Below are positions 1 through 64,000 of a DNA stretch of 64,000 nt, in pieces. The stretch spans positions 1 through 64,000 of the forward strand of contig VMSU01000190.1 in assembly GCA_013792005.1 (NCBI GenBank), written 5' to 3'. The notes under the pieces were generated by a model, which ran no database searches, was not told the DNA's origin, and was given only the letters and a program-made list of their open reading frames with translations. How positions within the stretch are numbered: position 1 is the first letter of the stretch; each line of letters begins with the position of its first letter. This DNA is from Desulfobulbaceae bacterium (GTDB lineage: Bacteria > Desulfobacterota > Desulfobulbia > Desulfobulbales > VMSU01). Position numbers and translations under genes: made by a program.

Positions 1-396
1 AGCCTTATGATAGCGCCGGAGATCGGTGAAATTATTGCCGATTCGGGAATAGTAAAAAAAATAATTCGACAGTTGCTTGACAACGGCGGTAAATTTACCC
101 CGGCTGGTGGAGTTCTTCGGCTTGAGGCCGGAACGGAGGGAAATTGGTTGTTGATCCGGGTGACGGACAGTGGGCGCGGTATCGTAGGTGAAGATCTGTC
201 CCGCCTGTTTCAGCCTTTCACCCAGCTCGATTCCTCTCTTACCAAGGAGTACAGCGGCATCGGCATGGGACTCTATCTTGCTCAAAAACTGGCAACAGTG
301 CATAATGGTGATATCGAGGTGGTGAGTACAGTCGGTCAGGGGAGTATTTTTACCCTGCGTATCCCCTTGACCGGGGAAGGTGAGAATACCGTTTGA
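1..396 (+). CDS. Sensor histidine kinase, C-terminal ATPase fragment
   Basis: This is the 3' end of a histidine kinase cut by the window edge; the reading frame is open from base 1. The visible ~130 residues are the HATPase_c domain: N-box region (LLDNGGKFTP), G1 box DSGRGI (about residue 56), an F-box-like LFQPFTQL, and a G2 region GIGMGLYLA. The protein ends just after the ATPase domain with no attached receiver. The gene ends 55 bases before the start of a response regulator-HD-GYP gene, so the two are a plausible cognate kinase/regulator pair. The sensing part lies outside the window, so the signal cannot be judged. The domain assignment is secure. Confidence 0.9.
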   Translation, partial: SLMIAPEIGEIIADSGIVKKIIRQLLDNGGKFTPAGGVLRLEAGTEGNWLLIRVTDSGRGIVGEDLSRLFQPFTQLDSSLTKEYSGIGMGLYLAQKLATVHNGDIEVVSTVGQGSIFTLRIPLTGEGENTV

Positions 397-451
397 AGGT
401 TTCACTCTTCATGAAGAGCATACAATAATTAACCACAAGAAAGGATACCCT

Positions 452-1549
452 ATGGAAAGGAAACAAAAAATCCTGATTGTCGATGACGAACCCTTTAATG
501 TTAAGCTTTTGAAGGCTTTGTGTGAAAACCTCGGCTTTGAGACGGTGGCTGCTGCCGATGGCCGGGAGGCGGTCGCCAAGACCATTCAGCATCTCCCGGA
601 TCTGGTGCTGATGGACGTGATGATGCCGGGGATGAACGGGTTTGAGGCGACTGCCCTGATCAAGGCCGACCCCCTGACCCAGGGAATCCCGGTGATCATC
701 GTCACCGCCCTTGGTTCCCGGGGCGACCGGATTACCGGGATCAGCAAGGGGGCTGACGACTTTCTCACCAAGCCGATCGATACTGAGGAACTTACCTTGC
801 GGCTCAAGAATCTCCTGAAAATTAAGGAATACGGCGATTTCTTGAAAAATCACAACAAGAAACTTGAGGATCAGGTGGCGCAGCGCACCGAACAACTTCG
901 TGGCGCCTTCACCGATCTCGAGGAAACTCACCGGTCCATTAAACTGGCCTATATCGATACCATTGAGCGCTTGGCCCGGGCCTCGGAGTTTAAGGACGAG
1001 GACACCGGCCAGCACCTGAAACGGGTGAGCTCTTTCACCCGTAAACTGGCGGAACATCTTGGAATGGGTGAAGATTTTTGTGAGGCGATTTACTACGCCT
1101 CCCCCATGCATGATATCGGCAAGGTCGGGATCCCTGATCGCATTATCCTTAAGCCGGGCAGTCTCGATCAGGAGGAGTGGGCGATTATAAAGACCCACCC
1201 GGGGATTGGCGCTGGCATCCTGCAAGGATCCCAGGCCCAGTATCTGCAGATGGCCGAGGAGATTGCCTTAAACCACCACGAACGGTGGGACGGCGGCGGC
1301 TATCCGCGAGGTCTCAAAGGCGAGGCTATCCCGCTCTCCGGCCGTTTGATGAATCTAGCCGACCAGTACGATGCCCTGCGTTCCAAGCGGCCTTATAAGC
1401 CGGCCTTTGACCACGCAAAGACCTTTTCCATTATTTCCGAAGGTGATGGCCGCACCACGCCTGAACATTTCGATCCTCAGGTGTTGCAGGCATTTCGCGA
1501 CTGTCATGAGGATTTCGCCGTCATTTATGAGGAGTTGAAGGATGCGTGA
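452..1549 (+). CDS. Response regulator with HD-GYP domain (c-di-GMP phosphodiesterase)
   Basis: 365 residues. The receiver domain (about 4-123) has the acidic pair DDE near residue 11, phospho-acceptor Asp in LVLMDVMMPG (about 55) and Lys in LTKPI. A coiled-coil linker (about 130-175) leads to an HD-GYP domain (about 165-360) with HDIGK (about 220) and HHERWDGGGYP (about 275), the metal-binding and GYP signature. The family hydrolyses c-di-GMP to pGpG/GMP, so phosphorylation probably tunes that activity. I chose the ATG at 452 because AAGAAAGGA lies just upstream and the receiver starts immediately after; an in-frame upstream start at 380 would add 24 residues overlapping the kinase gene. It is cytoplasmic and has no membrane segment. 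Confidence 0.92.
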   Translation: MERKQKILIVDDEPFNVKLLKALCENLGFETVAAADGREAVAKTIQHLPDLVLMDVMMPGMNGFEATALIKADPLTQGIPVIIVTALGSRGDRITGISKGADDFLTKPIDTEELTLRLKNLLKIKEYGDFLKNHNKKLEDQVAQRTEQLRGAFTDLEETHRSIKLAYIDTIERLARASEFKDEDTGQHLKRVSSFTRKLAEHLGMGEDFCEAIYYASPMHDIGKVGIPDRIILKPGSLDQEEWAIIKTHPGIGAGILQGSQAQYLQMAEEIALNHHERWDGGGYPRGLKGEAIPLSGRLMNLADQYDALRSKRPYKPAFDHAKTFSIISEGDGRTTPEHFDPQVLQAFRDCHEDFAVIYEELKDA

Positions 1550-1578
1550 GTTCGAGCAAGTCATACCATGAGGGCACG

Positions 1579-1738
1579 TAACTGCTTAGGTTAACGGTTT
1601 ACGGTTGGCAGTTGACGGAGAGTGATCCTATCAATGGCTGAGCACACACTGACTTCATGCATCTACGAAGCATTCATGACTGACCATGATTCTTTTAACT
1701 GTAAACCGATAACTGATTACCGTTAACCTAAGTAGTTA
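1579..1738 (+). repeat. Dispersed intergenic palindromic element, family A, copy 1
   Basis: A ~160-bp non-coding element whose ends are inverted repeats: TAACTGCTTAGGTTAACGG at the left and the complement of TAACTACTTAGGTTAACGG at the right (one mismatch in 19). Internal inverted parts (GGTTTACGG near the left, complement near the right) and the block TCATGATT-CTTTTAA are shared with copies at 35444-35614 and 36034-36155. It lies between the HD-GYP gene and the next kinase. It has no coding potential, so it behaves like a MITE or REP-like element. The family is not one I can name. Confidence 0.75.
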
Positions 1739-1768
1739 TAAATATTTTTATCTCAAGGAATAAGTATC

Positions 1769-4700
1769 ATGCAGGTATCGTTTTCCATAACCAAGAAATT
1801 TTTCGTCCTGGCGATTCTCCTGGTTACTTTGACTGCTGCCGTGTTCGGCTTTTCCTTTTGGTCCACTAATCATTTTACGAGCGACGTTCAGCGGGTGAGC
1901 ATCGTCGCCAGGGAGAGGATGCTGGCCCACGAGATGGTTTGGAATCTTTTTGAGGCGATCAGCCATGCCGAAGGTGTCGAGGCGGAGCGCTTGGCCCGGC
2001 TGGTCCGTGACCAGAAGCTGCCGAACTTCGAAAAGATGCTTCGTGCCATTGGTGATGGCTCGACTGCGGAGGGCCTGTTGCCAATGGACACTGGGCACTA
2101 CGACAGTGCGCTCAGCGCTTATGCCGAGCTTGTCTCCGAGTGGCAGAAATCGTTCCGACCGGCCCTGCTCCAGGTGTCTGCGGTAATATTGTCCAGCGAG
2201 GCAGGGGAGAAGGAGGAAAGACCGCTCACCAATCTTCATGCTATCCTGAGCCAGGAACTCAAGACCTACATCGAACGCCTTGACCGTTTTTCCTCGATGA
2301 TGGTTGACAACTACACTGCCGAACTGCATCATCATAACATAATCCTCTTTGTCTTTCTGGTGGTAGTGATGGCCCTCCTTGGAGGGATAGCAGTCGTGGT
2401 CCGCCGCTGTTTCGTCCAACCGATCAAGGACTTGGCTCAGGCCGCTCAAGCGGTGACTGCCGGTGATCTGTCGGTCGCCGTGACGGTGAACAGCCGGGAC
2501 GAACTCAGTGGCTTGGCCACTAATTTCAATGGGATGACCGCAGCTATTTCAGACAGCCTGAGAGACAATGCCCGCCTGCTCCAGCGTTTCAAATCCTTGT
2601 CCCGCACTATCGGTCTGGTGCTTTCCGTTACCGAGATCGAAACGCTTCTCCGGGATATAGCTGAGGAGGCCTGCCGGCTGGTCGGGGCCCGCTACGGAGC
2701 GGTGGGGATCCGCGACCAGCATGGAGGCTATGAATACTTCATCCACACTGGCCTCAGCTCGGACGTATTGGCCGAGCTGAGGGAAAAATATGGCCTGCCC
2801 CAGAACCGTGGCCTGCTGCGGGAAATATTTAATGTCGATCACCCGTTGCGGGTCGCAGATATCGCGGCCCATCCGTCAGCAATAGGTTTCCCGGCAGGCC
2901 ACCCCGTAATGCGAACCTATCTGGGTGTGCCGGTACGGCTACAGGGCTTGACCATTGGCGCTATCTATCTTGTCGACCGGACCGATGGTGAGCCCTTCTC
3001 CGAGGCGGATGAGGAACTGATCAGCGCCCTCGCCAATGGCACGGCCCTGGCAATCAATAATGTCCGGGTTATGACAAAGTTAACGGAACGCAACCAGGAG
3101 CTGGATATCCTTAACAGGATGGCGGCCTCTACTCGAAAATTTGAGAACCTTGAGACACTTCTGGCGAATATCCTTGATGAGATTCTTACCTTGAAGTCCC
3201 TCCGCCTTTTGAAAAAAGGCGCTATCTTCCTGAGCGATCCAAAGAATCAGGTCCTGCGGATGGCGGTTGAGAGAAACTTTGGCGAGCCGATTAAAAAATC
3301 CTGTCGAGAAGTTCCCTACGGTTACTGTCTTTGCGGGTTAGCCGCCGCTAACAAAAAAATAATCGAATGCCCGGCCTGTGTGAAAGACAGTCGGCACGTC
3401 ATCTATTATGAGGGTATGGAAGAGCACGGCCATATCATCCTCCCACTTCAAGATGGAGATGAGGTGATTGGGGTGCTCTGCCTCTACCTCCCGCCTTTTA
3501 CCGAGTTGAAAGATAGCGAGCGTCGCCTCTTTCAGGCCATGGCCGACATCGTTGCCATTGCTGTCTGCAACAGCCAGACCTTCGAGGCAATCGAGCATAA
3601 AGTTAAGACCCGCACCGCCGAACTGGAGATGGCCACCAACGAGTTGATTATTTCTAAAGAGGCGGCTGAGGCGGCCAATACCGCCAAGAGCGAGTTCCTG
3701 GCCAATATGAGCCATGAACTGCGCACTCCGCTGAATGCTATCATTGGTTTTTCCGAGATATTGATAAATGGTGTCGCCGGTCCCATGACCGACGGCCAGA
3801 AAGACTATCTCCAGGACGTCTACACCAGTGGTCAGCACTTACTGGCCCTGATCAACTCCATTCTTGATCTTGCTAAGATCGAGGCGGGCCGGATTGAACT
3901 TGAATATAAAACAGTGAACATTAGTGAGCTGATCAATGAGAGTCTGCTCTTTATTCGTGAAAAGACAATGACTCACGGTCTTGAGGTGACTGTAACGGTC
4001 GAGCCGGAGAACGTTAAGGTCGAGGCCGACCCTTTCCGTTTAAAACAGTTGCTGGTTAACCTGCTCTCTAACGCCGCCAAGTTCACTCCTGATGGCGGCC
4101 GGATCACGGTGCAGGTGAAATCGAGGGAGGAGTGCCTTGATCCGACGGAAAAAGGTTGCGCCACCCCTGTCTGCGAGTTGCGGGTAGTAGACAGCGGTCC
4201 CGGTATCACCCCTGGCGACCTTCAGAGACTCTTTACCCCCTTTACCCAGTTGGAGTCACATCTGACCCGCAAGTATCAGGGCACAGGCCTGGGGCTTGCT
4301 ATCTGCAAACGGATCGCCGAGGCCCACGGCGGATCGATCTGGGCGGAGAGCGACTACGGCCACGGCAGTAGTTTCATTCTGCGCATCCCGCTGCAGAGGC
4401 CGTTGCCAGAGGATAATGAGGACCAGGTGGCCCAGGGCTTGTTTGGCGGTCACTGGGCCACTGATCCACTTACCGGTATTCTTCTTCACCATAACTTCAT
4501 AGATCTCGGTAAGCGGGTCTGCGCCTACCACTGCCGAGAGGATCGCCCGTTTGCCATCCTCCGCCTGGAATGCCGGCAAGGGACAATCACCAAAGATTTC
4601 CTGCCGGTCATCGAGCTGCTGAAACGGGACGTGCGGCAGTACGAGATCCTGGTCCATGCCGAGCAGCCCGGGGCCTATTACATCATTCTCCTCACCTCTG

Positions 4701-4870
4701 ATTCTCAAACTGTGGCCGGGGCCCATGAGCGGTTGGCCCGTAACCTGGCAGCGGTGAATTGGCGGTGCGGCGTCCAGACTGCGTGTTATCCAGAGGACGG
4801 CGAAACGTTTGAGGAGCTGCTGATCGCTCTGGGGAGAAACAATAACGGCGGATCTTGCGAGGTGCGGTAG
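1769..4870 (+). CDS. Membrane sensor histidine kinase with degenerate GGDEF-like C-terminus
   Basis: 1033 residues; ATG at 1769 with AAGGAA upstream. TM1 is at about 10-31. A periplasmic region begins with [15 protein letters not shown], a type IV pili methyl-accepting (PilJ-like) N-terminal motif. TM2 is at about 190-212, HAMP at about 213-265, GAF at about 275-420 and a second GAF-like domain at about 435-595 with a Cys-rich patch (CLCGLA, CPAC). HisKA (about 637-705) carries [10 protein letters not shown], and HATPase (about 745-880) carries DSGPGI and GTGLGLAIC. The tail (about 890-1033) starts [12 protein letters not shown], like the start of a GGDEF domain, but has no GGDEF signature where one is expected ([10 protein letters not shown]). 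It is therefore probably a catalytically dead GGDEF fold. A CheY-like gene follows 367 bases downstream and may receive the phosphoryl group. Confidence 0.9.
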
Positions 4871-5237
4871 GCTGGGCAAAGTCGTCAAGGTGCAACCCCG
4901 ACCCATTCACTCATTTCTGATCAATGTTTGGCAGGGAGCGGCTTCAGCCACGATTCCCGGTATGTATCGCGGCTGAAGCCGCTCCTTGGGATGAGACGGT
5001 AAGCAGGCTGGTTTGGCACTACACTTTTTCAGCCTGTTTGTTCTGTCCCTTTGGCTCCGCTCAGCAACGATGGATGAGAGACCGTTCCTTGAACGGAGCT
5101 GAAGGGATTATGGCCTTGGGTACGAATCGATTTTTTCATCCACTTATTTACCAAGTTGAAAGTTCCTCCGTTGAAGGGGAGATGGTTATACGGTCAAAAT
5201 TATCCGGCCCGTGGCGAAAGTTACTTGGAGAGCGACA
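4871..5237. other. 367-base intergenic region, no convincing gene
   Basis: A 105-codon open frame (4924-5241) runs through this stretch, but it overlaps a perfect long palindrome, shows no recognisable protein motif and has no ribosome site, so I do not call it. Apart from the palindrome at 4935-4985 there is a short hairpin near 5083-5097 (CCGTTC, 3-base loop, GAACGG). Either could be a terminator for the upstream kinase, although neither is followed by a clean T-run. Confidence 0.5.
4935..4985. repeat. 15-bp perfect inverted repeat (extragenic palindrome)
   Basis: Left arm GGAGCGGCTTCAGCC (4935-4949) and right arm GGCTGAAGCCGCTCC (4971-4985) are perfectly complementary around a 21-base loop. 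It lies just after a convergent-free kinase stop codon and could fold as a stable RNA hairpin. It resembles repeated extragenic palindromes, but only one copy is visible in the window, so family status is inferred. Confidence 0.7.
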
Positions 5238-5615
5238 ATGAAGATTTTGGTAATCGAAGACACTCCGGCCAATATGAAGCTGGTATGCGATTTACTTAGA
5301 CATTCAGGCTACACCGTACTGTCTGCAGTCGATGCCGACCAAGGCATCGACCTGGCTCGTCAGGAACTGCCGGATCTGGTGCTGATGGACATCCAACTTC
5401 CCGGTATGGACGGCATTACCGCTACCCGGTTGCTGAAGAACGACGAGGCAACCAGGCATATCAAGATCATCGCCCTTACCGCTTTTGCCATGAAGGGGGA
5501 TCGGGAGAAGATGCTTGCGGCCGGGTGCGACGATTATATTGCCAAGCCGATTCGGTATAAGGAGTTTCTCGAGACCATCAGCGTTGTTGCCGGCAGGGGG
5601 AGGCGCGTTGGATAA
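5238..5615 (+). CDS. Single-domain CheY/DivK-like response regulator
   Basis: 125 residues forming one receiver domain and nothing else. Acidic residues ED are near residues 7-8, the phospho-acceptor Asp is in LVLMDIQLPGMDG (about 52), Thr is in ALTAFAMKGD and Lys in IAKPIRYKEF (about 105). ATG at 5238 has GGAGAG upstream; an upstream in-frame start at 5211 is less likely. It is closely similar to the protein at 10409-10774 (shared IKIIALTAFAMKGDRE, AAGCDDYI and KPIRYKEF), so the two are recent paralogues. With no output domain, it most likely acts as a phosphorelay intermediate or by protein-protein contact, between the kinases at 1769 and 5682. Confidence 0.9.
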   Translation: MKILVIEDTPANMKLVCDLLRHSGYTVLSAVDADQGIDLARQELPDLVLMDIQLPGMDGITATRLLKNDEATRHIKIIALTAFAMKGDREKMLAAGCDDYIAKPIRYKEFLETISVVAGRGRRVG

Positions 5616-5681
5616 GGCTTATTTTTGCCAAATTCAGGCCAACACCTCGTAACACCAAGTACAAAGGGAGATTTAATCATC

Positions 5682-8600
5682 ATGACCCGCAACAACGATC
5701 ACCACCAAGCCAGCGGCTATATCCCGATGCGCAAGTCATTTTCTCTGCTGTATGGAGCGATGATCATTATTCTCCTGGCCTTCATTGCCAACGGCAGCTG
5801 GTTTTCCAGTGAGATCAGCGGCCTGAACCAGGCAATCAACCTGGCCGGCTCCGAGCGGATGCGCACCTTCCAGATCGCCTACCTCCTCACCAGGGCCGAA
5901 AGTGAAACCTCGCCCCAGCGGGAGGAGACCCTAGGCCATGTAGCCATGGAGATGGTCCGTTTTGAGGAGATCTTGAACGCCTTAAAGGATGGCAGCAAGA
6001 AGTATCAGCTGCGCGATGTTGCAGCTGAAGAAATTGATCAGGCGCTGCAAAAACTCATTCACCAGTGGGAAGAAGAGTTCAAGCCCCGGCTCAACTCCAT
6101 CATGATCTCCTCCTCCGCCGACAGATTGAAGTTGCTTGAAGATTATAACCGCAAGGTCCATGAGTTTGTGGAAGTGGACATTAATGGGCTCGTTGTTCTA
6201 TTCGTCGCCAAAATGGACAGGTGTCAGCTGATCTTTATCTACGGTCGCTATCTCCTTACTCTACTGGCCGTTATCCTGATCGCCCTCAATCTGGTGTATG
6301 TTCGCCGGCGGATACTTACACCCCTTAGCGCCCTGTTGCAGGATACCGAGGAGGTGATCCGGGGTAATTACGCGGTGGTCGCCACGGTTGCAACCAACAA
6401 CGAGCTGCGTCTTTTTGCCGAGCGGTTCAACTCCATGACCCGGGCCATTGCCGACTCCTTCGCCATCTTGGAGGAGACAGTCCAGCAACGGACCGAGGAG
6501 CTGGCCCTGGTCAATTCCCGGATGCAGTCTTTTTTTGACAGCGCACCTGACGCCATCCTCTCCATCCGCCCGGAGGATAAGACCGTTATTCTCTTCAGCC
6601 GTGGGGCAGAGAAGGTTTTCGGTTACCGGGCCGAGGAGGTGCTGGGCAAAAACGTCAGGATGCTGATGCCCGAACCCTTTCACTCCAATCACGACACCTT
6701 TGTCAATAACTACATCAACACCGGGGTCAAGAAGATTATCGGCATCATCCGGGAGGTGAAGGCACGGCGCAAGGATGGTGAGATCATCGATATCGACCTG
6801 TCGGTGAGTGAGAGCATCACCCCCTCCGGCCGGATATTCAATGCCATTATCCGCGACACCTCGGACCGGGTCAAGGCCGAGCGGGAGATGAAGAAAATGT
6901 CCAGCGCCATCGAGCAGTCGGTGGAATCGGTGGTGATCACCGATCGGGGCGGCACCATCGAATACGTCAATCCGGCCTTTGCCCGGTTGACTGGTTATAG
7001 CGCCGCTGAGGTCCTTGGCAAGAATCCACGGATTCTGAAGTCCGGGAAGCTCCCCAAGAAGTTCTATGAGGAGATGTGGGAGACGATCCTTAACGGCAAT
7101 ATCTGGCAAGGTGAGCTCATTAATCGCAAAAAGGACGGCGCCTTGTTCTACGAGGTGGCAACCATCACTCCGATTAAGGACGTCCAGGGGCAAATCACCC
7201 ATTTTGTGGCCATGAAGAACGATATTACCGCCCGCAAACAGGCGGAACAGAAGATCTTGCAAAAAAACAGCGAACTTGAGGCCCGACTGGTTTATGATCG
7301 GACCTTTGTTCGGATCGCCACCATCTTCACCACCACCTTTGACCGCAAGCTCGCCCTGCAGAAGATGCTGGCTCTGCTGGCCGAAGCGCTCCCCTTTCCC
7401 TGTTCGGCGTTTTATGCCTATGACGAGTGGGTCGGTAAGTTGGTTTGCGAGGCCTTCTGCGGCATGGGCGGTGATCTTCAGCATGAATTTGACCTGCGGG
7501 AGGGTTTGGTCGGCCGAGCGGTAACCGATGGCCAACCGATCGTTATCGAGGGCACGGATGATTTTCCCTTGGCCATCGAAACCGGGGTGGGCGGAATTCA
7601 GCCCAAGGCTGTACTCTTGCAGCCTATTTTGTATCAGGAAAAAATTCAAGGAGTGCTGGTAATCGCCTCCGTGGTGCCTTCCAGTCAGTATGACCGGGAT
7701 TTCATAGAGCGGATTGCCAGCAATCTCGGCATTGCCCTGCAGAACTTGAAGCAGTACAGCGATCTCAGAGATCTCTCCGAGCAACTCAAGCTGCGCGGCC
7801 TCGAGGTGGCGGAAAAGAACCGGCAGCTCGAGGAGGCCAACCGGCTGAAGAGCGAGTTCCTGGCCAATATGTCCCATGAACTGCGCACTCCGTTGAACGC
7901 CATCATCGGGTTTTCCGAGGTGTTGAAGGACGAAGTAATGGGTGAGCTGACTCCGATCCAGCTGGAATACTCAACCGAGATTTTTAGCAGCGGCCAGCAC
8001 CTGCTTTCCCTGATCAATGATATTCTTGATCTCTCCAAAATCGAGGCCGGTAAGATGACCCTCGATCTTGAGCCGGTGAATATCCCGGAACTCTTGGATA
8101 ACAGCCTGACCGTAATCAAGGAGAAGGCCATGAACCACCGCATCCGGCTTGGCCTCGAGGTTGATGAGTCAATTGGCAAGATGCAGGTGGATGCCAGGAA
8201 GTTCAAGCAGATCGTCTACAATCTCTTGGCCAATGCGGTGAAATTCACCCCTGACGGCGGCTCTGTTACAATTGCCGCTAAAGTAGCGGCAGGGGAAGCA
8301 GGGGCAGGTGAGTGGTTGGAGATATCGATCACCGACACCGGCATCGGCATCAGTGAGAGGGACCTCGCCCAGTTGTTTCAAGCCTTTGTTCAGGTGGATG
8401 GCTCTTACTCTCGCAAATACGAGGGTACCGGTCTGGGTCTTGCCATGGTCAAGCGGCTGACGGAACTCCACGGTGGCACAGTAGTCGCGGAGAGTGTCCC
8501 AGACAAGGGCTCAACCTTTACTGTCAGGCTGCCTTATCGGAAAGTCGAGGAGTCCGGGCCGGATATCGCGGCTCCTCACCCCTTGGCCTTAAACCATAGC

Positions 8601-10229
8601 GCCACCGAACGGGCTACTCACCACTTACCAGGGAATCAACTGATATTGATCGTCGAGGATGATGATCAGGCTGCCGGACTGCTTCGGGTCCAACTTGAGA
8701 AAAATGGCTACCAGACGCTGCGGGCCGCAACCGCCGAGGAAGGGCTGATCATGGCCCGTGACTCCCGGCCCGACCTGATAACCCTGGACATTTTGCTGCC
8801 CGGCATGGACGGCTGGCAGTTTCTGGAAAGAATCAAGGCCGAGCGGGAACTGGCCGGAATCCCGGTGGTGGTAATTTCCATCGTCGCTAACCAGCAGAAA
8901 GGATTTTCGTTGGGCGCGGCCAATGTGCTGCAAAAGCCGGTGAGCAAAGAGGCCCTCCTGCAGTCGGTTTTTGATCTCGGCGGGCTGGTAATGACAAAAG
9001 GCCGACCGTTGAGGATTCTGGTCGTGGACGATGATCCGCGGGCGGTGGAGATCGCCAGTCGGCATCTTGAAGGGGCCGGAAACCAAGTGCTGCGAGCCTA
9101 TGGCGGCCAGGAGGCCATCGAGATCGCCCAGCGGGAGCGCCCTGATCTGGTGATCAGTGATCTGATGATGCCGGAGGTAAGCGGTTTCGACGTGGTGGCC
9201 GGTCTGCGCAGCGATCCGGAGACCAGAGAAATCCCGGTCATTATTTTGACCGCCAAGATAGTCACCCCTGAAGATCGAAAAATTCTGGAGGGGTCTGTGG
9301 TGCGGATCGTGCGGAAGGCCGACTTTAGTCCCGCGTTGTTTTTGGCGGATGTGAAAAAGGCCATAGCGAGGCGCCAAGAGAGAATCTTCCCTGGCCAGCC
9401 TGCCGCAGACTTGCAAACGCAACCTGAGCACCGGTCGCAAACCATAGCTCCCGTCCCGGCTGCGAACCGTGAGCCCCAACCCCTGGTTCTGGTTATCGAG
9501 GACAATCCCCGGGAGTCTGATCTGATCAAACTGTATATGGCCGACCTGGGCTATCGAGTGATCCAGGCAGCCAATGGCAGAGAAGGATTGGAGCTGATGT
9601 CCTCAACCCGGCCGGATCTCATCACCCTGGATATGATGATGCCGGAAACAGATGGGCTCACTTTTCTGGACCTCAAGGCGCAGATGTCCGAATTCTCCGA
9701 TATTCCGGTGTTGGTCATCTCGGCAGCTGCAGATAGCGACAAGATAGGCGCCATGGGTGTCCGGGCCGTTTTACGAAAACCCCTGCGCCAGGGAGAACTG
9801 ATGCAGGTGATCAGTACCCTGGGACTTCAGGCCCCTGAGGGTGGCAAGGTAAAAATTCTGCTGATCGACGACGACCCGCGAGCAATCAAGATCATATCCT
9901 CGTATTTCAACAATGCCGATTATGAGATTCACAAGGAGTATGGTGGCCGGGCCGGGGTGGAAACAGCTCGACGGGAAAAACCGGATGTCATTGTCCTGGA
10001 TCTGATGATGCCGGACATGAATGGCTTTCAGGTGTTGGAGGAACTGAAAAAACAGCAGGACACCTGCGATATCCCGGTGATCATCCTCTCTGCTAAACTT
10101 CTGACCAACGAAGAGCGTGCCGTTCTTGCCAGCCAGGTCCAGATCGTCGTTGGCAAGGCACAACTTAGTCGTGATGATTTTGTCAAAGAGCTGCAGCGAT
10201 TGTTGGTGACAAACAAGACCAAAAGTTGA
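5682..10229 (+). CDS. Hybrid sensor histidine kinase with four C-terminal receiver domains
   Basis: 1515 residues. TM1 (about 22-43) is followed by a PilJ-like sensor motif ([12 protein letters not shown]); TM2 is at about 189-206, then HAMP. PAS domains lie at about 282-397 and 407-520 and a GAF at about 540-687. HisKA (about 722-793) carries [12 protein letters not shown], and HATPase (about 837-953) carries DTGIGI and GTGLGLAM. Four receivers follow at about 986-1102, 1109-1227, 1268-1383 and 1390-1508, each with a phospho-acceptor Asp ([36 protein letters not shown]). Receivers 1 and 3 resemble each other, as do 2 and 4, so a receiver pair was duplicated. ATG at 5682 is chosen for AAAGGGAG upstream; an upstream start at 5625 lacks a site. 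There is no HPt domain, so transfer to a separate protein is expected. Confidence 0.92.
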
Positions 10230-10276
10230 TGTAATGAATATTAAAAGCCTTTGTAGGGTGGGCGCCGCTCACCAAA

Positions 10277-10320
10277 GATATTCCGGTCATCATCCTCATC
10301 GAGGAAGAGCGGAGGCAGCG
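10277..10320 (+). pseudogene. Possible receiver-domain fragment in intergenic DNA
   Basis: The 21 bases from 10277 match the DIPVIIL-coding stretch of the fourth receiver just upstream (10068-10088) at 19 positions, and the following GAAGAGCG is also shared. It looks like a small leftover of receiver duplication between the kinase stop and the next CheY-like gene. It is too short to be sure. Confidence 0.3.
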
Positions 10321-10408
10321 TCTCGCCTACGCCATTATGATTTAAGTTGCTGACCGACATTAAACAGTCGCTTGGAATAAATACAAAAAATGAAGAAGTG
10401 TGAGGTGT

Positions 10409-10774
10409 ATGAAAATATTGATCGTCGAAGACAATCCGAAAAATCTTAAACTGGCATCCGGTATCCTTGCCCGGTCAGGCTATTCGGTGATCAGCGCCGA
10501 AGACGGTGACAGTGGCCTGCTTATGGCCCGGCAAGAGCGGCCAGACTTGATCCTTATGGATATTCAGCTGCCCGGGATGGATGGACTGACGGCCACCAAA
10601 CTGTTGAAAGGAGCGCCCGAGACTTCCCATATCAAGATCATCGCCTTGACCGCCTTTGCCATGAAGGGAGACCGCGAACGGATGATTGCGGCCGGTTGCG
10701 ATGACTATATCTCCAAGCCGATCCGCTATAAGGAGTTTCTGGCCACGGTGGCATCGTGGCTGCCCAAGGAGTGA
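10409..10774 (+). CDS. Single-domain CheY/DivK-like response regulator (paralogue)
   Basis: 121 residues, receiver only: VEDN acidic pair near residue 8, phospho-acceptor Asp in LILMDIQLPGMDG (about 52), Thr in ALTAFAMKGD, Lys in ISKPIRYKEF. It is a paralogue of the protein at 5238-5615, and each copy follows a PilJ-type kinase, so a kinase-receiver unit was probably duplicated. ATG at 10409 is preferred; a GTG three codons upstream (10400) is possible. GTGAGG lies just before the start. The next gene, a hybrid kinase, begins 97 bases downstream on the same strand. Confidence 0.9.
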   Translation: MKILIVEDNPKNLKLASGILARSGYSVISAEDGDSGLLMARQERPDLILMDIQLPGMDGLTATKLLKGAPETSHIKIIALTAFAMKGDRERMIAAGCDDYISKPIRYKEFLATVASWLPKE

Positions 10775-10871
10775 ATCGGGGTGAGAGCAGGTTGTTGACG
10801 AGAGTTAAAGCATAAATAACAGGTGGATGTACAACGCTTAAGGCGTTTTTTTACCCGAAGGAGATTGTTAT

Positions 10872-13800
10872 ATGCACAAAGAGGAAGCAAATATTCGTCG
10901 TCAGCTTCTCTGGCCATTGGTAGCTGCAGGTGTACTTATTCTTGCGGGTATATTTTTTTCGGTAATTCGCCTGCAGGAGTGGTTTGTCACCAGGGAGGCC
11001 AGGTCTCATCTTGAGGAAGTCGAGAGACTCTTCGTCGGTCTTCTTGATTCCGAGGCCAAGTTTATGCGAGTGCGGCTCGATACCCTGAAAGAGGATGACG
11101 CTCTGCAACAAGCTTGGCAGGCGAGGGATCGTCATCAACTGCTGGCTGCGGCCGATCCCATCTTCCAACAACTTCGTTCCCAGTACAATGTTACCCATTT
11201 TTATTTTGTCGATCTGGATCGGACCTGTTTTCTTCGAGTGCATAATCCTGATCGGCACGGTGACGTCATTAATCGATTCTCCATGTACCAGGCCGAGGCC
11301 ACAGGTAAACTAGCCTGGGGCATTGAACTTGGACCGCTGGGGACTTTTACCCTGAGGGTTGTGGTCCCATGGTGGATCAACGACAGGTTGGTCGGCTACT
11401 TGGAGTTGGGAGAGGAGATTGAGCATCTGACCCCAATGCTTACTTCTATTCTTGATGTTGATCTGATTTTTGGCATCTATAAATCCTCCCTGGACCGTAA
11501 GGTTTGGGAAGAAGGCATGGCCATGATGGGCCGCAAGGCCGATTGGGATGCTTACGGTCATTTGGTGGTGATTGATTCAACATCCGATCAAATTTTGCCG
11601 GAAGTGCAGGAACTTTTAGGCAGCGAACATGAAGAGCATACGGAAGAAATAATTCGGGTCAAAATGGGGGACAAGATCTTCATGGGCGGGCTGGTTCCAC
11701 TTACTGATGCCGGCGGTCGGAATGTCGGCGAGGTTCTGGTGCTGGATGATGAAACCCAGGCGATGAGTGAGGTGCATCGTCAGGTTACCTATCTGTTTTT
11801 AATGGTGACTGGTATCGGCGGCGCCATGTTCTTTTTCGTCTTTCTTTACGCCGGTCGCATCCAGCAGCGCCTGGTTGATTCATTTATGAGACTTTCCGAG
11901 GAGAGCCGGGAGCATCAGCGAGTAGCCGCAGAATTAGCCGGTTATAAGCAGCAACTTGAGCTTCTGGTGGAGGAACGGACGCGCGAATTGGCCACTGTCA
12001 ATATGGCCTTACAGGAAGATATCGAGATCCGCGCCAAGATGGAGGCTTCCCTTAGAGATTCCGAGCAGAAACACAAGGCCATCATTCAAACGGCGCTTGA
12101 AGGTTTTTGGCAGCTGAGCTATGAAGGTCGCTTTCTCGACGTCAACGATGCTTACTGTCAACTCATCGGTTATAGTCGCGAGGAATTGTTGACCATGAGT
12201 GTTATTGATATTGAAGCAGTGGAGACGGAGAAAATTGTTGCCGAACACCTGCGGCATATTATTGACACCGGCTTTGATCGCTTTGAGAGTCAGCAACGGT
12301 GTAAATCCGGAGATGTGGTTGATGTCGAAGTGAGCGTCCGTTTTCTGGGTAGCAATACTGTTGTTGGTACTTTTTTCGTCTTTGTACGTGATATTACTAA
12401 AAATAAGGAGGTTGAACGTACCTTGAAGCAGGAAGAGGACCGCTTGACCTCGCTGCTTGCCCTTTCCCAGCTCGAGGTACAGAGTGAAATCGAATTGATT
12501 GAGCACGCTCTTGAAGAGGGAGTGAGGATCACCGACAGCGAGGCCGGATATCTGCACTTCTTCAGCGAGGCCAATGAGAGCCTTGAGCTTTATGTCTGGT
12601 CCAGTGGGGTTAAAGAGGAGTGTAGTCTCTCCAAGATGCCGCACTACCCCCTTGCCGAGGCCGGTATTTGGGCCGATTGTATTCGTCAGCGGCGGCCAGT
12701 GATCCATAATGATTTCCAGGAACACCCTGGCCGTAAGGGGTATCCGGAAAATCACTTTCCGGTCTACCGACACCTGTCGATCCCGGTATTCGAGAGCGGC
12801 AGGATTGTTGCTGTTGTCGGCGTCGGCAATAAAAAAGCGCCTTATACCGATAATGACATCCGTCAGTTGACGCTGTTTGTGAACTCGATGTGGAGCATTT
12901 TGAAGAAACGCCGTGCCGAGGAGGATCTAGCCTTCCGTTCGCTGATGCTTGATAATGCCACTGACTCGGTGTTCGTCTATGATTTAGATGGCCGCATTCG
13001 CTACCTCAACAAGGCGGCCTACACCTGTCGCGGCTACTCAGAGGAGGAACTCATCGCACTCTCCCAAGAGGCTGGTGAGGCGCCGATCTTCGCCCGGCTT
13101 TCGTCCGAACGGATCAAGGAGGTGGAGAGGGAAGGGGAAATCTCCTTCGAAGAGAGTCACCTCTGTCGGGACGGTTCGCAGTTGGCGGTGGAGGTTTTTT
13201 GCGGGGTGGTATCGGTAAGTGAGACGCTGTTGATTTTATCTATTGCCCGAGATATCAGCGACCGCAAAGCGGCTGAGAAGGCGCTGCAGCGGGAGTTGGC
13301 GGCTAATATGAGCATCGCCGAACTGGCCGAGTTGCTGATCTCGGCCGAAGTCCCTATCGCCCGCATCTCCAAGGTGGTGCTCGACCATGCCCGACGGTTG
13401 ACCGGGAGTGAGCATGGCTATGCCGGCGAGATCCATCCGGTGACCGGGAATTTGATTAGCCATACCTTGACCGAGATGCTGGGGGATCAGTGTCGGATGG
13501 AAATCGGGCAGATAACCGAATTTCCCAAGGGCGCGGCAGGTTATCCGGACCTGTGGGGGCATGCACTCAACACCAGAGAAGGGTTTTACACTAACGAACC
13601 GATCTCACACCTCGCGTTTGCCGATCGATTACCGGAAGGCCACGTGCCGGTGCGTTGTTTTCTATCCGTGCCTGCCCAGATCCGTGGGGAACTGGTCGGC
13701 CAGATATCTCTGGCCAATTCTGTCGAACAATACACTGACGACGATCTTGAGGTGGTCAAGCGGTTTGCCGATCTCTTTGCCCTTGCCATTCAACGGAACA

Positions 13801-15767
13801 GAAACTCCGCCGAACTGGTTGCTGCCAAGCTCCAGGCCGAGGCGGCAAGTTCGGCCAAGAGTGAGTTTCTGGCCAACATGAGCCATGAGATCCGCACGCC
13901 TATGAACGCCATTGTTGGTCTCGGGCATTTGTTGCTGCAGACGGAACTGACTCTTAAGCAGAAAGAGTATTTGCAAAAGATGCAGGATTCGTCTCATGTC
14001 CTGCTTGGGATCATTAACGACGTGCTCGATTTCTCCAAGATCGAGGCCGGTCGATTGGAGTTGGAGAAGGTCCCTTTTCTGCTCGAAGCGGTGTTGTTCC
14101 AAATGAGTAGTATGATGGGGGTGCGGGCCACGGAAAAAGGGTTGAGGTTGATCTTGTCCATTGATGAACAGGTTCCGCGCTACCTGCTTGGGGATCCTTT
14201 GCGTCTGGGGCAGATTCTCACCAATCTGGTTAATAATGCAGTTAAGTTCACTGACCAGGGATCTGTTGAAGTCCATGTCGAATTGCTTGCCGAGACCGGC
14301 AAGGAAGGGAAGCAGGCGCTTCGTTTTGTTGTCCGCGATACGGGTATCGGCATGACTGAGAAACAGCGGAGTAAGCTTTTCGAGGCCTTTACTCAGGCGG
14401 ACTCATCGATTACCCGTCGCTTTGGCGGCACCGGACTGGGACTCTCTATCTGCCGGCGGTTGGTGGGACAGATGGGAGGTGCGATTGAAGTGACCAGTGA
14501 GTTCGGTAAGGGGAGCGAGTTTTTCTTTGAAATCAGTTTTGCGATTCCGTCTCAAGACGAAATCAACATGGCGCTGGTTGAGGGGGCATCCGAATTCCTG
14601 CTTCCTGAGGGCCATGGAAAAGTCCATCGCGCGGGCTGGAATATTGCTCTTGAAGGGGTGCGGATCCTGCTGGTTGAAGATCAACCGGTCAATCAGCTGG
14701 TGGCACGGGAGATTCTCGAACAGGCGGGTTGTATCGTGGAGGTAGCGGCCAACGGCCGGGAAGCGTTGGATATTCTCAATCAATTGAGACGCAAGGTTGA
14801 AGCAGGGGAGAACCCGCTTCTTTTTGGCGCTGTTCTTATGGACCTGCAGATGCCGGTGATGGATGGCTACACCGCGACTCATAAGATTCGTGCCATGGCC
14901 TGGCCGGAAGGGAACAAAATTCCGATTATCGCGATGACCGCCCATGTTTCGACAGAGGAGCGAGAGAAATGTCTGCAAGCTGGGATGAACGATCATGTTG
15001 CCAAACCCATCGATGTGGAGCAGCTCTATGCCTCCCTGCTAAAGTGGGTTAGCCCTACTTCTCCTTTCGGGAGATCAAAGGTTGCGGGTCATGTTAGTTC
15101 TTGCTCTGAGAGTGATGAACTCTTGGATATGACTGGAATCGATGTCGACTCCGCCCTGGTCAGGCTTGGAGGCAATCGTAATCTGTTAGATAAACTGATT
15201 CGGCAGCTCCGGATCGACTGTCACCAACATGGTAACGCCGTTCACGTGGCTCTTGCCGCTGGAGATCGCGGCGCGGCGAGGGAGAGCGCTCATGCCTTGA
15301 AGGGGATCGCCGGCAATGTCTCTGCCACCAATTTGTTCGAGACATGTCATGCGCTAGAGTTGGCGCTTGCTGGTAACAATGATCTTGATCTTGCACCGCT
15401 GATGGCAGCCTTTGATATCGCCCGTTTAGGGGTGATGGGAACAACAGTTCCAATTGCCGATGCCTTAATAGCGTCGGAATACGATGAAAGAATTCATGGG
15501 ACGGATGGTAATATTAGCCATCTTGAAGCTTCTCGTCAGGAACTTAATGCCTTCTTGCAGCAACTTGATGGGTTGCTACAGAAAAACAGCATGAAGGCAA
15601 CTGATCTGATGCCGCAGTTTCATGACCTCTGTATCTCTTCTGGTTGTCTCGAAGCAGTTTCTGCGATTGAGACAGCAGTGGAGGAGCTCCGATTTGGCGA
15701 TGCCCTCGATATTGTCCGGCGGATGCAAAAAAGAATAGTAGATGCCAACGGTGAAGATAATGAGTGA
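10872..15767 (+). CDS. Large hybrid histidine kinase with receiver and HPt domains
   Basis: 1631 residues; ATG at 10872 after AAGGAG. TM1 (about 13-35), a ~270-residue periplasmic sensor of double-Cache-like type ([15 protein letters not shown]), TM2 (about 305-328) and a coiled coil come first. PAS (about 397-510), GAF (523-680), PAS (685-798) and GAF (814-977) follow. HisKA (about 994-1064) carries [12 protein letters not shown], and HATPase (1110-1226) carries DTGIGM and GTGLGLSIC. The receiver (1264-1390) has Asp in [12 protein letters not shown]. The HPt domain (about 1417-1517) has the phospho-His in [10 protein letters not shown]. All steps of a His-Asp-His relay are present, so the final acceptor is likely the diguanylate cyclase regulator whose start codon overlaps this gene by 8 bases. 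The last ~110 residues are unassigned. Confidence 0.92.
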
Positions 15768-16683
15768 ACAAATTCCGAAGGCGAAGATTCTGATTGTTGA
15801 TGATGTCCCTACCAATATTAGGATTCTTCACGAAGGATTGAAGCAAGAGGGTGAAATTTATTTCGCCACCAGCGGTGAGAAAGCCCTTGAAATAGTGGTG
15901 CAGGAGCATCCTGATTTGGTGCTTCTTGATATTCTTATGCCCGATATGAGTGGCTATGAGGTCTGCCGACAATTGAAAAGCGATTCTACAACGAGTGGGA
16001 TTCCGGTTATCTTCATTACTTCTTTGCAAGAGGAGGAGGATGAAACCAGAGGATTTGAGGCCGGCGCCATTGATTATATTATCAAACCTTTCCGGATGCC
16101 AATTATCCGGGCCAGGGTACGAACCCATCTTGAGCTTAAACGGCGGGGAGATTTGCTGAAAAGTCTTTCGAACCGTGACGGATTGACTGGCATCGCCAAC
16201 CGTCGGAGTTTTGACGAAACTTTGGACTCTGAGTGGAACCGGGCAAAACGTTTACGTTCGTGTTTGTCTCTGGTGATGGTGGATATTGATCACTTCAAAC
16301 TCTTCAATGACCACTATGGCCATATTGCCGGTGATGAATGCTTGAGGTGGGTTGCTCAGGCTTTAAAACAAAGTCTGCGACGGGCCTGCGATTTTGTTAG
16401 TCGGTACGGTGGTGAGGAGTTTGTCTGTATTCTACCTGAGACAGACCTGGACGAGGCTTTGAAAGTTGCTGAACATCTGCGATCCGCTGTGGCAGAACTT
16501 GCCATCCCCCATGCATTTTCAACAGTTGTTGGTACAGTCACAATTAGTATGGGAGTCGCTTCGATGATGCCGCTTCCGGAAAAAGCATCGGTCGACTTGA
16601 TGCTGGCAGCCGACCAGGCCTTGTATCAGGCCAAGAATACCGGACGAAACAGGGTGTGTTACTTTCAGGATAATCCTCGGTAA
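15760..16683 (+). CDS. Response regulator-diguanylate cyclase (REC-GGDEF)
   Basis: 307 residues. The receiver (about 10-125) has VDDVPTN near the start, phospho-acceptor Asp in LVLLDILMPDMSG and Lys in IIKPF. The GGDEF domain (about 140-305) has the intact signature RYGGEEF (about 215-221) and, five residues before it, RACD, which fits the RxxD inhibitory site that binds c-di-GMP. It therefore probably makes c-di-GMP from two GTP, with product inhibition. The ATG at 15760 overlaps the upstream kinase stop by 8 bases, which suggests translational coupling and a dedicated phosphorelay; a start at 15742 is also open. It is the c-di-GMP-producing counterpart of the HD-GYP gene at 452. Confidence 0.93.
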   Translation: MSEQIPKAKILIVDDVPTNIRILHEGLKQEGEIYFATSGEKALEIVVQEHPDLVLLDILMPDMSGYEVCRQLKSDSTTSGIPVIFITSLQEEEDETRGFEAGAIDYIIKPFRMPIIRARVRTHLELKRRGDLLKSLSNRDGLTGIANRRSFDETLDSEWNRAKRLRSCLSLVMVDIDHFKLFNDHYGHIAGDECLRWVAQALKQSLRRACDFVSRYGGEEFVCILPETDLDEALKVAEHLRSAVAELAIPHAFSTVVGTVTISMGVASMMPLPEKASVDLMLAADQALYQAKNTGRNRVCYFQDNPR

Positions 16684-17061
16684 TTTAACGCGTTGTCTAC
16701 GTATTCTCAAGTTTCTAGGCAGCAACTAACAGGTAAGCCACATTTTCCTGAAAAATCGTAAGAATCCCATAAAGACAGGCGTTGTCAAACCCGATCAGTT
16801 CTATGCCTTTTTACCAAAGATTGAAAGTTCACCATCCACTGACGATGCTTTTTAGGGTTGCTCCAAAAATGCTCTGGATAATGGATGGATTGAAATGACC
16901 ATTTCTGGAAAACCAAGCAGTCGATTGCAAAGATATCGCCTGACAGAAATGGGACGTTTAAGGCTGAAGAGCTTGAAGTGTCGTAATCGTTCACCAGAAG
17001 CGTTGAACGTGCGGATTTCACCGGATTGTAAACGTTTACCGGGCGCGTCTTATATTTTAGG
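16684..17061. other. 378-base intergenic region with decayed gene remnant
   Basis: This stretch separates two convergent genes (diguanylate cyclase on +, M20 deacylase on -). A 112-codon minus-strand frame (16785-17123) overlaps the deacylase end and looks like noise. The best content is the + strand remnant at 16868-16957. A perfect 12-bp palindrome GTAAACGTTTAC is at 17028-17039. Confidence 0.45.
16868..16957 (+). pseudogene. Remnant of an AlbA_2/COG2865-type ATP-binding regulator C-terminus
   Basis: In one + frame the translation reads LDNGWIEMTISGKPSSRLQR then YRLTEMGR. This strongly resembles the ending (roughly LIEMTIPDKP.S..QKYRLT) of the putative ATP-binding/HTH proteins of the AlbA_2 (COG2865) group. 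An in-frame TAG sits about 12 bases upstream and no start or ribosome site is present, so only a decayed 3' fragment remains. The resemblance is from memory of the family. Confidence 0.4.
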
Positions 17062-18180
17062 TTAATTTCCTTTGAGAAATGAGGCGAGCACCTCGCTTGC
17101 GGCGGAAACCTGGTTGAGTTCAATGTGCTCGTCTACCTGATGGGCCTGAGTGATGTGGCCTGGTCCCCAGATGATGCACGGCCCGTTATCCTGGAGTTCT
17201 GAGCAATCGGTGGCGTATCCGGCATTGCCCGCTTCGTCGCTGTGGCCCGCCTTTCGAAGCGCTTCCTGGAATTGTCGTATTAATGGGTTGTCTATCTCGG
17301 TCTGTACTCCTCGGGCGAAAAAAAGATTCTCGACTGCCCCTCGGTTGCCAACGACCTGCTGGATGGCTCTGGCGATCTTCTGAGGGTGATGTTCCGGTAA
17401 TAAGCGCACATCAACCGATATTTCGCAGTGGTCCGGAATGATATTGACGGAGACCCCTCCCTTGATTTGGGTGACGGCAAGCGAGGCTCGTCCGAGTTCT
17501 GGATGTTTGCGCCGCGAGAGTCGACAGGCGAAGAGTTGTAAATCGTCAATGATCTCAACCATGCCGAGGATGGCATTTATGCCGAGGTCCGGTGTTGATG
17601 AGTGAACAGCCTTGCCATGGCTGGTTACCCGGCAACGGTAAACTCCTTTGTGTGCCTTAACCAGCTTGAGACTGGTCGGTTCGAGGCACAGGCACAGGTC
17701 CCACGAGCCAACTCCCTCTCTCAGGGCTGCGGCTCCTCTCAGGCTACACTCCTCATCAATCGTGGCGGCAAAGGTTACGTCATATCGCCACACATCTCGC
17801 TGTGTTCGTAATTGGATTAAGGTGCTTAAGGCAGTGGCCAGAGGCCCTTTGTCGTCACACGCGCCACGCCCCCAAATCTTTTCTTCCTTGATCTGCCCGG
17901 CAAAGGGATCACTCATGCCGGAGGCGCTGACTGTGTCCAGATGGGCTACAATCAGAAGTTTTGGTTTTTCTGGATTGGGGAATCGGGCAATGAAGTTGGG
18001 TCGTCCTGGAACGACCTCTTGGATTTGGTGCTCAATGTCCATGGACGCGCAGAGGTTTGCCAGACGGTTGACCAGTGCCAATTCTGGGGCGGTGGCATCG
18101 GTCTGTGTCTGGCCTGATGATTCGCTGGGGATGCCGATCAGCTCCTGAATCAGAGCTATGGTGTGATTGATGTCGATCAT
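17062..18180 (-). CDS. M20 family deacylase (ArgE/DapE-like, acetylornithine deacetylase type)
   Basis: 372 residues. Metal-binding features of the M20 peptidase family are in order: VAHLDTV (His plus adjacent Asp), GRGACDDKG (bridging Asp), DEECS (Glu-Glu catalytic/metal pair), LCLEPTS (Glu) and a C-terminal GHITQAHQVDEH (His). A dimerisation lid domain sits in the middle (about 170-290). Family members remove acyl groups from amino acids, for example N-acetylornithine to ornithine; the precise substrate cannot be read from sequence. I chose the ATG at 18180 because GGAGGA lies 5 bases before it; an ATG four codons upstream (18192) is less well served. It is transcribed in the same direction as the metal importer but separated by 92 bases. 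Confidence 0.85.
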   Translation of the reverse strand: MIDINHTIALIQELIGIPSESSGQTQTDATAPELALVNRLANLCASMDIEHQIQEVVPGRPNFIARFPNPEKPKLLIVAHLDTVSASGMSDPFAGQIKEEKIWGRGACDDKGPLATALSTLIQLRTQRDVWRYDVTFAATIDEECSLRGAAALREGVGSWDLCLCLEPTSLKLVKAHKGVYRCRVTSHGKAVHSSTPDLGINAILGMVEIIDDLQLFACRLSRRKHPELGRASLAVTQIKGGVSVNIIPDHCEISVDVRLLPEHHPQKIARAIQQVVGNRGAVENLFFARGVQTEIDNPLIRQFQEALRKAGHSDEAGNAGYATDCSELQDNGPCIIWGPGHITQAHQVDEHIELNQVSAASEVLASFLKGN

Positions 18181-18272
18181 GAAGTCCTCCATTATAACCC
18201 CTCAGGTGATGAGGATGGATACCGAAGGGTGTCGGCGTTGGTTTGATATTCTAATTGGGTTGTTGTGAAAAA

Positions 18273-19139
18273 TCAGTTGCTACGGATGGAGCGGCGTCGG
18301 GTAACCAAAAGGCTGACGGTGAACCAGCCACTGGCGACCAGGATGATAGTTGCCCCGGTGGCGGTGTTGGCCCAATCTTGTGCGGAAATGATCAGCCCGG
18401 TAATTGCCGATGACAGGCTGACGATCAGAGACCACCAGAACATGCTTCCAGCGGAACGGGCCAGATTTCTGGCAGTGGCGGCAGGCACTACCAGCAGGGC
18501 AGTCACCAGCAGCACCCCAACGGCCCAGACCGCAAAGATGACCACTAAGGAGAGGAGCGCTGCGAAGCAGTATTGATAAATGGCGACCCGCACCTTGTGC
18601 ACTTGCGCCAGCAGCGGGTTGAAGCCGATGTAGAGCATATGGTTGTAGCCCCAGGCTTGAAAGAGCATGATAATGATGAAGAGCGCAATGAGTGAGGTTA
18701 TCGTTTCGTCGCCAATGGTCAAAATGTCTCCGTAGAGAAAACGTTGCAGGTCACGGGCGACATTGCGATCCCGGCTGACCACAGCAAGACCAAAGGCGAC
18801 CACAGCTGAGAAGAAGACGCCGATCACGGTATCGGAAGAGAGGTTGGATTTTCTTTGAACCATCATGATGGTGATTCCAACCATCACTCCGAAGATCAGC
18901 ATGCTCCAATGAGGGTTGATCGAGAAGATCAGGCCTAGGGCGACACCGGCAAAGGCAGAGTGGCTGATGGCGTCGGCGAAGAATGCCATCCGGAAGTTGA
19001 CGACCTGTACGCCCATGGTTGCAGCCATGGGGGCAAGGAGGATCAGTCCGATCAGGGCCTGTTGCATGAATGTCGCTTCCAGGCATTGAAAGGGGAGGAT
19101 GGTGGTAATGAGCTGGGAGAGGAGGCGCTGATCAGTCAC
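18273..19139 (-). CDS. znuB: Zinc/manganese-type ABC transporter permease
   Basis: About 288 residues with 7-8 hydrophobic segments and typical ABC-3 family features (LLAPMAATMGVQVVNFRMAF, AISHSAFAGVALG). It forms the membrane channel of a divalent-metal importer with the ATPase and binding protein just upstream in the operon. The start is probably the GTG at 19139, preceded by GGAGG and overlapping the ATPase stop codon (GTGACTGA), a usual sign of translational coupling; an ATG about 24 codons further in would give a shorter protein. The metal could be zinc or manganese; the His-rich loop of the binding protein favours zinc. Confidence 0.87.
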   Translation of the reverse strand: MTDQRLLSQLITTILPFQCLEATFMQQALIGLILLAPMAATMGVQVVNFRMAFFADAISHSAFAGVALGLIFSINPHWSMLIFGVMVGITIMMVQRKSNLSSDTVIGVFFSAVVAFGLAVVSRDRNVARDLQRFLYGDILTIGDETITSLIALFIIIMLFQAWGYNHMLYIGFNPLLAQVHKVRVAIYQYCFAALLSLVVIFAVWAVGVLLVTALLVVPAATARNLARSAGSMFWWSLIVSLSSAITGLIISAQDWANTATGATIILVASGWFTVSLLVTRRRSIRSN

Positions 19140-19938
19140 GGCGACCCTCCGGAGTGCAGCAGGAGGCGGTACAGCCTGGCCCGGCCTCGGGCATGGCGTG
19201 GGTGGCGACAAGTCCCATGTGGAGACCGAAGGTGGCAGTAAGGGTTTCGCTGGTTAACACCTGTCGGGGCGGCCCTGCGGTGATGACGGTGTGATTGAGG
19301 CAGATCACATAGGATGAGTGATGAGTCACCGTGGCTAGGTCATGGCTGACAATGAGCTGGGTGAAGGTATGCTTGAGGCGCAGGGTATCTAACAGTTCGC
19401 AAAAAATCTGTTCTCCTCGGAAATCTACGCCAGCCGCAGGTTCATCAAGGATCAGCAGATCGGGATCTTGCTGAAGGGCCAGGGCAAGCAGGACACGCTG
19501 AACTTCACCCCCGGATAGGGCCCCGAGTTGCCGGTCTGCTAGGCCTTCGGCTTGAACAGTGAGGAGTAGATCGCGGGCGCGATCGGTATGCTTTTGTCGT
19601 CTGCCGAGCCAGAGGGGAATACGTTGTTGGCCCATGGTCATGAAATCCATTACTGTCATGGGGATGCCGCGATCAAAGAGAAGGCGTTGCGGAACGTAGC
19701 CGATACGTGGCGGAGTCATGGGTTGGTCTGTAGTGATGGTAATAGCGCCGGTGTAGGGCAGTTGTCCCAGTAGCGCCAAGAGCAGGGTTGTCTTTCCTGA
19801 ACCGTTGGGGCCGACGATGGCGGTGCAGCTGCCTCGGGGGATGGTTGCGCTTACCTTGTCGAGGATTGGTACGCCGCCAAGGGTGACGGTAACTTCGGAA
19901 AAGGTAACAGCAATGGGGGGGGGCGCCATTAGCTGCAT
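19132..19938 (-). CDS. znuC: Zinc/manganese-type ABC transporter ATPase
   Basis: 268 residues. Walker A GPNGSGKTT (about 40-48), signature LSGGEVQRV, Walker B LLILDEPAAG and the switch His in IVSHDL are all intact, so it should be an active ATPase powering metal import on the cytoplasmic face. The C-terminus ends in a Cys/His-containing tail (GCTASCCTPEG), common in ZnuC-type ATPases. The ATG at 19938 lies one base after the stop of the binding-protein gene; a GTG at 19950 would overlap it. The gene overlaps the permease gene by 8 bases. Confidence 0.88.
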   Translation of the reverse strand: MQLMAPPPIAVTFSEVTVTLGGVPILDKVSATIPRGSCTAIVGPNGSGKTTLLLALLGQLPYTGAITITTDQPMTPPRIGYVPQRLLFDRGIPMTVMDFMTMGQQRIPLWLGRRQKHTDRARDLLLTVQAEGLADRQLGALSGGEVQRVLLALALQQDPDLLILDEPAAGVDFRGEQIFCELLDTLRLKHTFTQLIVSHDLATVTHHSSYVICLNHTVITAGPPRQVLTSETLTATFGLHMGLVATHAMPEAGPGCTASCCTPEGRRD

Positions 19939-19939
19939 G

Positions 19940-20884
19940 TTATCGTGCACCGAGTGTCGAGGAGAGTGTGTCCATATTATCGCGCATTACCTTTTCATAA
20001 TAATCGAGGTCTGCGTCGTCTGGGCCAGTTGCTACCGGGTCGAGAGTGGCTGATGCGATGCCGATTTCTTTGGCAATCGTTTGAATTACCCTGGAGGGAT
20101 ATTGGGGTTCAGCGAAGATTGCCTTTGCCTGTGAGGCTTTGGCAGTTTTGATCAGGGCGATCATTTCGGATGCCGATGGTTCTTGACCTGGGTCTGATTC
20201 TATTACGGCCACGACGTCGAGCCCCATGTCCCGGGCTAGATAATCGAAGACGCTATGTTGGGTTATTATTTTTTTTGAGGAGAGTGTTGAGGCAAGGGTG
20301 GTGAATTCTTGGGCAAGGGCATTCATTTTTTCCGCATACGTTTCACTGTTGCGGAGGTAGATTTCTTTGCCGTCCGGGTCAATCCTGCTGAGTTCACGGG
20401 CGATAGATATGGCAATCTTTGCTGCCTGGCGAGGACTGGCGAAGAGGTGAGGGTTGGGCGCATTGTGGCCATGGTCATGGTCATCGTGGGATGATTTCTT
20501 GTCCTCCGAAGCAAGGATGACAGAGGCTCCCTGTGATGAGTCGATTACGGTGATTTCCGGGTTTGCTTGACGTAATGGGAGCCCCAGGAACTGTTCGAGC
20601 CCGAGGCCGTTAATGATAAAGATATCGGCAGCCGCCAGGAGATGCATATCTTTTGGAGTCAACACATAATCATGAGGGCAGCCGAGGTGGGCCGGCAGCA
20701 TCAGGGCGGCAGATGAGCCCTCTCGTCCTTGGATGATATTGCGGGTAATTTGGTAAACCGGGAAAGTTGAACAGAGGATGCGTAGAGATGGCGCTTGGGC
20801 TCGGGCGGGGGAGGTGAGACCTGTTGCCATCAGGATAACAAAAATAATCAGGTTTTTTTTGATGATCTCATATGATGTTTTCAT
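19940..20884 (-). CDS. znuA: Zinc-binding periplasmic protein of ABC importer
   Basis: 314 residues with a signal peptide (Lys-rich start, hydrophobic core, cleavage near PARAQA). This is a cluster A-I/ZnuA-family solute-binding protein: likely metal-ligand positions are His in CPHDYVL, His in NPHLF, His in TQHSVFDYL and an acidic residue near the C-terminus (LDPVATGPDD). Between the first two ligands lies an acidic, His-rich loop HDDHDHGHN, typical of zinc-specific members. It delivers metal to the ZnuB/ZnuC pair encoded downstream. Its ATG overlaps the 3' end of a methyltransferase gene by 17 bases, so that gene may be the first of the operon. No Zur-type operator was recognised. Confidence 0.88.
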   Translation of the reverse strand: MKTSYEIIKKNLIIFVILMATGLTSPARAQAPSLRILCSTFPVYQITRNIIQGREGSSAALMLPAHLGCPHDYVLTPKDMHLLAAADIFIINGLGLEQFLGLPLRQANPEITVIDSSQGASVILASEDKKSSHDDHDHGHNAPNPHLFASPRQAAKIAISIARELSRIDPDGKEIYLRNSETYAEKMNALAQEFTTLASTLSSKKIITQHSVFDYLARDMGLDVVAVIESDPGQEPSASEMIALIKTAKASQAKAIFAEPQYPSRVIQTIAKEIGIASATLDPVATGPDDADLDYYEKVMRDNMDTLSSTLGAR

Positions 20885-21545
20885 GGATATTTATTGTCAG
20901 GTTTGGAAGTCGAGCTTTGTAGAGTTCAACCCGGGCTGGGGGGAAATTTGCCCATACTCTTGTTGATGATGCGTGTTGCATGAAAGGTGTTAGCGGGCTG
21001 GGACGATGGGTGATTTGGTAAGTATATTGGATGAGAGTGCCATGGTCTTTTAGCATAACTCGTAACTCCTTGCCAAGGGCTGCAACGGTGGCGCTTGGCA
21101 AGGAAAGGAGGGGCAGGCTTGAGACGACAGTGGCTACTTTCCTGTTGTATCGGTTACAAAGTTTACAGAAATTAACGGCGTTGCCATGGATAACCACCAC
21201 ACCTTTGAATCGATTTTTTAAATGGCGGGCCATTCGCTTGTCCTTTTCAACCACGACGAGTTGAGAGGGTAAGACACCTCGGCGCAGTAACGCGGCAGTC
21301 ACAGCGCCGGTTCCGGCGCCTAGCTCGACGATTAATCCATCGCAAGGGAGTTTGACTTGCTCAGCAATGGCCTTCGCCAGTTTGTGTGAACTTGGGCAAG
21401 CAGCTCCGACAGCGCGTGGATTGGATAGGATGGCTCTGGCAAACAAGAAGGGCGGCAGGGAAAAGAATTTTTTTCCAGTCGCAACAAAGGCGCCGGTGCT
21501 CAGGCGCTGCCATCCCCTGGCGGGGGCGAACGATAGTGGTTGCAT
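20868..21545 (-). CDS. PmtA-like SAM-dependent methyltransferase (phospholipid N-methyltransferase type)
   Basis: About 225 residues from the ATG at 21545. The SAM motif I VELGAGTGAVTAAL and a post-motif VVEKDKRMARHL are clear. The motif VVSSLPLLSLP matches the S-G-L-P-L-L pattern of the COG3963 phospholipid N-methyltransferase family (PmtA), which is related to KsgA. It may methylate phosphatidylethanolamine; a different small target cannot be excluded. The reading frame stays open to 21716, but the extra 57 residues are low in order and lack a ribosome site, so I prefer the shorter form. Its 3' end overlaps znuA by 17 bases. Confidence 0.65.
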   Translation of the reverse strand: MQPLSFAPARGWQRLSTGAFVATGKKFFSLPPFLFARAILSNPRAVGAACPSSHKLAKAIAEQVKLPCDGLIVELGAGTGAVTAALLRRGVLPSQLVVVEKDKRMARHLKNRFKGVVVIHGNAVNFCKLCNRYNRKVATVVSSLPLLSLPSATVAALGKELRVMLKDHGTLIQYTYQITHRPSPLTPFMQHASSTRVWANFPPARVELYKARLPNLTINIHENII

Positions 21546-21973
21546 AAGTGAGGTGTTAAGTATTCCGAGTAAAGGAGCGAAAGGTTGTGAAGTGTTGATG
21601 AGTGAAGGTGGTTCGATGTGTGGTGAGAGTCGGTTGGTTCTGGCGAAATTTTTATTATGTTGCAGCAAGTCCGAGTTACCGTGTTCAGGAGCACTATTGT
21701 TCAATCGAGGCAGCATCTCTTATTGATTTTCAATACCATCATATTCGTTTAAGTGCAAGGTGAAGGATGATGGCGTTGCAAAAAGTCCGATCTACTGCGT
21801 TGCGTGGCATTTTTGTTCGTTCGGCATACCATATGTATTGCCTTACTCACAAAAACACCCCGCTCCTTGTATGTCGGCCCTTTTGCTTAGCCATCCCGTG
21901 ACTTTTTGCGAGTTCATCAAGGATGGCAGCAGGGTAAAGATTTAATGACCTTGGGACTTCCCGGTTAACACTC
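21546..21973. other. Intergenic region, mostly repeat family B
   Basis: This stretch holds the possible 5' extension of the PmtA-like gene (to 21716) and the ~150-bp palindromic element at 21768-21919. The rest shows no gene or clear promoter. Confidence 0.5.
21768..21919. repeat. Dispersed palindromic hairpin element, family B, copy 1
   Basis: A ~150-bp imperfect palindrome. It opens TGATGGCGTTGCAAAAAGTC and ends with the near-complement (TGACTTTTTGC...TTCATCA), with a second nested pairing (GATGGC...GCCATC, CCGATC/ATGTCGG) and a central inverted stretch around GGCATACCATATGTATTGCC. A second copy at 54204-54357 shares GATGGCGTTGCAAAA, CCGATCT, CTGCGTTGC, TTCGGCATACC and TTTTGCTTAGCCATCCC. 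It has no protein-coding sense and behaves as a mobile or repeated extragenic hairpin. Confidence 0.75.
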
Positions 21974-22621
21974 TTAATCATGAAATCGATACAGGCGGAC
22001 AGTTCGAGATAGGCATCCCTCGACGTCAAAGGAGGTAGCGGCGGATTGAGAGTGAATTTCAGTTAATTCTTCTTTGGGGAGGAATGGTCTGCCGCTATCG
22101 GCGATAATCACATCGCAGCCATGATCGCGCGCTTTTTTGAGCGCAGCGCGCAGTCGCCGGGAAAATTCTTTCTGGTAAAAAAGATCGGCAACCAGAATCA
22201 CATCGAAAGAGCCAGGGGCGTAGCACTCTGTCGCATCCTTACACATAAGGTCAATTGCTACATTGTTAATGGCCGCGTTGTATTTGGCGACATCTATTGC
22301 CGGTTGGTCCATGTCGCATCCCACTGAGCGTGCAGCCTGGTTCATGGCTGCCGCTATCGCCACCACACCTCCCCCGCATCCGCAATCAAGCACGGTTTTT
22401 CCCTTTACGAGAGAAGGGTTGTTCATGATGTATTGGGACAGCGCTTGAGCTGCCGGCCAGACAATCGCCCAGTAGGGGACGTCGCAGATTGCCTGGCACT
22501 CAGACTCCCAGGCGTGCCAAAGCGCGAAGACGTTTGAGGCTTGGTGCGCGCGAATTTTCGAACAGCCTGCTACTGATGATATGGGGGCATATTCTTGAAG
22601 CAGTTTGTGGAATGGGGTCAT
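21974..22621 (-). CDS. SAM-dependent methyltransferase, ETFB-lysine/nicotinamide methyltransferase-like
   Basis: 215 residues. PYWAIVWPAAQALSQYI ahead of motif I (VLDCGCGGGVVAIAAA) is the hallmark of the family that includes ETF-beta lysine methyltransferase (ETFBKMT) and related protein methyltransferases; VADLFYQKEF follows at the motif II/post-II position, in place of the usual D-x-x-Y. It probably methylates a protein lysine, possibly of an electron-transfer flavoprotein, but no ETF genes are nearby to support this. The ATG at 22621 has no obvious Shine-Dalgarno. It is the most upstream gene of the minus-strand group and diverges from the giant cytochrome gene. Confidence 0.72.
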   Translation of the reverse strand: MTPFHKLLQEYAPISSVAGCSKIRAHQASNVFALWHAWESECQAICDVPYWAIVWPAAQALSQYIMNNPSLVKGKTVLDCGCGGGVVAIAAAMNQAARSVGCDMDQPAIDVAKYNAAINNVAIDLMCKDATECYAPGSFDVILVADLFYQKEFSRRLRAALKKARDHGCDVIIADSGRPFLPKEELTEIHSQSAATSFDVEGCLSRTVRLYRFHD

Positions 22622-22750
22622 TGCGCTTGATGTTTTTGTACGGGGAATTTCCCCTTATTTAGTAATTTATCCTTGCACGGAAAACCTGATCCAAGGGGAA
22701 AAGTGGTAGTCTGTGACGGATGCATTGTGGGCTATTTGGCCAGAGTGATG

Positions 22751-22790
22751 GTGAAATAACCCGTTTTTACTGAAATAACCACGGTGTTTA
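22751..22790 (+). promoter_or_regulatory. Tandem 20-base direct repeat, possible activator binding sites
   Basis: Two adjacent, imperfect copies share TGAAATAACC and a following GT-TTTAC. Placement upstream of a sigma-54 promoter fits an upstream activator site, but no matching regulator is encoded next to it. Confidence 0.35.
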
Positions 22791-22911
22791 CTCTGGTGAA
22801 CGTGGGGTGGTTTGTTAGTAAGCAAGGACAACATTATGTTGGTGTCGAGTCTTGATGGGGCAGGAACCTACCATGAAACCGTATAAATTTAATTAGTCTC
22901 GAATGTTAATG

Positions 22912-22927
22912 TGGCACTATTTTTGCA
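22912..22927 (+). promoter_or_regulatory. Sigma-54 (RpoN) -24/-12 promoter
   Basis: TGGCAC-N5-TTGCA matches the consensus exactly, with the required ten bases between the GG of -24 and the GC of -12. Transcription would begin near 22939, giving a ~60-base leader before the ATG at 23000. Dependence on an enhancer-binding activator follows from sigma-54 biology. Confidence 0.85.
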
Positions 22928-22936
22928 AAAAGTGAG

Positions 22937-22952
22937 ATGAATGACCATTCAT
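22937..22952 (+). promoter_or_regulatory. Perfect inverted repeat at the predicted transcription start
   Basis: ATGAATG-AC-CATTCAT is a perfect 7+2+7 palindrome at the expected +1 of the sigma-54 promoter. It could be a repressor operator or an RNA leader hairpin. Confidence 0.4.
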
Positions 22953-22999
22953 AATGGAAACGGTTTTTTTAAAACGTGAAAGTATAAAAAGGACTTTTT

Positions 23000-25900
23000 A
23001 TGAAAAAAAGCATCATGTTTTTTGACTTTGTCCTGATATCTCGAATTGCCATGGCCTCTGTAGTGGATGCGCCGCACAACGAAATCTCGTGTTCGACTTG
23101 TCACAGTTATTCACTCTGGTGGCAATACTCCCCCGCCAGCCAAAATCCTGGCCCTAATGACCATGCTTCAATTGTTGAATCCGTTTGCATGGATTGTCAT
23201 GATGGTAGCAGAGATATCCCCGCAGTTACGACCCATTCATCGACAGTAATAAATTCCACCGTCCATGGGGTGTGGGGAGTAGGGTGTACATCGTGCCATA
23301 ATCCTCATTATCAGGATCAGCTAGATTGGGTTGGCAGCGCCACGGAGCCTTATCTGGTTACTGGAACAATTTTGGGACTCACCTATGATAGTATTCTTAA
23401 TCAGTCTACCATAGCCTATGGGGGGGCAACTGAAAATCAGCATTGGCCGCAAGTAGGGGTTTTGTCCACTGATCCAGATTGGGCGAATAAGAGTGTGGTT
23501 AATCCTGATCGGGGCTTAATATTGGTCCACGACAGACAAAAGGCTTTGAGCACCTTTTCGATCATCTCCGCCACTCCCGTCGAAGTCGTTATCAAAGGGG
23601 AACTCGACCCGAATGCCGTTAATCCCGATTATGTAAATCCACAAACTCAAATTCGTAACACTACCACCTGTAACACCTTTGGTCTCATTTATGGTCAATT
23701 CATTAAAAAGACCATTGCCGGTAAGGATGTTAAATTCTTCGATCCAGCTGGCGGATTTGTGGGAGATGGGACCAGCGCTACCGGCATCTGCCAGGTATGT
23801 CATACCGATACCACTCATTTTACCAATTCCGGTGTGTTGCCTACAGGTTCAGATAGTCATAAAGGACGCGAGAGAGGTAATTGTATTACCTGCCATAAGC
23901 ATAATGAAGGTTTTAAAGGCAATGGCCATGATAATACGAGTTTCGTTTGGGCTGGTAATTGCCGAACCTGTCATGACCCTGACAATGCGATCCAGAATAT
24001 TGCCACGGAAATTCATAGCAGGTCTTGTGGGCTTTGTCATGTTGAGCCAGGTGGCGGTGGCCCGCAAAAAGACGGTGAGGCATTAAATGGTGTAGATGGC
24101 AGCGCCTTAGGAGCTACTAATGCATCAAGCTGTGTCGATTGTCATCTCAACGCACTGTCTTTGACCGCAGACGTTATTCATCATCAGTCCGCCCATGGGT
24201 ATGCTGATGCGGGCAACTGTACTTTTTGTCATCAAGATACACTTGCGATCCATGATCATCGTGTTGTTGTTCCCAGATGTGCTGACTGCCATGAAACAGG
24301 GGCCCAGGCAGAGATTGATATGTTGCACTCACAGTGTAACACCTGTCACCAATACAGCGGCACAAAGCTTACTCTAAGTGTCGTCGCTAATGCTATTGCC
24401 ACCGGGAAAGGCGCAAGTGGTATTGATATTAATTGTCTTGCCTGCCACATTGGCAGCAATTTTGATACTCAGCAGTTGGTTGGTATAATTCATCATAAGA
24501 CCACTTCGGCGCAGAATAACGAATGTGAATCGTGTCATACGGCGGTGAACCATAGCCCTATGGTGGCGACCACTCCGGCCTGTACGGCAACCTGTCATGC
24601 CGGCACGGCAGGGATGGGGATCGGTGTGCCGGTGTCGTTAACTGATGGCGCTATCCATGATTCCTGCCGCACCTGTCATATCTTTGGCGGCGCTTTTCGC
24701 GGCAGGCTGGTTAACTTTACCAATCAAAAGGGGGTCAATGGCACCGGCACATTGCCTGAGGCCGGCACCGTTGGCGGGACGGACGGCGGTGGTTCATGTG
24801 CGGTTTGTCATACGGCATCAGCAGATCTAGGACTTTTGCACCACACCAGTTTCTCTTTTACCACAGAGGCTGCCTGCTCATCCTGCCATTCAGGTTTAGA
24901 TACCGTGGTGAATGTTCATGGTAATAAGTGTTCCCTCTGTCATGTCGATCCGGACAGTGGCAACATGACCCGCAGAACTGGTGTCGATGGTGACGCCCGC
25001 AATGCTGATACGGTGACGACAGCTTCCTGTACGGTCTGTCATGAACCAACGACTTTCCCGACCGGTGGCATTCATCATGACACTGTTACTGCGGCGAATA
25101 ACGACTGTGCCACAACCTGCCACGTGGCGGTGGATCACAGCATTACCGTGGCCGCCAGCACGGATTGCGTTTCTTGTCACAAGAACACGGCGGGGACGGC
25201 AACGGGTCTTGCGGTATCACTGACAGATGCTGCGATCCACGACGCCTGCCGGACCTGCCACGCCTTTGATGCCCAGAAACGGGGTATTCTTAAGGGATTC
25301 ACTAACAGCAAGGGAGTTGTCGGTACAGGGACCCTGCCGGATGGCGGCGGTTTTTGTGAGAGTTGTCATACGATTGAGCCGATATCGGCCTATCATCACA
25401 CTGTTGCCCGCACGGCGGTTGGTCAATGTGAAACCTGCCATGTTGATCCACGACCGGAGTGGGGGCCCAATAAGCCTGGTGACAATGTCAATGGTGTAAT
25501 AAATACGGGAGTGTCATTGCCCCGGCCTACTCAGATGGCGTGCAAGAAATGTCATGTCAAATTTGAGGGTGGGAACATGATAGTAACCAGATTCGAACGG
25601 CCTAACTCTGATTATTCCACATATCGTAATAATTGGAATAAAACGACAGCACACACTATTCCCATGACTGCCGGCGGCACTATGGGTGCAGGAACTAGGA
25701 TTAATAATTACGGGATCTGCTTAAGTTGTCATGATGGCGTCAAGGCCACTCAGGTCGGCCTGTGGCACGCTCATCCCAGTCGGTTTGGTGGCTCGTCCTG
25801 GACCTTTTCTGCTGAGGGTTTTGGCAAGACGAATCACCGAGGCAGTGGTAGTGCTGCTATGACTGTTAATGAAGGTGGGCCAGGTGATACAGCCCATTAT

Positions 25901-28900
25901 ATTCCTGGTCGTTCGAAGCATCTGGCAACCGATATCGCGCCTCAATCGGGGATTGCGGGATTCAATATTTTTACCCCAAACTATGGCGGTTTTCCTGGAT
26001 ATATCAATACCAACTATAGAAGCAATGCCCCCGGCATGGATTACGATGCCTTTCAATATCCAGCCTGGGATACGCCAACCTTTGTCAGGATTTCAGTCCC
26101 TGAGACAGCGAAGTTGGGTGTGCCCCCGAGTGTAACCTTAAACAACACAACCCGGTCAGTACCGGTATTTGCAAGCCTCACCCCGGTAGCCAGCCTACCG
26201 TCGGTGACCAACAGCGTCAAGGTCAAAAGTGCCATTTACGATAGCACAACATCCACGTTGACGGTTGTGGCAAGCACCAGCAGTGTCTGTGCGAATTTGA
26301 GAACGGTGTATGACAGCGGTGAGACAATAATGACCGGCAGTCCGACGAATTGTATCGCAACTATTGCTAATCCGAATTACCCGGCTAACGGGACTACTGT
26401 TGATGTGACGATCAAGAATGTCCTAGGGCTCGATGTTATTGGGTATCGGATTACTGCCCCCAATCCGGGCGTCTTAGCCTTCAGTTCTGCCAGCTACTCG
26501 GTTGCCGAGACCGGTACGGTTGCCATCGTAGTTTCACGGATGGGTGGTTCAACGGGTAGCGTGAGTGTGGACTACGCAACCTCAAATGGTTCGGCAACTG
26601 CAGGCACTGGTACAGGCGCTGACTATACAGCCGCTACCGGTACTTTGACTTTTGATAACGGCGTCACCGAAAAGACCATTCTTATCACCATCAGACCTGA
26701 TTCAACACCCGAGTATCATGAGACAGTGAACCTGACGCTCAGCAACTCCACTAATGGCGCGATATTGGGGAGACCCGACACCGCCGTGTTGACAATAGTT
26801 GATGATGACTTTGTAGCAGGCACAGTTGCTCTGGCGGCTGCCTCTTATACTGTAAACGAGACAGCAGGGACAGTGGCAATTACTGTCAATCGAACGGGAA
26901 GTGCAGTAGGGGTGGTGAGTGTAGACTATTCAACTAACTCATTCGGAAGCACTGCCAAGGCCGGAAGTAATTACACTCCCACAGCAGGTACCCTGACCTG
27001 GGCGAATGGGGAGTCGGGAAGCCGAACCTTTTTCATCCCCATATTGGTGGATCCGATAGTAATCAAAAATACTAAACTCAATCTTTATATTCACAATCCG
27101 ACCGGCGGTGTCAACTTAGGTGCTCAGATTACTGCGGTAGTAAATATCATTACCCCGGCCGTGGCGGTTGTTAACGATTGGCCCGCCACGCCGCAGCTTA
27201 AGGGTACGACCGGCAACCCTCTGGGGAGTCCGAACAACAACTTTATCATTGGCGCAGGATCTAATCGGCTGCTGCTGGTGGCTGTTTCATGTCTATCCAA
27301 CAACATCAGCGATTTTGGACAGAATTTCAGCGCTACCTATGGGGGAAGATTGTTAACTCAAGCTGCACGACAAAATTCGATTAACCGTCAGACCTGGATT
27401 GGTTATCTTAAAGAAGCCGATATTGTTCTTCGCTCGGATAATGTGGTGAATGTGACCGTCGATGGAGTTCATACCGAGGTTGTCGCATTTATCGCCAGTT
27501 ACCAAAATGTCAATCAGGCGAATCCTGTTGCCACCAGTGGGGGGAACTCCTGGCCTATCTTAAATTATGACGGGGGATATCGGACGGCGGTCAACACGAC
27601 TCCGCTTCAGGTTGGTCCCGGGGGGTACGCTATCTATAACTGGTCCAGTGTTTTGTTGACCCGGATAAGTGATAGCGAGAATTACACGGAGAATGCTGAT
27701 TATCTTCATTCTAGCGGAATAGCATCGAAGCCATTCCCTTCGGCAGCAAACACCAATCCAACTGTGAGTTGGTCTTACTATGCAACCGGTGGTGGCACTG
27801 ATCGCAGTGGGTCCAGTTCTGGGATTACTCTCAACTCCTATGCCGGAACTGTCGCATTCGCTATGTCCACTTCGACGTACAGCGTTAAAGAAAATGTTGG
27901 GGAGGCGACAATCACAGTGCAACGTCTGGGGAGTGCATCCGGTGCGGTAAGCGTCCACTATGCGGCCTCGTCCGGCATCTATTGGACCCTCGCGGGTATC
28001 GATTTTACCCCGGTCTCCGGAGACTTGAGCTGGGGTGACGGCGAGATGACCCCCAAGACCTTCACTGTCCCCATTATGGATAATCAGCTGGCTAATTACG
28101 ATAAGCTGGTAAACGTGACGCTTACCGACCCCACCGGAGCGATCCTTGGTGTACCTAACACGGCAGTGTTGACCATTGTTAATGATGAGTCGACCATCGC
28201 TTTCACTGCTTCAACATACAGTGTCAATGAAAATGGCGGCGAGGTGGTTATCACTGCCTCGCGAGCCAACAGTGCGACCGAGGCGGTGAGCGTGAACTAC
28301 GCTACGATTGCAGGCGGAACTGCGATACCCGGCACGGAGTATCTCCCGGTAAGCGGTACCCTGAATTGGGCGCCAGGTGATGTGGCAAACAAGACTTTTT
28401 CAATAGTGATCAACGATAATACGGAATATCAGGGTGATAAGACAATTTATCTGGCCTTGACCAATCCCACCGGCGGAGCGCTCCTTGGAACCAGTAACAT
28501 GGCGGTATTGACCATAGCTGAGGATGAATCCGGAGTGTGCTTCAGCGCTGGGACATACACTATTAAAGAGGATGGCGGAGCAGCGACCATCACAGTCAAT
28601 CGTCATGGGACCTCGACCGGGCCAGTCAGTGTGGATTATTTGGCGACGGGAGATACGGCTGCGGCAGGAATTGATTTCGGTCCTGTCTCGGGTGCGCTGT
28701 CGTGGGCAGCGGGGGACCTGTCTGCCAAGAACTTTATCGTTCCTATTGTTGATGACACTGAGCCTGAAGACAATAAGAGTGTAACCTTGACCCTCAGCAA
28801 TCCAACAGGTGGAGCGTTCTTCTGTTCTTCTGCTTCGTCGGTGTTGAACATTATCGATAATGATCACCCCGGGACTATCGCTTTGACCTCTTCTGCCTAT

Positions 28901-31900
28901 TCGATCGATGAGGATAGTCTCACTGGCTGGGTGTATATCACTGCCCAACGGACTGGTGGATCTGATGGGGCAGTAACTGTCAATTATGAGAGTTCCAGCA
29001 GCACGGCGGTTGACTATGAAATAAACTGGTATGATACTTACTGGGATTATCATCTTCATCCGAGTTCAGGCACCATCTCTTGGGCTGACGGAGACATGGC
29101 GGACAAGAAGTTACTGGTTGAAGTTAATCGTGATAGTCAATGGGAAGGGAACGAAACCGTGAATATATCCCTTACCTCACTTACTGGCCTTGCGACTTTG
29201 GGTAGCCCAAATTCGACGGTGCTGACCATTGTTGATGGTGATGATTTTCCGGGCAACTTAGCTTTGGCAGCCATGACTTATTCGGTTGGTGAGGATGCCG
29301 GGACAGCGGTCGTCACAGTGACTCGTGCGAATGGTTACAACGGGGCAGTGAGAGTTCACTATGCGACGAGCGGCGGTACGGCAATTGCCAACACCGATTA
29401 CAGTCATGTCGCCGGCAATTTGAATTGGGCGGACGGCGATACCTCTGCTAAATCTATTACTATACCTATTCTTAATAATTCAGTGCAATCAGCTGATAGA
29501 ACAGTGGGTATCGTGCTTTCGTCACCCACTGGTGGCGCTACTCTTGATGGAAGTCTGAAGACAGCGGTGCTCACTATTGTTGATGATGAAGCAAAAGCCG
29601 GTACCATTGCCCTGACAGCGGCAACGTATAGCGTTAATGAGAACATCGGGACAGTGGCTATTACTGCCGTTCGTTCTGGTGGTTCGACTGGTTCGGTTAG
29701 TGTAAGTTGTGCGACGAACGGCGGCACGGCGACGGCTGGTAGTGATTTCATTGCCGCTTCTGGCAACTTGGTTTGGGCGAATGGTCAAACCGGAAGCCAG
29801 ACTTTTTCGATCACTATCTTAGAGGACGAAGAGGTTGAGGGAAATGAAACGGTTATCTTCAGCCTCAGTAATCCTACAGGCGGCGCGGCTTTAGGAGGTG
29901 CCACAGATGGGGTGCTGACTATCGAGGCGCCAGGTGTTGCTGTATTGGACGGTTGGCCCGCTGTGCCGCAGATCTCTGGCTCAAGCTCTACTGTGAACGG
30001 GGATTTCAGTATCAGCGCCGGTTCAAATCGTCTTCTGTTGGTTGCTATTTCATGCATAAATCAAGATGTTCAAACCTTTAGTGTTACCTATGGCGGCAAG
30101 CCGTTGACTCAGGCAACCATGCAACTATCATCCTCGGCAACATGGCTTGGTTATCTGACAGAGGATGAGATTTCCTCAAGAAACGGCGATGTTGTGCAAG
30201 TTTCTGTTGATGGCAGATATCAGACCCTGGCAGCTTCTATGGCAAGCTACAGCAATGTTGACCAGACTAATCCGATTGCGGCTGCTGGCGGTACATTACG
30301 CCCTCGCTACGCATGGTTGTCCTATTATAGTAAGCCATGGGCTATTACCCCGTTTCCCCTGGGTGTTGGTACTGGCGGCTATGGGATCTATACTTGGACT
30401 GACACAGCTAACTCTTCGTTTGCATCAACGAGAATTAGTGATAACGAGAATTATACGGAAAATATGAATTTTGCATTACCTGGAATTAAGGGAGGTGTTG
30501 CCTCTAAAGCATTTTCTGAACTGGCAACAACAAAACCAGCTATTACTTGGGATGCCCCCCCTTATGCGACTCATTCAATTATTACCCTGAATAAGTTTAC
30601 GGAGACTGAGGGAGTCTCCAGCCCTCTACCATCGTTGCTGACCCTCAGAGCCTCAAGCTATCGCGTCGTTGAGAATGCCGGGAGCATTACGGTTACAGTT
30701 TCGCGTGCCGGCAGTAGCCAGGGGGCGGTGTCAGTGGATTATGCCACTTTGGACAATGGTACAGCCACATCAGGCCTTGATTATGTTACCACCTCCGGCA
30801 CGTTGCACTGGGATGATGGAGACATGTCTGACAAGGCCTTTAGTGTGAGTGTCGTTGATAACACTCTGTATAATCTTGATAAAACCCTATCTCTCTTGCT
30901 TTCCTCACCTGCGGGTCATCTTGCGACCTTGGGTAACTCAAGTACAGCGCTGTTGACTATTGTTGATGATGAGCTAGAGCCCGCAACCATCATAGCCTTT
31001 CCGAGTGCATCGTATAGTGTTAACGAGAATGCTGGTACAGCAACTATTACTGTTTCTCGAACTGGAGGGGCGAGTAAGTCAGTGTCAGTAAATTATGCTA
31101 CGAGTGGTGGGGATGCCCAGGTAGGCACGCAATACACTGCCACCTCTGGCACACTGGTTTGGGGGATTGGTGATATGACTGACAAGACATTTACAGTAAG
31201 TATCATCGACAATCTCGCGTATTCATCACTCAACAGGCGAGTATGGATTCAGCTTACCAATCCAGCAGGCGGTGCAATTATAGGGACCCAATATTGGACC
31301 TGGTTGACTATCGTTGAAGACGAGGTGCCGGCTCTTATCGCTTTGGACTCTTCGACCTATTCTGTTAATGAGAATGGTGGGGTAGCAACTATTACGGCCA
31401 AAAGAACCGGAAACAGCACTGGTCCGGTAGGGGTGTATTATGAGGCTAATGGCGGATCGGCAGTTCTATTTTCAGATTATGGACTCACTATGGGGTGGTT
31501 AAACTGGGCCGATGGAGACATGGCTGACAAGACCTTTGTTATTCCTATTGTGGACAATAACGTGCATTCCGTTAACAAAACCGTGAATGCCATCCTGTAT
31601 TTTGCCACCGGTATTGCAGCTATTGGTACCCCGGCATCAGCGACAGTAACCATTGTCAATGATGATCTCTATCTGGATGACGACGAAGATCTTGTTCAGA
31701 ATGCAGTTGATCTGTGCCCCAATACCCCGGTCGGACAGGCTGTTGATGCTGATGGTTGTGCCCTGTTGCAACTGGATTCCGATCACGATGGTGTTGTCGA
31801 TCCCCTTGATCTCTGTCCCGGGACTCCTGCAGGGCAGCCTGTTGCGGCAGATGGCTGTGCCGATACTGACCAGGATACCGTGGCAGATACTCAGGATCTC

Positions 31901-32614
31901 TGCCCCAATACCCCGGCAGGGCAGGCTGTAAATAGCAACGGCTGTGCACTTTCGCAACTCGATACCGATAACGACACTGTTAACGATGACCTGGATCTTT
32001 GTTCGGCTACCCCGACCGGTCAGAGCGTCGATGTCAATGGCTGTGCGCTGTCGCAGTTGGATACCGATCATGACGGGGTTTCCGATGCACTGGATCAGTG
32101 CCCTTTTACCGCCTCTGGTGCAACTGTCGATGCCTCTGGGTGTTCAGTTGATCAGCAGTCCTATCAGTTCCCGGATAGTGGCCAGACCACTTCGTATACA
32201 AATACCTTTGGCGAGGATCATGATTATCCGCTTAACCCATTATCCTATGTGGTGGAAGGTGCTACAGTGGTTGATCAGAATACTGGTCTGATTTGGCAAC
32301 AGCAAGATGACAATACCAAACGGAACTGGGATGCTGCCATCAGTTATTGCAGTGATCTGACTCTTGGAAATCAATCCGACTGGCGATTGCCGAGCCGACA
32401 GGAATTGATCACAATTTTGGATATGGGGCGACAGCAACCAGCCATCAATCCAACTTTTACCAGCACCAAATCGGATAGATATTGGACAGGTGTCTCAGGT
32501 GCTCTGTCGTCTACAAGCGCCTGGACGGTGTCTTTTACTAATTTAGTTAATCCTCTGTTCCCGCTGCAAAAGACAGGCGCCAATTATGTGCGATGCGTTC
32601 GTGGAGGTCGGTGA
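23000..32614 (+). CDS. Giant secreted 26-haem cytochrome with Calx-beta, TSP3 and DUF1566 domains
   Basis: 3204 residues; ATG at 23000 with AAGGA upstream. A signal peptide with possible cleavage after AMA has unusual Asp and Arg inside the core. Residues about 31-910 contain 24 CxxCH haem motifs and two CxxxCH motifs. A region to about 1157 is Ig-like. Eleven Calx-beta domains follow (typical pattern SYSVNENAG...TLTIVDDE): two, then a ~200-residue unknown module (about 1390-1615), six more, a second copy of that module (about 2313-2541), and three more. Five thrombospondin type-3 calcium repeats (D-x-D-x-D and LCPNTP; about 2890-3050) lead to a C-terminal DUF1566 (Lcl) domain with WRLPSRQEL and CVRGG. 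The whole points to a calcium-stabilised extracellular electron-transfer or adhesive cytochrome. No membrane anchor is visible. A sigma-54 promoter precedes it. Confidence 0.9.
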   Translation: MKKSIMFFDFVLISRIAMASVVDAPHNEISCSTCHSYSLWWQYSPASQNPGPNDHASIVESVCMDCHDGSRDIPAVTTHSSTVINSTVHGVWGVGCTSCHNPHYQDQLDWVGSATEPYLVTGTILGLTYDSILNQSTIAYGGATENQHWPQVGVLSTDPDWANKSVVNPDRGLILVHDRQKALSTFSIISATPVEVVIKGELDPNAVNPDYVNPQTQIRNTTTCNTFGLIYGQFIKKTIAGKDVKFFDPAGGFVGDGTSATGICQVCHTDTTHFTNSGVLPTGSDSHKGRERGNCITCHKHNEGFKGNGHDNTSFVWAGNCRTCHDPDNAIQNIATEIHSRSCGLCHVEPGGGGPQKDGEALNGVDGSALGATNASSCVDCHLNALSLTADVIHHQSAHGYADAGNCTFCHQDTLAIHDHRVVVPRCADCHETGAQAEIDMLHSQCNTCHQYSGTKLTLSVVANAIATGKGASGIDINCLACHIGSNFDTQQLVGIIHHKTTSAQNNECESCHTAVNHSPMVATTPACTATCHAGTAGMGIGVPVSLTDGAIHDSCRTCHIFGGAFRGRLVNFTNQKGVNGTGTLPEAGTVGGTDGGGSCAVCHTASADLGLLHHTSFSFTTEAACSSCHSGLDTVVNVHGNKCSLCHVDPDSGNMTRRTGVDGDARNADTVTTASCTVCHEPTTFPTGGIHHDTVTAANNDCATTCHVAVDHSITVAASTDCVSCHKNTAGTATGLAVSLTDAAIHDACRTCHAFDAQKRGILKGFTNSKGVVGTGTLPDGGGFCESCHTIEPISAYHHTVARTAVGQCETCHVDPRPEWGPNKPGDNVNGVINTGVSLPRPTQMACKKCHVKFEGGNMIVTRFERPNSDYSTYRNNWNKTTAHTIPMTAGGTMGAGTRINNYGICLSCHDGVKATQVGLWHAHPSRFGGSSWTFSAEGFGKTNHRGSGSAAMTVNEGGPGDTAHYIPGRSKHLATDIAPQSGIAGFNIFTPNYGGFPGYINTNYRSNAPGMDYDAFQYPAWDTPTFVRISVPETAKLGVPPSVTLNNTTRSVPVFASLTPVASLPSVTNSVKVKSAIYDSTTSTLTVVASTSSVCANLRTVYDSGETIMTGSPTNCIATIANPNYPANGTTVDVTIKNVLGLDVIGYRITAPNPGVLAFSSASYSVAETGTVAIVVSRMGGSTGSVSVDYATSNGSATAGTGTGADYTAATGTLTFDNGVTEKTILITIRPDSTPEYHETVNLTLSNSTNGAILGRPDTAVLTIVDDDFVAGTVALAAASYTVNETAGTVAITVNRTGSAVGVVSVDYSTNSFGSTAKAGSNYTPTAGTLTWANGESGSRTFFIPILVDPIVIKNTKLNLYIHNPTGGVNLGAQITAVVNIITPAVAVVNDWPATPQLKGTTGNPLGSPNNNFIIGAGSNRLLLVAVSCLSNNISDFGQNFSATYGGRLLTQAARQNSINRQTWIGYLKEADIVLRSDNVVNVTVDGVHTEVVAFIASYQNVNQANPVATSGGNSWPILNYDGGYRTAVNTTPLQVGPGGYAIYNWSSVLLTRISDSENYTENADYLHSSGIASKPFPSAANTNPTVSWSYYATGGGTDRSGSSSGITLNSYAGTVAFAMSTSTYSVKENVGEATITVQRLGSASGAVSVHYAASSGIYWTLAGIDFTPVSGDLSWGDGEMTPKTFTVPIMDNQLANYDKLVNVTLTDPTGAILGVPNTAVLTIVNDESTIAFTASTYSVNENGGEVVITASRANSATEAVSVNYATIAGGTAIPGTEYLPVSGTLNWAPGDVANKTFSIVINDNTEYQGDKTIYLALTNPTGGALLGTSNMAVLTIAEDESGVCFSAGTYTIKEDGGAATITVNRHGTSTGPVSVDYLATGDTAAAGIDFGPVSGALSWAAGDLSAKNFIVPIVDDTEPEDNKSVTLTLSNPTGGAFFCSSASSVLNIIDNDHPGTIALTSSAYSIDEDSLTGWVYITAQRTGGSDGAVTVNYESSSSTAVDYEINWYDTYWDYHLHPSSGTISWADGDMADKKLLVEVNRDSQWEGNETVNISLTSLTGLATLGSPNSTVLTIVDGDDFPGNLALAAMTYSVGEDAGTAVVTVTRANGYNGAVRVHYATSGGTAIANTDYSHVAGNLNWADGDTSAKSITIPILNNSVQSADRTVGIVLSSPTGGATLDGSLKTAVLTIVDDEAKAGTIALTAATYSVNENIGTVAITAVRSGGSTGSVSVSCATNGGTATAGSDFIAASGNLVWANGQTGSQTFSITILEDEEVEGNETVIFSLSNPTGGAALGGATDGVLTIEAPGVAVLDGWPAVPQISGSSSTVNGDFSISAGSNRLLLVAISCINQDVQTFSVTYGGKPLTQATMQLSSSATWLGYLTEDEISSRNGDVVQVSVDGRYQTLAASMASYSNVDQTNPIAAAGGTLRPRYAWLSYYSKPWAITPFPLGVGTGGYGIYTWTDTANSSFASTRISDNENYTENMNFALPGIKGGVASKAFSELATTKPAITWDAPPYATHSIITLNKFTETEGVSSPLPSLLTLRASSYRVVENAGSITVTVSRAGSSQGAVSVDYATLDNGTATSGLDYVTTSGTLHWDDGDMSDKAFSVSVVDNTLYNLDKTLSLLLSSPAGHLATLGNSSTALLTIVDDELEPATIIAFPSASYSVNENAGTATITVSRTGGASKSVSVNYATSGGDAQVGTQYTATSGTLVWGIGDMTDKTFTVSIIDNLAYSSLNRRVWIQLTNPAGGAIIGTQYWTWLTIVEDEVPALIALDSSTYSVNENGGVATITAKRTGNSTGPVGVYYEANGGSAVLFSDYGLTMGWLNWADGDMADKTFVIPIVDNNVHSVNKTVNAILYFATGIAAIGTPASATVTIVNDDLYLDDDEDLVQNAVDLCPNTPVGQAVDADGCALLQLDSDHDGVVDPLDLCPGTPAGQPVAADGCADTDQDTVADTQDLCPNTPAGQAVNSNGCALSQLDTDNDTVNDDLDLCSATPTGQSVDVNGCALSQLDTDHDGVSDALDQCPFTASGATVDASGCSVDQQSYQFPDSGQTTSYTNTFGEDHDYPLNPLSYVVEGATVVDQNTGLIWQQQDDNTKRNWDAAISYCSDLTLGNQSDWRLPSRQELITILDMGRQQPAINPTFTSTKSDRYWTGVSGALSSTSAWTVSFTNLVNPLFPLQKTGANYVRCVRGGR

Positions 32615-32661
32615 GGGTTGCGGAAATTGAATAGTATCAAAGTTTATCATGAGGAGAAGTG

Positions 32662-33111
32662 ATGATTAAGATTCGTAATTTTCTGGCAGTTATTGGCGTG
32701 TTGTTGGCGATACCAGCCTGGGCAGTGAATTATACCGACAATGGCAACGGTACGGTAACCGATACCCGCACTAAACTTGTCTGGCAGCAGACGGACGATG
32801 GTGTGCAAAGGACCTGGGAAGGGGCTATCGCGTATTGCGAAGGATTGTCTCTGGGTGGGGCGATAGACTGGCGCCTCCCTAATTATAAGGCGTTGCTCTC
32901 TCTTGTTGATGATAGTCGGTCCAATCCAGCTATTGACCCGATTTTCGGAAATAACAATTCTCCCTTCTTTTATTGGACATCGACCACAATTCCGGGACAA
33001 ACACCCCCCAATGGTCTGGCAGCTGCAGTTTTTTTTGAGCAAGGCACAGGAGCACAGGATAATAAGGTTAATCCGTATTCCCTTGCTCGATGTGTAAGGG
33101 GAGGCAATTAG
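32662..33111 (+). CDS. Small secreted DUF1566 (Lcl C-terminal domain) protein
   Basis: 149 residues with a clear signal peptide (Lys/Arg start, hydrophobic core, cleavage near AWA-VNY). The mature part is a single DUF1566 domain: LVWQQTDDG, AIAYCEGL, WRLPNYKALLSLVD, FYWTSTT and the end CVRGG. It is homologous to the last ~115 residues of the giant cytochrome, whose stop lies 47 bases upstream, so it is probably cotranscribed and may interact with it. ATG at 32662 is favoured by GAGGAG 5-10 bases upstream. The fold is related to C-type-lectin/sulfatase-modifying-like folds; function is unknown. Confidence 0.85.
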   Translation: MIKIRNFLAVIGVLLAIPAWAVNYTDNGNGTVTDTRTKLVWQQTDDGVQRTWEGAIAYCEGLSLGGAIDWRLPNYKALLSLVDDSRSNPAIDPIFGNNNSPFFYWTSTTIPGQTPPNGLAAAVFFEQGTGAQDNKVNPYSLARCVRGGN

Positions 33112-33343
33112 CCTCGGAGCTTAATCTGACGGCAGCAGGTTTTTATTTGAGACGGAGTGTATATTGTACAGGGGGCAAAGACTCTGTCATGGTTGCAGCG
33201 TATTGAATGTGACAGGTTGAAGAGAATGGTTAACTTTCTTCTTTCCAAACTAATCATTTAATTGTATATGATACACTCTTAAAATGTAGTGCGTCTCGAA
33301 TGGACATTTTCAATCCTTCCTGAGCGTACTGCATGGACGCTGT

Positions 33344-33431
<88 letters not shown>

Positions 33432-33454
33432 CCATCATATAGATTGTTTTTTTT

Positions 33455-33556
33455 GATAGCCGGGTCCCGCGCAATAAAGGCTCACGAACCCCGCCAGGTC
33501 CGGGAGGAAGCAACGGTAGTGAATACCTTTATGTGCCGCGGGGGTGCCTGGCTATC
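33455..33556 (+). ncRNA. ffs: Signal recognition particle RNA (small, 4.5S type)
   Basis: About 102 bases. The ends pair (GATAGCC with GGCTATC), and the apical domain contains the universal core CCAGGTCCGGGAGGAAGCAA followed by CGGTA, which binds the Ffh M domain. Length and the tetraloop region fit the short bacterial SRP RNA. It lies between tRNA-Ser and dnaX, a common bacterial order. Confidence 0.93.
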
Positions 33557-33564
33557 TTTTTTTT
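33550..33564 (+). terminator. Terminator of SRP RNA
   Basis: The closing stem of the SRP RNA is followed directly by eight T residues (33557-33564), acting as a Rho-independent terminator. Confidence 0.7.
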
Positions 33565-33630
33565 GTCCTCTCGGGTGTGCGAATGCTTTGCCGATCAAGT
33601 AAAAAAAACGGTAACCACTTTTCGTAGTCC

Positions 33631-35427
33631 ATGTCATATCGCGTTCTTGCCAGAAAATGGCGTCCTCAAACATTTTGTGACATCGTCGGTCAAGAACCGA
33701 TTGTCCGCACCCTTCAAAACGCTCTTCGCCGTAACCGTGTCGCCCATGCTCTGATCTTCAGCGGCGTTCGTGGAGTTGGCAAGACCACCATCGCTCGGAT
33801 CATGGCTAAGGCCATAAATTGTCATAATCCGGCTGAAGCCCCATGCGACAAATGTTCCTCCTGTCTGGCAATCATTAAGGGCAATGCCCTTGATCTTCAT
33901 GAGATTGACGGCGCGTCCAACCGCGGTATTCAGGAGATCCGCGACCTGAAAGAAAATATCCGCTTCATGCCTGCCCAGGAACGGTTCAAAGTTATCATCA
34001 TTGATGAAGTTCATATGTTGACAACCGAGGCCTTCAACGCTCTCCTCAAGACCCTCGAAGAACCGCCCGAGCATGTGTTTTTCATGTTTGCCACTACAGA
34101 AATCCATAAGGTTCCGGTCACTATCCTTTCTCGGTGCCAGCGGTATGAGTTGAAGCGGGTGCCGTTTAAGGCCTTGTTTGATTTTTTTGCCTCAATTGCC
34201 AGTCGGGAAGGGGTGACAATTACTTCGCCAGCACTGGATATAATCGCCACCGAGGCCGATGGCAGTGTTCGTGATGGCTTAAGTTTGTTGGATCAGATCT
34301 TTGCCTTCGGTGGAGATACTGTAACGGAAGATGATCTGCGGTTAGTCTTGGGCTTGGTGGATCGTCGGGTATTTGCAACGCTTGCCTCGGCACTTCTTGG
34401 TGGGGACTTGGCAGGCTCCTTGTCTTTGCTCAATGAGACCTACAGTCAGGGGATGGATCTGAAACGTTTCGCTCAGGGACTGCTCTTTTTTTGCCGTTCT
34501 CTCCTCATCGCTAAAACCAGCAAAGAGCCATCTGTCATCCTTGATATTTCCGAACAGGAGATGGCATTGGTTAAGGAAATTTCCGGCAGGCATTCCATTG
34601 AAACTTTAAGCAACTTGTTTAGTTTGGTATTGAAAGGGATGGAGGAGATGCAGTATGCTGCTCATCCCAGGATGATCATCGAGATGCTTTTCGTAAAAGT
34701 CGTGCAGGCCGGAGCGATTGTGCCTGTTTCAACCATTCTCACGCGGCTTGATGCACTGCTTGACGGGCATCCGGCGCCGATTTTTCCATCTTCTCTTCCG
34801 GAAGGAGATATGTTGGCGCCTGCCTCTACGATTGATAGGGGGGTAGCGGGTGTAGGGTCTGTGAGCAAGCCTGTACCAGGAATCATCCATGTAAGCGCCT
34901 CGGTTGTTGTTCCTGCAGAGCCAGCGGCAAAGGCGTCAGACTCTTCTTTGTCTGCTGTGGTGACGGCGGAGGAGGAGACGACGGACGATGAAGAGGTGGA
35001 GGACGAGAGTCATTCCCTTGTAGACAGCACACATGTTTCATGCCAAGCTGTGCGCAATGTGGAGCGCGATTGGGATGCTTTTCTTGGTCATGTTCGAGAG
35101 CGTAAAAAGTGGATGGCCGTCACGCTCGGTCAGGCTGAGAAGGTGACGGAAGAGAATGGTACGCTCATTGTACGTTATGACGAATCTGCTGAATGTCACA
35201 TGTTGCAGGATGCAGCCAATCGTAAGCTTCTCACTGAGTTTGCCCAGGATTTTTTCCAGAAGGAACTTGGTGTCAGGATTGAGGTGGCAGGAAAGACGAC
35301 AGGTGGTGAGCTTGATCAACCCCAGGAAGACCGACGTGCTTTGTCCAACGATCCCAGGGTGCAAATTGCTGTGGAGATTTTTGGAGGCCAAGTGACGGGA
35401 ATCAGGACCGGCCCCAGGAGTCGGTGA
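33631..35427 (+). CDS. dnaX: DNA polymerase III subunits gamma/tau
   Basis: 598 residues; clamp-loader ATPase of the replicative polymerase. It starts MSYRVLARKWRPQTF, the family N-terminus. P-loop GVRGVGKT (about 45-52), zinc-binding Cys cluster CDKCSSC (about 72-78), Walker B IIIDEVHML (about 125) and sensor-1 region FATTEIHKVP followed by SRC are all present. Domain III runs to about 360; an acidic, low-complexity linker and a C-terminal region (to 598) that fits the tau-type extension follow. No strong Shine-Dalgarno precedes the ATG. No obvious slippery A-run for gamma production was noticed. It heads the conserved dnaX-ybaB-recR set. Confidence 0.95.
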   Translation: MSYRVLARKWRPQTFCDIVGQEPIVRTLQNALRRNRVAHALIFSGVRGVGKTTIARIMAKAINCHNPAEAPCDKCSSCLAIIKGNALDLHEIDGASNRGIQEIRDLKENIRFMPAQERFKVIIIDEVHMLTTEAFNALLKTLEEPPEHVFFMFATTEIHKVPVTILSRCQRYELKRVPFKALFDFFASIASREGVTITSPALDIIATEADGSVRDGLSLLDQIFAFGGDTVTEDDLRLVLGLVDRRVFATLASALLGGDLAGSLSLLNETYSQGMDLKRFAQGLLFFCRSLLIAKTSKEPSVILDISEQEMALVKEISGRHSIETLSNLFSLVLKGMEEMQYAAHPRMIIEMLFVKVVQAGAIVPVSTILTRLDALLDGHPAPIFPSSLPEGDMLAPASTIDRGVAGVGSVSKPVPGIIHVSASVVVPAEPAAKASDSSLSAVVTAEEETTDDEEVEDESHSLVDSTHVSCQAVRNVERDWDAFLGHVRERKKWMAVTLGQAEKVTEENGTLIVRYDESAECHMLQDAANRKLLTEFAQDFFQKELGVRIEVAGKTTGGELDQPQEDRRALSNDPRVQIAVEIFGGQVTGIRTGPRSR

Positions 35428-35443
35428 GATAATGGTGCTTTTT

Positions 35444-35614
35444 CGTAACTGCTCAGCTTGTCGGTTTACAGTTGACGGTTGACGGTTGACGGTGATTGGG
35501 TCCTGCCAATGGATGAGGACACACTGATATTGAGTATCATGCGATGATTTATGACTAATCATGATTCTTTTAACCGTAAACCGATAACTGATTACCGTTA
35601 ACCTGTGTAATTAC
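35444..35614 (+). repeat. Dispersed intergenic palindromic element, family A, copy 2
   Basis: About 170 bp between dnaX and ybaB. Ends are CGTAACTGCTCAGCTTGTCGG and the complement of CGTAATTACACAGGTTAACGG, a diverged inverted pair, with a second internal pairing (GGTTTACAGT and ACCGTAAACC). It contains three tandem GTTGACG units; copies 1 and 3 have fewer. The right half (TCATGATTCTTTTAAC, AACTGATTACCGTTAACC) is nearly identical to copy 1. Confidence 0.75.
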
Positions 35615-35680
35615 GCTTTTTCTTAGGCACTTTGTAGTGAGGGGGCATTGTGATTTTGAATACACGATCGGGAGGGTTGT

Positions 35681-36001
35681 ATGGATATTAATCAAGTTAT
35701 GCAACACGCGCAGCATTTCCAAAAACGGATGGCTGAAATTCAGGATGAATTGGCTGGGCAGAAGATCACCGTAACCGTCGGGGGTGGGATGGTGACAGTG
35801 ACGGTCAATGGTAAGAGCGAGTTGTTATCAATCGCAATTGACCGCGAGGTAATTAATCCGGAAGAACAAACGTTACTTGAGGATCTCATTGTCGCTGGAG
35901 TCAATGATGCTATGCGGAAGGCACGCGAAGCGATGCAAAATGAAATGCGTCATTTGACCGGTGGTTTTAATATTCCTGGTATGTCGGGGATGTTTTCCTG
36001 A
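35681..36001 (+). CDS. ybaB: YbaB/EbfC-family nucleoid-associated protein
   Basis: 106 residues; start ATG 35681 behind GGGAGG. The family pattern is clear: a helical, Gln/Met-rich N-terminus (MQHAQHFQKRMAEIQDELAG), then a beta-rich centre (VTVTVNGKSELLSIAIDREV) and EDLIVAGVNDAMRKAREAM. It forms a dimer that binds DNA. The position between dnaX and recR is conserved across bacteria and supports the call. It is flanked on both sides by copies of the family A repeat, so the operon has been interrupted by those elements without loss of gene order. Confidence 0.93.
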   Translation: MDINQVMQHAQHFQKRMAEIQDELAGQKITVTVGGGMVTVTVNGKSELLSIAIDREVINPEEQTLLEDLIVAGVNDAMRKAREAMQNEMRHLTGGFNIPGMSGMFS

Positions 36002-36013
36002 TTGATATGTTCT

Positions 36014-36034
36014 GGCACGAAAGTGCCTATTTTC
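36014..36034 (+). terminator. Weak hairpin terminator after ybaB
   Basis: GGCAC-GAAA-GTGCC (36014-36027) forms a 5-bp stem with a GNRA loop, followed by TATTTTC. It is 13 bases after the ybaB stop. The stem is short, so read-through to recR is likely. Confidence 0.4.
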
Positions 36035-36155
36035 GTAGTTATTTAGGCATCGGTTTGCGGTTGACAGTTGACGGTTAGTGAGTAGAGAAGTGGTCGTTTA
36101 CTCACTGATATCACACATTATTCAATGAGTCATGATTGACCATGAATCTTTTAAT
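36034..36155 (+). repeat. Dispersed intergenic palindromic element, family A, copy 3 (truncated)
   Basis: The left end CGTAGTTATTTAGGCATCGG and the adjoining GGTTTGCGGTTGACAGTTGACGGTT match copies 1 and 2. The element then runs to the shared CATGA-TCTTTTAA and stops, so the right terminal inverted repeat is missing. The recR start is about 15 bases further on, so the missing end may have been lost to keep the recR ribosome site. Confidence 0.65.
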
Positions 36156-36169
36156 CGACAGGGAAGTGT

Positions 36170-36769
36170 ATGGAGGTCGTACCAGCTGCTTTGGCTCGTC
36201 TAATTCATGATTTTGAACGTTTGCCCGGGGTAGGTAAAAAAACCGCTACCCGGCTGGCTCTGCATATTCTGAGACGACCTGAGGCCGAGGCTCATGGTTT
36301 TGCAAGTGATCTCGCTGAGTTACATGCAGCTATTCGCCTCTGCGAGAGCTGCTTTGCTTTTTCTGAGCATAATCCATGTATGATCTGTAGCGATGAGAGC
36401 AGAGACAGGCAGATGATTTGTGTGGTTGAAGGTCCAGGGGACCTCATCGCTATTGAGAAAACAGGGGCGTTTCAGGGGTTGTATCATATCTTGCATGGAG
36501 TGCTGTCTCCCATGGACGGGATTGGTCCATCAGAGATCAAAGTTGATGCCTTACTTGATCGGGTCAAGGCTGGCGGAGTATGTGAAGTGCTGCTGGCTAC
36601 CAGTTCCACTGTGCCAGGAGAGGCGACTGCTTCCTATCTTGCCGAGCGTCTCAAAAACATGGTTGGTGTCTCTCGTTTGGCCTGCGGAATTCCCTTAGGA
36701 ATGGACATTAAATATGCCGATGAACATACCCTGGCCCGCTCAATAGAATCACGGATGACAGCTAAATAA
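36170..36769 (+). CDS. recR: Recombination mediator RecR
   Basis: 199 residues, the standard length. Helix-hairpin-helix LPGVGKKTATRLALHIL (about 17-33), zinc-binding C4 motif CESCFAFSEHNPCMIC (about 56-71) and Toprim domain ICVVEGPGDL (about 83-92) with the LHGVLSPMDGIGP loop are all intact. It works with RecF/RecO to load RecA at gaps. The ATG at 36170 has GGGAAG upstream. It is the third gene of the dnaX-ybaB-recR set. Confidence 0.96.
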   Translation: MEVVPAALARLIHDFERLPGVGKKTATRLALHILRRPEAEAHGFASDLAELHAAIRLCESCFAFSEHNPCMICSDESRDRQMICVVEGPGDLIAIEKTGAFQGLYHILHGVLSPMDGIGPSEIKVDALLDRVKAGGVCEVLLATSSTVPGEATASYLAERLKNMVGVSRLACGIPLGMDIKYADEHTLARSIESRMTAK

Positions 36770-36783
36770 ATGAGACAATATCC

Positions 36784-36812
36784 TTGACATGGGCCACAAT
36801 TATTGGTATTCA
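36784..36812 (+). promoter_or_regulatory. Sigma-70 type promoter for tRNA-Val
   Basis: TTGACA (36784-36789), a 17-base spacer, then TATTCA (36807-36812). The predicted start near 36819 is about 42 bases before the tRNA. The -35 is perfect; the -10 matches four of six. Confidence 0.65.
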
Positions 36813-36860
36813 CGGACGGATAAACGCATTAAGCAGTTGTAGGAAAAATATAATGGTCAT

Positions 36861-36937
36861 AGGCGCGTAGCTCAGTTGGTTAGAGCGCTTGCTCGACACG
36901 CAAGAGGTCAGCGGTTCGAATCCGCTCGTGCCTACCA
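36861..36937 (+). tRNA. tRNA-Val (anticodon GAC), with C at position 33
   Basis: 77 bases. Acceptor AGGCGCG pairs with CGTGCCT (one G-T), discriminator A, encoded CCA, T-loop TTCGAAT. The anticodon stem CTTGC/GCAAG encloses TCGACAC, so the anticodon is GAC (valine, GUC/GUU). The base before the anticodon is C where U33 is almost universal in tRNAs; no alternative stem register restores U33. Otherwise it is a normal tRNA. Confidence 0.88.
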
Positions 36938-36947
36938 GTTAATCATT

Positions 36948-36972
36948 AAGCTTCGTACTTTGTACGGAGCTT
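36948..36972 (+). terminator. Hairpin between tRNA-Val and thrS
   Basis: AAGCTTCGTAC and GTACGGAGCTT pair with one mismatch around a 3-base loop, followed by ATTTGTT. It is 11 bases after the tRNA and 42 before thrS. It may end the tRNA transcript or act in the thrS leader. Confidence 0.5.
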
Positions 36973-37013
36973 ATTTGTTCATAAGGGTAGTTTTTGTTGG
37001 GGTGTTGTACACG

Positions 37014-38945
37014 ATGAGCGAGATTTGTATTTCCAATCCGACTGGTGAGAGTAAGGATGTGCCGAATGGCAGCACCGTGGCGGAGGCGATTAAGTCTTTA
37101 TATCCCAACAAGGTCAGAAAAAGTGCTGTTGCCGCCAGAGTCAACGGAAATCTTGTTGATCTGAGCAGCACACTCACTGAGAATGCCGTTGTCGAGGCCA
37201 TTTCTGTTGAGAGTACTGAGGGGCTTGATGTCTTGAGGCATAGCGCTGCTCACATCATGGCTCAGGCAGTACTCGACCTGTATGGGCACAAAGTGCAAGT
37301 GACGATAGGTCCCTCGGTTGAAGATGGTTTTTACTATGATTTTGACAAGAAAGAGCCTTTCTCGACTGACGATTTTGAAAAAATAGAAGTACAGATGCAG
37401 TCCATCGTTGATGCTGACCGTCCTTTTGTTCGGACAGAGGTCAGTAAAGCTGAAGCGCTTGCGTTTTTTCAAGAGAAAGGACAGAAATATAAGCTGGAAA
37501 TCATCCAGGAATTAGATGCTGAGAGAGTCAGTCTCTATCAGCAGGGTGATTTTGTCGATCTTTGTCGAGGGCCGCATCTGCCTAGTACCGGCTGGCTTAA
37601 AGCCTTTACTCTTATTAAGGTGGCAGGGGCGTATTGGCGTGGTGATGAGAAGAACGCCATGCTCCAGCGTTTGTACGGGACTGCTTTTGCTGACCCGAAG
37701 GCGCTGAAACTCTTTCTTTATAATCTTGAAGAAGCGAAAAAAAGGGATCACCGCAAACTTGGCAAAGAGCTTGAGCTTTTTACCATAAGTGATCAAGTCG
37801 GTCCTGGTTTGATCTTGTGGCAACCGAAGGGTGCACAACTCAGGAAATTGCTCGAGGATTACTGGAAGGACGAGCATTATCGTAATGATTATGAGTTACT
37901 TTTTACGCCTCAGATAGCACGGCGTGATCTGTGGAAGACCTCTGGCCATCTCGATTTTTATGTGGATGACATGTTTTCTCCCATGGTAGTTGACGATGTC
38001 AATTACCAGATCAAGCCGATGAACTGTCCATTTCACATCGCTATTTATCAGTCGAGAAAACGGAGTTATCGAGAGTTCCCGATTCGCTGGTGTGAACTGG
38101 GTACCGTATATCGTTATGAAAGGACTGGCGCCCTCCATGGCCTGATGCGTGTCCGTGGCTTTACTCAGGATGACGCTCATATCTTCTGTCTGCCTCAGCA
38201 GTTGGAAAAAGAGATATTCAATATTCTTGATTTGAATCTTCATATTCTGAAGACTTTCGGATTTTCAGACTATCAGATTTATCTGTCAACGCGTCCTGAA
38301 AAATACGTTGGTAGTGATGGAAATTGGGAGAAAGCGACAGATGCGCTGAAGCTTGCTCTGGAAAATAAAGGTCTTTCCTTTCAGGTTGATCCAGGGGAGG
38401 GAGTTTTTTATGGTCCTAAGATTGATATTAAGATTAGAGATGTCCTTGGCCGTTATTGGCAATGTTCAACAATTCAGGTAGATTTCAATCTCCCTGAACG
38501 ATTTGGTATAACCTATACTGGTGAAGATGGCGCCGAGCATCAGCCTATTATGATTCATCGGGCATTGATGGGATCTCTTGAACGATTTTTCGGAGTACTG
38601 ATTGAACATTACGCAGGGGTATTTCCGTTATGGCTCGCCCCTGTTCAAGCCAGGGTTATGAATATCTCCGATGCACAGGCTGAATACGCAGAAGGTGTAT
38701 ATCGTCAGATGAAGAAATCTGGCATTCGGATTGAAAAAGATTTTAGAAACGAAAAGCTAAACTATAAGATACGGCAGGCCCAATTGGTCAAGATACCGTA
38801 TATGTTGATCATCGGAGATAAAGAAGTTGAGGAGCAAAAAGTGACGGTTCGTTTACGTGACGGTCAGAATTTGCCTGCTATGTCTGTCCCTGAGTTCATC
38901 GAGATGATCAGAGTGGAAAGCCAGATCCCTGTTAGTTCGGAGTGA
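37014..38945 (+). CDS. thrS: Threonyl-tRNA synthetase
   Basis: 643 residues, the usual size. An N-terminal TGS domain (about 1-65) is followed by an editing domain with HSAAH (HxxxH, about 77) and the distal CRGPH, then the class II catalytic core with motif 2 RYERTGALHGLMRVRGFTQ and zinc ligands including the Cys of MNCPFH, and the C-terminal anticodon-binding domain (LAPVQARVMNISD). It charges tRNA-Thr and clears mis-charged Ser. The frame is open through the upstream tRNA, but the ATG at 37014 gives the correct N-terminus. It heads the thrS-infC-rpmI-rplT-pheS-pheT-ihfA-merR series. Confidence 0.97.
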   Translation: MSEICISNPTGESKDVPNGSTVAEAIKSLYPNKVRKSAVAARVNGNLVDLSSTLTENAVVEAISVESTEGLDVLRHSAAHIMAQAVLDLYGHKVQVTIGPSVEDGFYYDFDKKEPFSTDDFEKIEVQMQSIVDADRPFVRTEVSKAEALAFFQEKGQKYKLEIIQELDAERVSLYQQGDFVDLCRGPHLPSTGWLKAFTLIKVAGAYWRGDEKNAMLQRLYGTAFADPKALKLFLYNLEEAKKRDHRKLGKELELFTISDQVGPGLILWQPKGAQLRKLLEDYWKDEHYRNDYELLFTPQIARRDLWKTSGHLDFYVDDMFSPMVVDDVNYQIKPMNCPFHIAIYQSRKRSYREFPIRWCELGTVYRYERTGALHGLMRVRGFTQDDAHIFCLPQQLEKEIFNILDLNLHILKTFGFSDYQIYLSTRPEKYVGSDGNWEKATDALKLALENKGLSFQVDPGEGVFYGPKIDIKIRDVLGRYWQCSTIQVDFNLPERFGITYTGEDGAEHQPIMIHRALMGSLERFFGVLIEHYAGVFPLWLAPVQARVMNISDAQAEYAEGVYRQMKKSGIRIEKDFRNEKLNYKIRQAQLVKIPYMLIIGDKEVEEQKVTVRLRDGQNLPAMSVPEFIEMIRVESQIPVSSE

Positions 38946-38980
38946 CAGTGAATGGTATTGTTCAAAAAAACCTAATGTAT

Positions 38981-38994
38981 GAGGTGCGAATATT
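38981..38994 (+). promoter_or_regulatory. Ribosome site and AUU start codon of infC
   Basis: GAGGTG (38981-38986) is five bases before ATT at 38992. No ATG, GTG or TTG near this point is in frame; the first in-frame TTG (39109) would remove the first ~39 residues. AUU starts on infC are known from E. coli, where IF3 represses its own translation by rejecting the codon. Confidence 0.8.
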
Positions 38995-39534
38995 AAAGGT
39001 CGAACAAAGGCTGCTCCCAAGGGTGCAGAGGCAAGGGTCAGAATAAATAATCAGATTAATAACAAGGAAGTTCGAGTTATTTCTGAAACCGGAGAACAGC
39101 TTGGCATATTGTCCAACCTTGTAGCGTTGCGAACGGCACAAGAAGCAGGCCTTGACTTGGTTGAAGTATCAGCTAATGCAGAACCTCCTGTATGCCGGAT
39201 AATGGATTATGGCAAGTTTCGGTATGAACAGAGTAAGAAACTTGCAGAGGCCAAAAAGAAGCAGACCGTTATCGAGGTAAAGGAAATTAAACTCAGGCCG
39301 AAAACTGAGAAACATGACCTTGATTTTAAGATAAAAAATATTCGTAAGTTTATTGAACAAAAAAATAAAGTAAAAATCACGGTTCGTTTCCGAGGTAGAG
39401 AGATTGTTTATGCAGAGACTCAAGGGAATGATACGTTAAAGAAAATCGCTGATGCCGTAATGGATATAGCGATTATAGTTCAAGAACCAAAAATGGAAGG
39501 CCGACAGATGGTCATGTATGTCGGGCCCAAATAA
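38992..39534 (+). CDS. infC: Translation initiation factor IF-3
   Basis: 180 residues when read from the AUU at 38992, matching the family length. The N-domain has the typical RVRINNQINNKEVRVIS and the conserved ALRTAQEAGLDLVEVS, PPVCRIMDYGKFRYEQ; the Lys-rich linker leads to the C-domain (KEIKLRPKTEKHDLDFK, VRFRGREI). It binds the 30S subunit and proofreads start-codon pairing. The rare start codon predicts autoregulation. It follows thrS by 46 bases and precedes rpmI by 17. Confidence 0.95.
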   Translation: MKGRTKAAPKGAEARVRINNQINNKEVRVISETGEQLGILSNLVALRTAQEAGLDLVEVSANAEPPVCRIMDYGKFRYEQSKKLAEAKKKQTVIEVKEIKLRPKTEKHDLDFKIKNIRKFIEQKNKVKITVRFRGREIVYAETQGNDTLKKIADAVMDIAIIVQEPKMEGRQMVMYVGPK

Positions 39535-39551
39535 TGTGAGGGAGATTTGTA

Positions 39552-39749
39552 ATGCCAAAGATGAAAACAAATAGAGGCGCTGCCAAGAGATTTAAAATGA
39601 GTGCGTCTGGAAAAATAGTACGCAGTAAGGCCTTCTCCAGTCATATCTTGACCAAGAAGACCACCAAGCGGAAGCGTAATTTGCGTAAGAGCGCATTGGT
39701 CGATCCAACTAACGCACCAAACATCAAGAAATTACTTCCGTACTTATAA
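39552..39749 (+). CDS. rpmI: 50S ribosomal protein L35
   Basis: 65 residues, standard length, basic. [20 protein letters not shown] is the family start, and the KRKRNLRK segment is typical. ATG at 39552 with GGGAGA upstream. It is encoded between infC and rplT as in most bacteria. Confidence 0.97.
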
Positions 39750-39898
39750 GTCGTTTTTTCATTCAGGGCAGATCGGTTGTATAATGTTTTTTAATTTTCT
39801 ATCACTTGTGTAAAAGCTGTAATAGATTACGGATTGAATGATCACCTGAGCTAGTTATATATAATTTTTTATCGTGCATTACGAGCAAGGAGAATACG

Positions 39899-40243
39899 AT
39901 GCCTAGAGTTAGCCGTGGTTTTAAGGCGCGTCGCCGAAGAAATAGAGTATTGAAAATGGCCAAAGGGTATGTTGGTGGTAGACATCGTCTGATCAGATCA
40001 GCCACCGAAGCCGTTGAACGCGCGCTGTGTTATGCTTATCGTGATCGTCGTCAAAAGAAACGAGATTTCCGTCGGTTATGGATAGCTCGTATTTCAGCAG
40101 CTGCCAAAATGAACGGACTTTCTTACAGCAAGCTGATTGGTGGTATGAAAAAGGCAAAGATTGAACTTGATCGTAAGGTTCTTTCCAATATGGCCATTCT
40201 CGATCCCAACGCCTTCACCCAAGTTATAAAGCTGGCTTCATAA
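39899..40243 (+). CDS. rplT: 50S ribosomal protein L20
   Basis: 114 residues. The N-terminal extension [19 protein letters not shown] and the core [18 protein letters not shown] are diagnostic. It is essential for early 50S assembly; in E. coli L20 also represses its operon by binding the mRNA. AAGGAG precedes the ATG. The 149-base gap after rpmI contains TATAAT with only a weak -35, so an internal promoter is possible but unproven. Confidence 0.97.
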
Positions 40244-40262
40244 CTTGCCATCTCCGTTTCCT

Positions 40263-41282
40263 ATGGAAGAAGAACTCCTCTGCCTAAAAAGCGAGGCGTT
40301 GGAAAGTATTGATGCTGTTCAAGCCTGTGATGGCTTGGAGTCCTGCCGAGTAAAGTATCTGGGCCGTAAAGGCCTTTTTACTTCAATTATGCGCAGCTTG
40401 AGTCAAGTATCAGAAGCTGACCGACCTCGATTTGGTAAGCTGGCCAATGAGATAAAACAGCAGATCGAGGCGGCTTTTTCTGAGAAACAGTCATCTTTCG
40501 ACTCAGTATCAGGCGCCTCGAAAAGTAAAGCCATAATTTTAGATGATTTGACCTTGCCTGGCCGTGCTACCCCTTTTTGTAAGCATCATCCGGTAACACA
40601 GGTCATGTCAGATATCTGCGCTATTTTTGAGCGCCTTGGTTTTACTGTGGCGGAAGGGCCAGATATCGAACTCGATTTCTATAATTTTGAAGGACTTAAT
40701 ATCCCTGAGCATCATCCAGCTCGTGATATGCATGACACCTTCTACATCAGCTCCAATGTCCTGCTCAGAACGCACACTTCGCCGATGCAAGTGCGCACCA
40801 TGGAAAAACAGTCGCCTCCGTTGAGGATGATCGCACCAGGCAAAGTCTATCGCTGTGATTCCGATATTACGCATACTCCCATGTTTCACCAGGTAGAAGG
40901 ATTTCTGGTTGACCGAAATGTCTCATTTGCAGACTTGAAGGGAGTTCTGTCGACTTTTATCTCACAAGTTTTTTCACCGGATACGGCAATACGTTTTCGT
41001 CCAAGTTTTTTTCCATTTACTGAGCCAAGCGCGGAAGTTGATATTGCCTGTGTTATTTGTGCAGGGGCAGGGTGCCGTGTCTGTAAACAGACTGGGTGGT
41101 TAGAGATTCTTGGCGCTGGATTAATTGACCCAGAAGTTTTTGCTAAAGTTGGTTATGACCCTGAACAGTATAGCGGATTTGCCTTTGGTTTAGGGGTCGA
41201 ACGGATTGCGATGCTCAAATATGGCATTACAGATATTCGGCTGTTTTATGAAAATGATATCCGTTTCTTGCGGCAGTTCTAA
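40263..41282 (+). CDS. pheS: Phenylalanyl-tRNA synthetase alpha subunit
   Basis: 339 residues from the ATG at 40263, the family length; a TTG at 40245 would add six residues, and neither has a clear ribosome site. The N-terminal coiled coil (LKSEALESID...) precedes the class II catalytic domain with HPARDMHDTFYI (motif 1 side), HTSPMQVRTM, FHQVEGFLVD and motif 3 GLGVERIAMLKYG. It forms an alpha2-beta2 enzyme with PheT. The four Cys in CVICAGAGCRVC could bind zinc. Confidence 0.96.
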   Translation: MEEELLCLKSEALESIDAVQACDGLESCRVKYLGRKGLFTSIMRSLSQVSEADRPRFGKLANEIKQQIEAAFSEKQSSFDSVSGASKSKAIILDDLTLPGRATPFCKHHPVTQVMSDICAIFERLGFTVAEGPDIELDFYNFEGLNIPEHHPARDMHDTFYISSNVLLRTHTSPMQVRTMEKQSPPLRMIAPGKVYRCDSDITHTPMFHQVEGFLVDRNVSFADLKGVLSTFISQVFSPDTAIRFRPSFFPFTEPSAEVDIACVICAGAGCRVCKQTGWLEILGAGLIDPEVFAKVGYDPEQYSGFAFGLGVERIAMLKYGITDIRLFYENDIRFLRQF

Positions 41283-41308
41283 GCAGCTCTCAGTCTAAAA
41301 TATATCCA

Positions 41309-43726
41309 ATGAAATTTACCGTTAATTGGCTCAAGCAATACGTAGACTTTAGTTTCACCCCGACCGAACTTGCTCACCGGCTTACTATGCTGGGGCTTGA
41401 GGTTGATGCGGTAGAGGCACTCTATCAAAACATTGATCAGATTAAAGTCGCGCGGGTGCTCTCTGTCGCAAAGCATCCCAACGCCGATAAACTCACTCTT
41501 TGTGAGGTCATTGTAGGTGATGACCGAAAAAAGATTGTCTGTGGCGCCCCGAATGTCAAGGCTGGTATGCTTGTACCCGTTGCTTTGCCAGGGTGCACAA
41601 TGCCTGCTGGGTTTGTGATCAAAACTTCCAAACTCCGAGGTGAGGTTTCTGAGGGAATGTTGTGTTCTGGTACAGAACTCGGCATTGCCATAGACAGCGC
41701 CGGGCTCATGGAATTGTCTGAAGAGTGTCGTTGTGGTGATAGGCTGGTTGATGCTTTGGGGTTGCTCGACACTATGATTGAGGTTGATATTACCCCTAAT
41801 CGAGCCGATTGTACTAGTCTTATCGGGATAGCTCGTGAAGTGGCTGGTGTTACTGGCGCACAGTTGAAGATGCCGGTGAGTTCCGCTTTCCCCCTCGCGA
41901 CCAATCACGAGGCTTTTGCTGTTGAAGTTTCTGCTCCAGAAGCTTGCCCTCGTTATGCAGCACGTCTGCTTAAGAATGTTACTGTTGGTCCTTCCCCATG
42001 GTGGTTAAAACGACTGTTGATGGCAGTAGGGCTTCGTCCAATCAATAATGTCGTTGATATTACCAATTTCGTGATGCTCGAATACGGGCAGCCACTTCAT
42101 GCCTTTGATTTCTCCCTAGTCCATGGCCAAAAAATAATCGTTCGCAATGCTGTTGAAGGCGAGAGGATGACCACTCTTGATGGTGTCGACAGGTCACTTG
42201 ATGCCGACATGCTGTTGATATGTGATGGACAAAGACCGGTTGCTATTGCAGGAGTCATGGGTGGGCAGAATTCGGAAGTATCAGCACAGACTACCGAAAT
42301 TCTGCTTGAAAGCGCTTGCTTTGATGCGGTTGGTATTCGTCGCACCAGTAGAGCATTAGCGTTATCCACTGATGCATCATACCGCTTTGAGCGCGGTGTT
42401 GATCCCAGGGGAACAATTAATGCTCTTGAGCGGGCGGCACAGTTAATTGTAGAGTTGTGCGAGGCAGAACTCGTCCCAGGAGGAATTGACTGTGCCGCCA
42501 ATTCTTTTGTGCCCAAGCAAATCATCTTGAGAACCAGCAGGACGTGCGCACAGCTCGGAATTAGCGTAGATCAATCGGAAATTTCTTCGTTACTTGCCCG
42601 GATTGGTATAGAATCCACAGTTGCAGGCCCTGATACGTTGCAGGTCATTGCACCTAGTTTCAGAGTCGATATTGAACGTGAAATCGACCTGATAGAAGAA
42701 ATAGCTCGATTAAAGGGTTATAATGAAATTCCGTCAACCATGCCCGTTGTTCCCATGAGCATGTCAGTTCAGGACCCTGCGAGATCAATCAGGCAACGTC
42801 TTGCGACTGTAATGGTAGCCCTTGGGGCATATGAAGCAGTCAATTACAGCTTTACCTCGGAGCGGTATGGCGATCTTTTAGGATTGAGAGCAGATGATCC
42901 GCTACGGAATCAGGTAAAGTTGATCAATCCCCTGGCAGATGATCAAGGTGTAATGAGAACCATGTTGTTGCCCGGGTTGATGGAGAATCTTAAGCATAAC
43001 TTGAATCGTCAGAATAGTGACATCGGCCTTTTTGAGATAGGTAAAGTATTTTGGCCAGTGTCTGGGCAGGAACAGCCTCATGAGGGCTTACGACTGACTG
43101 CAGTTTTTTCAGGAAGACCCGGTGTCGATTCGCCAGTTCTCCATTATGGCTCACGGTTGTTTGATGTTTATGATCTGAAGGGTATAGTTGAGATCATAAT
43201 GAATCAACTCGGGTTGAGTAAAGTTCAGTGTGTTGCTTTTAATACGCCGCCTATATACGTTGATCAGGCGGTATCGCTCGCCATAGTGGTCGGGGATCTG
43301 CAAGTTGGAATTCTTGGGCAACTTAAGAGATCAACGTTGAAATCATTTGGCATTAAGCAGGATGTTTTCTTTTTTGATATTGACCTTGATCTAATTTTCG
43401 ACCTTGAACCAGCACGGCCCTTGTTTAAGCCTCTATCCAAATTTCCTTCGGTTTCCTGGGATTTGGCTTGTGTTGTCAGAGAGGATGTTGGTGCGGGCAA
43501 AATAGCAGCATCGATCATGGACAATAACTTTCCACTTGTCCGTCGAGTCGAGATATTTGATGTGTATCGAGGGAAGCCTATTGCTGAAGGGATGAAAAGT
43601 GTCGCTTTGTCAATTACTTATCATTCTGAAGAGCAGACGCTTGATGATGGAGCTGTTGGTAAGGTTCACAATGCCATCATGGAATTTATTCGTACTCGAT
43701 TTGATGGCCAATTACGGGAGTTATGA
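41309..43726 (+). CDS. pheT: Phenylalanyl-tRNA synthetase beta subunit
   Basis: 805 residues. MKFTVNWLKQYVDF is the family start; an EMAP/tRNA-binding fold (about 45-150; HPNADKLTLCEV, KIVCGAPNVKAG) is followed by B3/B4 editing (MLEYGQPLHAFD), B5 (about 400-475), a catalytic-like core, and C-terminal FDX-ACB domain (SWDLACVVRED...IFDVYRG). It edits mis-charged Tyr and contacts tRNA. The start is 26 bases after pheS. Confidence 0.96.
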   Translation: MKFTVNWLKQYVDFSFTPTELAHRLTMLGLEVDAVEALYQNIDQIKVARVLSVAKHPNADKLTLCEVIVGDDRKKIVCGAPNVKAGMLVPVALPGCTMPAGFVIKTSKLRGEVSEGMLCSGTELGIAIDSAGLMELSEECRCGDRLVDALGLLDTMIEVDITPNRADCTSLIGIAREVAGVTGAQLKMPVSSAFPLATNHEAFAVEVSAPEACPRYAARLLKNVTVGPSPWWLKRLLMAVGLRPINNVVDITNFVMLEYGQPLHAFDFSLVHGQKIIVRNAVEGERMTTLDGVDRSLDADMLLICDGQRPVAIAGVMGGQNSEVSAQTTEILLESACFDAVGIRRTSRALALSTDASYRFERGVDPRGTINALERAAQLIVELCEAELVPGGIDCAANSFVPKQIILRTSRTCAQLGISVDQSEISSLLARIGIESTVAGPDTLQVIAPSFRVDIEREIDLIEEIARLKGYNEIPSTMPVVPMSMSVQDPARSIRQRLATVMVALGAYEAVNYSFTSERYGDLLGLRADDPLRNQVKLINPLADDQGVMRTMLLPGLMENLKHNLNRQNSDIGLFEIGKVFWPVSGQEQPHEGLRLTAVFSGRPGVDSPVLHYGSRLFDVYDLKGIVEIIMNQLGLSKVQCVAFNTPPIYVDQAVSLAIVVGDLQVGILGQLKRSTLKSFGIKQDVFFFDIDLDLIFDLEPARPLFKPLSKFPSVSWDLACVVREDVGAGKIAASIMDNNFPLVRRVEIFDVYRGKPIAEGMKSVALSITYHSEEQTLDDGAVGKVHNAIMEFIRTRFDGQLREL

Positions 43727-43727
43727 G

Positions 43728-44024
43728 ATGAGTGCTGATAACGTTACACGCAGGCATTTATCTAATGCCATTTATGATCAGGTTGGATTCTCCAAGCAGA
43801 TTTCTGGAGATATAGTTGATGCTTTCTTCGATCAAATCAAGGAGGCGTTGCTTTCAGAGGAGAATGTCAAGCTGGTTCAGTTTGGATCCTTTAAGTTGAG
43901 AAAGAAAACTTCAAGAATAGGCAGAAATCCTAAAACTGGCGAGACTATAGAAATTACTAGTCGAAGTATGGTATCATTTAAGCCAAGCAAATCGTTGAGA
44001 GACAGGATTAACAGGAGTATTTGA
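43728..44024 (+). CDS. ihfA: Integration host factor, alpha subunit
   Basis: 98 residues. This is an HU/IHF-family DNA-bending protein with the beta-arm region KLVQFGSFKLRKKTSRIGRN and NPKTGETIEI, ending SLRDRINRSI. The position directly after pheT is the classical ihfA (himA) locus. ATG at 43728 begins one base after the pheT stop and has GGAG upstream; a longer frame starting inside pheT is not credible. It would assist sigma-54 promoters such as the one at 22912, since IHF commonly bends DNA between activator and promoter. Confidence 0.94.
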   Translation: MSADNVTRRHLSNAIYDQVGFSKQISGDIVDAFFDQIKEALLSEENVKLVQFGSFKLRKKTSRIGRNPKTGETIEITSRSMVSFKPSKSLRDRINRSI

Positions 44025-44048
44025 TTCTTCAGACAATAGGGCATCAGC

Positions 44049-44408
44049 GTGGGGCGTAACAACACTGAGACCATTGAGATTCCAGATAAGGTATATTTCA
44101 AAATTGGTGAGGTTTGTCGACTGACAGGCGTCAAGCCGCATACATTACGCTATTGGGAGTCTGAATTCACCACAATAAAACCACAGCGTGTCGGCTCCAA
44201 GCAACGGATGTATCGACGTGTTGATGTCGAGAATATCTTACTCCTCAAAAAAATGCTCCATGAAGATGGAATGACCTTAGCAGGTGCCAGAAAGTCCTTG
44301 GCGAGAAAACCAAAAGATGATATTAAGGGTACTTTGCCTGTGTCTGTGTTCACTATGGTTCATGAAGTCAAAAGGCAATTGTTAGCGATTAGAGATTTGA
44401 TATCTTAG
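44049..44408 (+). CDS. MerR-family transcriptional regulator
   Basis: 119 residues with a GTG start at 44049. The N-terminal winged helix is typical: YFKIGEVCRLTGVKPHTLRYWESEF followed by RVGSKQRMYRRVDVENILL (motifs span about residues 16-65). No metal-binding Cys pair is visible in the short C-terminal part, so an organic or other signal is likely. MerR genes beside ihfA are frequent in Desulfobacterota. It ends 9 bases before tRNA-Pro. Confidence 0.88.
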   Translation: MGRNNTETIEIPDKVYFKIGEVCRLTGVKPHTLRYWESEFTTIKPQRVGSKQRMYRRVDVENILLLKKMLHEDGMTLAGARKSLARKPKDDIKGTLPVSVFTMVHEVKRQLLAIRDLIS

Positions 44409-44417
44409 TAATTGGGT

Positions 44418-44494
44418 CGGGATGTAGCGCAGTCTGGTAGCGCACTTGAATGGGGTTCAAGGGGCCGGAAGTTCGAATCTTCTCATCCCGACCA
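44418..44494 (+). tRNA. tRNA-Pro (anticodon GGG)
   Basis: 77 bases. Acceptor CGGGATG pairs with CATCCCG, discriminator A, encoded CCA. The anticodon stem CTTGA/TCAAG encloses ATGGGGT, giving anticodon GGG (codon CCC) with normal T33. T-arm TTCGAAT is standard. Confidence 0.96.
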
Positions 44495-44502
44495 GTGTTG
44501 AC

Positions 44503-44537
44503 AAGGGGTTAGCTCTAATTGAGTTAACCCCTTTTTT
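44503..44537 (+). terminator. Strong Rho-independent terminator
   Basis: AAGGGGTTAGCTC and GAGTTAACCCCTT pair with one mismatch around TAATT, followed by a T-run. It ends the thrS-to-tRNA-Pro transcription unit. Confidence 0.88.
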
Positions 44538-44685
44538 GTATGTTTGCCCGCCTGAGGCACCTGCAATAAAAACAAAACAGTTATTTTTCGTTACTTTCCG
44601 TGAAATCCTGTTATTGCCATATCGCTAGATTTCACTATCATTGGCAGCCATCTTTATCTACTTCCCTCCAATTGAGGCGTTAGCC

Positions 44686-45978
44686 ATGTCACTGCAGACT
44701 ATTCAAGATCTATTGACCAAACACAAACTCGTGGAAGGAATGATCCATAAGCAGGAGATGCCACGTCAAGACCTGGTCGGATCTATGGTGCATAAGCAGC
44801 ATTTGGTCGAGCTAGGGGCGGTGTTTGCTCGGATGGCACCTTCTGAAATTGCTGACATCCTTGATGAACTTTCACCGGATGACTTGTTTTTGGTCTGGGG
44901 GCAGATCAACGACAAACTGACAGACGAGATCTTAAGTGAGGTTTCCGACGCAACCAGAGATACGCTGGCCACTCGCAGCAGTTATCTCGGATCTGCTTGT
45001 GTGGTGAATGCCTTCGAACTGGCGCAGGGCCAATTATGTCAGACCACTATTGAGTCGGTTGAAGATCTGGAGGGTATCAAGCCTATTTGGGTCGATCTGG
45101 TTGGGACAACTAAAGCTGATCGGCAAAAAATAGGGGAATATTTTGGGCTGGAACTACCCGATCCAGAAGACCTTACAGACATTGAGTCCAGTGCGCGTTT
45201 TTTTGTGGAAGAGAATAACGAAATCCATCTGCATTCTGATTTCTTACTCGACAGGGAAGGGGATTCGCGTAACGTCCCGGTTGCATTCATCTTGTTTCGA
45301 GAGATATTGTTTTCCGTTCGCCAGGAGGAACTTCCTGTTTTTCGTCTGCAGCGTTTACGTGCGCGTATTCCTAACAGCTATGTTTCTGATGGCGTAAACA
45401 TTTTGCTGGATCTTTATGCGGCTGACGCCGAATATTCAGCAGATTCGTTGGAGGAGAGCTACCTTGAGCTTGGTGCGGTAGGTAAACAGGTACTTAACAG
45501 AACAATGACCGATGAGGATGCTGCTAAAACCCTTGCTGCAATCGCAGAAGAGGAGGATCTTAACGGACGCATTCGCAGAAATGTTCTGGATACTCGTCGC
45601 GCACTGACCTTCCTGATTCGGAGAAAACTTCTCACTTCCGCTCAACTTGAGGATGCTCAACAAATTCTTCGAGACATCAAGTCTCTTGATGGGCATACCG
45701 CCTTTTTGTTTGAAAAGATCAACTTTTTGATGGATGCTACTGTCGGATTCATCAATATCAACCAGAATAGGGTAATATATCGCCTGACGGTGCTTAGTCT
45801 TATCTTCCTGCCCCTTAATGTGATTGCTGGTATCGGAGGGATGTCAGAGTTTTCGATGATGACTAAGACAATCCCTTGGCCTGTCTCCTATAGCCTGTTT
45901 ACCGTTGGACTCTTGATCGTTGCCTGGATTACCTTGGTAATTCTAAAGATTTACGAAAGGAGAAACAGTCCAAAATAG
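44686..45978 (+). CDS. CorA-like metal transporter with MgtE-N-like domain
   Basis: 430 residues. The N-terminal ~130 residues (MAPSEIADILDELSPDDLFLV) look like the helical MgtE_N cytoplasmic domain. The middle and long helix region (about 150-360) is CorA-like, and two TM helices close the protein (about 370-392, RLTVLSLIFLPLNVIAG, and 405-425). The CorA signature GMN is replaced by GMS in IAGIGGMSEF. It probably moves Mg2+ or another divalent cation, but the altered selectivity motif leaves this open. ATG at 44686 has GAGG upstream; a longer frame starts at 44641. Confidence 0.8.
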   Translation: MSLQTIQDLLTKHKLVEGMIHKQEMPRQDLVGSMVHKQHLVELGAVFARMAPSEIADILDELSPDDLFLVWGQINDKLTDEILSEVSDATRDTLATRSSYLGSACVVNAFELAQGQLCQTTIESVEDLEGIKPIWVDLVGTTKADRQKIGEYFGLELPDPEDLTDIESSARFFVEENNEIHLHSDFLLDREGDSRNVPVAFILFREILFSVRQEELPVFRLQRLRARIPNSYVSDGVNILLDLYAADAEYSADSLEESYLELGAVGKQVLNRTMTDEDAAKTLAAIAEEEDLNGRIRRNVLDTRRALTFLIRRKLLTSAQLEDAQQILRDIKSLDGHTAFLFEKINFLMDATVGFININQNRVIYRLTVLSLIFLPLNVIAGIGGMSEFSMMTKTIPWPVSYSLFTVGLLIVAWITLVILKIYERRNSPK

Positions 45979-46922
45979 TTTTCGAGTTATCTTCTCCTGG
46001 GCGTGGAGTGTTGTGAGGCATAACGTCTTGTGATTGATGTATAAAATTCTTTCCACAGCCATGTTGCCTGAGGCTTACGCTTGACTTGATTATCCCTTTA
46101 GAAATAGAGTTAGTTGAGCTAATCTCAAGGGAAAAACGGTTTTTTGTTTTCTCAAGTCAACTGCCGCGCCATCTTTTATCCCCGAATCTGCTTCGAATGC
46201 CTACCTCCGCATTAAGGTACTGACGCCAACGGTGTCGACACCACCTACTGTTCCGATCTCTTACTCAGGGCGTTTTATCTTTTTTTATCAGACTTTCCTC
46301 TGTGTTTGTTTAGGTTGTTTTTTTGCTTAGACAGGTTACTATTATGAGTCAGTGGGCACTGTGGGCAGGGAAAATTTATGAAAAAAACCGTTTATTGAGA
46401 GGTTATAACTAATATCTAGAGTATCCTGAGACGTTTTGTGAGAGTTCTTGTATCGTGAGGTGTGTCGAAATTGATTTGAATTATAAAATAATTACTAGTA
46501 AAGTAATTGACATATATGGGATTTTTTACTAGTGATTATCATTACGTAAGTTGCTTTCTGATTGTTATGGTATGTCTGGGAAAAGGAATTTGCCCTTGTT
46601 CGTTCACCCAACATGTTCTTAATATACGCGGAAAATTATTTAGTTATGAAGGCGATCAAGTTTTCAGAGTTCTTGTTTCAATTGATCGAAAGATTTTCGG
46701 TTAATAACCGTCTTTTATCGTGCAGTCCATCCACCAAGTTTTATTCCGAACATTCATATAATAAATTATCCCGGCCGATATTTTTCGCGGCAACTCTATC
46801 ACATCTATGTCCCCTGTTTTGTCGATTGAACAGGAGCATGTCTATTGAATAATTGCTTTTCTCGGGCCTCTTATTGGTAAATTTATTGAGCAGAGACATA
46901 TTTAACACAGGAGAATGATTGA
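45979..46922. other. 944-base AT-rich intergenic region
   Basis: This is the largest gene-free stretch of the window, between the CorA-like gene and the acyl-carrier cluster. Short open frames (46507-46704, 46562-46852) have no recognisable motif and no ribosome site. The second half is markedly AT-rich and contains a 15-bp inverted repeat around a TTGACA (46488-46539). It probably carries the promoter and control sites of the cluster and may mark a transfer junction. Confidence 0.55.
46488..46539 (+). promoter_or_regulatory. Inverted repeat flanking a -35 like hexamer
   Basis: Left arm ATAATTACTAGTAAA (46488-46502) and right arm TTTACTAGTGATTAT (46525-46539) pair with one mismatch. Between them is TTGACA (46507-46512); 17 bases on is TAGTGA, a poor -10. 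A dimeric regulator could bind here to control the downstream cluster. The next gene is about 380 bases away. Confidence 0.4.
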
Positions 46923-47225
46923 ATGAGTGCTCAGATCTATTCTAGGGAACAACTAGCGCATGACGTTGTCGAAATCATTAAGGATATGACCCAGGACTGG
47001 GATCTTGATTTTAATGGTGGAATTGACGTCAATACGAAACTCGTAGGTGATCTTGCCTTCGAATCCATCGATATTGTACAGTTTATTGTAGCCATGGAAG
47101 AGAAGTTTCAGCGTCGGGGGTTACCCTGGGAAGAGGTGCTCATGACCGATGGCCGCTACGTCGATGAAATCATAGTAGACGACGCTGTGCGACTTCTCTA
47201 TTCTCATCTCAACACGAGCGTTTAA
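46923..47225 (+). CDS. Acyl carrier protein
   Basis: 100 residues. The carrier-protein helix-II motif appears as DLAFESIDIV with the Ser (about residue 43) that takes phosphopantetheine, flanked by acidic helices (YSREQLAHDVVEIIKDM and VAMEEKFQ). It is longer than housekeeping AcpP and diverged, so it probably serves a dedicated pathway. ATG at 46923 with AGGAG about 9 bases upstream. It is the first gene of the one-direction cluster that follows and would hold a growing acyl or polyketide-like chain for the downstream reductases and methyltransferases. No ketosynthase is visible in the window. Confidence 0.85.
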   Translation: MSAQIYSREQLAHDVVEIIKDMTQDWDLDFNGGIDVNTKLVGDLAFESIDIVQFIVAMEEKFQRRGLPWEEVLMTDGRYVDEIIVDDAVRLLYSHLNTSV

Positions 47226-47250
47226 TTTGTTAGCGCACACAGGGGAGCGA

Positions 47251-48855
47251 ATGATGCATCCGACCCTTTTGATTGGCCTAGACGGCGCGACCTTCACTAT
47301 CCTGGATATCCTGATGGAGCAGGGCGTTATGCCTTTCTTGAGTGATTTTGTCCGGCAAGGGGTACGGGCCGAACTCCGTTCTACTGTTAATCCTCTTACT
47401 CCTCCGGCGTGGACAACGCTTATGACTGGAAGGACGCCGGGTAACCATGGGATTATCGACTTTATTTGGGCGGAACAACGCACCACCGACCATTATTTTA
47501 CCCTGTATAATTTTCGCGACATCCAGTGCGAAACGATTTGGTCTATGGTTTCAAGGCAGGGTGGGCGAGTCTGTTCGCTCAACTTTCCGATCATGGCCCC
47601 TCCACCGGCTGTGAACGGTTTTGTTGTCCCCGGCCTTGTCTCCTGGAAGCATCTGCGCCGCAGCACCCATCCTCAAGAGATATACGAGGAGTTGAAAACC
47701 ATTCCTGACTTTAATCCCCGAGAGTTTGCCTGGGATTTTGCTTTGGAGAAGGAGGCGGCTAAGGGAGTGCCGGCGGAAGAGTTCGAGAATTGGGTGTATT
47801 TTCATCGCCGACGTGAACAGCACTGGTTTAATATCACCCGTCAGATTATGAGCAAGGGGCAGCTCGATCTTGCGGCTATTCTTTTTGACGGGATGGATAA
47901 GATGCTCCATATTGGTTGGCGTCTGCTCGACCCTGCGTGTTTTTCCGGCACTCTTTCCGATGAGGATAACAAGGTGCGAGAGCATATCCTCGGTTATTTC
48001 CGGGACCTTGATGGTTTCTTGGCGGATCTCTGCGAGATGGCTGGACCAGATGCCCGGGTTGTGCTCGCCTCTGATCATGGATTTGGTCCCGCGTATGAGG
48101 TTTTTCGAGTCAACACCTGGCTTGAACAGGAGGGTTATCTTGTCTGGAAAGATTTAGAATCTTCGGATGCCAAAACTCAACAGAGTGTTCAGCGTTTGGT
48201 CGATCAGCACTTTGTCCACCTTGACTGGGAAAAAACCACAGCGTACGCTCGTTCGACGACCTCCAACGGCATTTATATCCGGCAGGCCAAGTCCGGGAAT
48301 GACTTTGGTGTCCCGGCGGACAAGTACGAAGTTTTTCGCAACGAGCTTCGAGATAAATTGTTAAAGGTTGAAAACCCAGATACCGGACGAACTATTGTCA
48401 AGCAAGTTTTCACCCGGGAGGAGGCCTATCCTGGCGCCAATAACGGACAAGCGCCTGATCTGACACTTGTAATGCGGGATCACAGTTTCATCTCCATTCT
48501 GCGCAAGGAACCTTGTGTGGCTACCCGCCCGCATCCAGAGGGTACCCACTATCCGCAAGGGGTTTTTATTGCGCGTGGACCAGGCTTTCCACAGGGAGTG
48601 ACGGCTAGCGAGTTTTCCATCTGCGACATCACCCCGATCCTGCTTTATTCCCTTGGACTTCCCATCTCAGAAGATATAGAGGGAAGGATTCCGCCAGGGG
48701 TGTTCGAGGAGGCTTGTCTCAAAGAAACACCGATCAGGAAAGGACCTCCTACCTTGCCGCCAGATTCTTATGCTGTTCAAGGGGCTTATCATACTTCTTC
48801 AGACGAAGAGAACGCCATTATGAACCAGATGAAGGCCCTTGGGTATATCGAGTGA
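47251..48855 (+). CDS. Alkaline phosphatase superfamily hydrolase (type I phosphodiesterase-like)
   Basis: About 534 residues. The metal-site Asp is in LLIGLDGATF, the likely Thr nucleophile is in PPAWTTLMTGRTPGNHGI, DGMDKMLH supplies a central Asp and His, and SDHGFGP supplies the late Asp-His pair; a final His may come from PEGTHYPQG. The family cleaves phosphate mono- or diesters, or transfers such groups; cluster members often act on lipids or glycans. There is no signal peptide or TM, so it is likely cytoplasmic. ATG at 47251 follows GGGGAG; ATG at 47254 is equally possible. It is 25 bases after the carrier protein gene. Confidence 0.83.
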   Translation: MMHPTLLIGLDGATFTILDILMEQGVMPFLSDFVRQGVRAELRSTVNPLTPPAWTTLMTGRTPGNHGIIDFIWAEQRTTDHYFTLYNFRDIQCETIWSMVSRQGGRVCSLNFPIMAPPPAVNGFVVPGLVSWKHLRRSTHPQEIYEELKTIPDFNPREFAWDFALEKEAAKGVPAEEFENWVYFHRRREQHWFNITRQIMSKGQLDLAAILFDGMDKMLHIGWRLLDPACFSGTLSDEDNKVREHILGYFRDLDGFLADLCEMAGPDARVVLASDHGFGPAYEVFRVNTWLEQEGYLVWKDLESSDAKTQQSVQRLVDQHFVHLDWEKTTAYARSTTSNGIYIRQAKSGNDFGVPADKYEVFRNELRDKLLKVENPDTGRTIVKQVFTREEAYPGANNGQAPDLTLVMRDHSFISILRKEPCVATRPHPEGTHYPQGVFIARGPGFPQGVTASEFSICDITPILLYSLGLPISEDIEGRIPPGVFEEACLKETPIRKGPPTLPPDSYAVQGAYHTSSDEENAIMNQMKALGYIE

Positions 48856-48864
48856 GAGGGGGCT

Positions 48865-50088
48865 GTGGCCAAGATTGTTCGTAACGGTGTAAGTCTTCAC
48901 CACTCTACTCTCGGTGCAGGCCGAAATGTTGTCCTTATTCATGGATTGGGAGCCAATCACGGATTCTGGGCCCCACGGCTGTTGCTGCCTCTGGCAAGGC
49001 GTTACCGAGTCATCCTTATTGACTTGCGCGGCCATGGTCTGAGCAGTATGCCCAAGCTTGGCTATAGTGTGAGTGACTTTGCTGAGGATGTATTGTGTCA
49101 GTTAGATAATTTGAAGGTGCAGCAGGCGGATATCGTCGGACACAGTTTTGGAGGGATGGTGGCCCTTCAGTGCGCAGTAATGGCGCCGGAACGGATACGA
49201 AGCATTTTTCTCGCAGACACACGGGTGCGAAGTCTTGAGCCGATGAGCGCTGAAGAGACCCCGCCTGAAAGTGCGATTATTACCAGAAAACTTGAGGAAG
49301 TAGGACTGGTTATCCCTGCAGGTGAAAAGGAGGCAGGCCTTTGGTTGCTGGAGCAATTCGCCTCACCCCGCAAGGAAAAGGCCAGAGAACAGCTTCAGCA
49401 AAGTGAACCTTTTATCCCTTTTTCCGCTAAGGAGGGAGGGAATAAATCGGCTAAACGCTGGCTTGAACTCCTTGAGAACACCTCATTGCGTGAGGAGATT
49501 TCCCGGTTTGATCAACCAAGCCGGGAGGCGCTTGCTGCTGTTCGACAGCCCACCATGGCGATGTACGGTGAAAGTGCTCTCACTCGAGAGTCTTTGGAAG
49601 GACTCCAGCGCTATCTTCCGCACTTTTGTTCGATGATCCTCCCTGGCGCCGGTCATTTTTTTCCTCTTACTCATACCGATATTTTTTTGCAAACCCTTAT
49701 GGGCTTTCTGGATGGTCTAACGGAATTGCGCAAGGAAGAGAGACTCCTCATGCAATTTGCCGTGCAGGTGGCGCAAGACGGTAAATCGATTTTTCTTGGC
49801 AGGACGCTCAATGTCTCGTCCGGTGGCCTGTTGGTGGAGGGTAGGGTACGACTTAAGATGGCTGAACAGTTGGAACTTAAGGCTCTTTCGCATAAGGGTG
49901 AGTCCTTGCCGCCGCTTCTTGGCAGGGTGGTGAGGATTGATGAAGATACAATGAGTAATTTGTATCGTTTTGGCATAGCGCTCTTTCCGACTGAGGAGGA
50001 TTGGACTCGGCAGACTGTGCTGTGCCAATCAAGGAATACTGATCCGATCACCCCTGTAACTCAGGATGCGAGCAATATTCCACCATGA
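48865..50088 (+). CDS. Alpha/beta-hydrolase fused to a C-terminal PilZ domain
   Basis: 407 residues, GTG start after AGAGGGGG. Residues about 1-285 are an alpha/beta-hydrolase: oxyanion region HGLGANHGF, nucleophile elbow GHSFGG (Ser about 95) and C-terminal His in GAGHFFP. Residues about 290-385 are PilZ-like: RKEER (RxxxR) followed by NVSSGG (D/NxSxxG), the c-di-GMP-binding signature with Asn in place of Asp. The pairing suggests a hydrolase or thioesterase switched by c-di-GMP. Its stop overlaps the next SDR start (ATGA), so they are coupled. It could release or transfer acyl groups from the carrier protein. Confidence 0.82.
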   Translation: MAKIVRNGVSLHHSTLGAGRNVVLIHGLGANHGFWAPRLLLPLARRYRVILIDLRGHGLSSMPKLGYSVSDFAEDVLCQLDNLKVQQADIVGHSFGGMVALQCAVMAPERIRSIFLADTRVRSLEPMSAEETPPESAIITRKLEEVGLVIPAGEKEAGLWLLEQFASPRKEKAREQLQQSEPFIPFSAKEGGNKSAKRWLELLENTSLREEISRFDQPSREALAAVRQPTMAMYGESALTRESLEGLQRYLPHFCSMILPGAGHFFPLTHTDIFLQTLMGFLDGLTELRKEERLLMQFAVQVAQDGKSIFLGRTLNVSSGGLLVEGRVRLKMAEQLELKALSHKGESLPPLLGRVVRIDEDTMSNLYRFGIALFPTEEDWTRQTVLCQSRNTDPITPVTQDASNIPP

Positions 50089-50864
50089 TCGATACAGCGA
50101 ATCCCCTTAGTGGACAAGTCGCTATTATCACCGGAGGCAGTATTGGTATCGGCTATTGTACCGCCGTGGCTCTTGCCCGGGCAGGGGTGAAAGTTGTCCT
50201 TGTTTCTCGGGATCAAGATCGAGTCGATGGGGCGGTGGCTGAATTGCTGCAGGATAGTGTTGAAGCGGAAGCCCTTGGCCTTGCCCTTGACGTGAAAAAT
50301 CCGACCGACATGGAGACTATGGCCATGCTCACCATGGAGCGTTTTGGCCGTATCGATATCCTGATTACTGCGGCTGGAGTTCTCAGGGTGGGTAGCGGTG
50401 TCCCCCGGACTCTGGCTCAGATGCCCGTTACAGAGTGGGACGATGTGCTTACAACAAACCTCCGAGGTGTTTTTCTCGCCAATCGGGCAGTCATTCCCGC
50501 TATGCTCCGGCAGCGCGCGGGGCAAATCGTCAATCTTTCCTCCACTTCGGGCCGGAAGGGTCTGGCCTTTGACGCTGCCTATTGCGCTTCAAAATTTGGA
50601 GTGATCGGTCTAACCGAATCTTTGGCCGAGGAGCTACGTACCTCGGGGATCAGGGTTCACTCTCTTCTGCCTGGAGCCATCGACACCGGGATGTGGGACC
50701 AGAACGGCCCCCTGCCCCCTCCAGAAGATCTTTTGCCGCCTGAACGAGTAGCGGCTTGCATCCATGCCCTTCTTCTGTTGCCGGAGGATGTTGTGTTTGA
50801 CGCTCCGGTAATTGAACCGCTTAAGAGGCATCAGCCGCCTTCCGTGACCAGCCGGCGGCGGTAA
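50085..50864 (+). CDS. Short-chain dehydrogenase/reductase (SDR), copy 1
   Basis: 259 residues, classical SDR. The cofactor motif TGGSIGIG (about 17-24), AAG at the NAG position, catalytic Ser in NLSSTSG, and YCASK with Tyr and Lys are intact. Arg in VSRDQDR after beta-2 favours NADP(H). It most likely reduces a beta-keto or hydroxy group on a carrier-bound chain (FabG-like). It overlaps the upstream hydrolase by 4 bases. It is closely related to the next gene (shared YCASKFG, LAEE, GPxxPPEDxLPPERVA), so the two arose by duplication. Confidence 0.9.
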   Translation: MIDTANPLSGQVAIITGGSIGIGYCTAVALARAGVKVVLVSRDQDRVDGAVAELLQDSVEAEALGLALDVKNPTDMETMAMLTMERFGRIDILITAAGVLRVGSGVPRTLAQMPVTEWDDVLTTNLRGVFLANRAVIPAMLRQRAGQIVNLSSTSGRKGLAFDAAYCASKFGVIGLTESLAEELRTSGIRVHSLLPGAIDTGMWDQNGPLPPPEDLLPPERVAACIHALLLLPEDVVFDAPVIEPLKRHQPPSVTSRRR

Positions 50865-50889
50865 TGACCAGATAAGGAAAGAGAAGACT

Positions 50890-51696
50890 ATGAGTTTAGA
50901 CCATCACGTGGCAGTTGTTACCGGCGGCGCGAGCGGCATCGGCAAAGCGACCTGTCTGGTCCTTGCAGAGAAGGGGGCGAAGCTTGTTATTGTCGACCTT
51001 GAACCTCTCCGATTGGAGGCGCTGCTTGGCGTCCTGCGAGCAAAGTTTCCTTTGTGCGAGGCCATGTCCTTTGTTGCCGATGTCCAGAATCCTGAGGCGG
51101 TTGAGGCTATGGTGCACGCTGTTGATGAACGTTTTGGCCGGATCGATCTGCTGGTGCATTCGGCTGGAATTCTTCGCCTGAAGGGAAGCGGTCCCAAGCT
51201 TCTTCATCAAACAAGCGTTGAAGAATTTGATGCAGTGGTAGGGGTTAACCTCAAAGGAACTTTTTTAACTAACCGGGCGGTATTGCGACTGATGATGCGG
51301 CAGCGACGAGGGCACATCGTCAATATTTCTTCCACTTCAGGCATCAAGGGGCGGGCCTTTGACTCGGTATACTGCGCCTCGAAGTTTGGCATGATCGGGC
51401 TTTCCGAGGCCTTGGCCGAGGAAGTCAGGGCCGCAGGAATCAAGGTGCATGTGATTCTGCCGGATGCGGTGGATACTCCCATCTGGCAGCAGAACGGTCC
51501 GGTCCAACCGCCTGAGGATACCCTTCCTCCAGAAAGGGTTGCGGATCTTATCCTCTACCTTGCTGAGCTGCCAGAGGATACCATTCTCGACCATTTGGTC
51601 ATTCGAGCGTTTCGCAGTCGTCGTAAGCGTAAAAAAACAACTGATCCTGGCATCGAGGCGGCGCCTAATTCAGCCTGTTCCTCGGAAAAACAGTAA
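50890..51696 (+). CDS. Short-chain dehydrogenase/reductase (SDR), copy 2
   Basis: 268 residues. TGGASGIG cofactor loop, HSAG, catalytic Ser in NISSTSG, and YCASK are intact. An acidic residue after beta-2 (IVDLEPL) suggests NAD(H), unlike copy 1, so the two enzymes may run opposite or sequential redox steps. AAGGAAAG precedes the ATG. It follows copy 1 by 25 bases and precedes the first methyltransferase by 14. The basic C-terminal tail (RSRRKRKK) is unusual for the family and may touch membrane or nucleic acid. Confidence 0.9.
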   Translation: MSLDHHVAVVTGGASGIGKATCLVLAEKGAKLVIVDLEPLRLEALLGVLRAKFPLCEAMSFVADVQNPEAVEAMVHAVDERFGRIDLLVHSAGILRLKGSGPKLLHQTSVEEFDAVVGVNLKGTFLTNRAVLRLMMRQRRGHIVNISSTSGIKGRAFDSVYCASKFGMIGLSEALAEEVRAAGIKVHVILPDAVDTPIWQQNGPVQPPEDTLPPERVADLILYLAELPEDTILDHLVIRAFRSRRKRKKTTDPGIEAAPNSACSSEKQ

Positions 51697-51710
51697 GGAG
51701 TGGGAGAGAG

Positions 51711-52511
51711 GTGAACGTGGAACCGCAAAATGCCCCGACCAAGCAGGCGCTCAACCGTCTTTATGATGAGCGGATGTTTAATGAGATGGTGGATGAGTAT
51801 TATAGCGGCAGCAGATTCCTGAACTTCGGGTATTGGGAGAATCAGGTGCAGAGTCCCAAAGAGGCCAGCGAAAACCTTCTCGGAAGGCTGCTCTCATTTA
51901 TTCCGGAAAAGAAGGGGACCATTCTTGACGTGGCTTGTGGCACCGGAGCGACCACCCGCTTTCTCCTCAATTTTTATCCTCCCGAGCACGTAACCGGCAT
52001 TAATATTTCCGCAAAGCAGCTCGACACCTGTCGGCAGATGGCGCCTGGTTGCCGCTTTTTGGAGATGGATGCGGCAGCACTGCAATTTTCCGATGCCTCC
52101 TTTGACGCTATTATTTGTGTTGAAGCGGCCTTTCATTTTCACACCAGGGAGAAATTCCTGCAGGAGGCGTTACGGGTTCTTAAAACTGGCGGCATCCTGG
52201 TGCTTTCCGATGCTTTGATCTCCAGCGTTGCCAAAGAGCAGCGGCCACACTTTCCTGAGGCAAATTTCATTGAGCAACTGGAGGATTACCGGGGACTTTA
52301 CCAACAGCTCGGTTTTGCCAAGGTCGTGATCGAGGATGCGACCAAGCAGAGTTGGGAGGCCTCCTTCTGGAGCGTTATTCAATTTGCCTATGGAAAATTC
52401 CTGATTGGCGCCATTGACGCGGATCAGCTTTATGCCTTTCTTGACCGAATCTATCGGCTGACAACGGATCTTCATCACTATGTATTGGTAAAAGCGATGA
52501 AAGAGTCCTAA
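51711..52511 (+). CDS. SAM-dependent methyltransferase, tandem copy 1
   Basis: 266 residues, GTG start behind GGGAGAG. N-terminal signature EYYSGSRFLNFGYW; motif I ILDVACGTGATTRFL (about 60-75); INISAKQLDTCRQMAPGC; ICVEAAFHF; LRVLKTGGILVLSD. These are type-11 class I methyltransferases similar to those that methylate small hydrophobic molecules (for example in rifamycin or terpenoid routes). It is the first of three adjacent paralogues. Confidence 0.87.
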   Translation: MNVEPQNAPTKQALNRLYDERMFNEMVDEYYSGSRFLNFGYWENQVQSPKEASENLLGRLLSFIPEKKGTILDVACGTGATTRFLLNFYPPEHVTGINISAKQLDTCRQMAPGCRFLEMDAAALQFSDASFDAIICVEAAFHFHTREKFLQEALRVLKTGGILVLSDALISSVAKEQRPHFPEANFIEQLEDYRGLYQQLGFAKVVIEDATKQSWEASFWSVIQFAYGKFLIGAIDADQLYAFLDRIYRLTTDLHHYVLVKAMKES

Positions 52512-52552
52512 CTGGATCTTATTATCGCATATATCTATTTTGAGACATCATT

Positions 52553-53362
52553 ATGACCTCTCCTGATCAGGCAAGTTCTCCGCAGACTTCGGCCATTGCC
52601 GCCCACTACGATGCCACCATGTACCAGCCGGTATTCCTTGAGTATTACGGGCACAGCAATTTTTCTAATTTTGGTTATTGGGATCAAGAGGCACAGGATC
52701 AAAAAGGCGCCTGCGAAGCTTTGATGAAAAAGCTTCTGGGCTTGTACCCCGGAAGTCGGCAGGGCCGGGTGCTTGATGTTGCCTGTGGCAAAGGAGGGAC
52801 CACCAAGCATCTGCTTGATCTTTTTGAGTCAGATAACATCTCGGCGGTCAACATTTCGAGTAAACAACTGGATTCTGCCGCCGTTGTTGCTCCAGGGTGT
52901 CATTTCGCGGCCATGGATGCCGTGCAGCTGGGTTACAAAGATTCGAGCTTTGACTTGGTGGTGTGCGTGGAGGCGGCCTTTCATTTTGTCACCCGCGAGC
53001 GGTTTTTTACGGAAGCATACCGGATTCTTAAACCAGGAGGCACGCTGCTTCTCACCGATATTCTGATGAATATCGAAGCGGAGACCAGATTGCCTTACCG
53101 GACTCCGGAGAATTTTGTCGCTGACGTTGAGGCTTATGAAATGATCCTGCGGACCAAGGGGTTCGTAAACATCAATGTAATTGATGTGACCAAGGAGTGC
53201 TGGCATGGCTGTTATTGGAATATGGTTCGTCTCGCTCATGCTCAATTTTTAGCTCGGCGCATTGATGCTGCCATGCTGCGTGCCTATCTTGAAAAGGCGT
53301 ACCGGATGGTAGAAGATATTGAGTACTATTTCTTGGTTTCCGCACAGAAAAAAGGCGAATAA
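52553..53362 (+). CDS. SAM-dependent methyltransferase, tandem copy 2
   Basis: 269 residues, ATG at 52553. It has the same architecture as its neighbours: EYYGHSNFSNFGYW, VLDVACGKGGTTKHLL, VNISSKQLDSAAVVAPGC, VCVEAAFHFVTRERFF, ILKPGGTLLLTDIL. Motif I carries Lys (GKG) where copy 1 has Thr. The three are similar enough to be paralogues yet differ in the pocket regions, so sequential methylations or different positions are likely. Spacing of 41 and 13 bases places it in the same transcript. Confidence 0.87.
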   Translation: MTSPDQASSPQTSAIAAHYDATMYQPVFLEYYGHSNFSNFGYWDQEAQDQKGACEALMKKLLGLYPGSRQGRVLDVACGKGGTTKHLLDLFESDNISAVNISSKQLDSAAVVAPGCHFAAMDAVQLGYKDSSFDLVVCVEAAFHFVTRERFFTEAYRILKPGGTLLLTDILMNIEAETRLPYRTPENFVADVEAYEMILRTKGFVNINVIDVTKECWHGCYWNMVRLAHAQFLARRIDAAMLRAYLEKAYRMVEDIEYYFLVSAQKKGE

Positions 53363-53375
53363 GTGTGAAAAAATT

Positions 53376-54206
53376 ATGAGCGCATCCGGTCAATCATCTT
53401 CAGGAGTAAATCGCGAGGGAGTCTTTACGATCACCAAGGACTGTCAGCCGAACAAGGACGGGTATGACAGTCTGATGTACTGGGGACCTCTTGAGGAGTA
53501 TTATTGCGGCAGTGATTTCGTTAACTACGGTTACTGGATGGAGGATACCCCGGATGCGCGCGTGGCTTCGGAGAACTTGATGGAGCAGCTTCTTGCCTGG
53601 CTGCCGAAGAAAGAGGGTGCTATTCTCGATGTAGCCTGCGGTAAGGGGGCATCGACCCGCCATCTGCTTAATTATTATCCATCTGCCGCGATCACCGGTA
53701 TTAATGTCTCTGAGAAACAGCTTGAGACCTGCCGGCGGCTTGCCCCAGGTTGTCGGTTTATGCTCATGGATGCCGTTGCCCTTGATTTTCCGGATAACTT
53801 CTTTGATAACATTATCTGCGTGGAGGCGGCGTTTCATTTCAATACTCGGGAGCAATTTTTCCGTGAGGCATTGCGGGTGTTGAAACCGGGAGGGCGGCTG
53901 GTGCTCTCCGATATTCTGCTCACTCAGGAGGCTGAAGAGCGGAGACGGTTCCGTGCTGTGGATAATTTTTTACCTAATCTGGCAGCTTATGAAGCGGTGA
54001 TGAGGCGGGTAGGCTTTACAGGCGTCGAAGTGACGAATGCCACAGCTCCTTGTTTTCACGGGGCCTACTGGCACCTCATCCGTTTCAGTCACGAAAAACT
54101 CCTGCGCCATGATATGACGATAGATTCGATGAAAAATTTTTTGAAACGGGTACTCGCCTTCGTTCCCGAGATTCGCTACTACTTACTCGCCTGCGGGCAA
54201 AAATGA
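53376..54206 (+). CDS. SAM-dependent methyltransferase, tandem copy 3
   Basis: 276 residues from the ATG at 53376; an upstream in-frame start at 53319 overlaps copy 2. EYYCGSDFVNYGYW, ILDVACGKGASTRHLL, INVSEKQLETCRRLAPGC, ICVEAAFHFNTREQFF and LRVLKPGGRLVLSDILL follow the family order. It is closest to copy 1. Its stop codon is the first three bases of the family B repeat (54204), so the element inserted exactly at the end of the gene or supplied the stop. Confidence 0.87.
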   Translation: MSASGQSSSGVNREGVFTITKDCQPNKDGYDSLMYWGPLEEYYCGSDFVNYGYWMEDTPDARVASENLMEQLLAWLPKKEGAILDVACGKGASTRHLLNYYPSAAITGINVSEKQLETCRRLAPGCRFMLMDAVALDFPDNFFDNIICVEAAFHFNTREQFFREALRVLKPGGRLVLSDILLTQEAEERRRFRAVDNFLPNLAAYEAVMRRVGFTGVEVTNATAPCFHGAYWHLIRFSHEKLLRHDMTIDSMKNFLKRVLAFVPEIRYYLLACGQK

Positions 54207-54357
54207 TGGCGTTGCAAAAATACCGATCTGCTGCGTTGCTGTGCGGTTTTGCTTATTCGGCATACCTTAAAGTATGCCTTCACTCATAAAACACACCCAG
54301 CGTCTTGTATATCGGCACTTTTGCTTAGCCATCCCCTGATTTTTTCAACAGATTGTT
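54204..54357. repeat. Dispersed palindromic hairpin element, family B, copy 2
   Basis: It is shared with 21768-21919: TGATGGCGTTGCAAAA at the left, ACCGATCTGCTGCGTTGC, TTCGGCATACC, and TTTTGCTTAGCCATCCC near the right. The centre GGCATACCTTAAAGTATGCC is a perfect inverted repeat with a 6-base loop. The left end overlaps the stop of the upstream methyltransferase. The element fills most of the only sizeable gap within the cluster and could attenuate transcription. Confidence 0.75.
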
Positions 54358-54419
54358 ATGATTCGTTCGTAGAAAATTCATTATTTTCAGGTTTTGATTC
54401 CTCCTAACAGAGTTATTTT

Positions 54420-55292
54420 ATGAAAAAATATCAAGTCAACATGACTTACGAGCCCTTTGCCAAGGAGCCGGAATACATTGAGGCCAATCGTGCCTTTGTC
54501 CGGAAGATGGATCTTGACGGGGTTGAACGCCTTCTTGATCTTGCCTGCGGGATTGGCACCATGAGTGAACTGCTGCTCGATCGTAAGCCGGGTCTTGATA
54601 TTGTTGGCATTGATCTTTCTCGGGAATCGTTGGCCATCGGTCTTGATTCTTTCCGCACTGCATCGCAGTTGGAAAGAGAACAAAGAGGACCGTTAGCCTT
54701 TGTTCAAGCAACGGCCGATGTTCTGCCCTGTTTTGACGACTGCTTCGATGCGGTGGTGATGGGTAACTCCATCCATATGCTGCCTGATGCCGACAGGCTG
54801 GTGACTGAAATTGGTCGGGTGTTGCGGCCTGCCGGATTTCTCGCCTTTAATAGCACCTTTTATGCCGGCACCATGCCGAAGGGTACGGAGAAGTTTCATC
54901 ACGAGTGGATGAAGCAGGCTGTCTCCTATCTGGTGCGCAAGGATCTTGAACTTCGTAAGGCAGGGGAGCCAGGGATCCCCAGAAAACGGGGGACCATGCC
55001 CGGCGCCTTTTCCAACCAGTGGCCTTCGCCTGAGGAATGGACTGCCACTTTGGTGAGACACGGCTTGAGGGTAGAGTACCGTGGGGAACGGATGGTGGAG
55101 ATGACGCAGCGCAATTTTGAGTACATTGGCGCGTATGGCGGTTTTGCCAAGGTGGTTTTGAGCGGCTATCCGGTCGAGGAGGCAAGTGAGGCTCTGCAGG
55201 CCACCGCCGGACCAGCTTTGACTGCGGTGGGTATGACCACCGTTCCCAGGCTTTGGCTGGAAATTATCACAAGAAAAGAGGACGCAGCATGA
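54420..55292 (+). CDS. SAM-dependent methyltransferase (MenG/UbiE-like class)
   Basis: 290 residues. Motif I LLDLACGIGTMSELLLD (about 38-54), VGIDLSRESL, DDCFDAVVMGNSIHML and IGRVLRPAGFLAFN are class I methyltransferase landmarks. It lacks the EYY-GYW N-terminus of the three preceding enzymes, so it has a separate origin, probably with a different acceptor. Its stop overlaps the radical SAM start (ATGA), so the two are translationally coupled. ATG at 54420 has no strong ribosome site; repeat family B lies immediately upstream. Confidence 0.85.
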   Translation: MKKYQVNMTYEPFAKEPEYIEANRAFVRKMDLDGVERLLDLACGIGTMSELLLDRKPGLDIVGIDLSRESLAIGLDSFRTASQLEREQRGPLAFVQATADVLPCFDDCFDAVVMGNSIHMLPDADRLVTEIGRVLRPAGFLAFNSTFYAGTMPKGTEKFHHEWMKQAVSYLVRKDLELRKAGEPGIPRKRGTMPGAFSNQWPSPEEWTATLVRHGLRVEYRGERMVEMTQRNFEYIGAYGGFAKVVLSGYPVEEASEALQATAGPALTAVGMTTVPRLWLEIITRKEDAA

Positions 55293-56893
55293 AGGATCTG
55301 GACATTCTGTTTATCGGGGCGGTCATGAATTATGATGGCTCGACCGGCTCACTTGCCAATTACATCCGCAAAAAAGGCAAGTGGATGGCGCCGTTTCAGT
55401 ATATTTACGATCAGCATCGGGAACTATTCACCTCCGAAGCCGATGCCTGTGTCTATGATATTCCCAATTTAAGCATCTGCGAGCTGGTTGATTACCTCAA
55501 GCGTCATGGAGAGCTTGAATTTCATATTATCTGGCATTTCGACTACCATAAGGAAGAGATTCTTGAGATCTTCAGGACCAGGCCTCCTAAGATCATTGCC
55601 GTATCGAGCACCTTGGCCTTCTTTCCTGAATATCTGAAGAGCTGCATTCACTGGTTGAACACCCATAAACCGGCGGAAACCCGGGTGGCGGTTGGTGGCA
55701 AATGGCTTTATGCCAACTTCAGCCAATTTGGTCCTTCCAACAAGTTTGAGAAAACACTTACCGAAGTGGATGCGGATTATTATGTCATTAATCGCTACGG
55801 TCAAGAGACTCTGCGTCTGCTGCTTGCGGCCCATAAGACCGGGGACACCGCTGCGATTCGGGATCTGCCGAATCTTGCCTATCGGCGAAGCCTGGACTTG
55901 GGGCAGCCGACGACAGCCACCCATGCCGGAGCAGACTACATCATCAATCCGGTAATCACCGAGGCCCACGAACAGGGAAAGTATCTTGTCGATTTCCACA
56001 ATATCGGCGAGCGATTCCTTGGTGATATCGTCCACGTACGCACGGCGAGTTCCTGCCCTTTTCACTGCCGTTTCTGCACCTTTCCTGCTTTGGCCGGGGA
56101 ATATGTCGCCTTTGGTCTCGACCTCGTAATCGCCCAGCTCAAGCAGCTTAAGAGCTTGGGGGTGAAAAAACTGTTCTTCATTGATGATACCTTCAACGTG
56201 CCGCTCAAACGGTTTGAGGAGTTGCTTGACCGGATGATCGCGGAAAATCTCGAGTTGGAGTGGGTATCTTTTTTTCGGGCCCAATATTCCACTGCCGAGG
56301 TGGTCAAGAAGATGCGGGATGCCGGTTGCCGCATGGTCTTTTGCGGGATTGAATCGGGTAATGATGAGATTTTGAAGGCCATGAACAAGCGGGTAACGGT
56401 CGCTGATTTTGAGCGGGGATTCGACTTTCTTCATCGCGCCGGTATTACTATCGCGGCCTCTTATTTTATCGGGTACCCCGGTGAGACCCACCAGACCGCC
56501 ATGGACACCCTGCGATTGCTCAACGACCCCCGGATTGCCTTTTCCCGTGGCAGCGTCTTCTATTACGATCCCAATGCCCCGGTGGGGGCGATGGCTGAAG
56601 AGTACGGGCTTTCCGGTAATGGAGCCGAGTGGAGGCATAATACCATGAGCAGTCGGGAGGCCGCTCAGATCCATCTGGAGATAGTGGACAAGATTCAAAA
56701 CGTCAATGTCCAGATTTCTGACGGCGCTGGCTGGAGCGTCTTTCACCTCTACTCCAAGGGGCTTAGCATCGAGCGGCTGCAAACCCTCTACACCGAGTTT
56801 AATACCATTCAGAAAGAACAGATTCAGGGGGCTGGTCGCACGGCCCTCTCCCAGTACCGGGTGTTTGGCAAAAAACGTAAGGAAGAGGCGTAA
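55289..56893 (+). CDS. Radical SAM enzyme with N-terminal B12-binding-like region
   Basis: 534 residues. The cluster motif SCPFHCRFCTF (CxxxCxxC, about 255-265) binds the 4Fe-4S that cleaves SAM. The N-terminal ~190 residues are arranged like the B12-binding half of class B radical SAM methylases (IIAVSSTLAFFPEYL, RVAVGGKW), though a canonical DxHxxG cobalamin ligand is not obvious. The core includes FIDDTFNV, FFRAQYS, CGIESGNDEIL and SYFIGYPGET. It may methylate or rearrange an unactivated carbon. ATG at 55289 overlaps the preceding stop by 4 bases, and the next gene follows after 5. Confidence 0.85.
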   Translation: MKDLDILFIGAVMNYDGSTGSLANYIRKKGKWMAPFQYIYDQHRELFTSEADACVYDIPNLSICELVDYLKRHGELEFHIIWHFDYHKEEILEIFRTRPPKIIAVSSTLAFFPEYLKSCIHWLNTHKPAETRVAVGGKWLYANFSQFGPSNKFEKTLTEVDADYYVINRYGQETLRLLLAAHKTGDTAAIRDLPNLAYRRSLDLGQPTTATHAGADYIINPVITEAHEQGKYLVDFHNIGERFLGDIVHVRTASSCPFHCRFCTFPALAGEYVAFGLDLVIAQLKQLKSLGVKKLFFIDDTFNVPLKRFEELLDRMIAENLELEWVSFFRAQYSTAEVVKKMRDAGCRMVFCGIESGNDEILKAMNKRVTVADFERGFDFLHRAGITIAASYFIGYPGETHQTAMDTLRLLNDPRIAFSRGSVFYYDPNAPVGAMAEEYGLSGNGAEWRHNTMSSREAAQIHLEIVDKIQNVNVQISDGAGWSVFHLYSKGLSIERLQTLYTEFNTIQKEQIQGAGRTALSQYRVFGKKRKEEA

Positions 56894-56898
56894 TCACC

Positions 56899-59340
56899 AT
56901 GAGTTCCGGTGCGCTTGCTGATCTGAAGGTCCTCGATCTCACTCATTATATCGCTGGTCCGTACTGCACTAAACTGTTGGCAGGTTTTGGGGCCGAGGTC
57001 CTCAAGATCGAACGGCCCGGCACGGGGGACCCGTTGCGATCTGTCGGCCCGTTTACCAAAGGGTGTTCCGATATCGAGATGAGCATTCCCTTCCTCTGGT
57101 TGAATACCGGAAAGAAGAGCGTGGCTTTGGATCTTAAGAGCGCCCCCGGCTTGGAATATGTTAAAAAGCTTATCGCCTGGGCAGACGTTTTGGTGGAGAA
57201 CTTCGCTCCAGGGGTCATGATGCGTCTTGGCCTTGATTATGAAACGATTCAGGCTATTAATCCTCGGTTGATCATGACTTCAGTGAGTAATTTTGGCCAG
57301 GTTGGACCTTACCGGGACTGCCGAGCTGAGGAGATTACACTTTATGCCATGAGCGGCCAGATGAACGCCACCGGCGATCCTGATCGTGAACCGCTTGCCC
57401 CTGGGCTGGCCATTAATCAATATACTGCCGGTCTTCATGCCTATATCGGGACTCTTGCCGCCCTGCATCACCGTGAGAAGACGGGAGAGGGCCAGCACGT
57501 GGATATTTCGCTCCACGAAAGCGGGGTGGACAATATCGAAATTGGGTTGATCAATTTTCTTCATCAGGGCATTCGCAGCAGGCGCAGTAAACATATCATG
57601 GTTCCTTGGCGCAATTACCCCTGTAAGGACGGAATGGCGACAGTTATTTGCGCGCCTTTTCGTCACTGGGTACAGGGGGCAAGACTTTTTGAGGCGCCGG
57701 AGCTTCTGCAGGAAAAATATCATCATGTCCGGGGTCGTCACGTGGAACGTGAACGGGTGGAGGAGCTTATTCAGCCGTGGATCAGCTCTAAGACCCGCGA
57801 GGACATATTTCATGCCGGCCAGCAACAAGGGCTGGCCTTTGGCTATCGGGCCAGTTTGGCCGAAGCCTTGGCGCTTCCCCAACACCTGGCTCGCGACTTT
57901 TTTGTGAAAACAGATGACGGACGTGGTGGAAGTTATAACTATCCCGGGGCGCCGTTTAAGCTTTCCGCAACCCCATGGCATCAGGAACGGGCTCCTCTGC
58001 TGGGCGAGCATACTGCGGCAGTGCTTAGCAGGACTCTAAAGCTGGACCGTGCCGAGCCGGATCAGCTCGGTGCAGCGGGGGTTGGGGAAGGGTTTAAACA
58101 AGCTGCTGCAGAAGACGCGTCTAGGGTTACACCGAGGGGGGCCTTGACCGGTATCCGGGTCCTTGATCTCACCCATAGCTGGGCCGGGCCGCATGGTACC
58201 CGTATCCTTGCCGATCTTGGCGCTGAAGTTATCAAGATTGAGTATCTTCCCAGGCTCTGCCTGCTCCGGGCCGGGATCGTCAAAGATCAAATGTACAACA
58301 AACGGCCCATGTGGTTTCAAGTAAACAGGGGTAAGCGTTCTGTGACCCTGGACATGAATAACCCTGAGGAGCTGGAGACCTTTCTCGATCTTGTGCGGAT
58401 CTCCGATGTGGTGGTGGAAAATGCCCGGGGTGGGGTGCTCGAACGTCGAGGTCTTGATTATCACAGTCTTGTTAAGGTGAAATCAGACATTATTTTTCTT
58501 TCCATGGCTGCTTTTGGCAAGACAGGGCCTTATGCCTCGTATGCCGGATATGGCGCTACCATGGAGGCGTTAAGCGGAGCAGAATCTCTCACCGGATATT
58601 ATGGCTCGACCGAAACCAAGCGAGTTCGCGAGATCGATGTGACCAATGGCATTTTTGGCGCTGCCGCAGTCCTTACCGCTCTTCACCACCGCGAGAAAAC
58701 CGGCAAGGGGCAATGGATTGATCTCTCTCAGTTGGAAACAGTCTCTCACGGCCTTATCGGCGAGCATCTCCTCGCTTTTGCCATGAACGGTATCGTTCCC
58801 CCTGTCCGTGGCAATCGTCATGAGCGGTTTGCTCCCTGTGGCTGCTACCCTTCGCTAGGAGAGGATCGCTGGGTGACCCTGGTTATCCGCAATGATCGTG
58901 AATGGCTGGAATTATGTGAACTTATTGATAGGCCTGCATTGAGTAATGATCCACGCCTGCAGACCGTCACTGGCCGCATGGCACATCACGACGAGATTGA
59001 TCGCGCCATTGCTGAGTGGACCTCTGCCAGAGAAGCCGGTGAGGTGCAGGATTTACTTCAGTCGCAAGGTATTGCCGCAGGTGCAGTAATGAACGTTGAA
59101 GATCTGAGTCGTGACCCCCATCTCGTGGCACGTGGTTTTTTGGTGACCACAAGCGACGGAGGAGAGGAATTGTATCCCGGCAACCCTATACGACTATCTC
59201 GAGATCACTCTCCTCCTGCGTGGCGGGGGCCTGATCTTGGTCGCGACAACGAATATGTCTTGTGCTCGTTACTCGGCAGGAGTCAGGCCGAAGTCCCTCA
59301 TATCTGCGAAGATGATCTGGGCACGGCCTTGGATCCTTAA
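56899..59340 (+). CDS. Tandem class III CoA-transferase (CaiB/BaiF), two fused domains
   Basis: 813 residues formed of two CaiB/BaiF domains: about 1-390 (LKVLDLTHYIAGPYCTKLLAGFGAEVLKIE) and about 415-800 (IRVLDLTHSWAGPHGTRILADLGAEVIKIE). In class III enzymes an Asp forms the acyl/CoA intermediate. The matching position is Gln174 in the first half (AINQYTAG) and Asp580 in the second (EIDVTNG). Only the second half should therefore be catalytic; the first may bind CoA or act as a scaffold. The same layout is known in DddD-type DMSP CoA-transferase/lyases, but no DMSP genes are nearby. It could move a CoA between acyl acids of this pathway. The next gene starts on the base after its stop. Confidence 0.87.
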   Translation: MSSGALADLKVLDLTHYIAGPYCTKLLAGFGAEVLKIERPGTGDPLRSVGPFTKGCSDIEMSIPFLWLNTGKKSVALDLKSAPGLEYVKKLIAWADVLVENFAPGVMMRLGLDYETIQAINPRLIMTSVSNFGQVGPYRDCRAEEITLYAMSGQMNATGDPDREPLAPGLAINQYTAGLHAYIGTLAALHHREKTGEGQHVDISLHESGVDNIEIGLINFLHQGIRSRRSKHIMVPWRNYPCKDGMATVICAPFRHWVQGARLFEAPELLQEKYHHVRGRHVERERVEELIQPWISSKTREDIFHAGQQQGLAFGYRASLAEALALPQHLARDFFVKTDDGRGGSYNYPGAPFKLSATPWHQERAPLLGEHTAAVLSRTLKLDRAEPDQLGAAGVGEGFKQAAAEDASRVTPRGALTGIRVLDLTHSWAGPHGTRILADLGAEVIKIEYLPRLCLLRAGIVKDQMYNKRPMWFQVNRGKRSVTLDMNNPEELETFLDLVRISDVVVENARGGVLERRGLDYHSLVKVKSDIIFLSMAAFGKTGPYASYAGYGATMEALSGAESLTGYYGSTETKRVREIDVTNGIFGAAAVLTALHHREKTGKGQWIDLSQLETVSHGLIGEHLLAFAMNGIVPPVRGNRHERFAPCGCYPSLGEDRWVTLVIRNDREWLELCELIDRPALSNDPRLQTVTGRMAHHDEIDRAIAEWTSAREAGEVQDLLQSQGIAAGAVMNVEDLSRDPHLVARGFLVTTSDGGEELYPGNPIRLSRDHSPPAWRGPDLGRDNEYVLCSLLGRSQAEVPHICEDDLGTALDP

Positions 59341-61764
59341 ATGAGCCTCATGGATATCGAGACCATTCCCCACTCACTCCCATCGATTTCACCGTTGTTG
59401 CGGCAGCATTTTTCTCCCGCTGTGGTTGGTGGCTGGGGTGATGGTCAGAATTCGTATGTCCATGCCATGACATGGTTCAAGGGGCATCTGTATGTTGGAG
59501 TCACCCGGAATGCCTTAAACGGCGTTCGGCCATACTCCCGGATGGAGGCCATGGAAATTTACCCGGTGAAGGTGCCTGACATCCAGTGGGATCTTGACTG
59601 GCGTGCCCCGATTTGGCGGTATAGTCCGGAGGCAGGCACTTGGGAACGGGTCTTTGTCTCACCCATGGTCATGGGTACACGCGGTTTTCCTGTGCCACGC
59701 CAGTGGGGTTATCGTAACATGAGGGTTTTTCAAGGAAAAAGCGACCCTGAACCCGCCCTCTATGTTATTTCCTGGGGGTCGCACATGGGACCTGGTCCAC
59801 ATGTCCTGCGCTCATTAGATGGAAAGCATTTTGCCGAGGTTGGAGATGAAGCCCTCAAACGTATCGGCGCCACCACTCTCCGAGGACTTGTTCCCTTCAA
59901 AGGCCGCCTCTTTACTTCGCCCGCTGCCCGCTGTGGCGGTACGGATACCGGCACTCACGATGTCCCGATTATCCTTGCCAGCGATGACCCGGCAAACGGA
60001 TCGTGGAAGCAGGCGTGTATGCCCTGTTTCGGGGATCCGAATAATATCGCCATCTCGGCTATGGCGGTGATGGACGAGTACTTGTATGCCGGCACCATGA
60101 ATCCTACGGAAGGCTATCAGGTTTGGCGGACCACGGCAGAGGGGGACCCGCCCTATAGTTGGGAGCGGGTCCTCACCCTTGGCGCCTACCGGGGAAATCT
60201 CAATGAGGCGGCTGCCACTTTGTGTCCTTATCGCGGCGCTCTTTACATCGGCAGCGGTATCTACAACCTCGGTTTTGACCGTATCCATGGGGTAGGGCCT
60301 GGTATGCCGGAATTGATTCGCCTGTATCCCGATATGTCATGGGATCTTATTGCCGGCGAACCGCGATTGACTCCAGATGGGGTAAAGATGCCGATGAGCG
60401 GATATGGCGCTGGGTTTAACAGCCCCTTTGTCGGATACATCTGGAGCATGTGTGTCCATGATGGGTGTCTCTATCTGGGCACGGCCAACTGGTCGCCATG
60501 GCTGCTGTTCACAAAAACCAGCATTTGGGAGGAATATATTGTTAAGCAACTTCCCTCGGTAGACATGGAAAGCCTGTTAAACTACCTGGGCGGATTTGAA
60601 CTCTGGCGCACTGGGGATGGGAATCGTTGGGCTCCCATCACGCGCAACGGGTTTGGTAACTGCTTCAATGTTGGGGTTCGCACACTGTCCTCGACTCCGG
60701 TAGGGTTGTTTGTCGGGGTGGTGAATCAGTTTGGTGAAGAGGTGGCTGTGCGACGCCAGGCCGGTTGGCGCTACGAATATAATCAGCGGGGCGGTGTTGA
60801 AGTGTGGCAGGGTAACACCGAGACTCCTGCACCTCCTGAAAGAAACGAGGCGATCACCATTGTTCCCATGCGGGACGAGTATGGAGTCTTGTTGGGCAGG
60901 CCAAACACTGATAAATGGCTTTCGTTTGTCGCTCGGTTCTACCGGCAGAGCGGTTGGCACCATACCGGATTCTGGCGTATTTCCATGCAGGAGGCCAATG
61001 ATGCCTGCGAAAATCTCATGGCGGAACTTGTCGCTTTTTTCCGGCCTGAAGCCGAAGTGAAGGAGCCTCAATATCCTAAGCCCCAACAGGTGCAGCAGTG
61101 GATTGCCTCTCGCAGCGATGAGCCGTGGGAGGATTACCAGCAAAAGCGAAAGAGCAAGAGCAGGGAAACTATATTGGATGTGGGGTGCGGACTTGGCAAT
61201 TCAACAGACTATCTTGCCCGATATTACCATTCAACGGGCATTATGGGAGTGGCGACGAGTAATGAACTCGCTGCTCTTTGTCGGCGCCGTTATCCGGAAC
61301 TGGGATTTGTGGCGACACGATTTCCTAAACTTTCCGTGGGCAAGGGCACTTTCGACAAGGTAATCTGTAATGAGGCGCTTGCCAGTTGTAGTTCACGTCG
61401 CACGCTTCTGGCCGAGATACACCGCGTGCTCAAACCCGGTGGGATGCTGGTTTTTTCTGATATGATCCTTCCGTCCAGCAAGGACGGACCATTTTCTTTG
61501 GAAAAATACCATGAGCTTCTCGAAGAGATCGGTTTTGATAGTGTTCGTATACTTGACGTGACCGCTCATACTTCGACCTTCTTTCGTAATCGGTGTATGA
61601 GTTTTTTTCTTACTGAGACGCTGCTCCATAACACCCAGCACAAAAAACCACACGATTTTCTTACTTTACTGCCAGGTGGATTTGGGGAGATTCCTTGCTA
61701 TCTCCTTGGTTTTGGCGTACAAAAGACGAAAAAGCCAAATATGTTGAAGAGATTGATTTCTTAG
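59341..61764 (+). CDS. Beta-propeller-like protein fused to a SAM methyltransferase
   Basis: 807 residues. About 1-510 reads as repeated beta-sheet blades, with recurring FKGHLYVGV, YRGALYIGSG, DGCLYLGTANW and DEYLYAGTMNP blocks followed by WERV/WDL strands; there is no signal peptide. About 600-780 is a class I methyltransferase (ILDVGCGLGNSTDYLA, VICNEALASC, IHRVLKPGGMLVFSD), related to the tandem trio. I know of no described protein with this pairing. The propeller may present a substrate or carrier. ATG at 59341 abuts the CoA-transferase stop. It ends 167 bases before the TPR gene. Confidence 0.78.
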   Translation: MSLMDIETIPHSLPSISPLLRQHFSPAVVGGWGDGQNSYVHAMTWFKGHLYVGVTRNALNGVRPYSRMEAMEIYPVKVPDIQWDLDWRAPIWRYSPEAGTWERVFVSPMVMGTRGFPVPRQWGYRNMRVFQGKSDPEPALYVISWGSHMGPGPHVLRSLDGKHFAEVGDEALKRIGATTLRGLVPFKGRLFTSPAARCGGTDTGTHDVPIILASDDPANGSWKQACMPCFGDPNNIAISAMAVMDEYLYAGTMNPTEGYQVWRTTAEGDPPYSWERVLTLGAYRGNLNEAAATLCPYRGALYIGSGIYNLGFDRIHGVGPGMPELIRLYPDMSWDLIAGEPRLTPDGVKMPMSGYGAGFNSPFVGYIWSMCVHDGCLYLGTANWSPWLLFTKTSIWEEYIVKQLPSVDMESLLNYLGGFELWRTGDGNRWAPITRNGFGNCFNVGVRTLSSTPVGLFVGVVNQFGEEVAVRRQAGWRYEYNQRGGVEVWQGNTETPAPPERNEAITIVPMRDEYGVLLGRPNTDKWLSFVARFYRQSGWHHTGFWRISMQEANDACENLMAELVAFFRPEAEVKEPQYPKPQQVQQWIASRSDEPWEDYQQKRKSKSRETILDVGCGLGNSTDYLARYYHSTGIMGVATSNELAALCRRRYPELGFVATRFPKLSVGKGTFDKVICNEALASCSSRRTLLAEIHRVLKPGGMLVFSDMILPSSKDGPFSLEKYHELLEEIGFDSVRILDVTAHTSTFFRNRCMSFFLTETLLHNTQHKKPHDFLTLLPGGFGEIPCYLLGFGVQKTKKPNMLKRLIS

Positions 61765-61779
61765 TAACCGTTCACCAAC

Positions 61780-61888
61780 TGTAAACGTTCACAGTGCTGC
61801 AGATTCGCGAAAGAGGCCTGTGCGCTATACATATGGTCTGCGAACCAGGCCGATGACAAAGCAGATGCGGCGCTGCTGAATGTTTACG
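61780..61888. repeat. Imperfect palindrome between methyltransferase fusion and TPR gene
   Basis: GTAAACGTTCA at 61781 matches the complement of TGAATGTTTAC ending at 61887, with further pairing of GGCCTG with CAGGCC inside. It is the only gap of size in this part of the cluster. It could form an RNA hairpin or be a diverged repeat. Confidence 0.35.
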
Positions 61889-61931
61889 ATTTCTTAGTTG
61901 TTTTCTGTTGAAACGAGGTTTTGGTAAACAG

Positions 61932-63374
61932 ATGGAAGAGACAGAATTTTTCCCCCGCATCAAACGATTGGGCAACGGGCCTCAGGCCAAGTTAGCTCTC
62001 GCCATCGCCCATGTGGAAAAGGGGGACGCCCAGGCAGCCATTGTTGAGTGCGAGGGTGTGCTTTGTTGGAATAGTCGCTACGCTCTGGCGCATTTTGTCT
62101 TGGCCGGAATTTATACCGATCTTGGCCGCTACCAAGAGGCGCTTGCCTCTTCGGCTGCAGCGCTCGATAGTGATGACAAACTTACGGAAGCGCACCGCTT
62201 GCGAAGTTATGTTTTCACTGAAACTCAGCGTTACCGCGAGGCTGTGCGCGAACGGCACGCAGCTCTTGCTCTTGATCCTGAAAATGCTCTTGATTATCAC
62301 CGTCTGGGAGAATTGTATTTGGCTCTTGGTGAGATTGAGCAGGCTATCCAGGCATTTCGGCAGGCGATACATTACAACCCGCAGATGGCGATGAGTTATT
62401 ATGGTCTGGCCAACGCTCTGGTGAAGGCCAAGCAGGATGAGGACGCGACAGCGACCTTGGAAACTGTATTGCGGATTAGCCCAGGGTTTCCCAAGTCCCA
62501 TCTGCTGTTGGGAGATATTGCCATGAACCGTGGCCAGTTTGCCGTTGCCGTATCCCACTATCGGGAAGCGCTTAAGCTGAATCAGAAACAGGCGGAACCG
62601 CATTACCGGCTGGGAGAACTATATTTACAGATGGGTGAATATCCCACCGCCTTACTGGAATTTCGGCTCTCTCTTACGATTAAACCTCGATATGCCAAGG
62701 CGCACCATCGCTTGGGCAACATCTATTTTGCCCTTGGGAATTTCAACCTTGCCCTGCAACAGTACGAAGCGGCAGTGATTTGCAACCCTAATCTTGCCCG
62801 CGCTGTGGCTGATTCCGGCGATGCCCTCCTTGCCTTGGGTCGTTGGGAGGAGTCGGTTGACCGGTATCGTCGCGCTTTAGGTCATATCGATATCGTAAGT
62901 AGCGAAGGCGATGCCTTGCTCAGTGAGAACCGTCCCATGGAAGCTATCCTTGAATATCGGGAGCGACTCGGGATGGAGAAAAACCTGATCATCCCGGCGG
63001 CTATCACCTCAGAACTGAAAACCCCCAGGCATCTCGAACAGGACGAACGCCGCCGCGAAGATCGTTTGGCCCTTGCCATGCCGGTTGACTTGCGGGAGCA
63101 AGCGGGAAGCTACGTAGGGGCCACCTTGGTCAACATCTCGAATAAAGGGTTTCTGGTGGAGACTCCGGAGGAGATGGTGATGGAAAGCGAGATTGAGATT
63201 ATTACTGATCTTGATGTGGAGGGTCGCAAGATATCAGCTCGCGGCAAGGTAGTCCGTCAGGAAAATGGAAAGCCTAAGGGTCCGTTTCGTTACGGTGTGT
63301 CACTTGTTCAAAAAAGTGATGCATGGGAGCGGTATCTTATTGATACGACAAATGACTCAGGAGGAGATTCGTGA
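61932..63374 (+). CDS. TPR-repeat protein with C-terminal PilZ domain
   Basis: 480 residues from the ATG at 61932 (a TTG at 61908 would add eight). About 10 tetratricopeptide repeats cover residues 5-340 (for example YHRLGELYLALGEIEQAIQA, AHHRLGNIYFALGNF), a protein-protein scaffold. Residues about 375-475 are PilZ: RRREDR (contains RxxxR), then NISNKG in place of DxSxxG. It should bind c-di-GMP. There is no signal peptide or TM. It is the second PilZ protein of the cluster. Its stop overlaps the GTG start of the next gene, so they are coupled; the TPR part may recruit that membrane protein. Confidence 0.83.
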   Translation: MEETEFFPRIKRLGNGPQAKLALAIAHVEKGDAQAAIVECEGVLCWNSRYALAHFVLAGIYTDLGRYQEALASSAAALDSDDKLTEAHRLRSYVFTETQRYREAVRERHAALALDPENALDYHRLGELYLALGEIEQAIQAFRQAIHYNPQMAMSYYGLANALVKAKQDEDATATLETVLRISPGFPKSHLLLGDIAMNRGQFAVAVSHYREALKLNQKQAEPHYRLGELYLQMGEYPTALLEFRLSLTIKPRYAKAHHRLGNIYFALGNFNLALQQYEAAVICNPNLARAVADSGDALLALGRWEESVDRYRRALGHIDIVSSEGDALLSENRPMEAILEYRERLGMEKNLIIPAAITSELKTPRHLEQDERRREDRLALAMPVDLREQAGSYVGATLVNISNKGFLVETPEEMVMESEIEIITDLDVEGRKISARGKVVRQENGKPKGPFRYGVSLVQKSDAWERYLIDTTNDSGGDS

Positions 63375-64000
63375 TACCATTACGGCCGACACTGCGTGAA
63401 GATCTGCAGATCATCCCGCGCCACGACGAGGAGGGACGCTGCCGCTACCTGCTCAAGGACCCTATCAGCACTGAAGTTTTCGATTTCGGAGCGGAAGAGC
63501 ATTTTCTCTGTGAGCGTTTCGATGGTGTCCAGCAGTTGCCTGCGGTTAGAGAGGCCTTTGCTGCCAGTTTTGGAGTGGTTATCGCCACTGAATCACTGGA
63601 GGCCTTTGTCCGCTACCTTGGAGCGCTGGGCCTTCTCAAACGGCCCACTGGGGAGGAGACTGTCGCTGCCCATGATCAGGGGATGCATTACCGTCTCTGT
63701 AATCCTGACCGGTTTCTCGGGGTTTTTGCCTCCTTGTTTAGCTGGTGCTTCTCTTGGGTTGGACTCGCAGTTGTCGGAATGCTCGCCTTTTTCGCCTTAG
63801 GGGTGGCAATGCGGCACGGTAGCGATTTTATATTCGGGCTTCGCTTCATTCCTAAAGAAGAGTTGGTCTTAGCTATTCCCCTCTATTGGATACTGTTCAT
63901 CAATCCCTTATCTGAAACTGCCAAGGCCCTGTCTTGTCGAGTTAATGGAGGTCATGTCTACGAGTTTTGTTTCTCCTGGGTTTTTCGGGTGGTACCGCAT
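63371..64000 (+). CDS. PqqD-like/M50-like membrane protein with degenerate HExxH (partial)
   Basis: The first 210 residues of a gene cut by the window end; GTG start at 63371 overlaps the TPR-PilZ stop. Residues about 1-95 are PqqD-like (LRPTLREDLQIIPRHDEEG, YLLKDPISTEVFDFG), as in bacterial M50-type exporter proteins. Hydrophobic segments lie at about 118-148 and 163-182. The next stretch reads NPLSETAKALSCRVNGGHVY, aligning with the HExxH zinc site of the M50 family (usually LHEFGHAL..R.GG.V), but here it is SExxK (Ser181-Lys185), so protease activity is unlikely. It may be a transport partner for HlyD-type export. Assignment is moderate because the rest is unseen. Confidence 0.6.
   Translation, partial: MIPLRPTLREDLQIIPRHDEEGRCRYLLKDPISTEVFDFGAEEHFLCERFDGVQQLPAVREAFAASFGVVIATESLEAFVRYLGALGLLKRPTGEETVAAHDQGMHYRLCNPDRFLGVFASLFSWCFSWVGLAVVGMLAFFALGVAMRHGSDFIFGLRFIPKEELVLAIPLYWILFINPLSETAKALSCRVNGGHVYEFCFSWVFRVVPH

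Follow-up and report, generated by a model that had tools for sequence, protein, structure and literature searches.

The DNA analysed here (hereafter the window) is a stretch of 64,000 nucleotides from a Desulfobulbaceae bacterium (assembly GCA_013792005.1, contig VMSU01000190.1, positions 1 to 64,000), which carries a gene for a protein of 3204 residues that begins as a multihaem cytochrome and goes on as a long chain of beta domains (Table 1). An RBS-like sequence, AAAAGGAC, lies immediately 5' of its ATG. Pfam recognised in the product Calx-beta (4.7e-169, in 11 stretches), Lcl_C (2.1e-26) and TSP_3 (1.8e-10), together with Cytochrome_C7 (8.4e-22), Cytochrom_c3_2 and MtrC/MtrF domain II/IV, all of them over cut-off. 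This bears out the inventory in a preliminary description of the window, which had listed a frame of 3204 residues with 26 haems, 11 Calx-beta domains, TSP3 repeats and a terminal DUF1566 domain: the frame is open, its haem motifs are 24 CxxCH and 2 CxxxCH, and the other domains are those found by Pfam. Reading of the sequence revealed no membrane anchor, no lipobox and no hydrophobic C-terminal segment, so that release of the protein is possible.

Table 1. Features of the cytochrome gene and of the gene that follows it, in window coordinates.
Feature	Position	Strand	Basis
Multihaem cytochrome / Calx-beta protein, 3204 aa	23000..32614	+	ATG-started open frame
Sec-type signal sequence, ~aa 1-20, no lipobox Cys	23000..23059	+	Read by eye; aligns with signal-like N-termini of paralogues
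Conserved N-terminal domain, aa 21-330; haem motifs at 31, 63, 96, 264, 295 (and 321)	23060..23989	+	Alignment
Haem array, 26 CX2-3CH motifs, aa 31-911	23090..25732	+	Pattern count; c7/c3-like by Pfam and by profile against solved structures
Beta insert, six strands, ~aa 119-234, between haem motifs 3 and 4	23354..23701	+	AF2 model
Post-haem region, aa 912-1070	25733..26209	+	No Pfam match; model not confident
Cap domain, aa 1071-1152, ends GLDVIGYRIT	26210..26455	+	No Pfam match; beta strands in model
Calx-beta domains 1-2	26465..27148	+	Pfam, profile, fold
Inserted beta domain, copy 1, aa 1387-1605	27158..27814	+	No Pfam match; model block pLDDT 57-95
Calx-beta domains 3-8	27854..29923	+	Calx profile
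Inserted beta domain, copy 2, ~aa 2309-2535	29924..30604	+	Likeness to copy 1
Calx-beta domains 9-11	30632..31666	+	Calx profile
Five thrombospondin type 3 repeats	31676..32143	+	Pfam TSP_3; D-rich pattern
Lcl_C / DUF1566 domain, aa 3089-3201	32264..32602	+	Pfam, 93 bits against a cut-off of 34.9
Separate gene, 150 aa, signal-like N-terminus and Lcl_C domain	32659..33111	+	44 bases downstream of cytochrome gene

All 26 haem motifs fall within aa 31-911, as against an average of 0.54 and never more than 5 in 2000 residue shuffles of aa 1-960. The latter stretch contains 35 His beyond those in the motifs, which is enough for bis-His ligation of 26 haems, and the CX2-5CH motif is absent from the 31 other window frames listed. 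Profiles of the haem region (N-terminal domain and core) matched, among solved structures, GSU1996 (3ov0, 5.5e-8), a sixteen-haem cytochrome (1z1n, 3.1e-5) and 6r2q_A (5.7e-11), an entry named cystathionine beta-synthase that we take to be the MtrA chain of the MtrCAB complex. As far as can be judged from sequence, the spacing of the motifs and the modules suit a linear array. This array starts with a conserved five-haem N-terminal domain, which is present in 81 distinct ORFs among the fetched loci and has 21 invariant columns in 66 aligned sequences, including the Cys and His of the motifs. The domain was modelled by AlphaFold2 with a mean pLDDT of 73.5, and contains a beta insert of some 115 residues (block pLDDT 60-96) for which Foldseek returned unrelated beta-barrel proteins (best E 0.033, best Z 5.5), from which nothing is deduced.

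The haem region and the stalk are joined, as had been described, except that aa 912-1152, a post-haem region followed by a cap domain, lie between them. The post-haem region is also recognised in two other loci (L042 and L044), and the cap ends haem arrays in both of these (32 and 69 motifs, respectively) and in two genes of the host genome (G000), on C22 (arrays of 68, 28 and 16 motifs) and C43 (28 and 16). The stalk that comes next is made of 13 beta domains, among which the 11 Calx-beta domains, each scoring >27 bits, are indeed all present, but not as the single long run previously described: they are split 2 + 6 + 3 by two inserted domains of ~220 aa each, which are 50% identical to one another and have no Pfam match. 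Structures were predicted for the N-terminal domain and for aa 905-1619, and it is the Calx domains that take up the fold-match list of the latter model, in which the predicted Calx-beta fold superposes on NCX1 CBD1 (3gin_A) with a Z of 16.9 and 1.6 A over 111 aa. The sequence profile likewise matches the calcium-binding domains of NCX1 (3us9, 1.1e-32). On the assumption of ~4-5 nm per beta domain, the stalk would measure some 50-60 nm.

In the window protein, 9 of the 11 Calx-beta domains end in an acidic run, at what is a calcium-ligand position in NCX1. When the window protein and its orthologue (see below) are considered together, this run is kept in every Calx domain that does not precede an inserted domain (9/9 and 12/12) and in none of those that do (0/2 and 0/2), a count (21/21 versus 0/4) that was made by eye on two orthologues and concerns domains that are not independent, being orthologues and repeats. 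Such a pattern is what one expects if these residues serve Calx-Calx joints. The earlier proposal that calcium stiffens the stalk gains indirect support from these acidic ends. At the other ligand positions the picture is mixed: all 11 domains share the strand-A Glu, and elsewhere the residues vary.

Beyond the stalk come the D-rich TSP3 repeats (which begin at aa 2893, 2926, 2955, 2988 and 3021 by pattern search) and the terminal Lcl_C domain, to which the separate Lcl_C protein encoded just downstream is 40% identical over 125 columns. The two genes are probably co-transcribed: no terminator-like site is listed in the gap that separates them (the scans for promoters and terminators gave results close to chance). 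A standalone Lcl_C gene also follows the haem-Calx gene on host C206; on the downstream side of the three other such genes that were read (L139, L140 and L141), none was seen. The reference for this domain is Legionella Lcl, a secreted, trimeric, glycan-binding adhesin and peripheral surface protein discussed as a T2SS substrate, whose head contains DUF1566, a domain with a possible role in recognising carbohydrates or forming trimers; this head is the outer end of Lcl, and the cell-binding part is an N-terminal helix (PMC11162425, in the part available). Both Lcl and the window protein are long chains ending in this domain, but the stalk of Lcl is collagen-like, whereas the window protein has no collagen-like repeats and carries a Calx-beta stalk and a haem array instead.

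The closest relative is encoded in a MAG of the same genus (G002 C7, JAQUKQ010000007.1, Desulfobulbaceae MAG STD1_110), and shows 67% identity in aa 1-417 and 54% over 3083 columns, which begin at residue 1 and reach into the final Calx domains. This orthologue of 3369 aa has 32 haem motifs, 14 Calx-beta domains and neither TSP3 nor Lcl_C, its stop codon lying 36 bases before the contig end, and the architecture can therefore do without the TSP3/Lcl_C end. Over the first 1160 residues, 647 of 1122 positions are identical, and five gaps of at least 15 residues in the window sequence take away parts of haem modules, which implies that the number of haems changes by indels. Conserved neighbourhood was considered as a further line of support and dropped: the genes to the left in the window are absent from G002, which makes synteny uninformative.

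The search for homologues with the same order of domains yielded, besides this co-linear orthologue, five more loci in which haem motifs and Calx domains are joined, three of them in the host genome and the others in a second family of the order. Those in the host are C206 (at least 32 motifs, 5' end cut, and 3 Calx), C149 (also 5'-cut, at least one motif, the one remaining, and 2 Calx) and a 4471-aa gene on C22, in which 112 motifs in the three cap-closed arrays mentioned above are followed by one Calx. The other two (G010 C25 and G023 C132) are frames of 2628 residues with 48 and 49 motifs, respectively, and 2 Calx each. When 193 genomes of the order were searched with aa 911-1383, 16 gave any match at 1e-8, and in 4 of these (G000, G002, G010 and G023) alignments at 39% identity or more run from the cap into Calx. 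A further candidate, G005 C18, with weak cap-to-Calx alignments at 32% identity, was not counted, because the Calx profile found no Calx in L050, which has a frame of equal length (1647 aa) with 28 motifs. Calx proteins devoid of haem also exist in this order (L142-L145), which identifies Calx as a mobile stalk unit. One of them, a protein of 1113 aa with Calx-beta and the inserted domain (G000:C175, L142:3207-6545 (+)), is encoded a few kb from a secretin-like gene (C175:18197-19585).

Calx-beta is one of several endings in this family. Of the 81 ORFs that carry the N-terminal domain, 58 reach a natural 3' end, and 22 of these, which carry 5 to 112 motifs, continue for at least 300 aa beyond the last haem motif. 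The extensions scanned (host C35, L076, L087 and L091) include right-handed beta-helix, GEVED and fn3, and two of five post-haem extensions in one Pfam scan were without a match. This variety suggests a recurring plan, in which a haem head carries an exchangeable extension of the surface type and Calx-beta is one version. The gene on host C35 (G000:C35, L012:9893-19024 (+)) encodes 3044 residues, in which right-handed beta-helix and GEVED domains come after 24 haem motifs. Elsewhere, a 5814-residue frame (G017:C1:129054-146495, L045/L150) carries 35 haem motifs within residues 1-1680, followed by a long non-haem remainder, part of the stretch reading as N. A short member with 11 motifs and the N-terminal domain is the last of three multihaem genes in a cluster (L094:3-13353) that also encodes NHL, a barrel-like protein of 699 aa, PPIase and a second NHL. 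The 699-aa protein is a putative outer-membrane barrel, to judge by its strand pattern and final Phe, and the cluster resembles porin-cytochrome conduit clusters; no match to the barrel is found in the host genome, and G011 has one at 46% identity.

What surprises most is not the window gene itself but the size of its paralogues. The host genome has 13 frames with a whole N-terminal domain (that of the window and 12 paralogues), which, together with four that lack this domain through contig ends, sum to 984 CX2-4CH motifs. The largest (G000:C173:3-25424 (-), L015/L016) begins with the signal and N-terminal domain of the family and runs for 8469 aa from its Met until it is cut by the contig end, with 264 motifs (252 CxxCH, 10 CxxxCH and 2 CxxxxCH) at a median spacing of 27. 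Another frame (G000:C176:2-17089 (+), L018), open at both contig ends, has 178 motifs in 5696 residues and resembles the former in patches only (78-86% DNA identity), and might thus be a separate gene or a further stretch of the first. Giant genes also stand in tandem on C22 (+), at 8630-22042 (112 motifs) and 22623-28823 (68 motifs, 3'-cut) (G000:C22, L009/L010). In the excerpts available of the sources, 113 haems, in a Methanoperedenaceae archaeon, was the highest number recorded in 2020 (PMC7082337) and 86 motifs, in Desulfuromonas acetexigens, the highest for electroactive bacteria in 2025 (PMC12133095), an ANME cytochrome also having 86 (PMC9012536). The host paralogues are giant multihaem chains of the same kind, with 112 motifs in a complete gene and 178 and 264 in the contig-cut frames, the last figure lying above both of these published maxima.

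Haem arrays joined to surface domains are already known. The large multihaem cytochromes of ANME likewise unite a haem array and surface-architecture domains in one chain, but by means of archaeal S-layer domains and C-terminal TM helices, Calx-beta, TSP3 and Lcl_C not being described in the parts of these sources that were available; no S-layer family was found in the Pfam scan of the window protein. OetF of syntrophic sulfate reducers, by its published description, is a bacterial multihaem cytochrome with a beta adhesion domain, but this is a different one (fibronectin), and OetF is described as a likely part of a conduit (PMC10553843, in excerpt). GSU1996 (3OV0) and Hmc (1Z1N, 1GWS) are single-chain c7/c3-type arrays whose modules the window protein resembles by profile, yet they have 12-16 haems and no stalk, and the likeness is one of modules rather than of the whole protein. 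Similarly, PF22113 matches in three stretches over cut-off recall the outer-membrane decahaem cytochromes MtrC and OmcA, but these are lipid-anchored, and with 26 motifs and no Cys at the end of its signal the window protein falls outside their class. An MtrCAB conduit was considered and discarded, the host genome having no MtrB/PioB (PF11854) match, and none of the nanowires OmcS, OmcE and OmcZ was recognised among the sequence matches listed. In a literature search of open-access journal papers, no pairing of Calx-beta with a multiheme or c-type cytochrome was found in print, nor a bacterial cytochrome with a Calx-beta stalk and Lcl_C, nor the array-plus-cap unit that recurs here in two families of one order. 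For giant cytochromes as such, the same literature yielded, one unrelated paper apart, the D. acetexigens study (PMC12133095).

On balance, we think it rather probable that the protein is a secreted electron-transfer adhesin of this Desulfobulbales bacterium, tethered to the matrix or to the cell surface. Its anatomy (signal-like N-terminus, Calx-beta fold, TSP3 and DUF1566) fits the stalked extracellular cytochrome envisaged in the preliminary description, although the TSP3/DUF1566 end, absent from the orthologue, appears dispensable. The chain would be loaded with haem in the periplasm and then exported in a folded state by type II secretion, for which the host genome encodes a secretin (GspD, at C178, 533 bits). 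Electrons would pass along the 26-motif array, calcium at the Calx-Calx joints and in the TSP3 repeats would hold the stalk straight, and the Lcl_C head, perhaps trimeric and perhaps with the neighbouring standalone Lcl_C protein, would bind an extracellular polymer. The stalk would in this manner hold the haem wire in the matrix or against a mineral or a neighbour cell.

Which end faces the cell is a matter on which we weakly favour the haem end, since the short relative in L094 lies beside the outer-membrane-barrel-like gene and the DUF1566 head is the outer end of Lcl. A serious contender, if on the unlikely side, is the opposite arrangement, in which Lcl_C/TSP3 grips a surface polymer of the producing cell itself and leaves the haem end facing acceptors on the outside. 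The sequence shows no other anchor, and both the proposed carbohydrate recognition or trimerisation by DUF1566 and the peripheral surface location of Lcl would agree with such a grip (PMC11162425, in the part available); the same source, however, has the DUF1566 head outermost and the N-terminal helix bound to the cell, the short relative puts the haem end near the barrel-like gene and the orthologue does without Lcl_C.

We regard it as unlikely that the protein serves chiefly for adhesion or as part of the matrix, its haem array being an electron reservoir (a capacitor) rather than a conduit. In favour of this, about 2290 of the 3204 aa are non-haem, and GSU1996, a solved relative of the modules, has been described as a periplasmic capacitor; the same source describes it as a single chain whose haems are packed as a wire with edge distances of 3-5 Angstrom (PMC10138318, in excerpt). 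Against a mere reservoir, the N-terminal domain stays constant and the number of haems changes from member to member (26, 32, 48, 49 and 112), as would suit a wire whose length can be adjusted, though storage would remain compatible with this. Very improbable, in turn, is a periplasmic cytochrome with its beta domains spanning the periplasm: a signal without any anchor would allow it and single-chain wires of the GSU1996 type are periplasmic (PMC10138318, in excerpt), but a stalk of 13 beta domains, TSP3 and an Lcl_C head would seem typical of surface proteins. Finally, that the frame is an assembly chimera joining a cytochrome gene to a Calx adhesin gene (the source is a draft MAG in 252 contigs, and repeats are present), or that haem region and stalk are separate proteins, which the preliminary description had named as fatal to its view, is scarcely credible, a chimera being ruled out by the orthologue from a separate MAG, co-linear through both parts, and by the five further haem-Calx loci, while the frame itself stays open across 9.6 kb.

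If the protein is a secreted electron-transfer adhesin, it has implications reaching beyond one gene. Respiration of solids and electron exchange with neighbours call for conduction as well as contact, and a single polypeptide here seems to supply both. Among its relatives in the host genome, haem chain and stalk vary independently. We would advance as quite possible, although tentatively, that this lineage builds single-polypeptide electrical adhesins from (i) haem wires whose length can be freely adjusted, in which array-plus-cap units follow a constant N-terminal domain and which reach at least 264 motifs in one chain, and (ii) interchangeable stalks (calcium-stiffened Calx-beta, beta-helix and others), which would fasten the wires to matrix, mineral or neighbour cells. 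If so, charge could travel far past the outer membrane within one molecule rather than through a polymer of small cytochromes, which would make single-chain wires an alternative to polymeric cytochrome filaments, and the paralogues with 112, 178 and 264 motifs would extend the largest size known for one cytochrome. Cutting or swapping modules would then allow the length of the chain, its stiffness and its grip each to be tested.

Other features of the window deserve mention. Upstream of the cytochrome gene (5625-15767), two very large hybrid sensor kinases of 1534 and 1631 aa, with PAS, GAF, receiver and Hpt domains, are encoded close to one another. Downstream, a tRNA-Ser(GGA) and then a bacterial small SRP RNA (33344-33556) lie just upstream of dnaX. 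Further on (47227-63374), a run of co-directional genes resembles a biosynthetic cluster: it encodes a phosphodiesterase, an alpha/beta hydrolase with PilZ, two SDR-like proteins, several related methyltransferases, a radical SAM protein, an 813-aa protein with two CoA-transferase III stretches, an 807-aa protein with a C-terminal methyltransferase domain and a TPR-PilZ protein.

Follow-up and report, generated by a model that had tools for sequence, protein, structure and literature searches.

Pfa and other secondary-lipid synthases are encoded in clusters that were classed as types A to T by Shulse and Allen in 2011 (PMC3098273), and several tandem acyl carrier proteins (ACPs) in one protein are usual, although not required, for these synthases (PMC3098273). 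Despite how widespread Pfa-like loci are, very few secondary lipids have been identified (PMC13291983). The heterocyst glycolipid (hgl) islands of cyanobacteria likewise combine a Pfa-like synthase with export across the envelope (PMC11804610). The locus considered here lies in a 64,000-nucleotide stretch of DNA from a Desulfobulbaceae bacterium (hereafter the window), which constitutes the first 64,000 bases of a 93,610 bp contig (C190) in a 4.0-Mb draft genome that is 97.6% complete. We consider it likely that a block of genes beginning at position 46923 provides tailoring, export and control in a PfaA-type secondary-lipid synthase locus and forms one half of it, the other half, two megasynthases, having been moved away and inverted in this genome. 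The best reading of the locus is as an uncharacterised branch of the secondary-lipid-synthase kind, and its product would be a long, multiply methylated and exported lipid. To our knowledge, no product has been described for any such locus.

The block lies entirely on the plus strand and comprises 14 genes, 13 of them complete and one cut at position 64000. The initial annotation had reported a gene set running in one direction, and every gene that it listed is found at its place and on its strand, the cut gene included in the 14. The tight packing that it had described also holds, with intergenic gaps of -4 to 41 bp, except for two larger ones of 213 bp (between MT3 and MT4) and 143 bp (between the propeller-methyltransferase and TPR-PilZ genes). 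Counts from a promoter and terminator scan equalled those of shuffled sequences (16 versus 14.6 and 19 versus 19.5), and transcript boundaries are therefore not claimed. Elsewhere in the window, also on the plus strand, a single ORF (23000-32614) encodes a giant fusion protein of 3204 aa, in which a multihaem cytochrome part with 24 CxxCH haem motifs (aa 31-907, MtrC/cytochrome c7-like) is combined with 11 Calx-beta domains and, at the C-terminus, an Lcl_C domain, and two very large hybrid sensor kinases of 1534 and 1631 aa, containing PAS, GAF and receiver domains, occupy 5625-10229 and 10872-15767.

The block opens with a free-standing ACP of 100 aa (46923-47225), which has a Ser within the motif FESID (aa 46-50), followed by an AlkP-superfamily (type I phosphodiesterase) hydrolase, AlkP (47227-48855; PF01663, 141.7 bits), whose true start is probably an ATG near 47251-47254 and whose PDB matches, to NPP and phosphonoacetate hydrolase, are weak. 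Next come an alpha/beta hydrolase-PilZ fusion (ABH-PilZ, 48865-50088; PF00561 and PF07238) and two SDRs that resemble 3-ketoacyl-ACP reductases, SDR1 (50085-50864) and SDR2 (50890-51696). Four class I methyltransferases follow, comprising the SAM-dependent MT1 (51711-52511) and its paralogues MT2 (52553-53362) and MT3 (53376-54206), as well as MT4 (54420-55292). The solved structures nearest to MT3 include D-glucose O-methyltransferase and MitM, and copies of MT4 that are 40-45% identical occur in loci of Tectomicrobia and Rhodobacteraceae. A fifth methyltransferase domain of the block is joined to a beta-propeller (59341-61764), the propeller covering aa 1 to about 500 and the methyltransferase aa about 560-807. 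The 'propeller' of the initial annotation is now backed by a confident AlphaFold model (pLDDT 84.8), the best PDB matches of which are Kelch and lectin beta-propellers; Pfam gives no match for this domain, and a fold search for function returned only generic Kelch/lectin propellers, with a TM-score by query of at most 0.4.

Between MT4 and the CoA-transferase gene lies a radical SAM gene (rSAM, 55289-56893), whose product carries CxxxCxxC at aa 256-263. Its presence had been noted before; the specific likeness to PhpK is an addition. The radical SAM P-methyltransferase PhpK (TIGR04479) is its best family by a wide margin, matching over nearly the full length at 363 bits against 94 bits for the next family, yet the score is under the curated PhpK cut-off of 600 bits. 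PhpK is also the best match for the corresponding proteins of two relatives (G518 and G298) and of locus L065, and the G299 and G301 proteins belong to a different type. In a structural model of the window's protein (pLDDT 74.7), the predicted fold appears to resemble cobalamin-dependent radical SAM enzymes, the closest folds (AprD4, TsrM, MgmA, OxsB, TokK and CysS) being mostly of that kind; Pfam gives no B12-binding match. A PhpK score so far over the next family, together with the weak likeness of AlkP to phosphonoacetate hydrolase, would fit a phosphonate or phosphinate pathway, with phosphorus as the methyl acceptor of the PhpK-like enzyme and an ester of phosphonate or phosphate as the substrate that AlkP cleaves. 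However, the score falls short of the PhpK cut-off, the block has PKS partners, and PEP mutase is without a match in the bacterium's own genome with two models (PF13714 and TIGR02320), nor was it found in G518, G298, G300 or G304 when five relatives were searched with one model. This pathway is disfavoured because no PEP mutase was found, and we regard it as very improbable. Among the relatives searched, PEP mutase occurs only in G301, a metagenome-assembled genome (MAG) labelled Scalindua, whose radical SAM genes are of another type.

Heteromeric family III CoA-transferases of the BbsEF type would be expected to carry the catalytic Asp in only one of two paired parts. The tandem family III CoA-transferase of the block (CoAT2, 56899-59340) shows this pattern, with Gln in its first half and the catalytic Asp in its second, and across the homologues compared the catalytic-Asp column, defined by alignment to YfdE, holds Gln or His in 8/8 first halves and Asp in 8/8 second halves. 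Its first half matches one subunit of the heteromeric benzylsuccinate CoA-transferase (PDB 9fn0) and its second half the other; the two halves are fused in the window, G518 and G301 and are separate genes in other relatives.

The last two genes of the block concern control and export. In both PilZ proteins of the window, ABH-PilZ (RKEER, NVSSGG) and the TPR-PilZ protein (61908-63374; RREDR, NISNKG), the c-di-GMP motifs RxxxR and [D/N]xSxxG are intact. Both motifs of TPR-PilZ are kept in six near relatives, and the hydrolase-PilZ fusion is limited, among the relatives compared, to the window, G518 and G528. TPR-PilZ rather than the hydrolase fusion is the conserved PilZ element, and the locus is probably under c-di-GMP-responsive control. 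The PilZ control proposed earlier thus stands as far as the predicted motifs go, but the hydrolase-PilZ fusion is confined to the closest relatives. The 'M50-like exporter piece' (63371-64000, continuing to contig position 65662) is present, and it proves to be the N-terminal part of a 763-aa protein. This protein begins in a PqqD-like manner (by inspection), continues with an M50-like membrane part, to which the daptide and LiaK intramembrane-protease models match, and has a HlyD domain at its C-terminus. The HExxH zinc motif is absent from this protein and from 9/10 homologues, being present (as HELAH) in one from Tectomicrobia. Extension of the contig past 64000 up to 93,610, a check that the initial annotation had proposed, recovers the rest of this exporter gene, then TolC, then a PHB-depolymerase-like esterase and a sulfotransferase-like gene and, farther on, a PKS pair. 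Of the HlyD/ABC export genes anticipated there, HlyD and TolC are found, but no ABC transporter gene occurs in the next 8 kb (contig 64-72 kb, by Pfam and inspection).

The ketosynthase that had been anticipated beyond 64000 also exists, though on the opposite strand: the PKS pair occupies 78201-91552 of the contig, on the minus strand, some 10 kb past the point where the cluster ends. PKS1 (2735 aa) has an ER of the FabK/NMO type followed by KS-AT-ACP-KR-DH, and PKS2 (1715 aa) is organized as KS-AT-ACP-DH-PPTase. PKS1 scores above the NCBIfam PfaA cut-off (TIGR02813; 1169 versus 1010 bits), and PKS2, scored as a 1116-aa part only, reaches 650 bits against the same model. The motifs of the KS, AT, ACP, KR and PPTase domains are intact, the DH is assigned by Pfam alone, and the ER is present; several tandem ACPs were not found, each megasynthase having one LGIDSI. 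The backbone builder is thus a PfaA-family secondary-lipid synthase, a known kind. Two gene pairs, IS3-type transposases and a RelBE-like toxin and antitoxin (both by inspection), lie between the block and the synthases, at contig C190 75858-77033 and 77525-78101 (in L002), and may be traces of rearrangement. A blastn search of 45.9-46.95 kb against the contig for a scar of PKS displacement found no repeat. Directly upstream of PKS1, at contig C190 91785-93608 (L003 11786-13609), is a gene for a protein without a Pfam family, a 32% identical homologue of which has the same place in G528.

Whether the block and the synthases form one locus is addressed by gene order in relatives, the comparison that the initial annotation had called for. 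In G518, which belongs to the same order and another family, all 18 genes are collinear on one strand of contig C13, with the synthases directly upstream (PKS1-PKS2-ACP-AlkP-ABH-PilZ-SDR1-SDR2-MT1-MT2-MT3-MT4-rSAM-CoAT2-PropMT-TPR-PilZ-M50HlyD-TolC-esterase), and the tailoring genes are 50-76% identical to those of the window (rSAM 76%, MT3 72%, propeller 72%, AlkP 67%). Most of the gene set recurs in the same order in G297, G298, G299, G300, G301 and G528. From the collinearity in G518 it follows that the genes are one unit, rearranged in the window's genome. In G528, g607-PKS1-PKS2 lie on the opposite strand, diverging from ACP, and the same g607-PKS1-PKS2 order ends the window's contig. A tree of PKS2 ketosynthases groups the window with G518 and G528 (100% SH-aLRT), and the AlkP tree places it with G518 within a nine-member clade that contains all CoA-transferase loci; this grouping, the concordant AlkP clade and the shared g607-PKS1-PKS2 order together argue that the displaced synthases belong to the block. 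That genes of unrelated function merely happen to lie side by side here and that the downstream PKS is unconnected, as the distance of about 10 kb, the inversion and the intervening IS3-type element might suggest, is scarcely credible, since the block recurs collinearly in G518 and largely in six other genomes, and the AlkP and KS clades are concordant. The idea of one biosynthetic unit that includes the ketosynthase is accordingly upheld, and gene content, linkage, conservation, catalytic motifs and PKS membership can be taken as established.

An AlkP alignment, run against 84,980 species genomes, yielded 80 loci, of which 70 have a close AlkP (35-60% identical) and ten a distant one. Within the fetched flanks, close-AlkP loci contain the PKS pair or part of it in 54/70 cases (several of the 16 others being cut by contig ends), an alpha/beta hydrolase in 63/70, an ACP in 44/70 and the propeller in 42/70; none of these four is found in any of the 10 distant-AlkP loci. 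A short core of PKS pair, ACP, AlkP and alpha/beta hydrolase, often with SDRs and the beta-propeller, is thus shared by about 70 loci; these come from some ten phyla, which by record title are Desulfobacterota/Deltaproteobacteria, other Proteobacteria, Cyanobacteria, Nitrospira, Chloroflexi, Acidobacteria, Actinobacteria, Planctomycetes, Poribacteria and Tectomicrobia. Within the window's order, a strong AlkP match occurs in 9/258 genomes, its own counted, and the gene is absent from nine others in its genus and family; the trait is therefore patchy. A plasmid-borne origin was considered and rejected, no plasmid record matching the AlkP protein at E 1e-40. One window-clade locus (L094, on G301:C201) lies in the MAG labelled Candidatus Scalindua (Planctomycetes), which may reflect horizontal transfer or mis-binning. 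In Fischerella and Westiellopsis (L036, L042 and L046), the PKS pair, ACP and AlkP are followed directly by an M50HlyD-like exporter gene, and cyanobacteria of this type may offer the simplest setting in which to look for a product.

The related loci also bear on the nature of the product. CoA-transferase and MT1-3-like genes mark the window's clade, GT1 glycosyltransferases mark a separate AlkP clade, and this division suggests two branches, with methylated/CoA-transferred and glycosylated end products, respectively. A glycolipid locus of the heterocyst-glycolipid type, which the PfaA-like synthase, the SDRs, HlyD and TolC export and the GT1 genes of many related loci recall, appears unlikely, as neither the window nor G518 has a glycosyltransferase in the block and the CoAT/MT clade stands apart from the GT1 clade. 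A diffusible secondary metabolite, such as an antibiotic-like polyketide, in place of an envelope lipid is a possibility of some weight, albeit a doubtful one: the TolC/HlyD export genes, many tailoring methyltransferases and patchy distribution agree with it, but the synthase is of the iterative PfaA family with no NRPS or modular PKS partners, and the addition of glycosyltransferases in related loci is as expected for glycolipids.

For the preferred reading, a secondary-lipid locus, the following route is proposed; in it, the substrates of all enzymes, the sequence of the reactions, what AlkP and the hydrolase catalyse, the part played by the propeller and the type of product are inferred. 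PKS1 and PKS2, activated by the PPTase domain of PKS2, would extend a chain iteratively with malonyl units, using KR, DH and the FabK-type ER. The long chain or a late intermediate would pass to the free ACP, and SDR1 and SDR2 would reduce leftover keto groups to alcohols, the hydroxyls of which MT1-MT3, MT4 and the propeller-linked methyltransferase might O-methylate. The PhpK-like enzyme could place a methyl group on an unactivated carbon; AlkP and the alpha/beta hydrolase may set the chain free or alter its head; and the two-part CoA-transferase would convert a free acid into a CoA ester. Passage of the product through the envelope would fall to the inactive-M50/HlyD protein and TolC, and TPR-PilZ (here together with the hydrolase-PilZ fusion) would tie activity to c-di-GMP. 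Gene content and synteny support, as a prediction, the acyl-carrier-borne, reduced, multiply methylated and exported product that had been proposed from the window. Against this reading stand the separation of the synthases from the block in this genome, which makes their coordinated expression there a supposition, the single ACP per megasynthase, unlike typical Pfa synthases, the patchiness of the trait, and a block without thioesterase, glycosyltransferase or ABC exporter. More tentatively, and perhaps against the odds, a widespread undescribed release-and-export cassette (free ACP, AlkP, alpha/beta hydrolase, beta-propeller and inactive-M50/HlyD) may partner PfaA-type synthases in about ten phyla, and the window's branch would use it to make exported long-chain lipids of a new class, methylated several times on O and C, with c-di-GMP as the controlling signal.

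Within the partial coverage of the literature search, no paper links an AlkP gene with Pfa-like synthases, and none describes this combination of tailoring genes, the recurring AlkP-hydrolase-propeller core or the division into two branches. The pathway had been called undescribed; that description may fit the tailoring combination, but not the builder, which is of the known PfaA-family kind, or the short core, which extends to about ten phyla. The polymethoxy-1-alkenes of cyanobacteria were set aside as a chemical analogue, nothing tying them to the AlkP/PKS locus family. Testable enzymes offered by the locus include the propeller-methyltransferase, which belongs to no known family, the PhpK-like radical SAM protein, whose genome lacks PEP mutase, and the exporter linked to PilZ. 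With the Pfa/secondary-lipid synthases (PMC3098273, a text search of which turns up neither a phosphodiesterase nor an alkaline phosphatase as a partner), the locus has in common PfaA-family KS-AT-ACP-KR, DH, ER and PPTase domains, but it differs in having one ACP per protein, a FabK-type ER at the N-terminus of PKS1 and a PPTase fused to PKS2. It resembles the hgl islands in its Pfa-like synthase and export across the envelope, whereas it has no glycosyltransferase or ABC exporter (block and 64-72 kb) and has methylation and CoA-transfer genes in addition. The GT1-bearing AlkP/PKS loci (L032, L047, L053, L062, L066, L067, L071 and L091) share the core of PKS pair, AlkP, hydrolase and propeller, but in them GT1 glycosyltransferases replace the CoAT, MT1-3 and rSAM genes of the window. 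The AlkP-hydrolase-propeller core beside a PfaA-type pair serves as a marker that groups about 70 loci from many phyla and divides them into two branches, one with glycosyltransferases and the other with methylation and CoA transfer.
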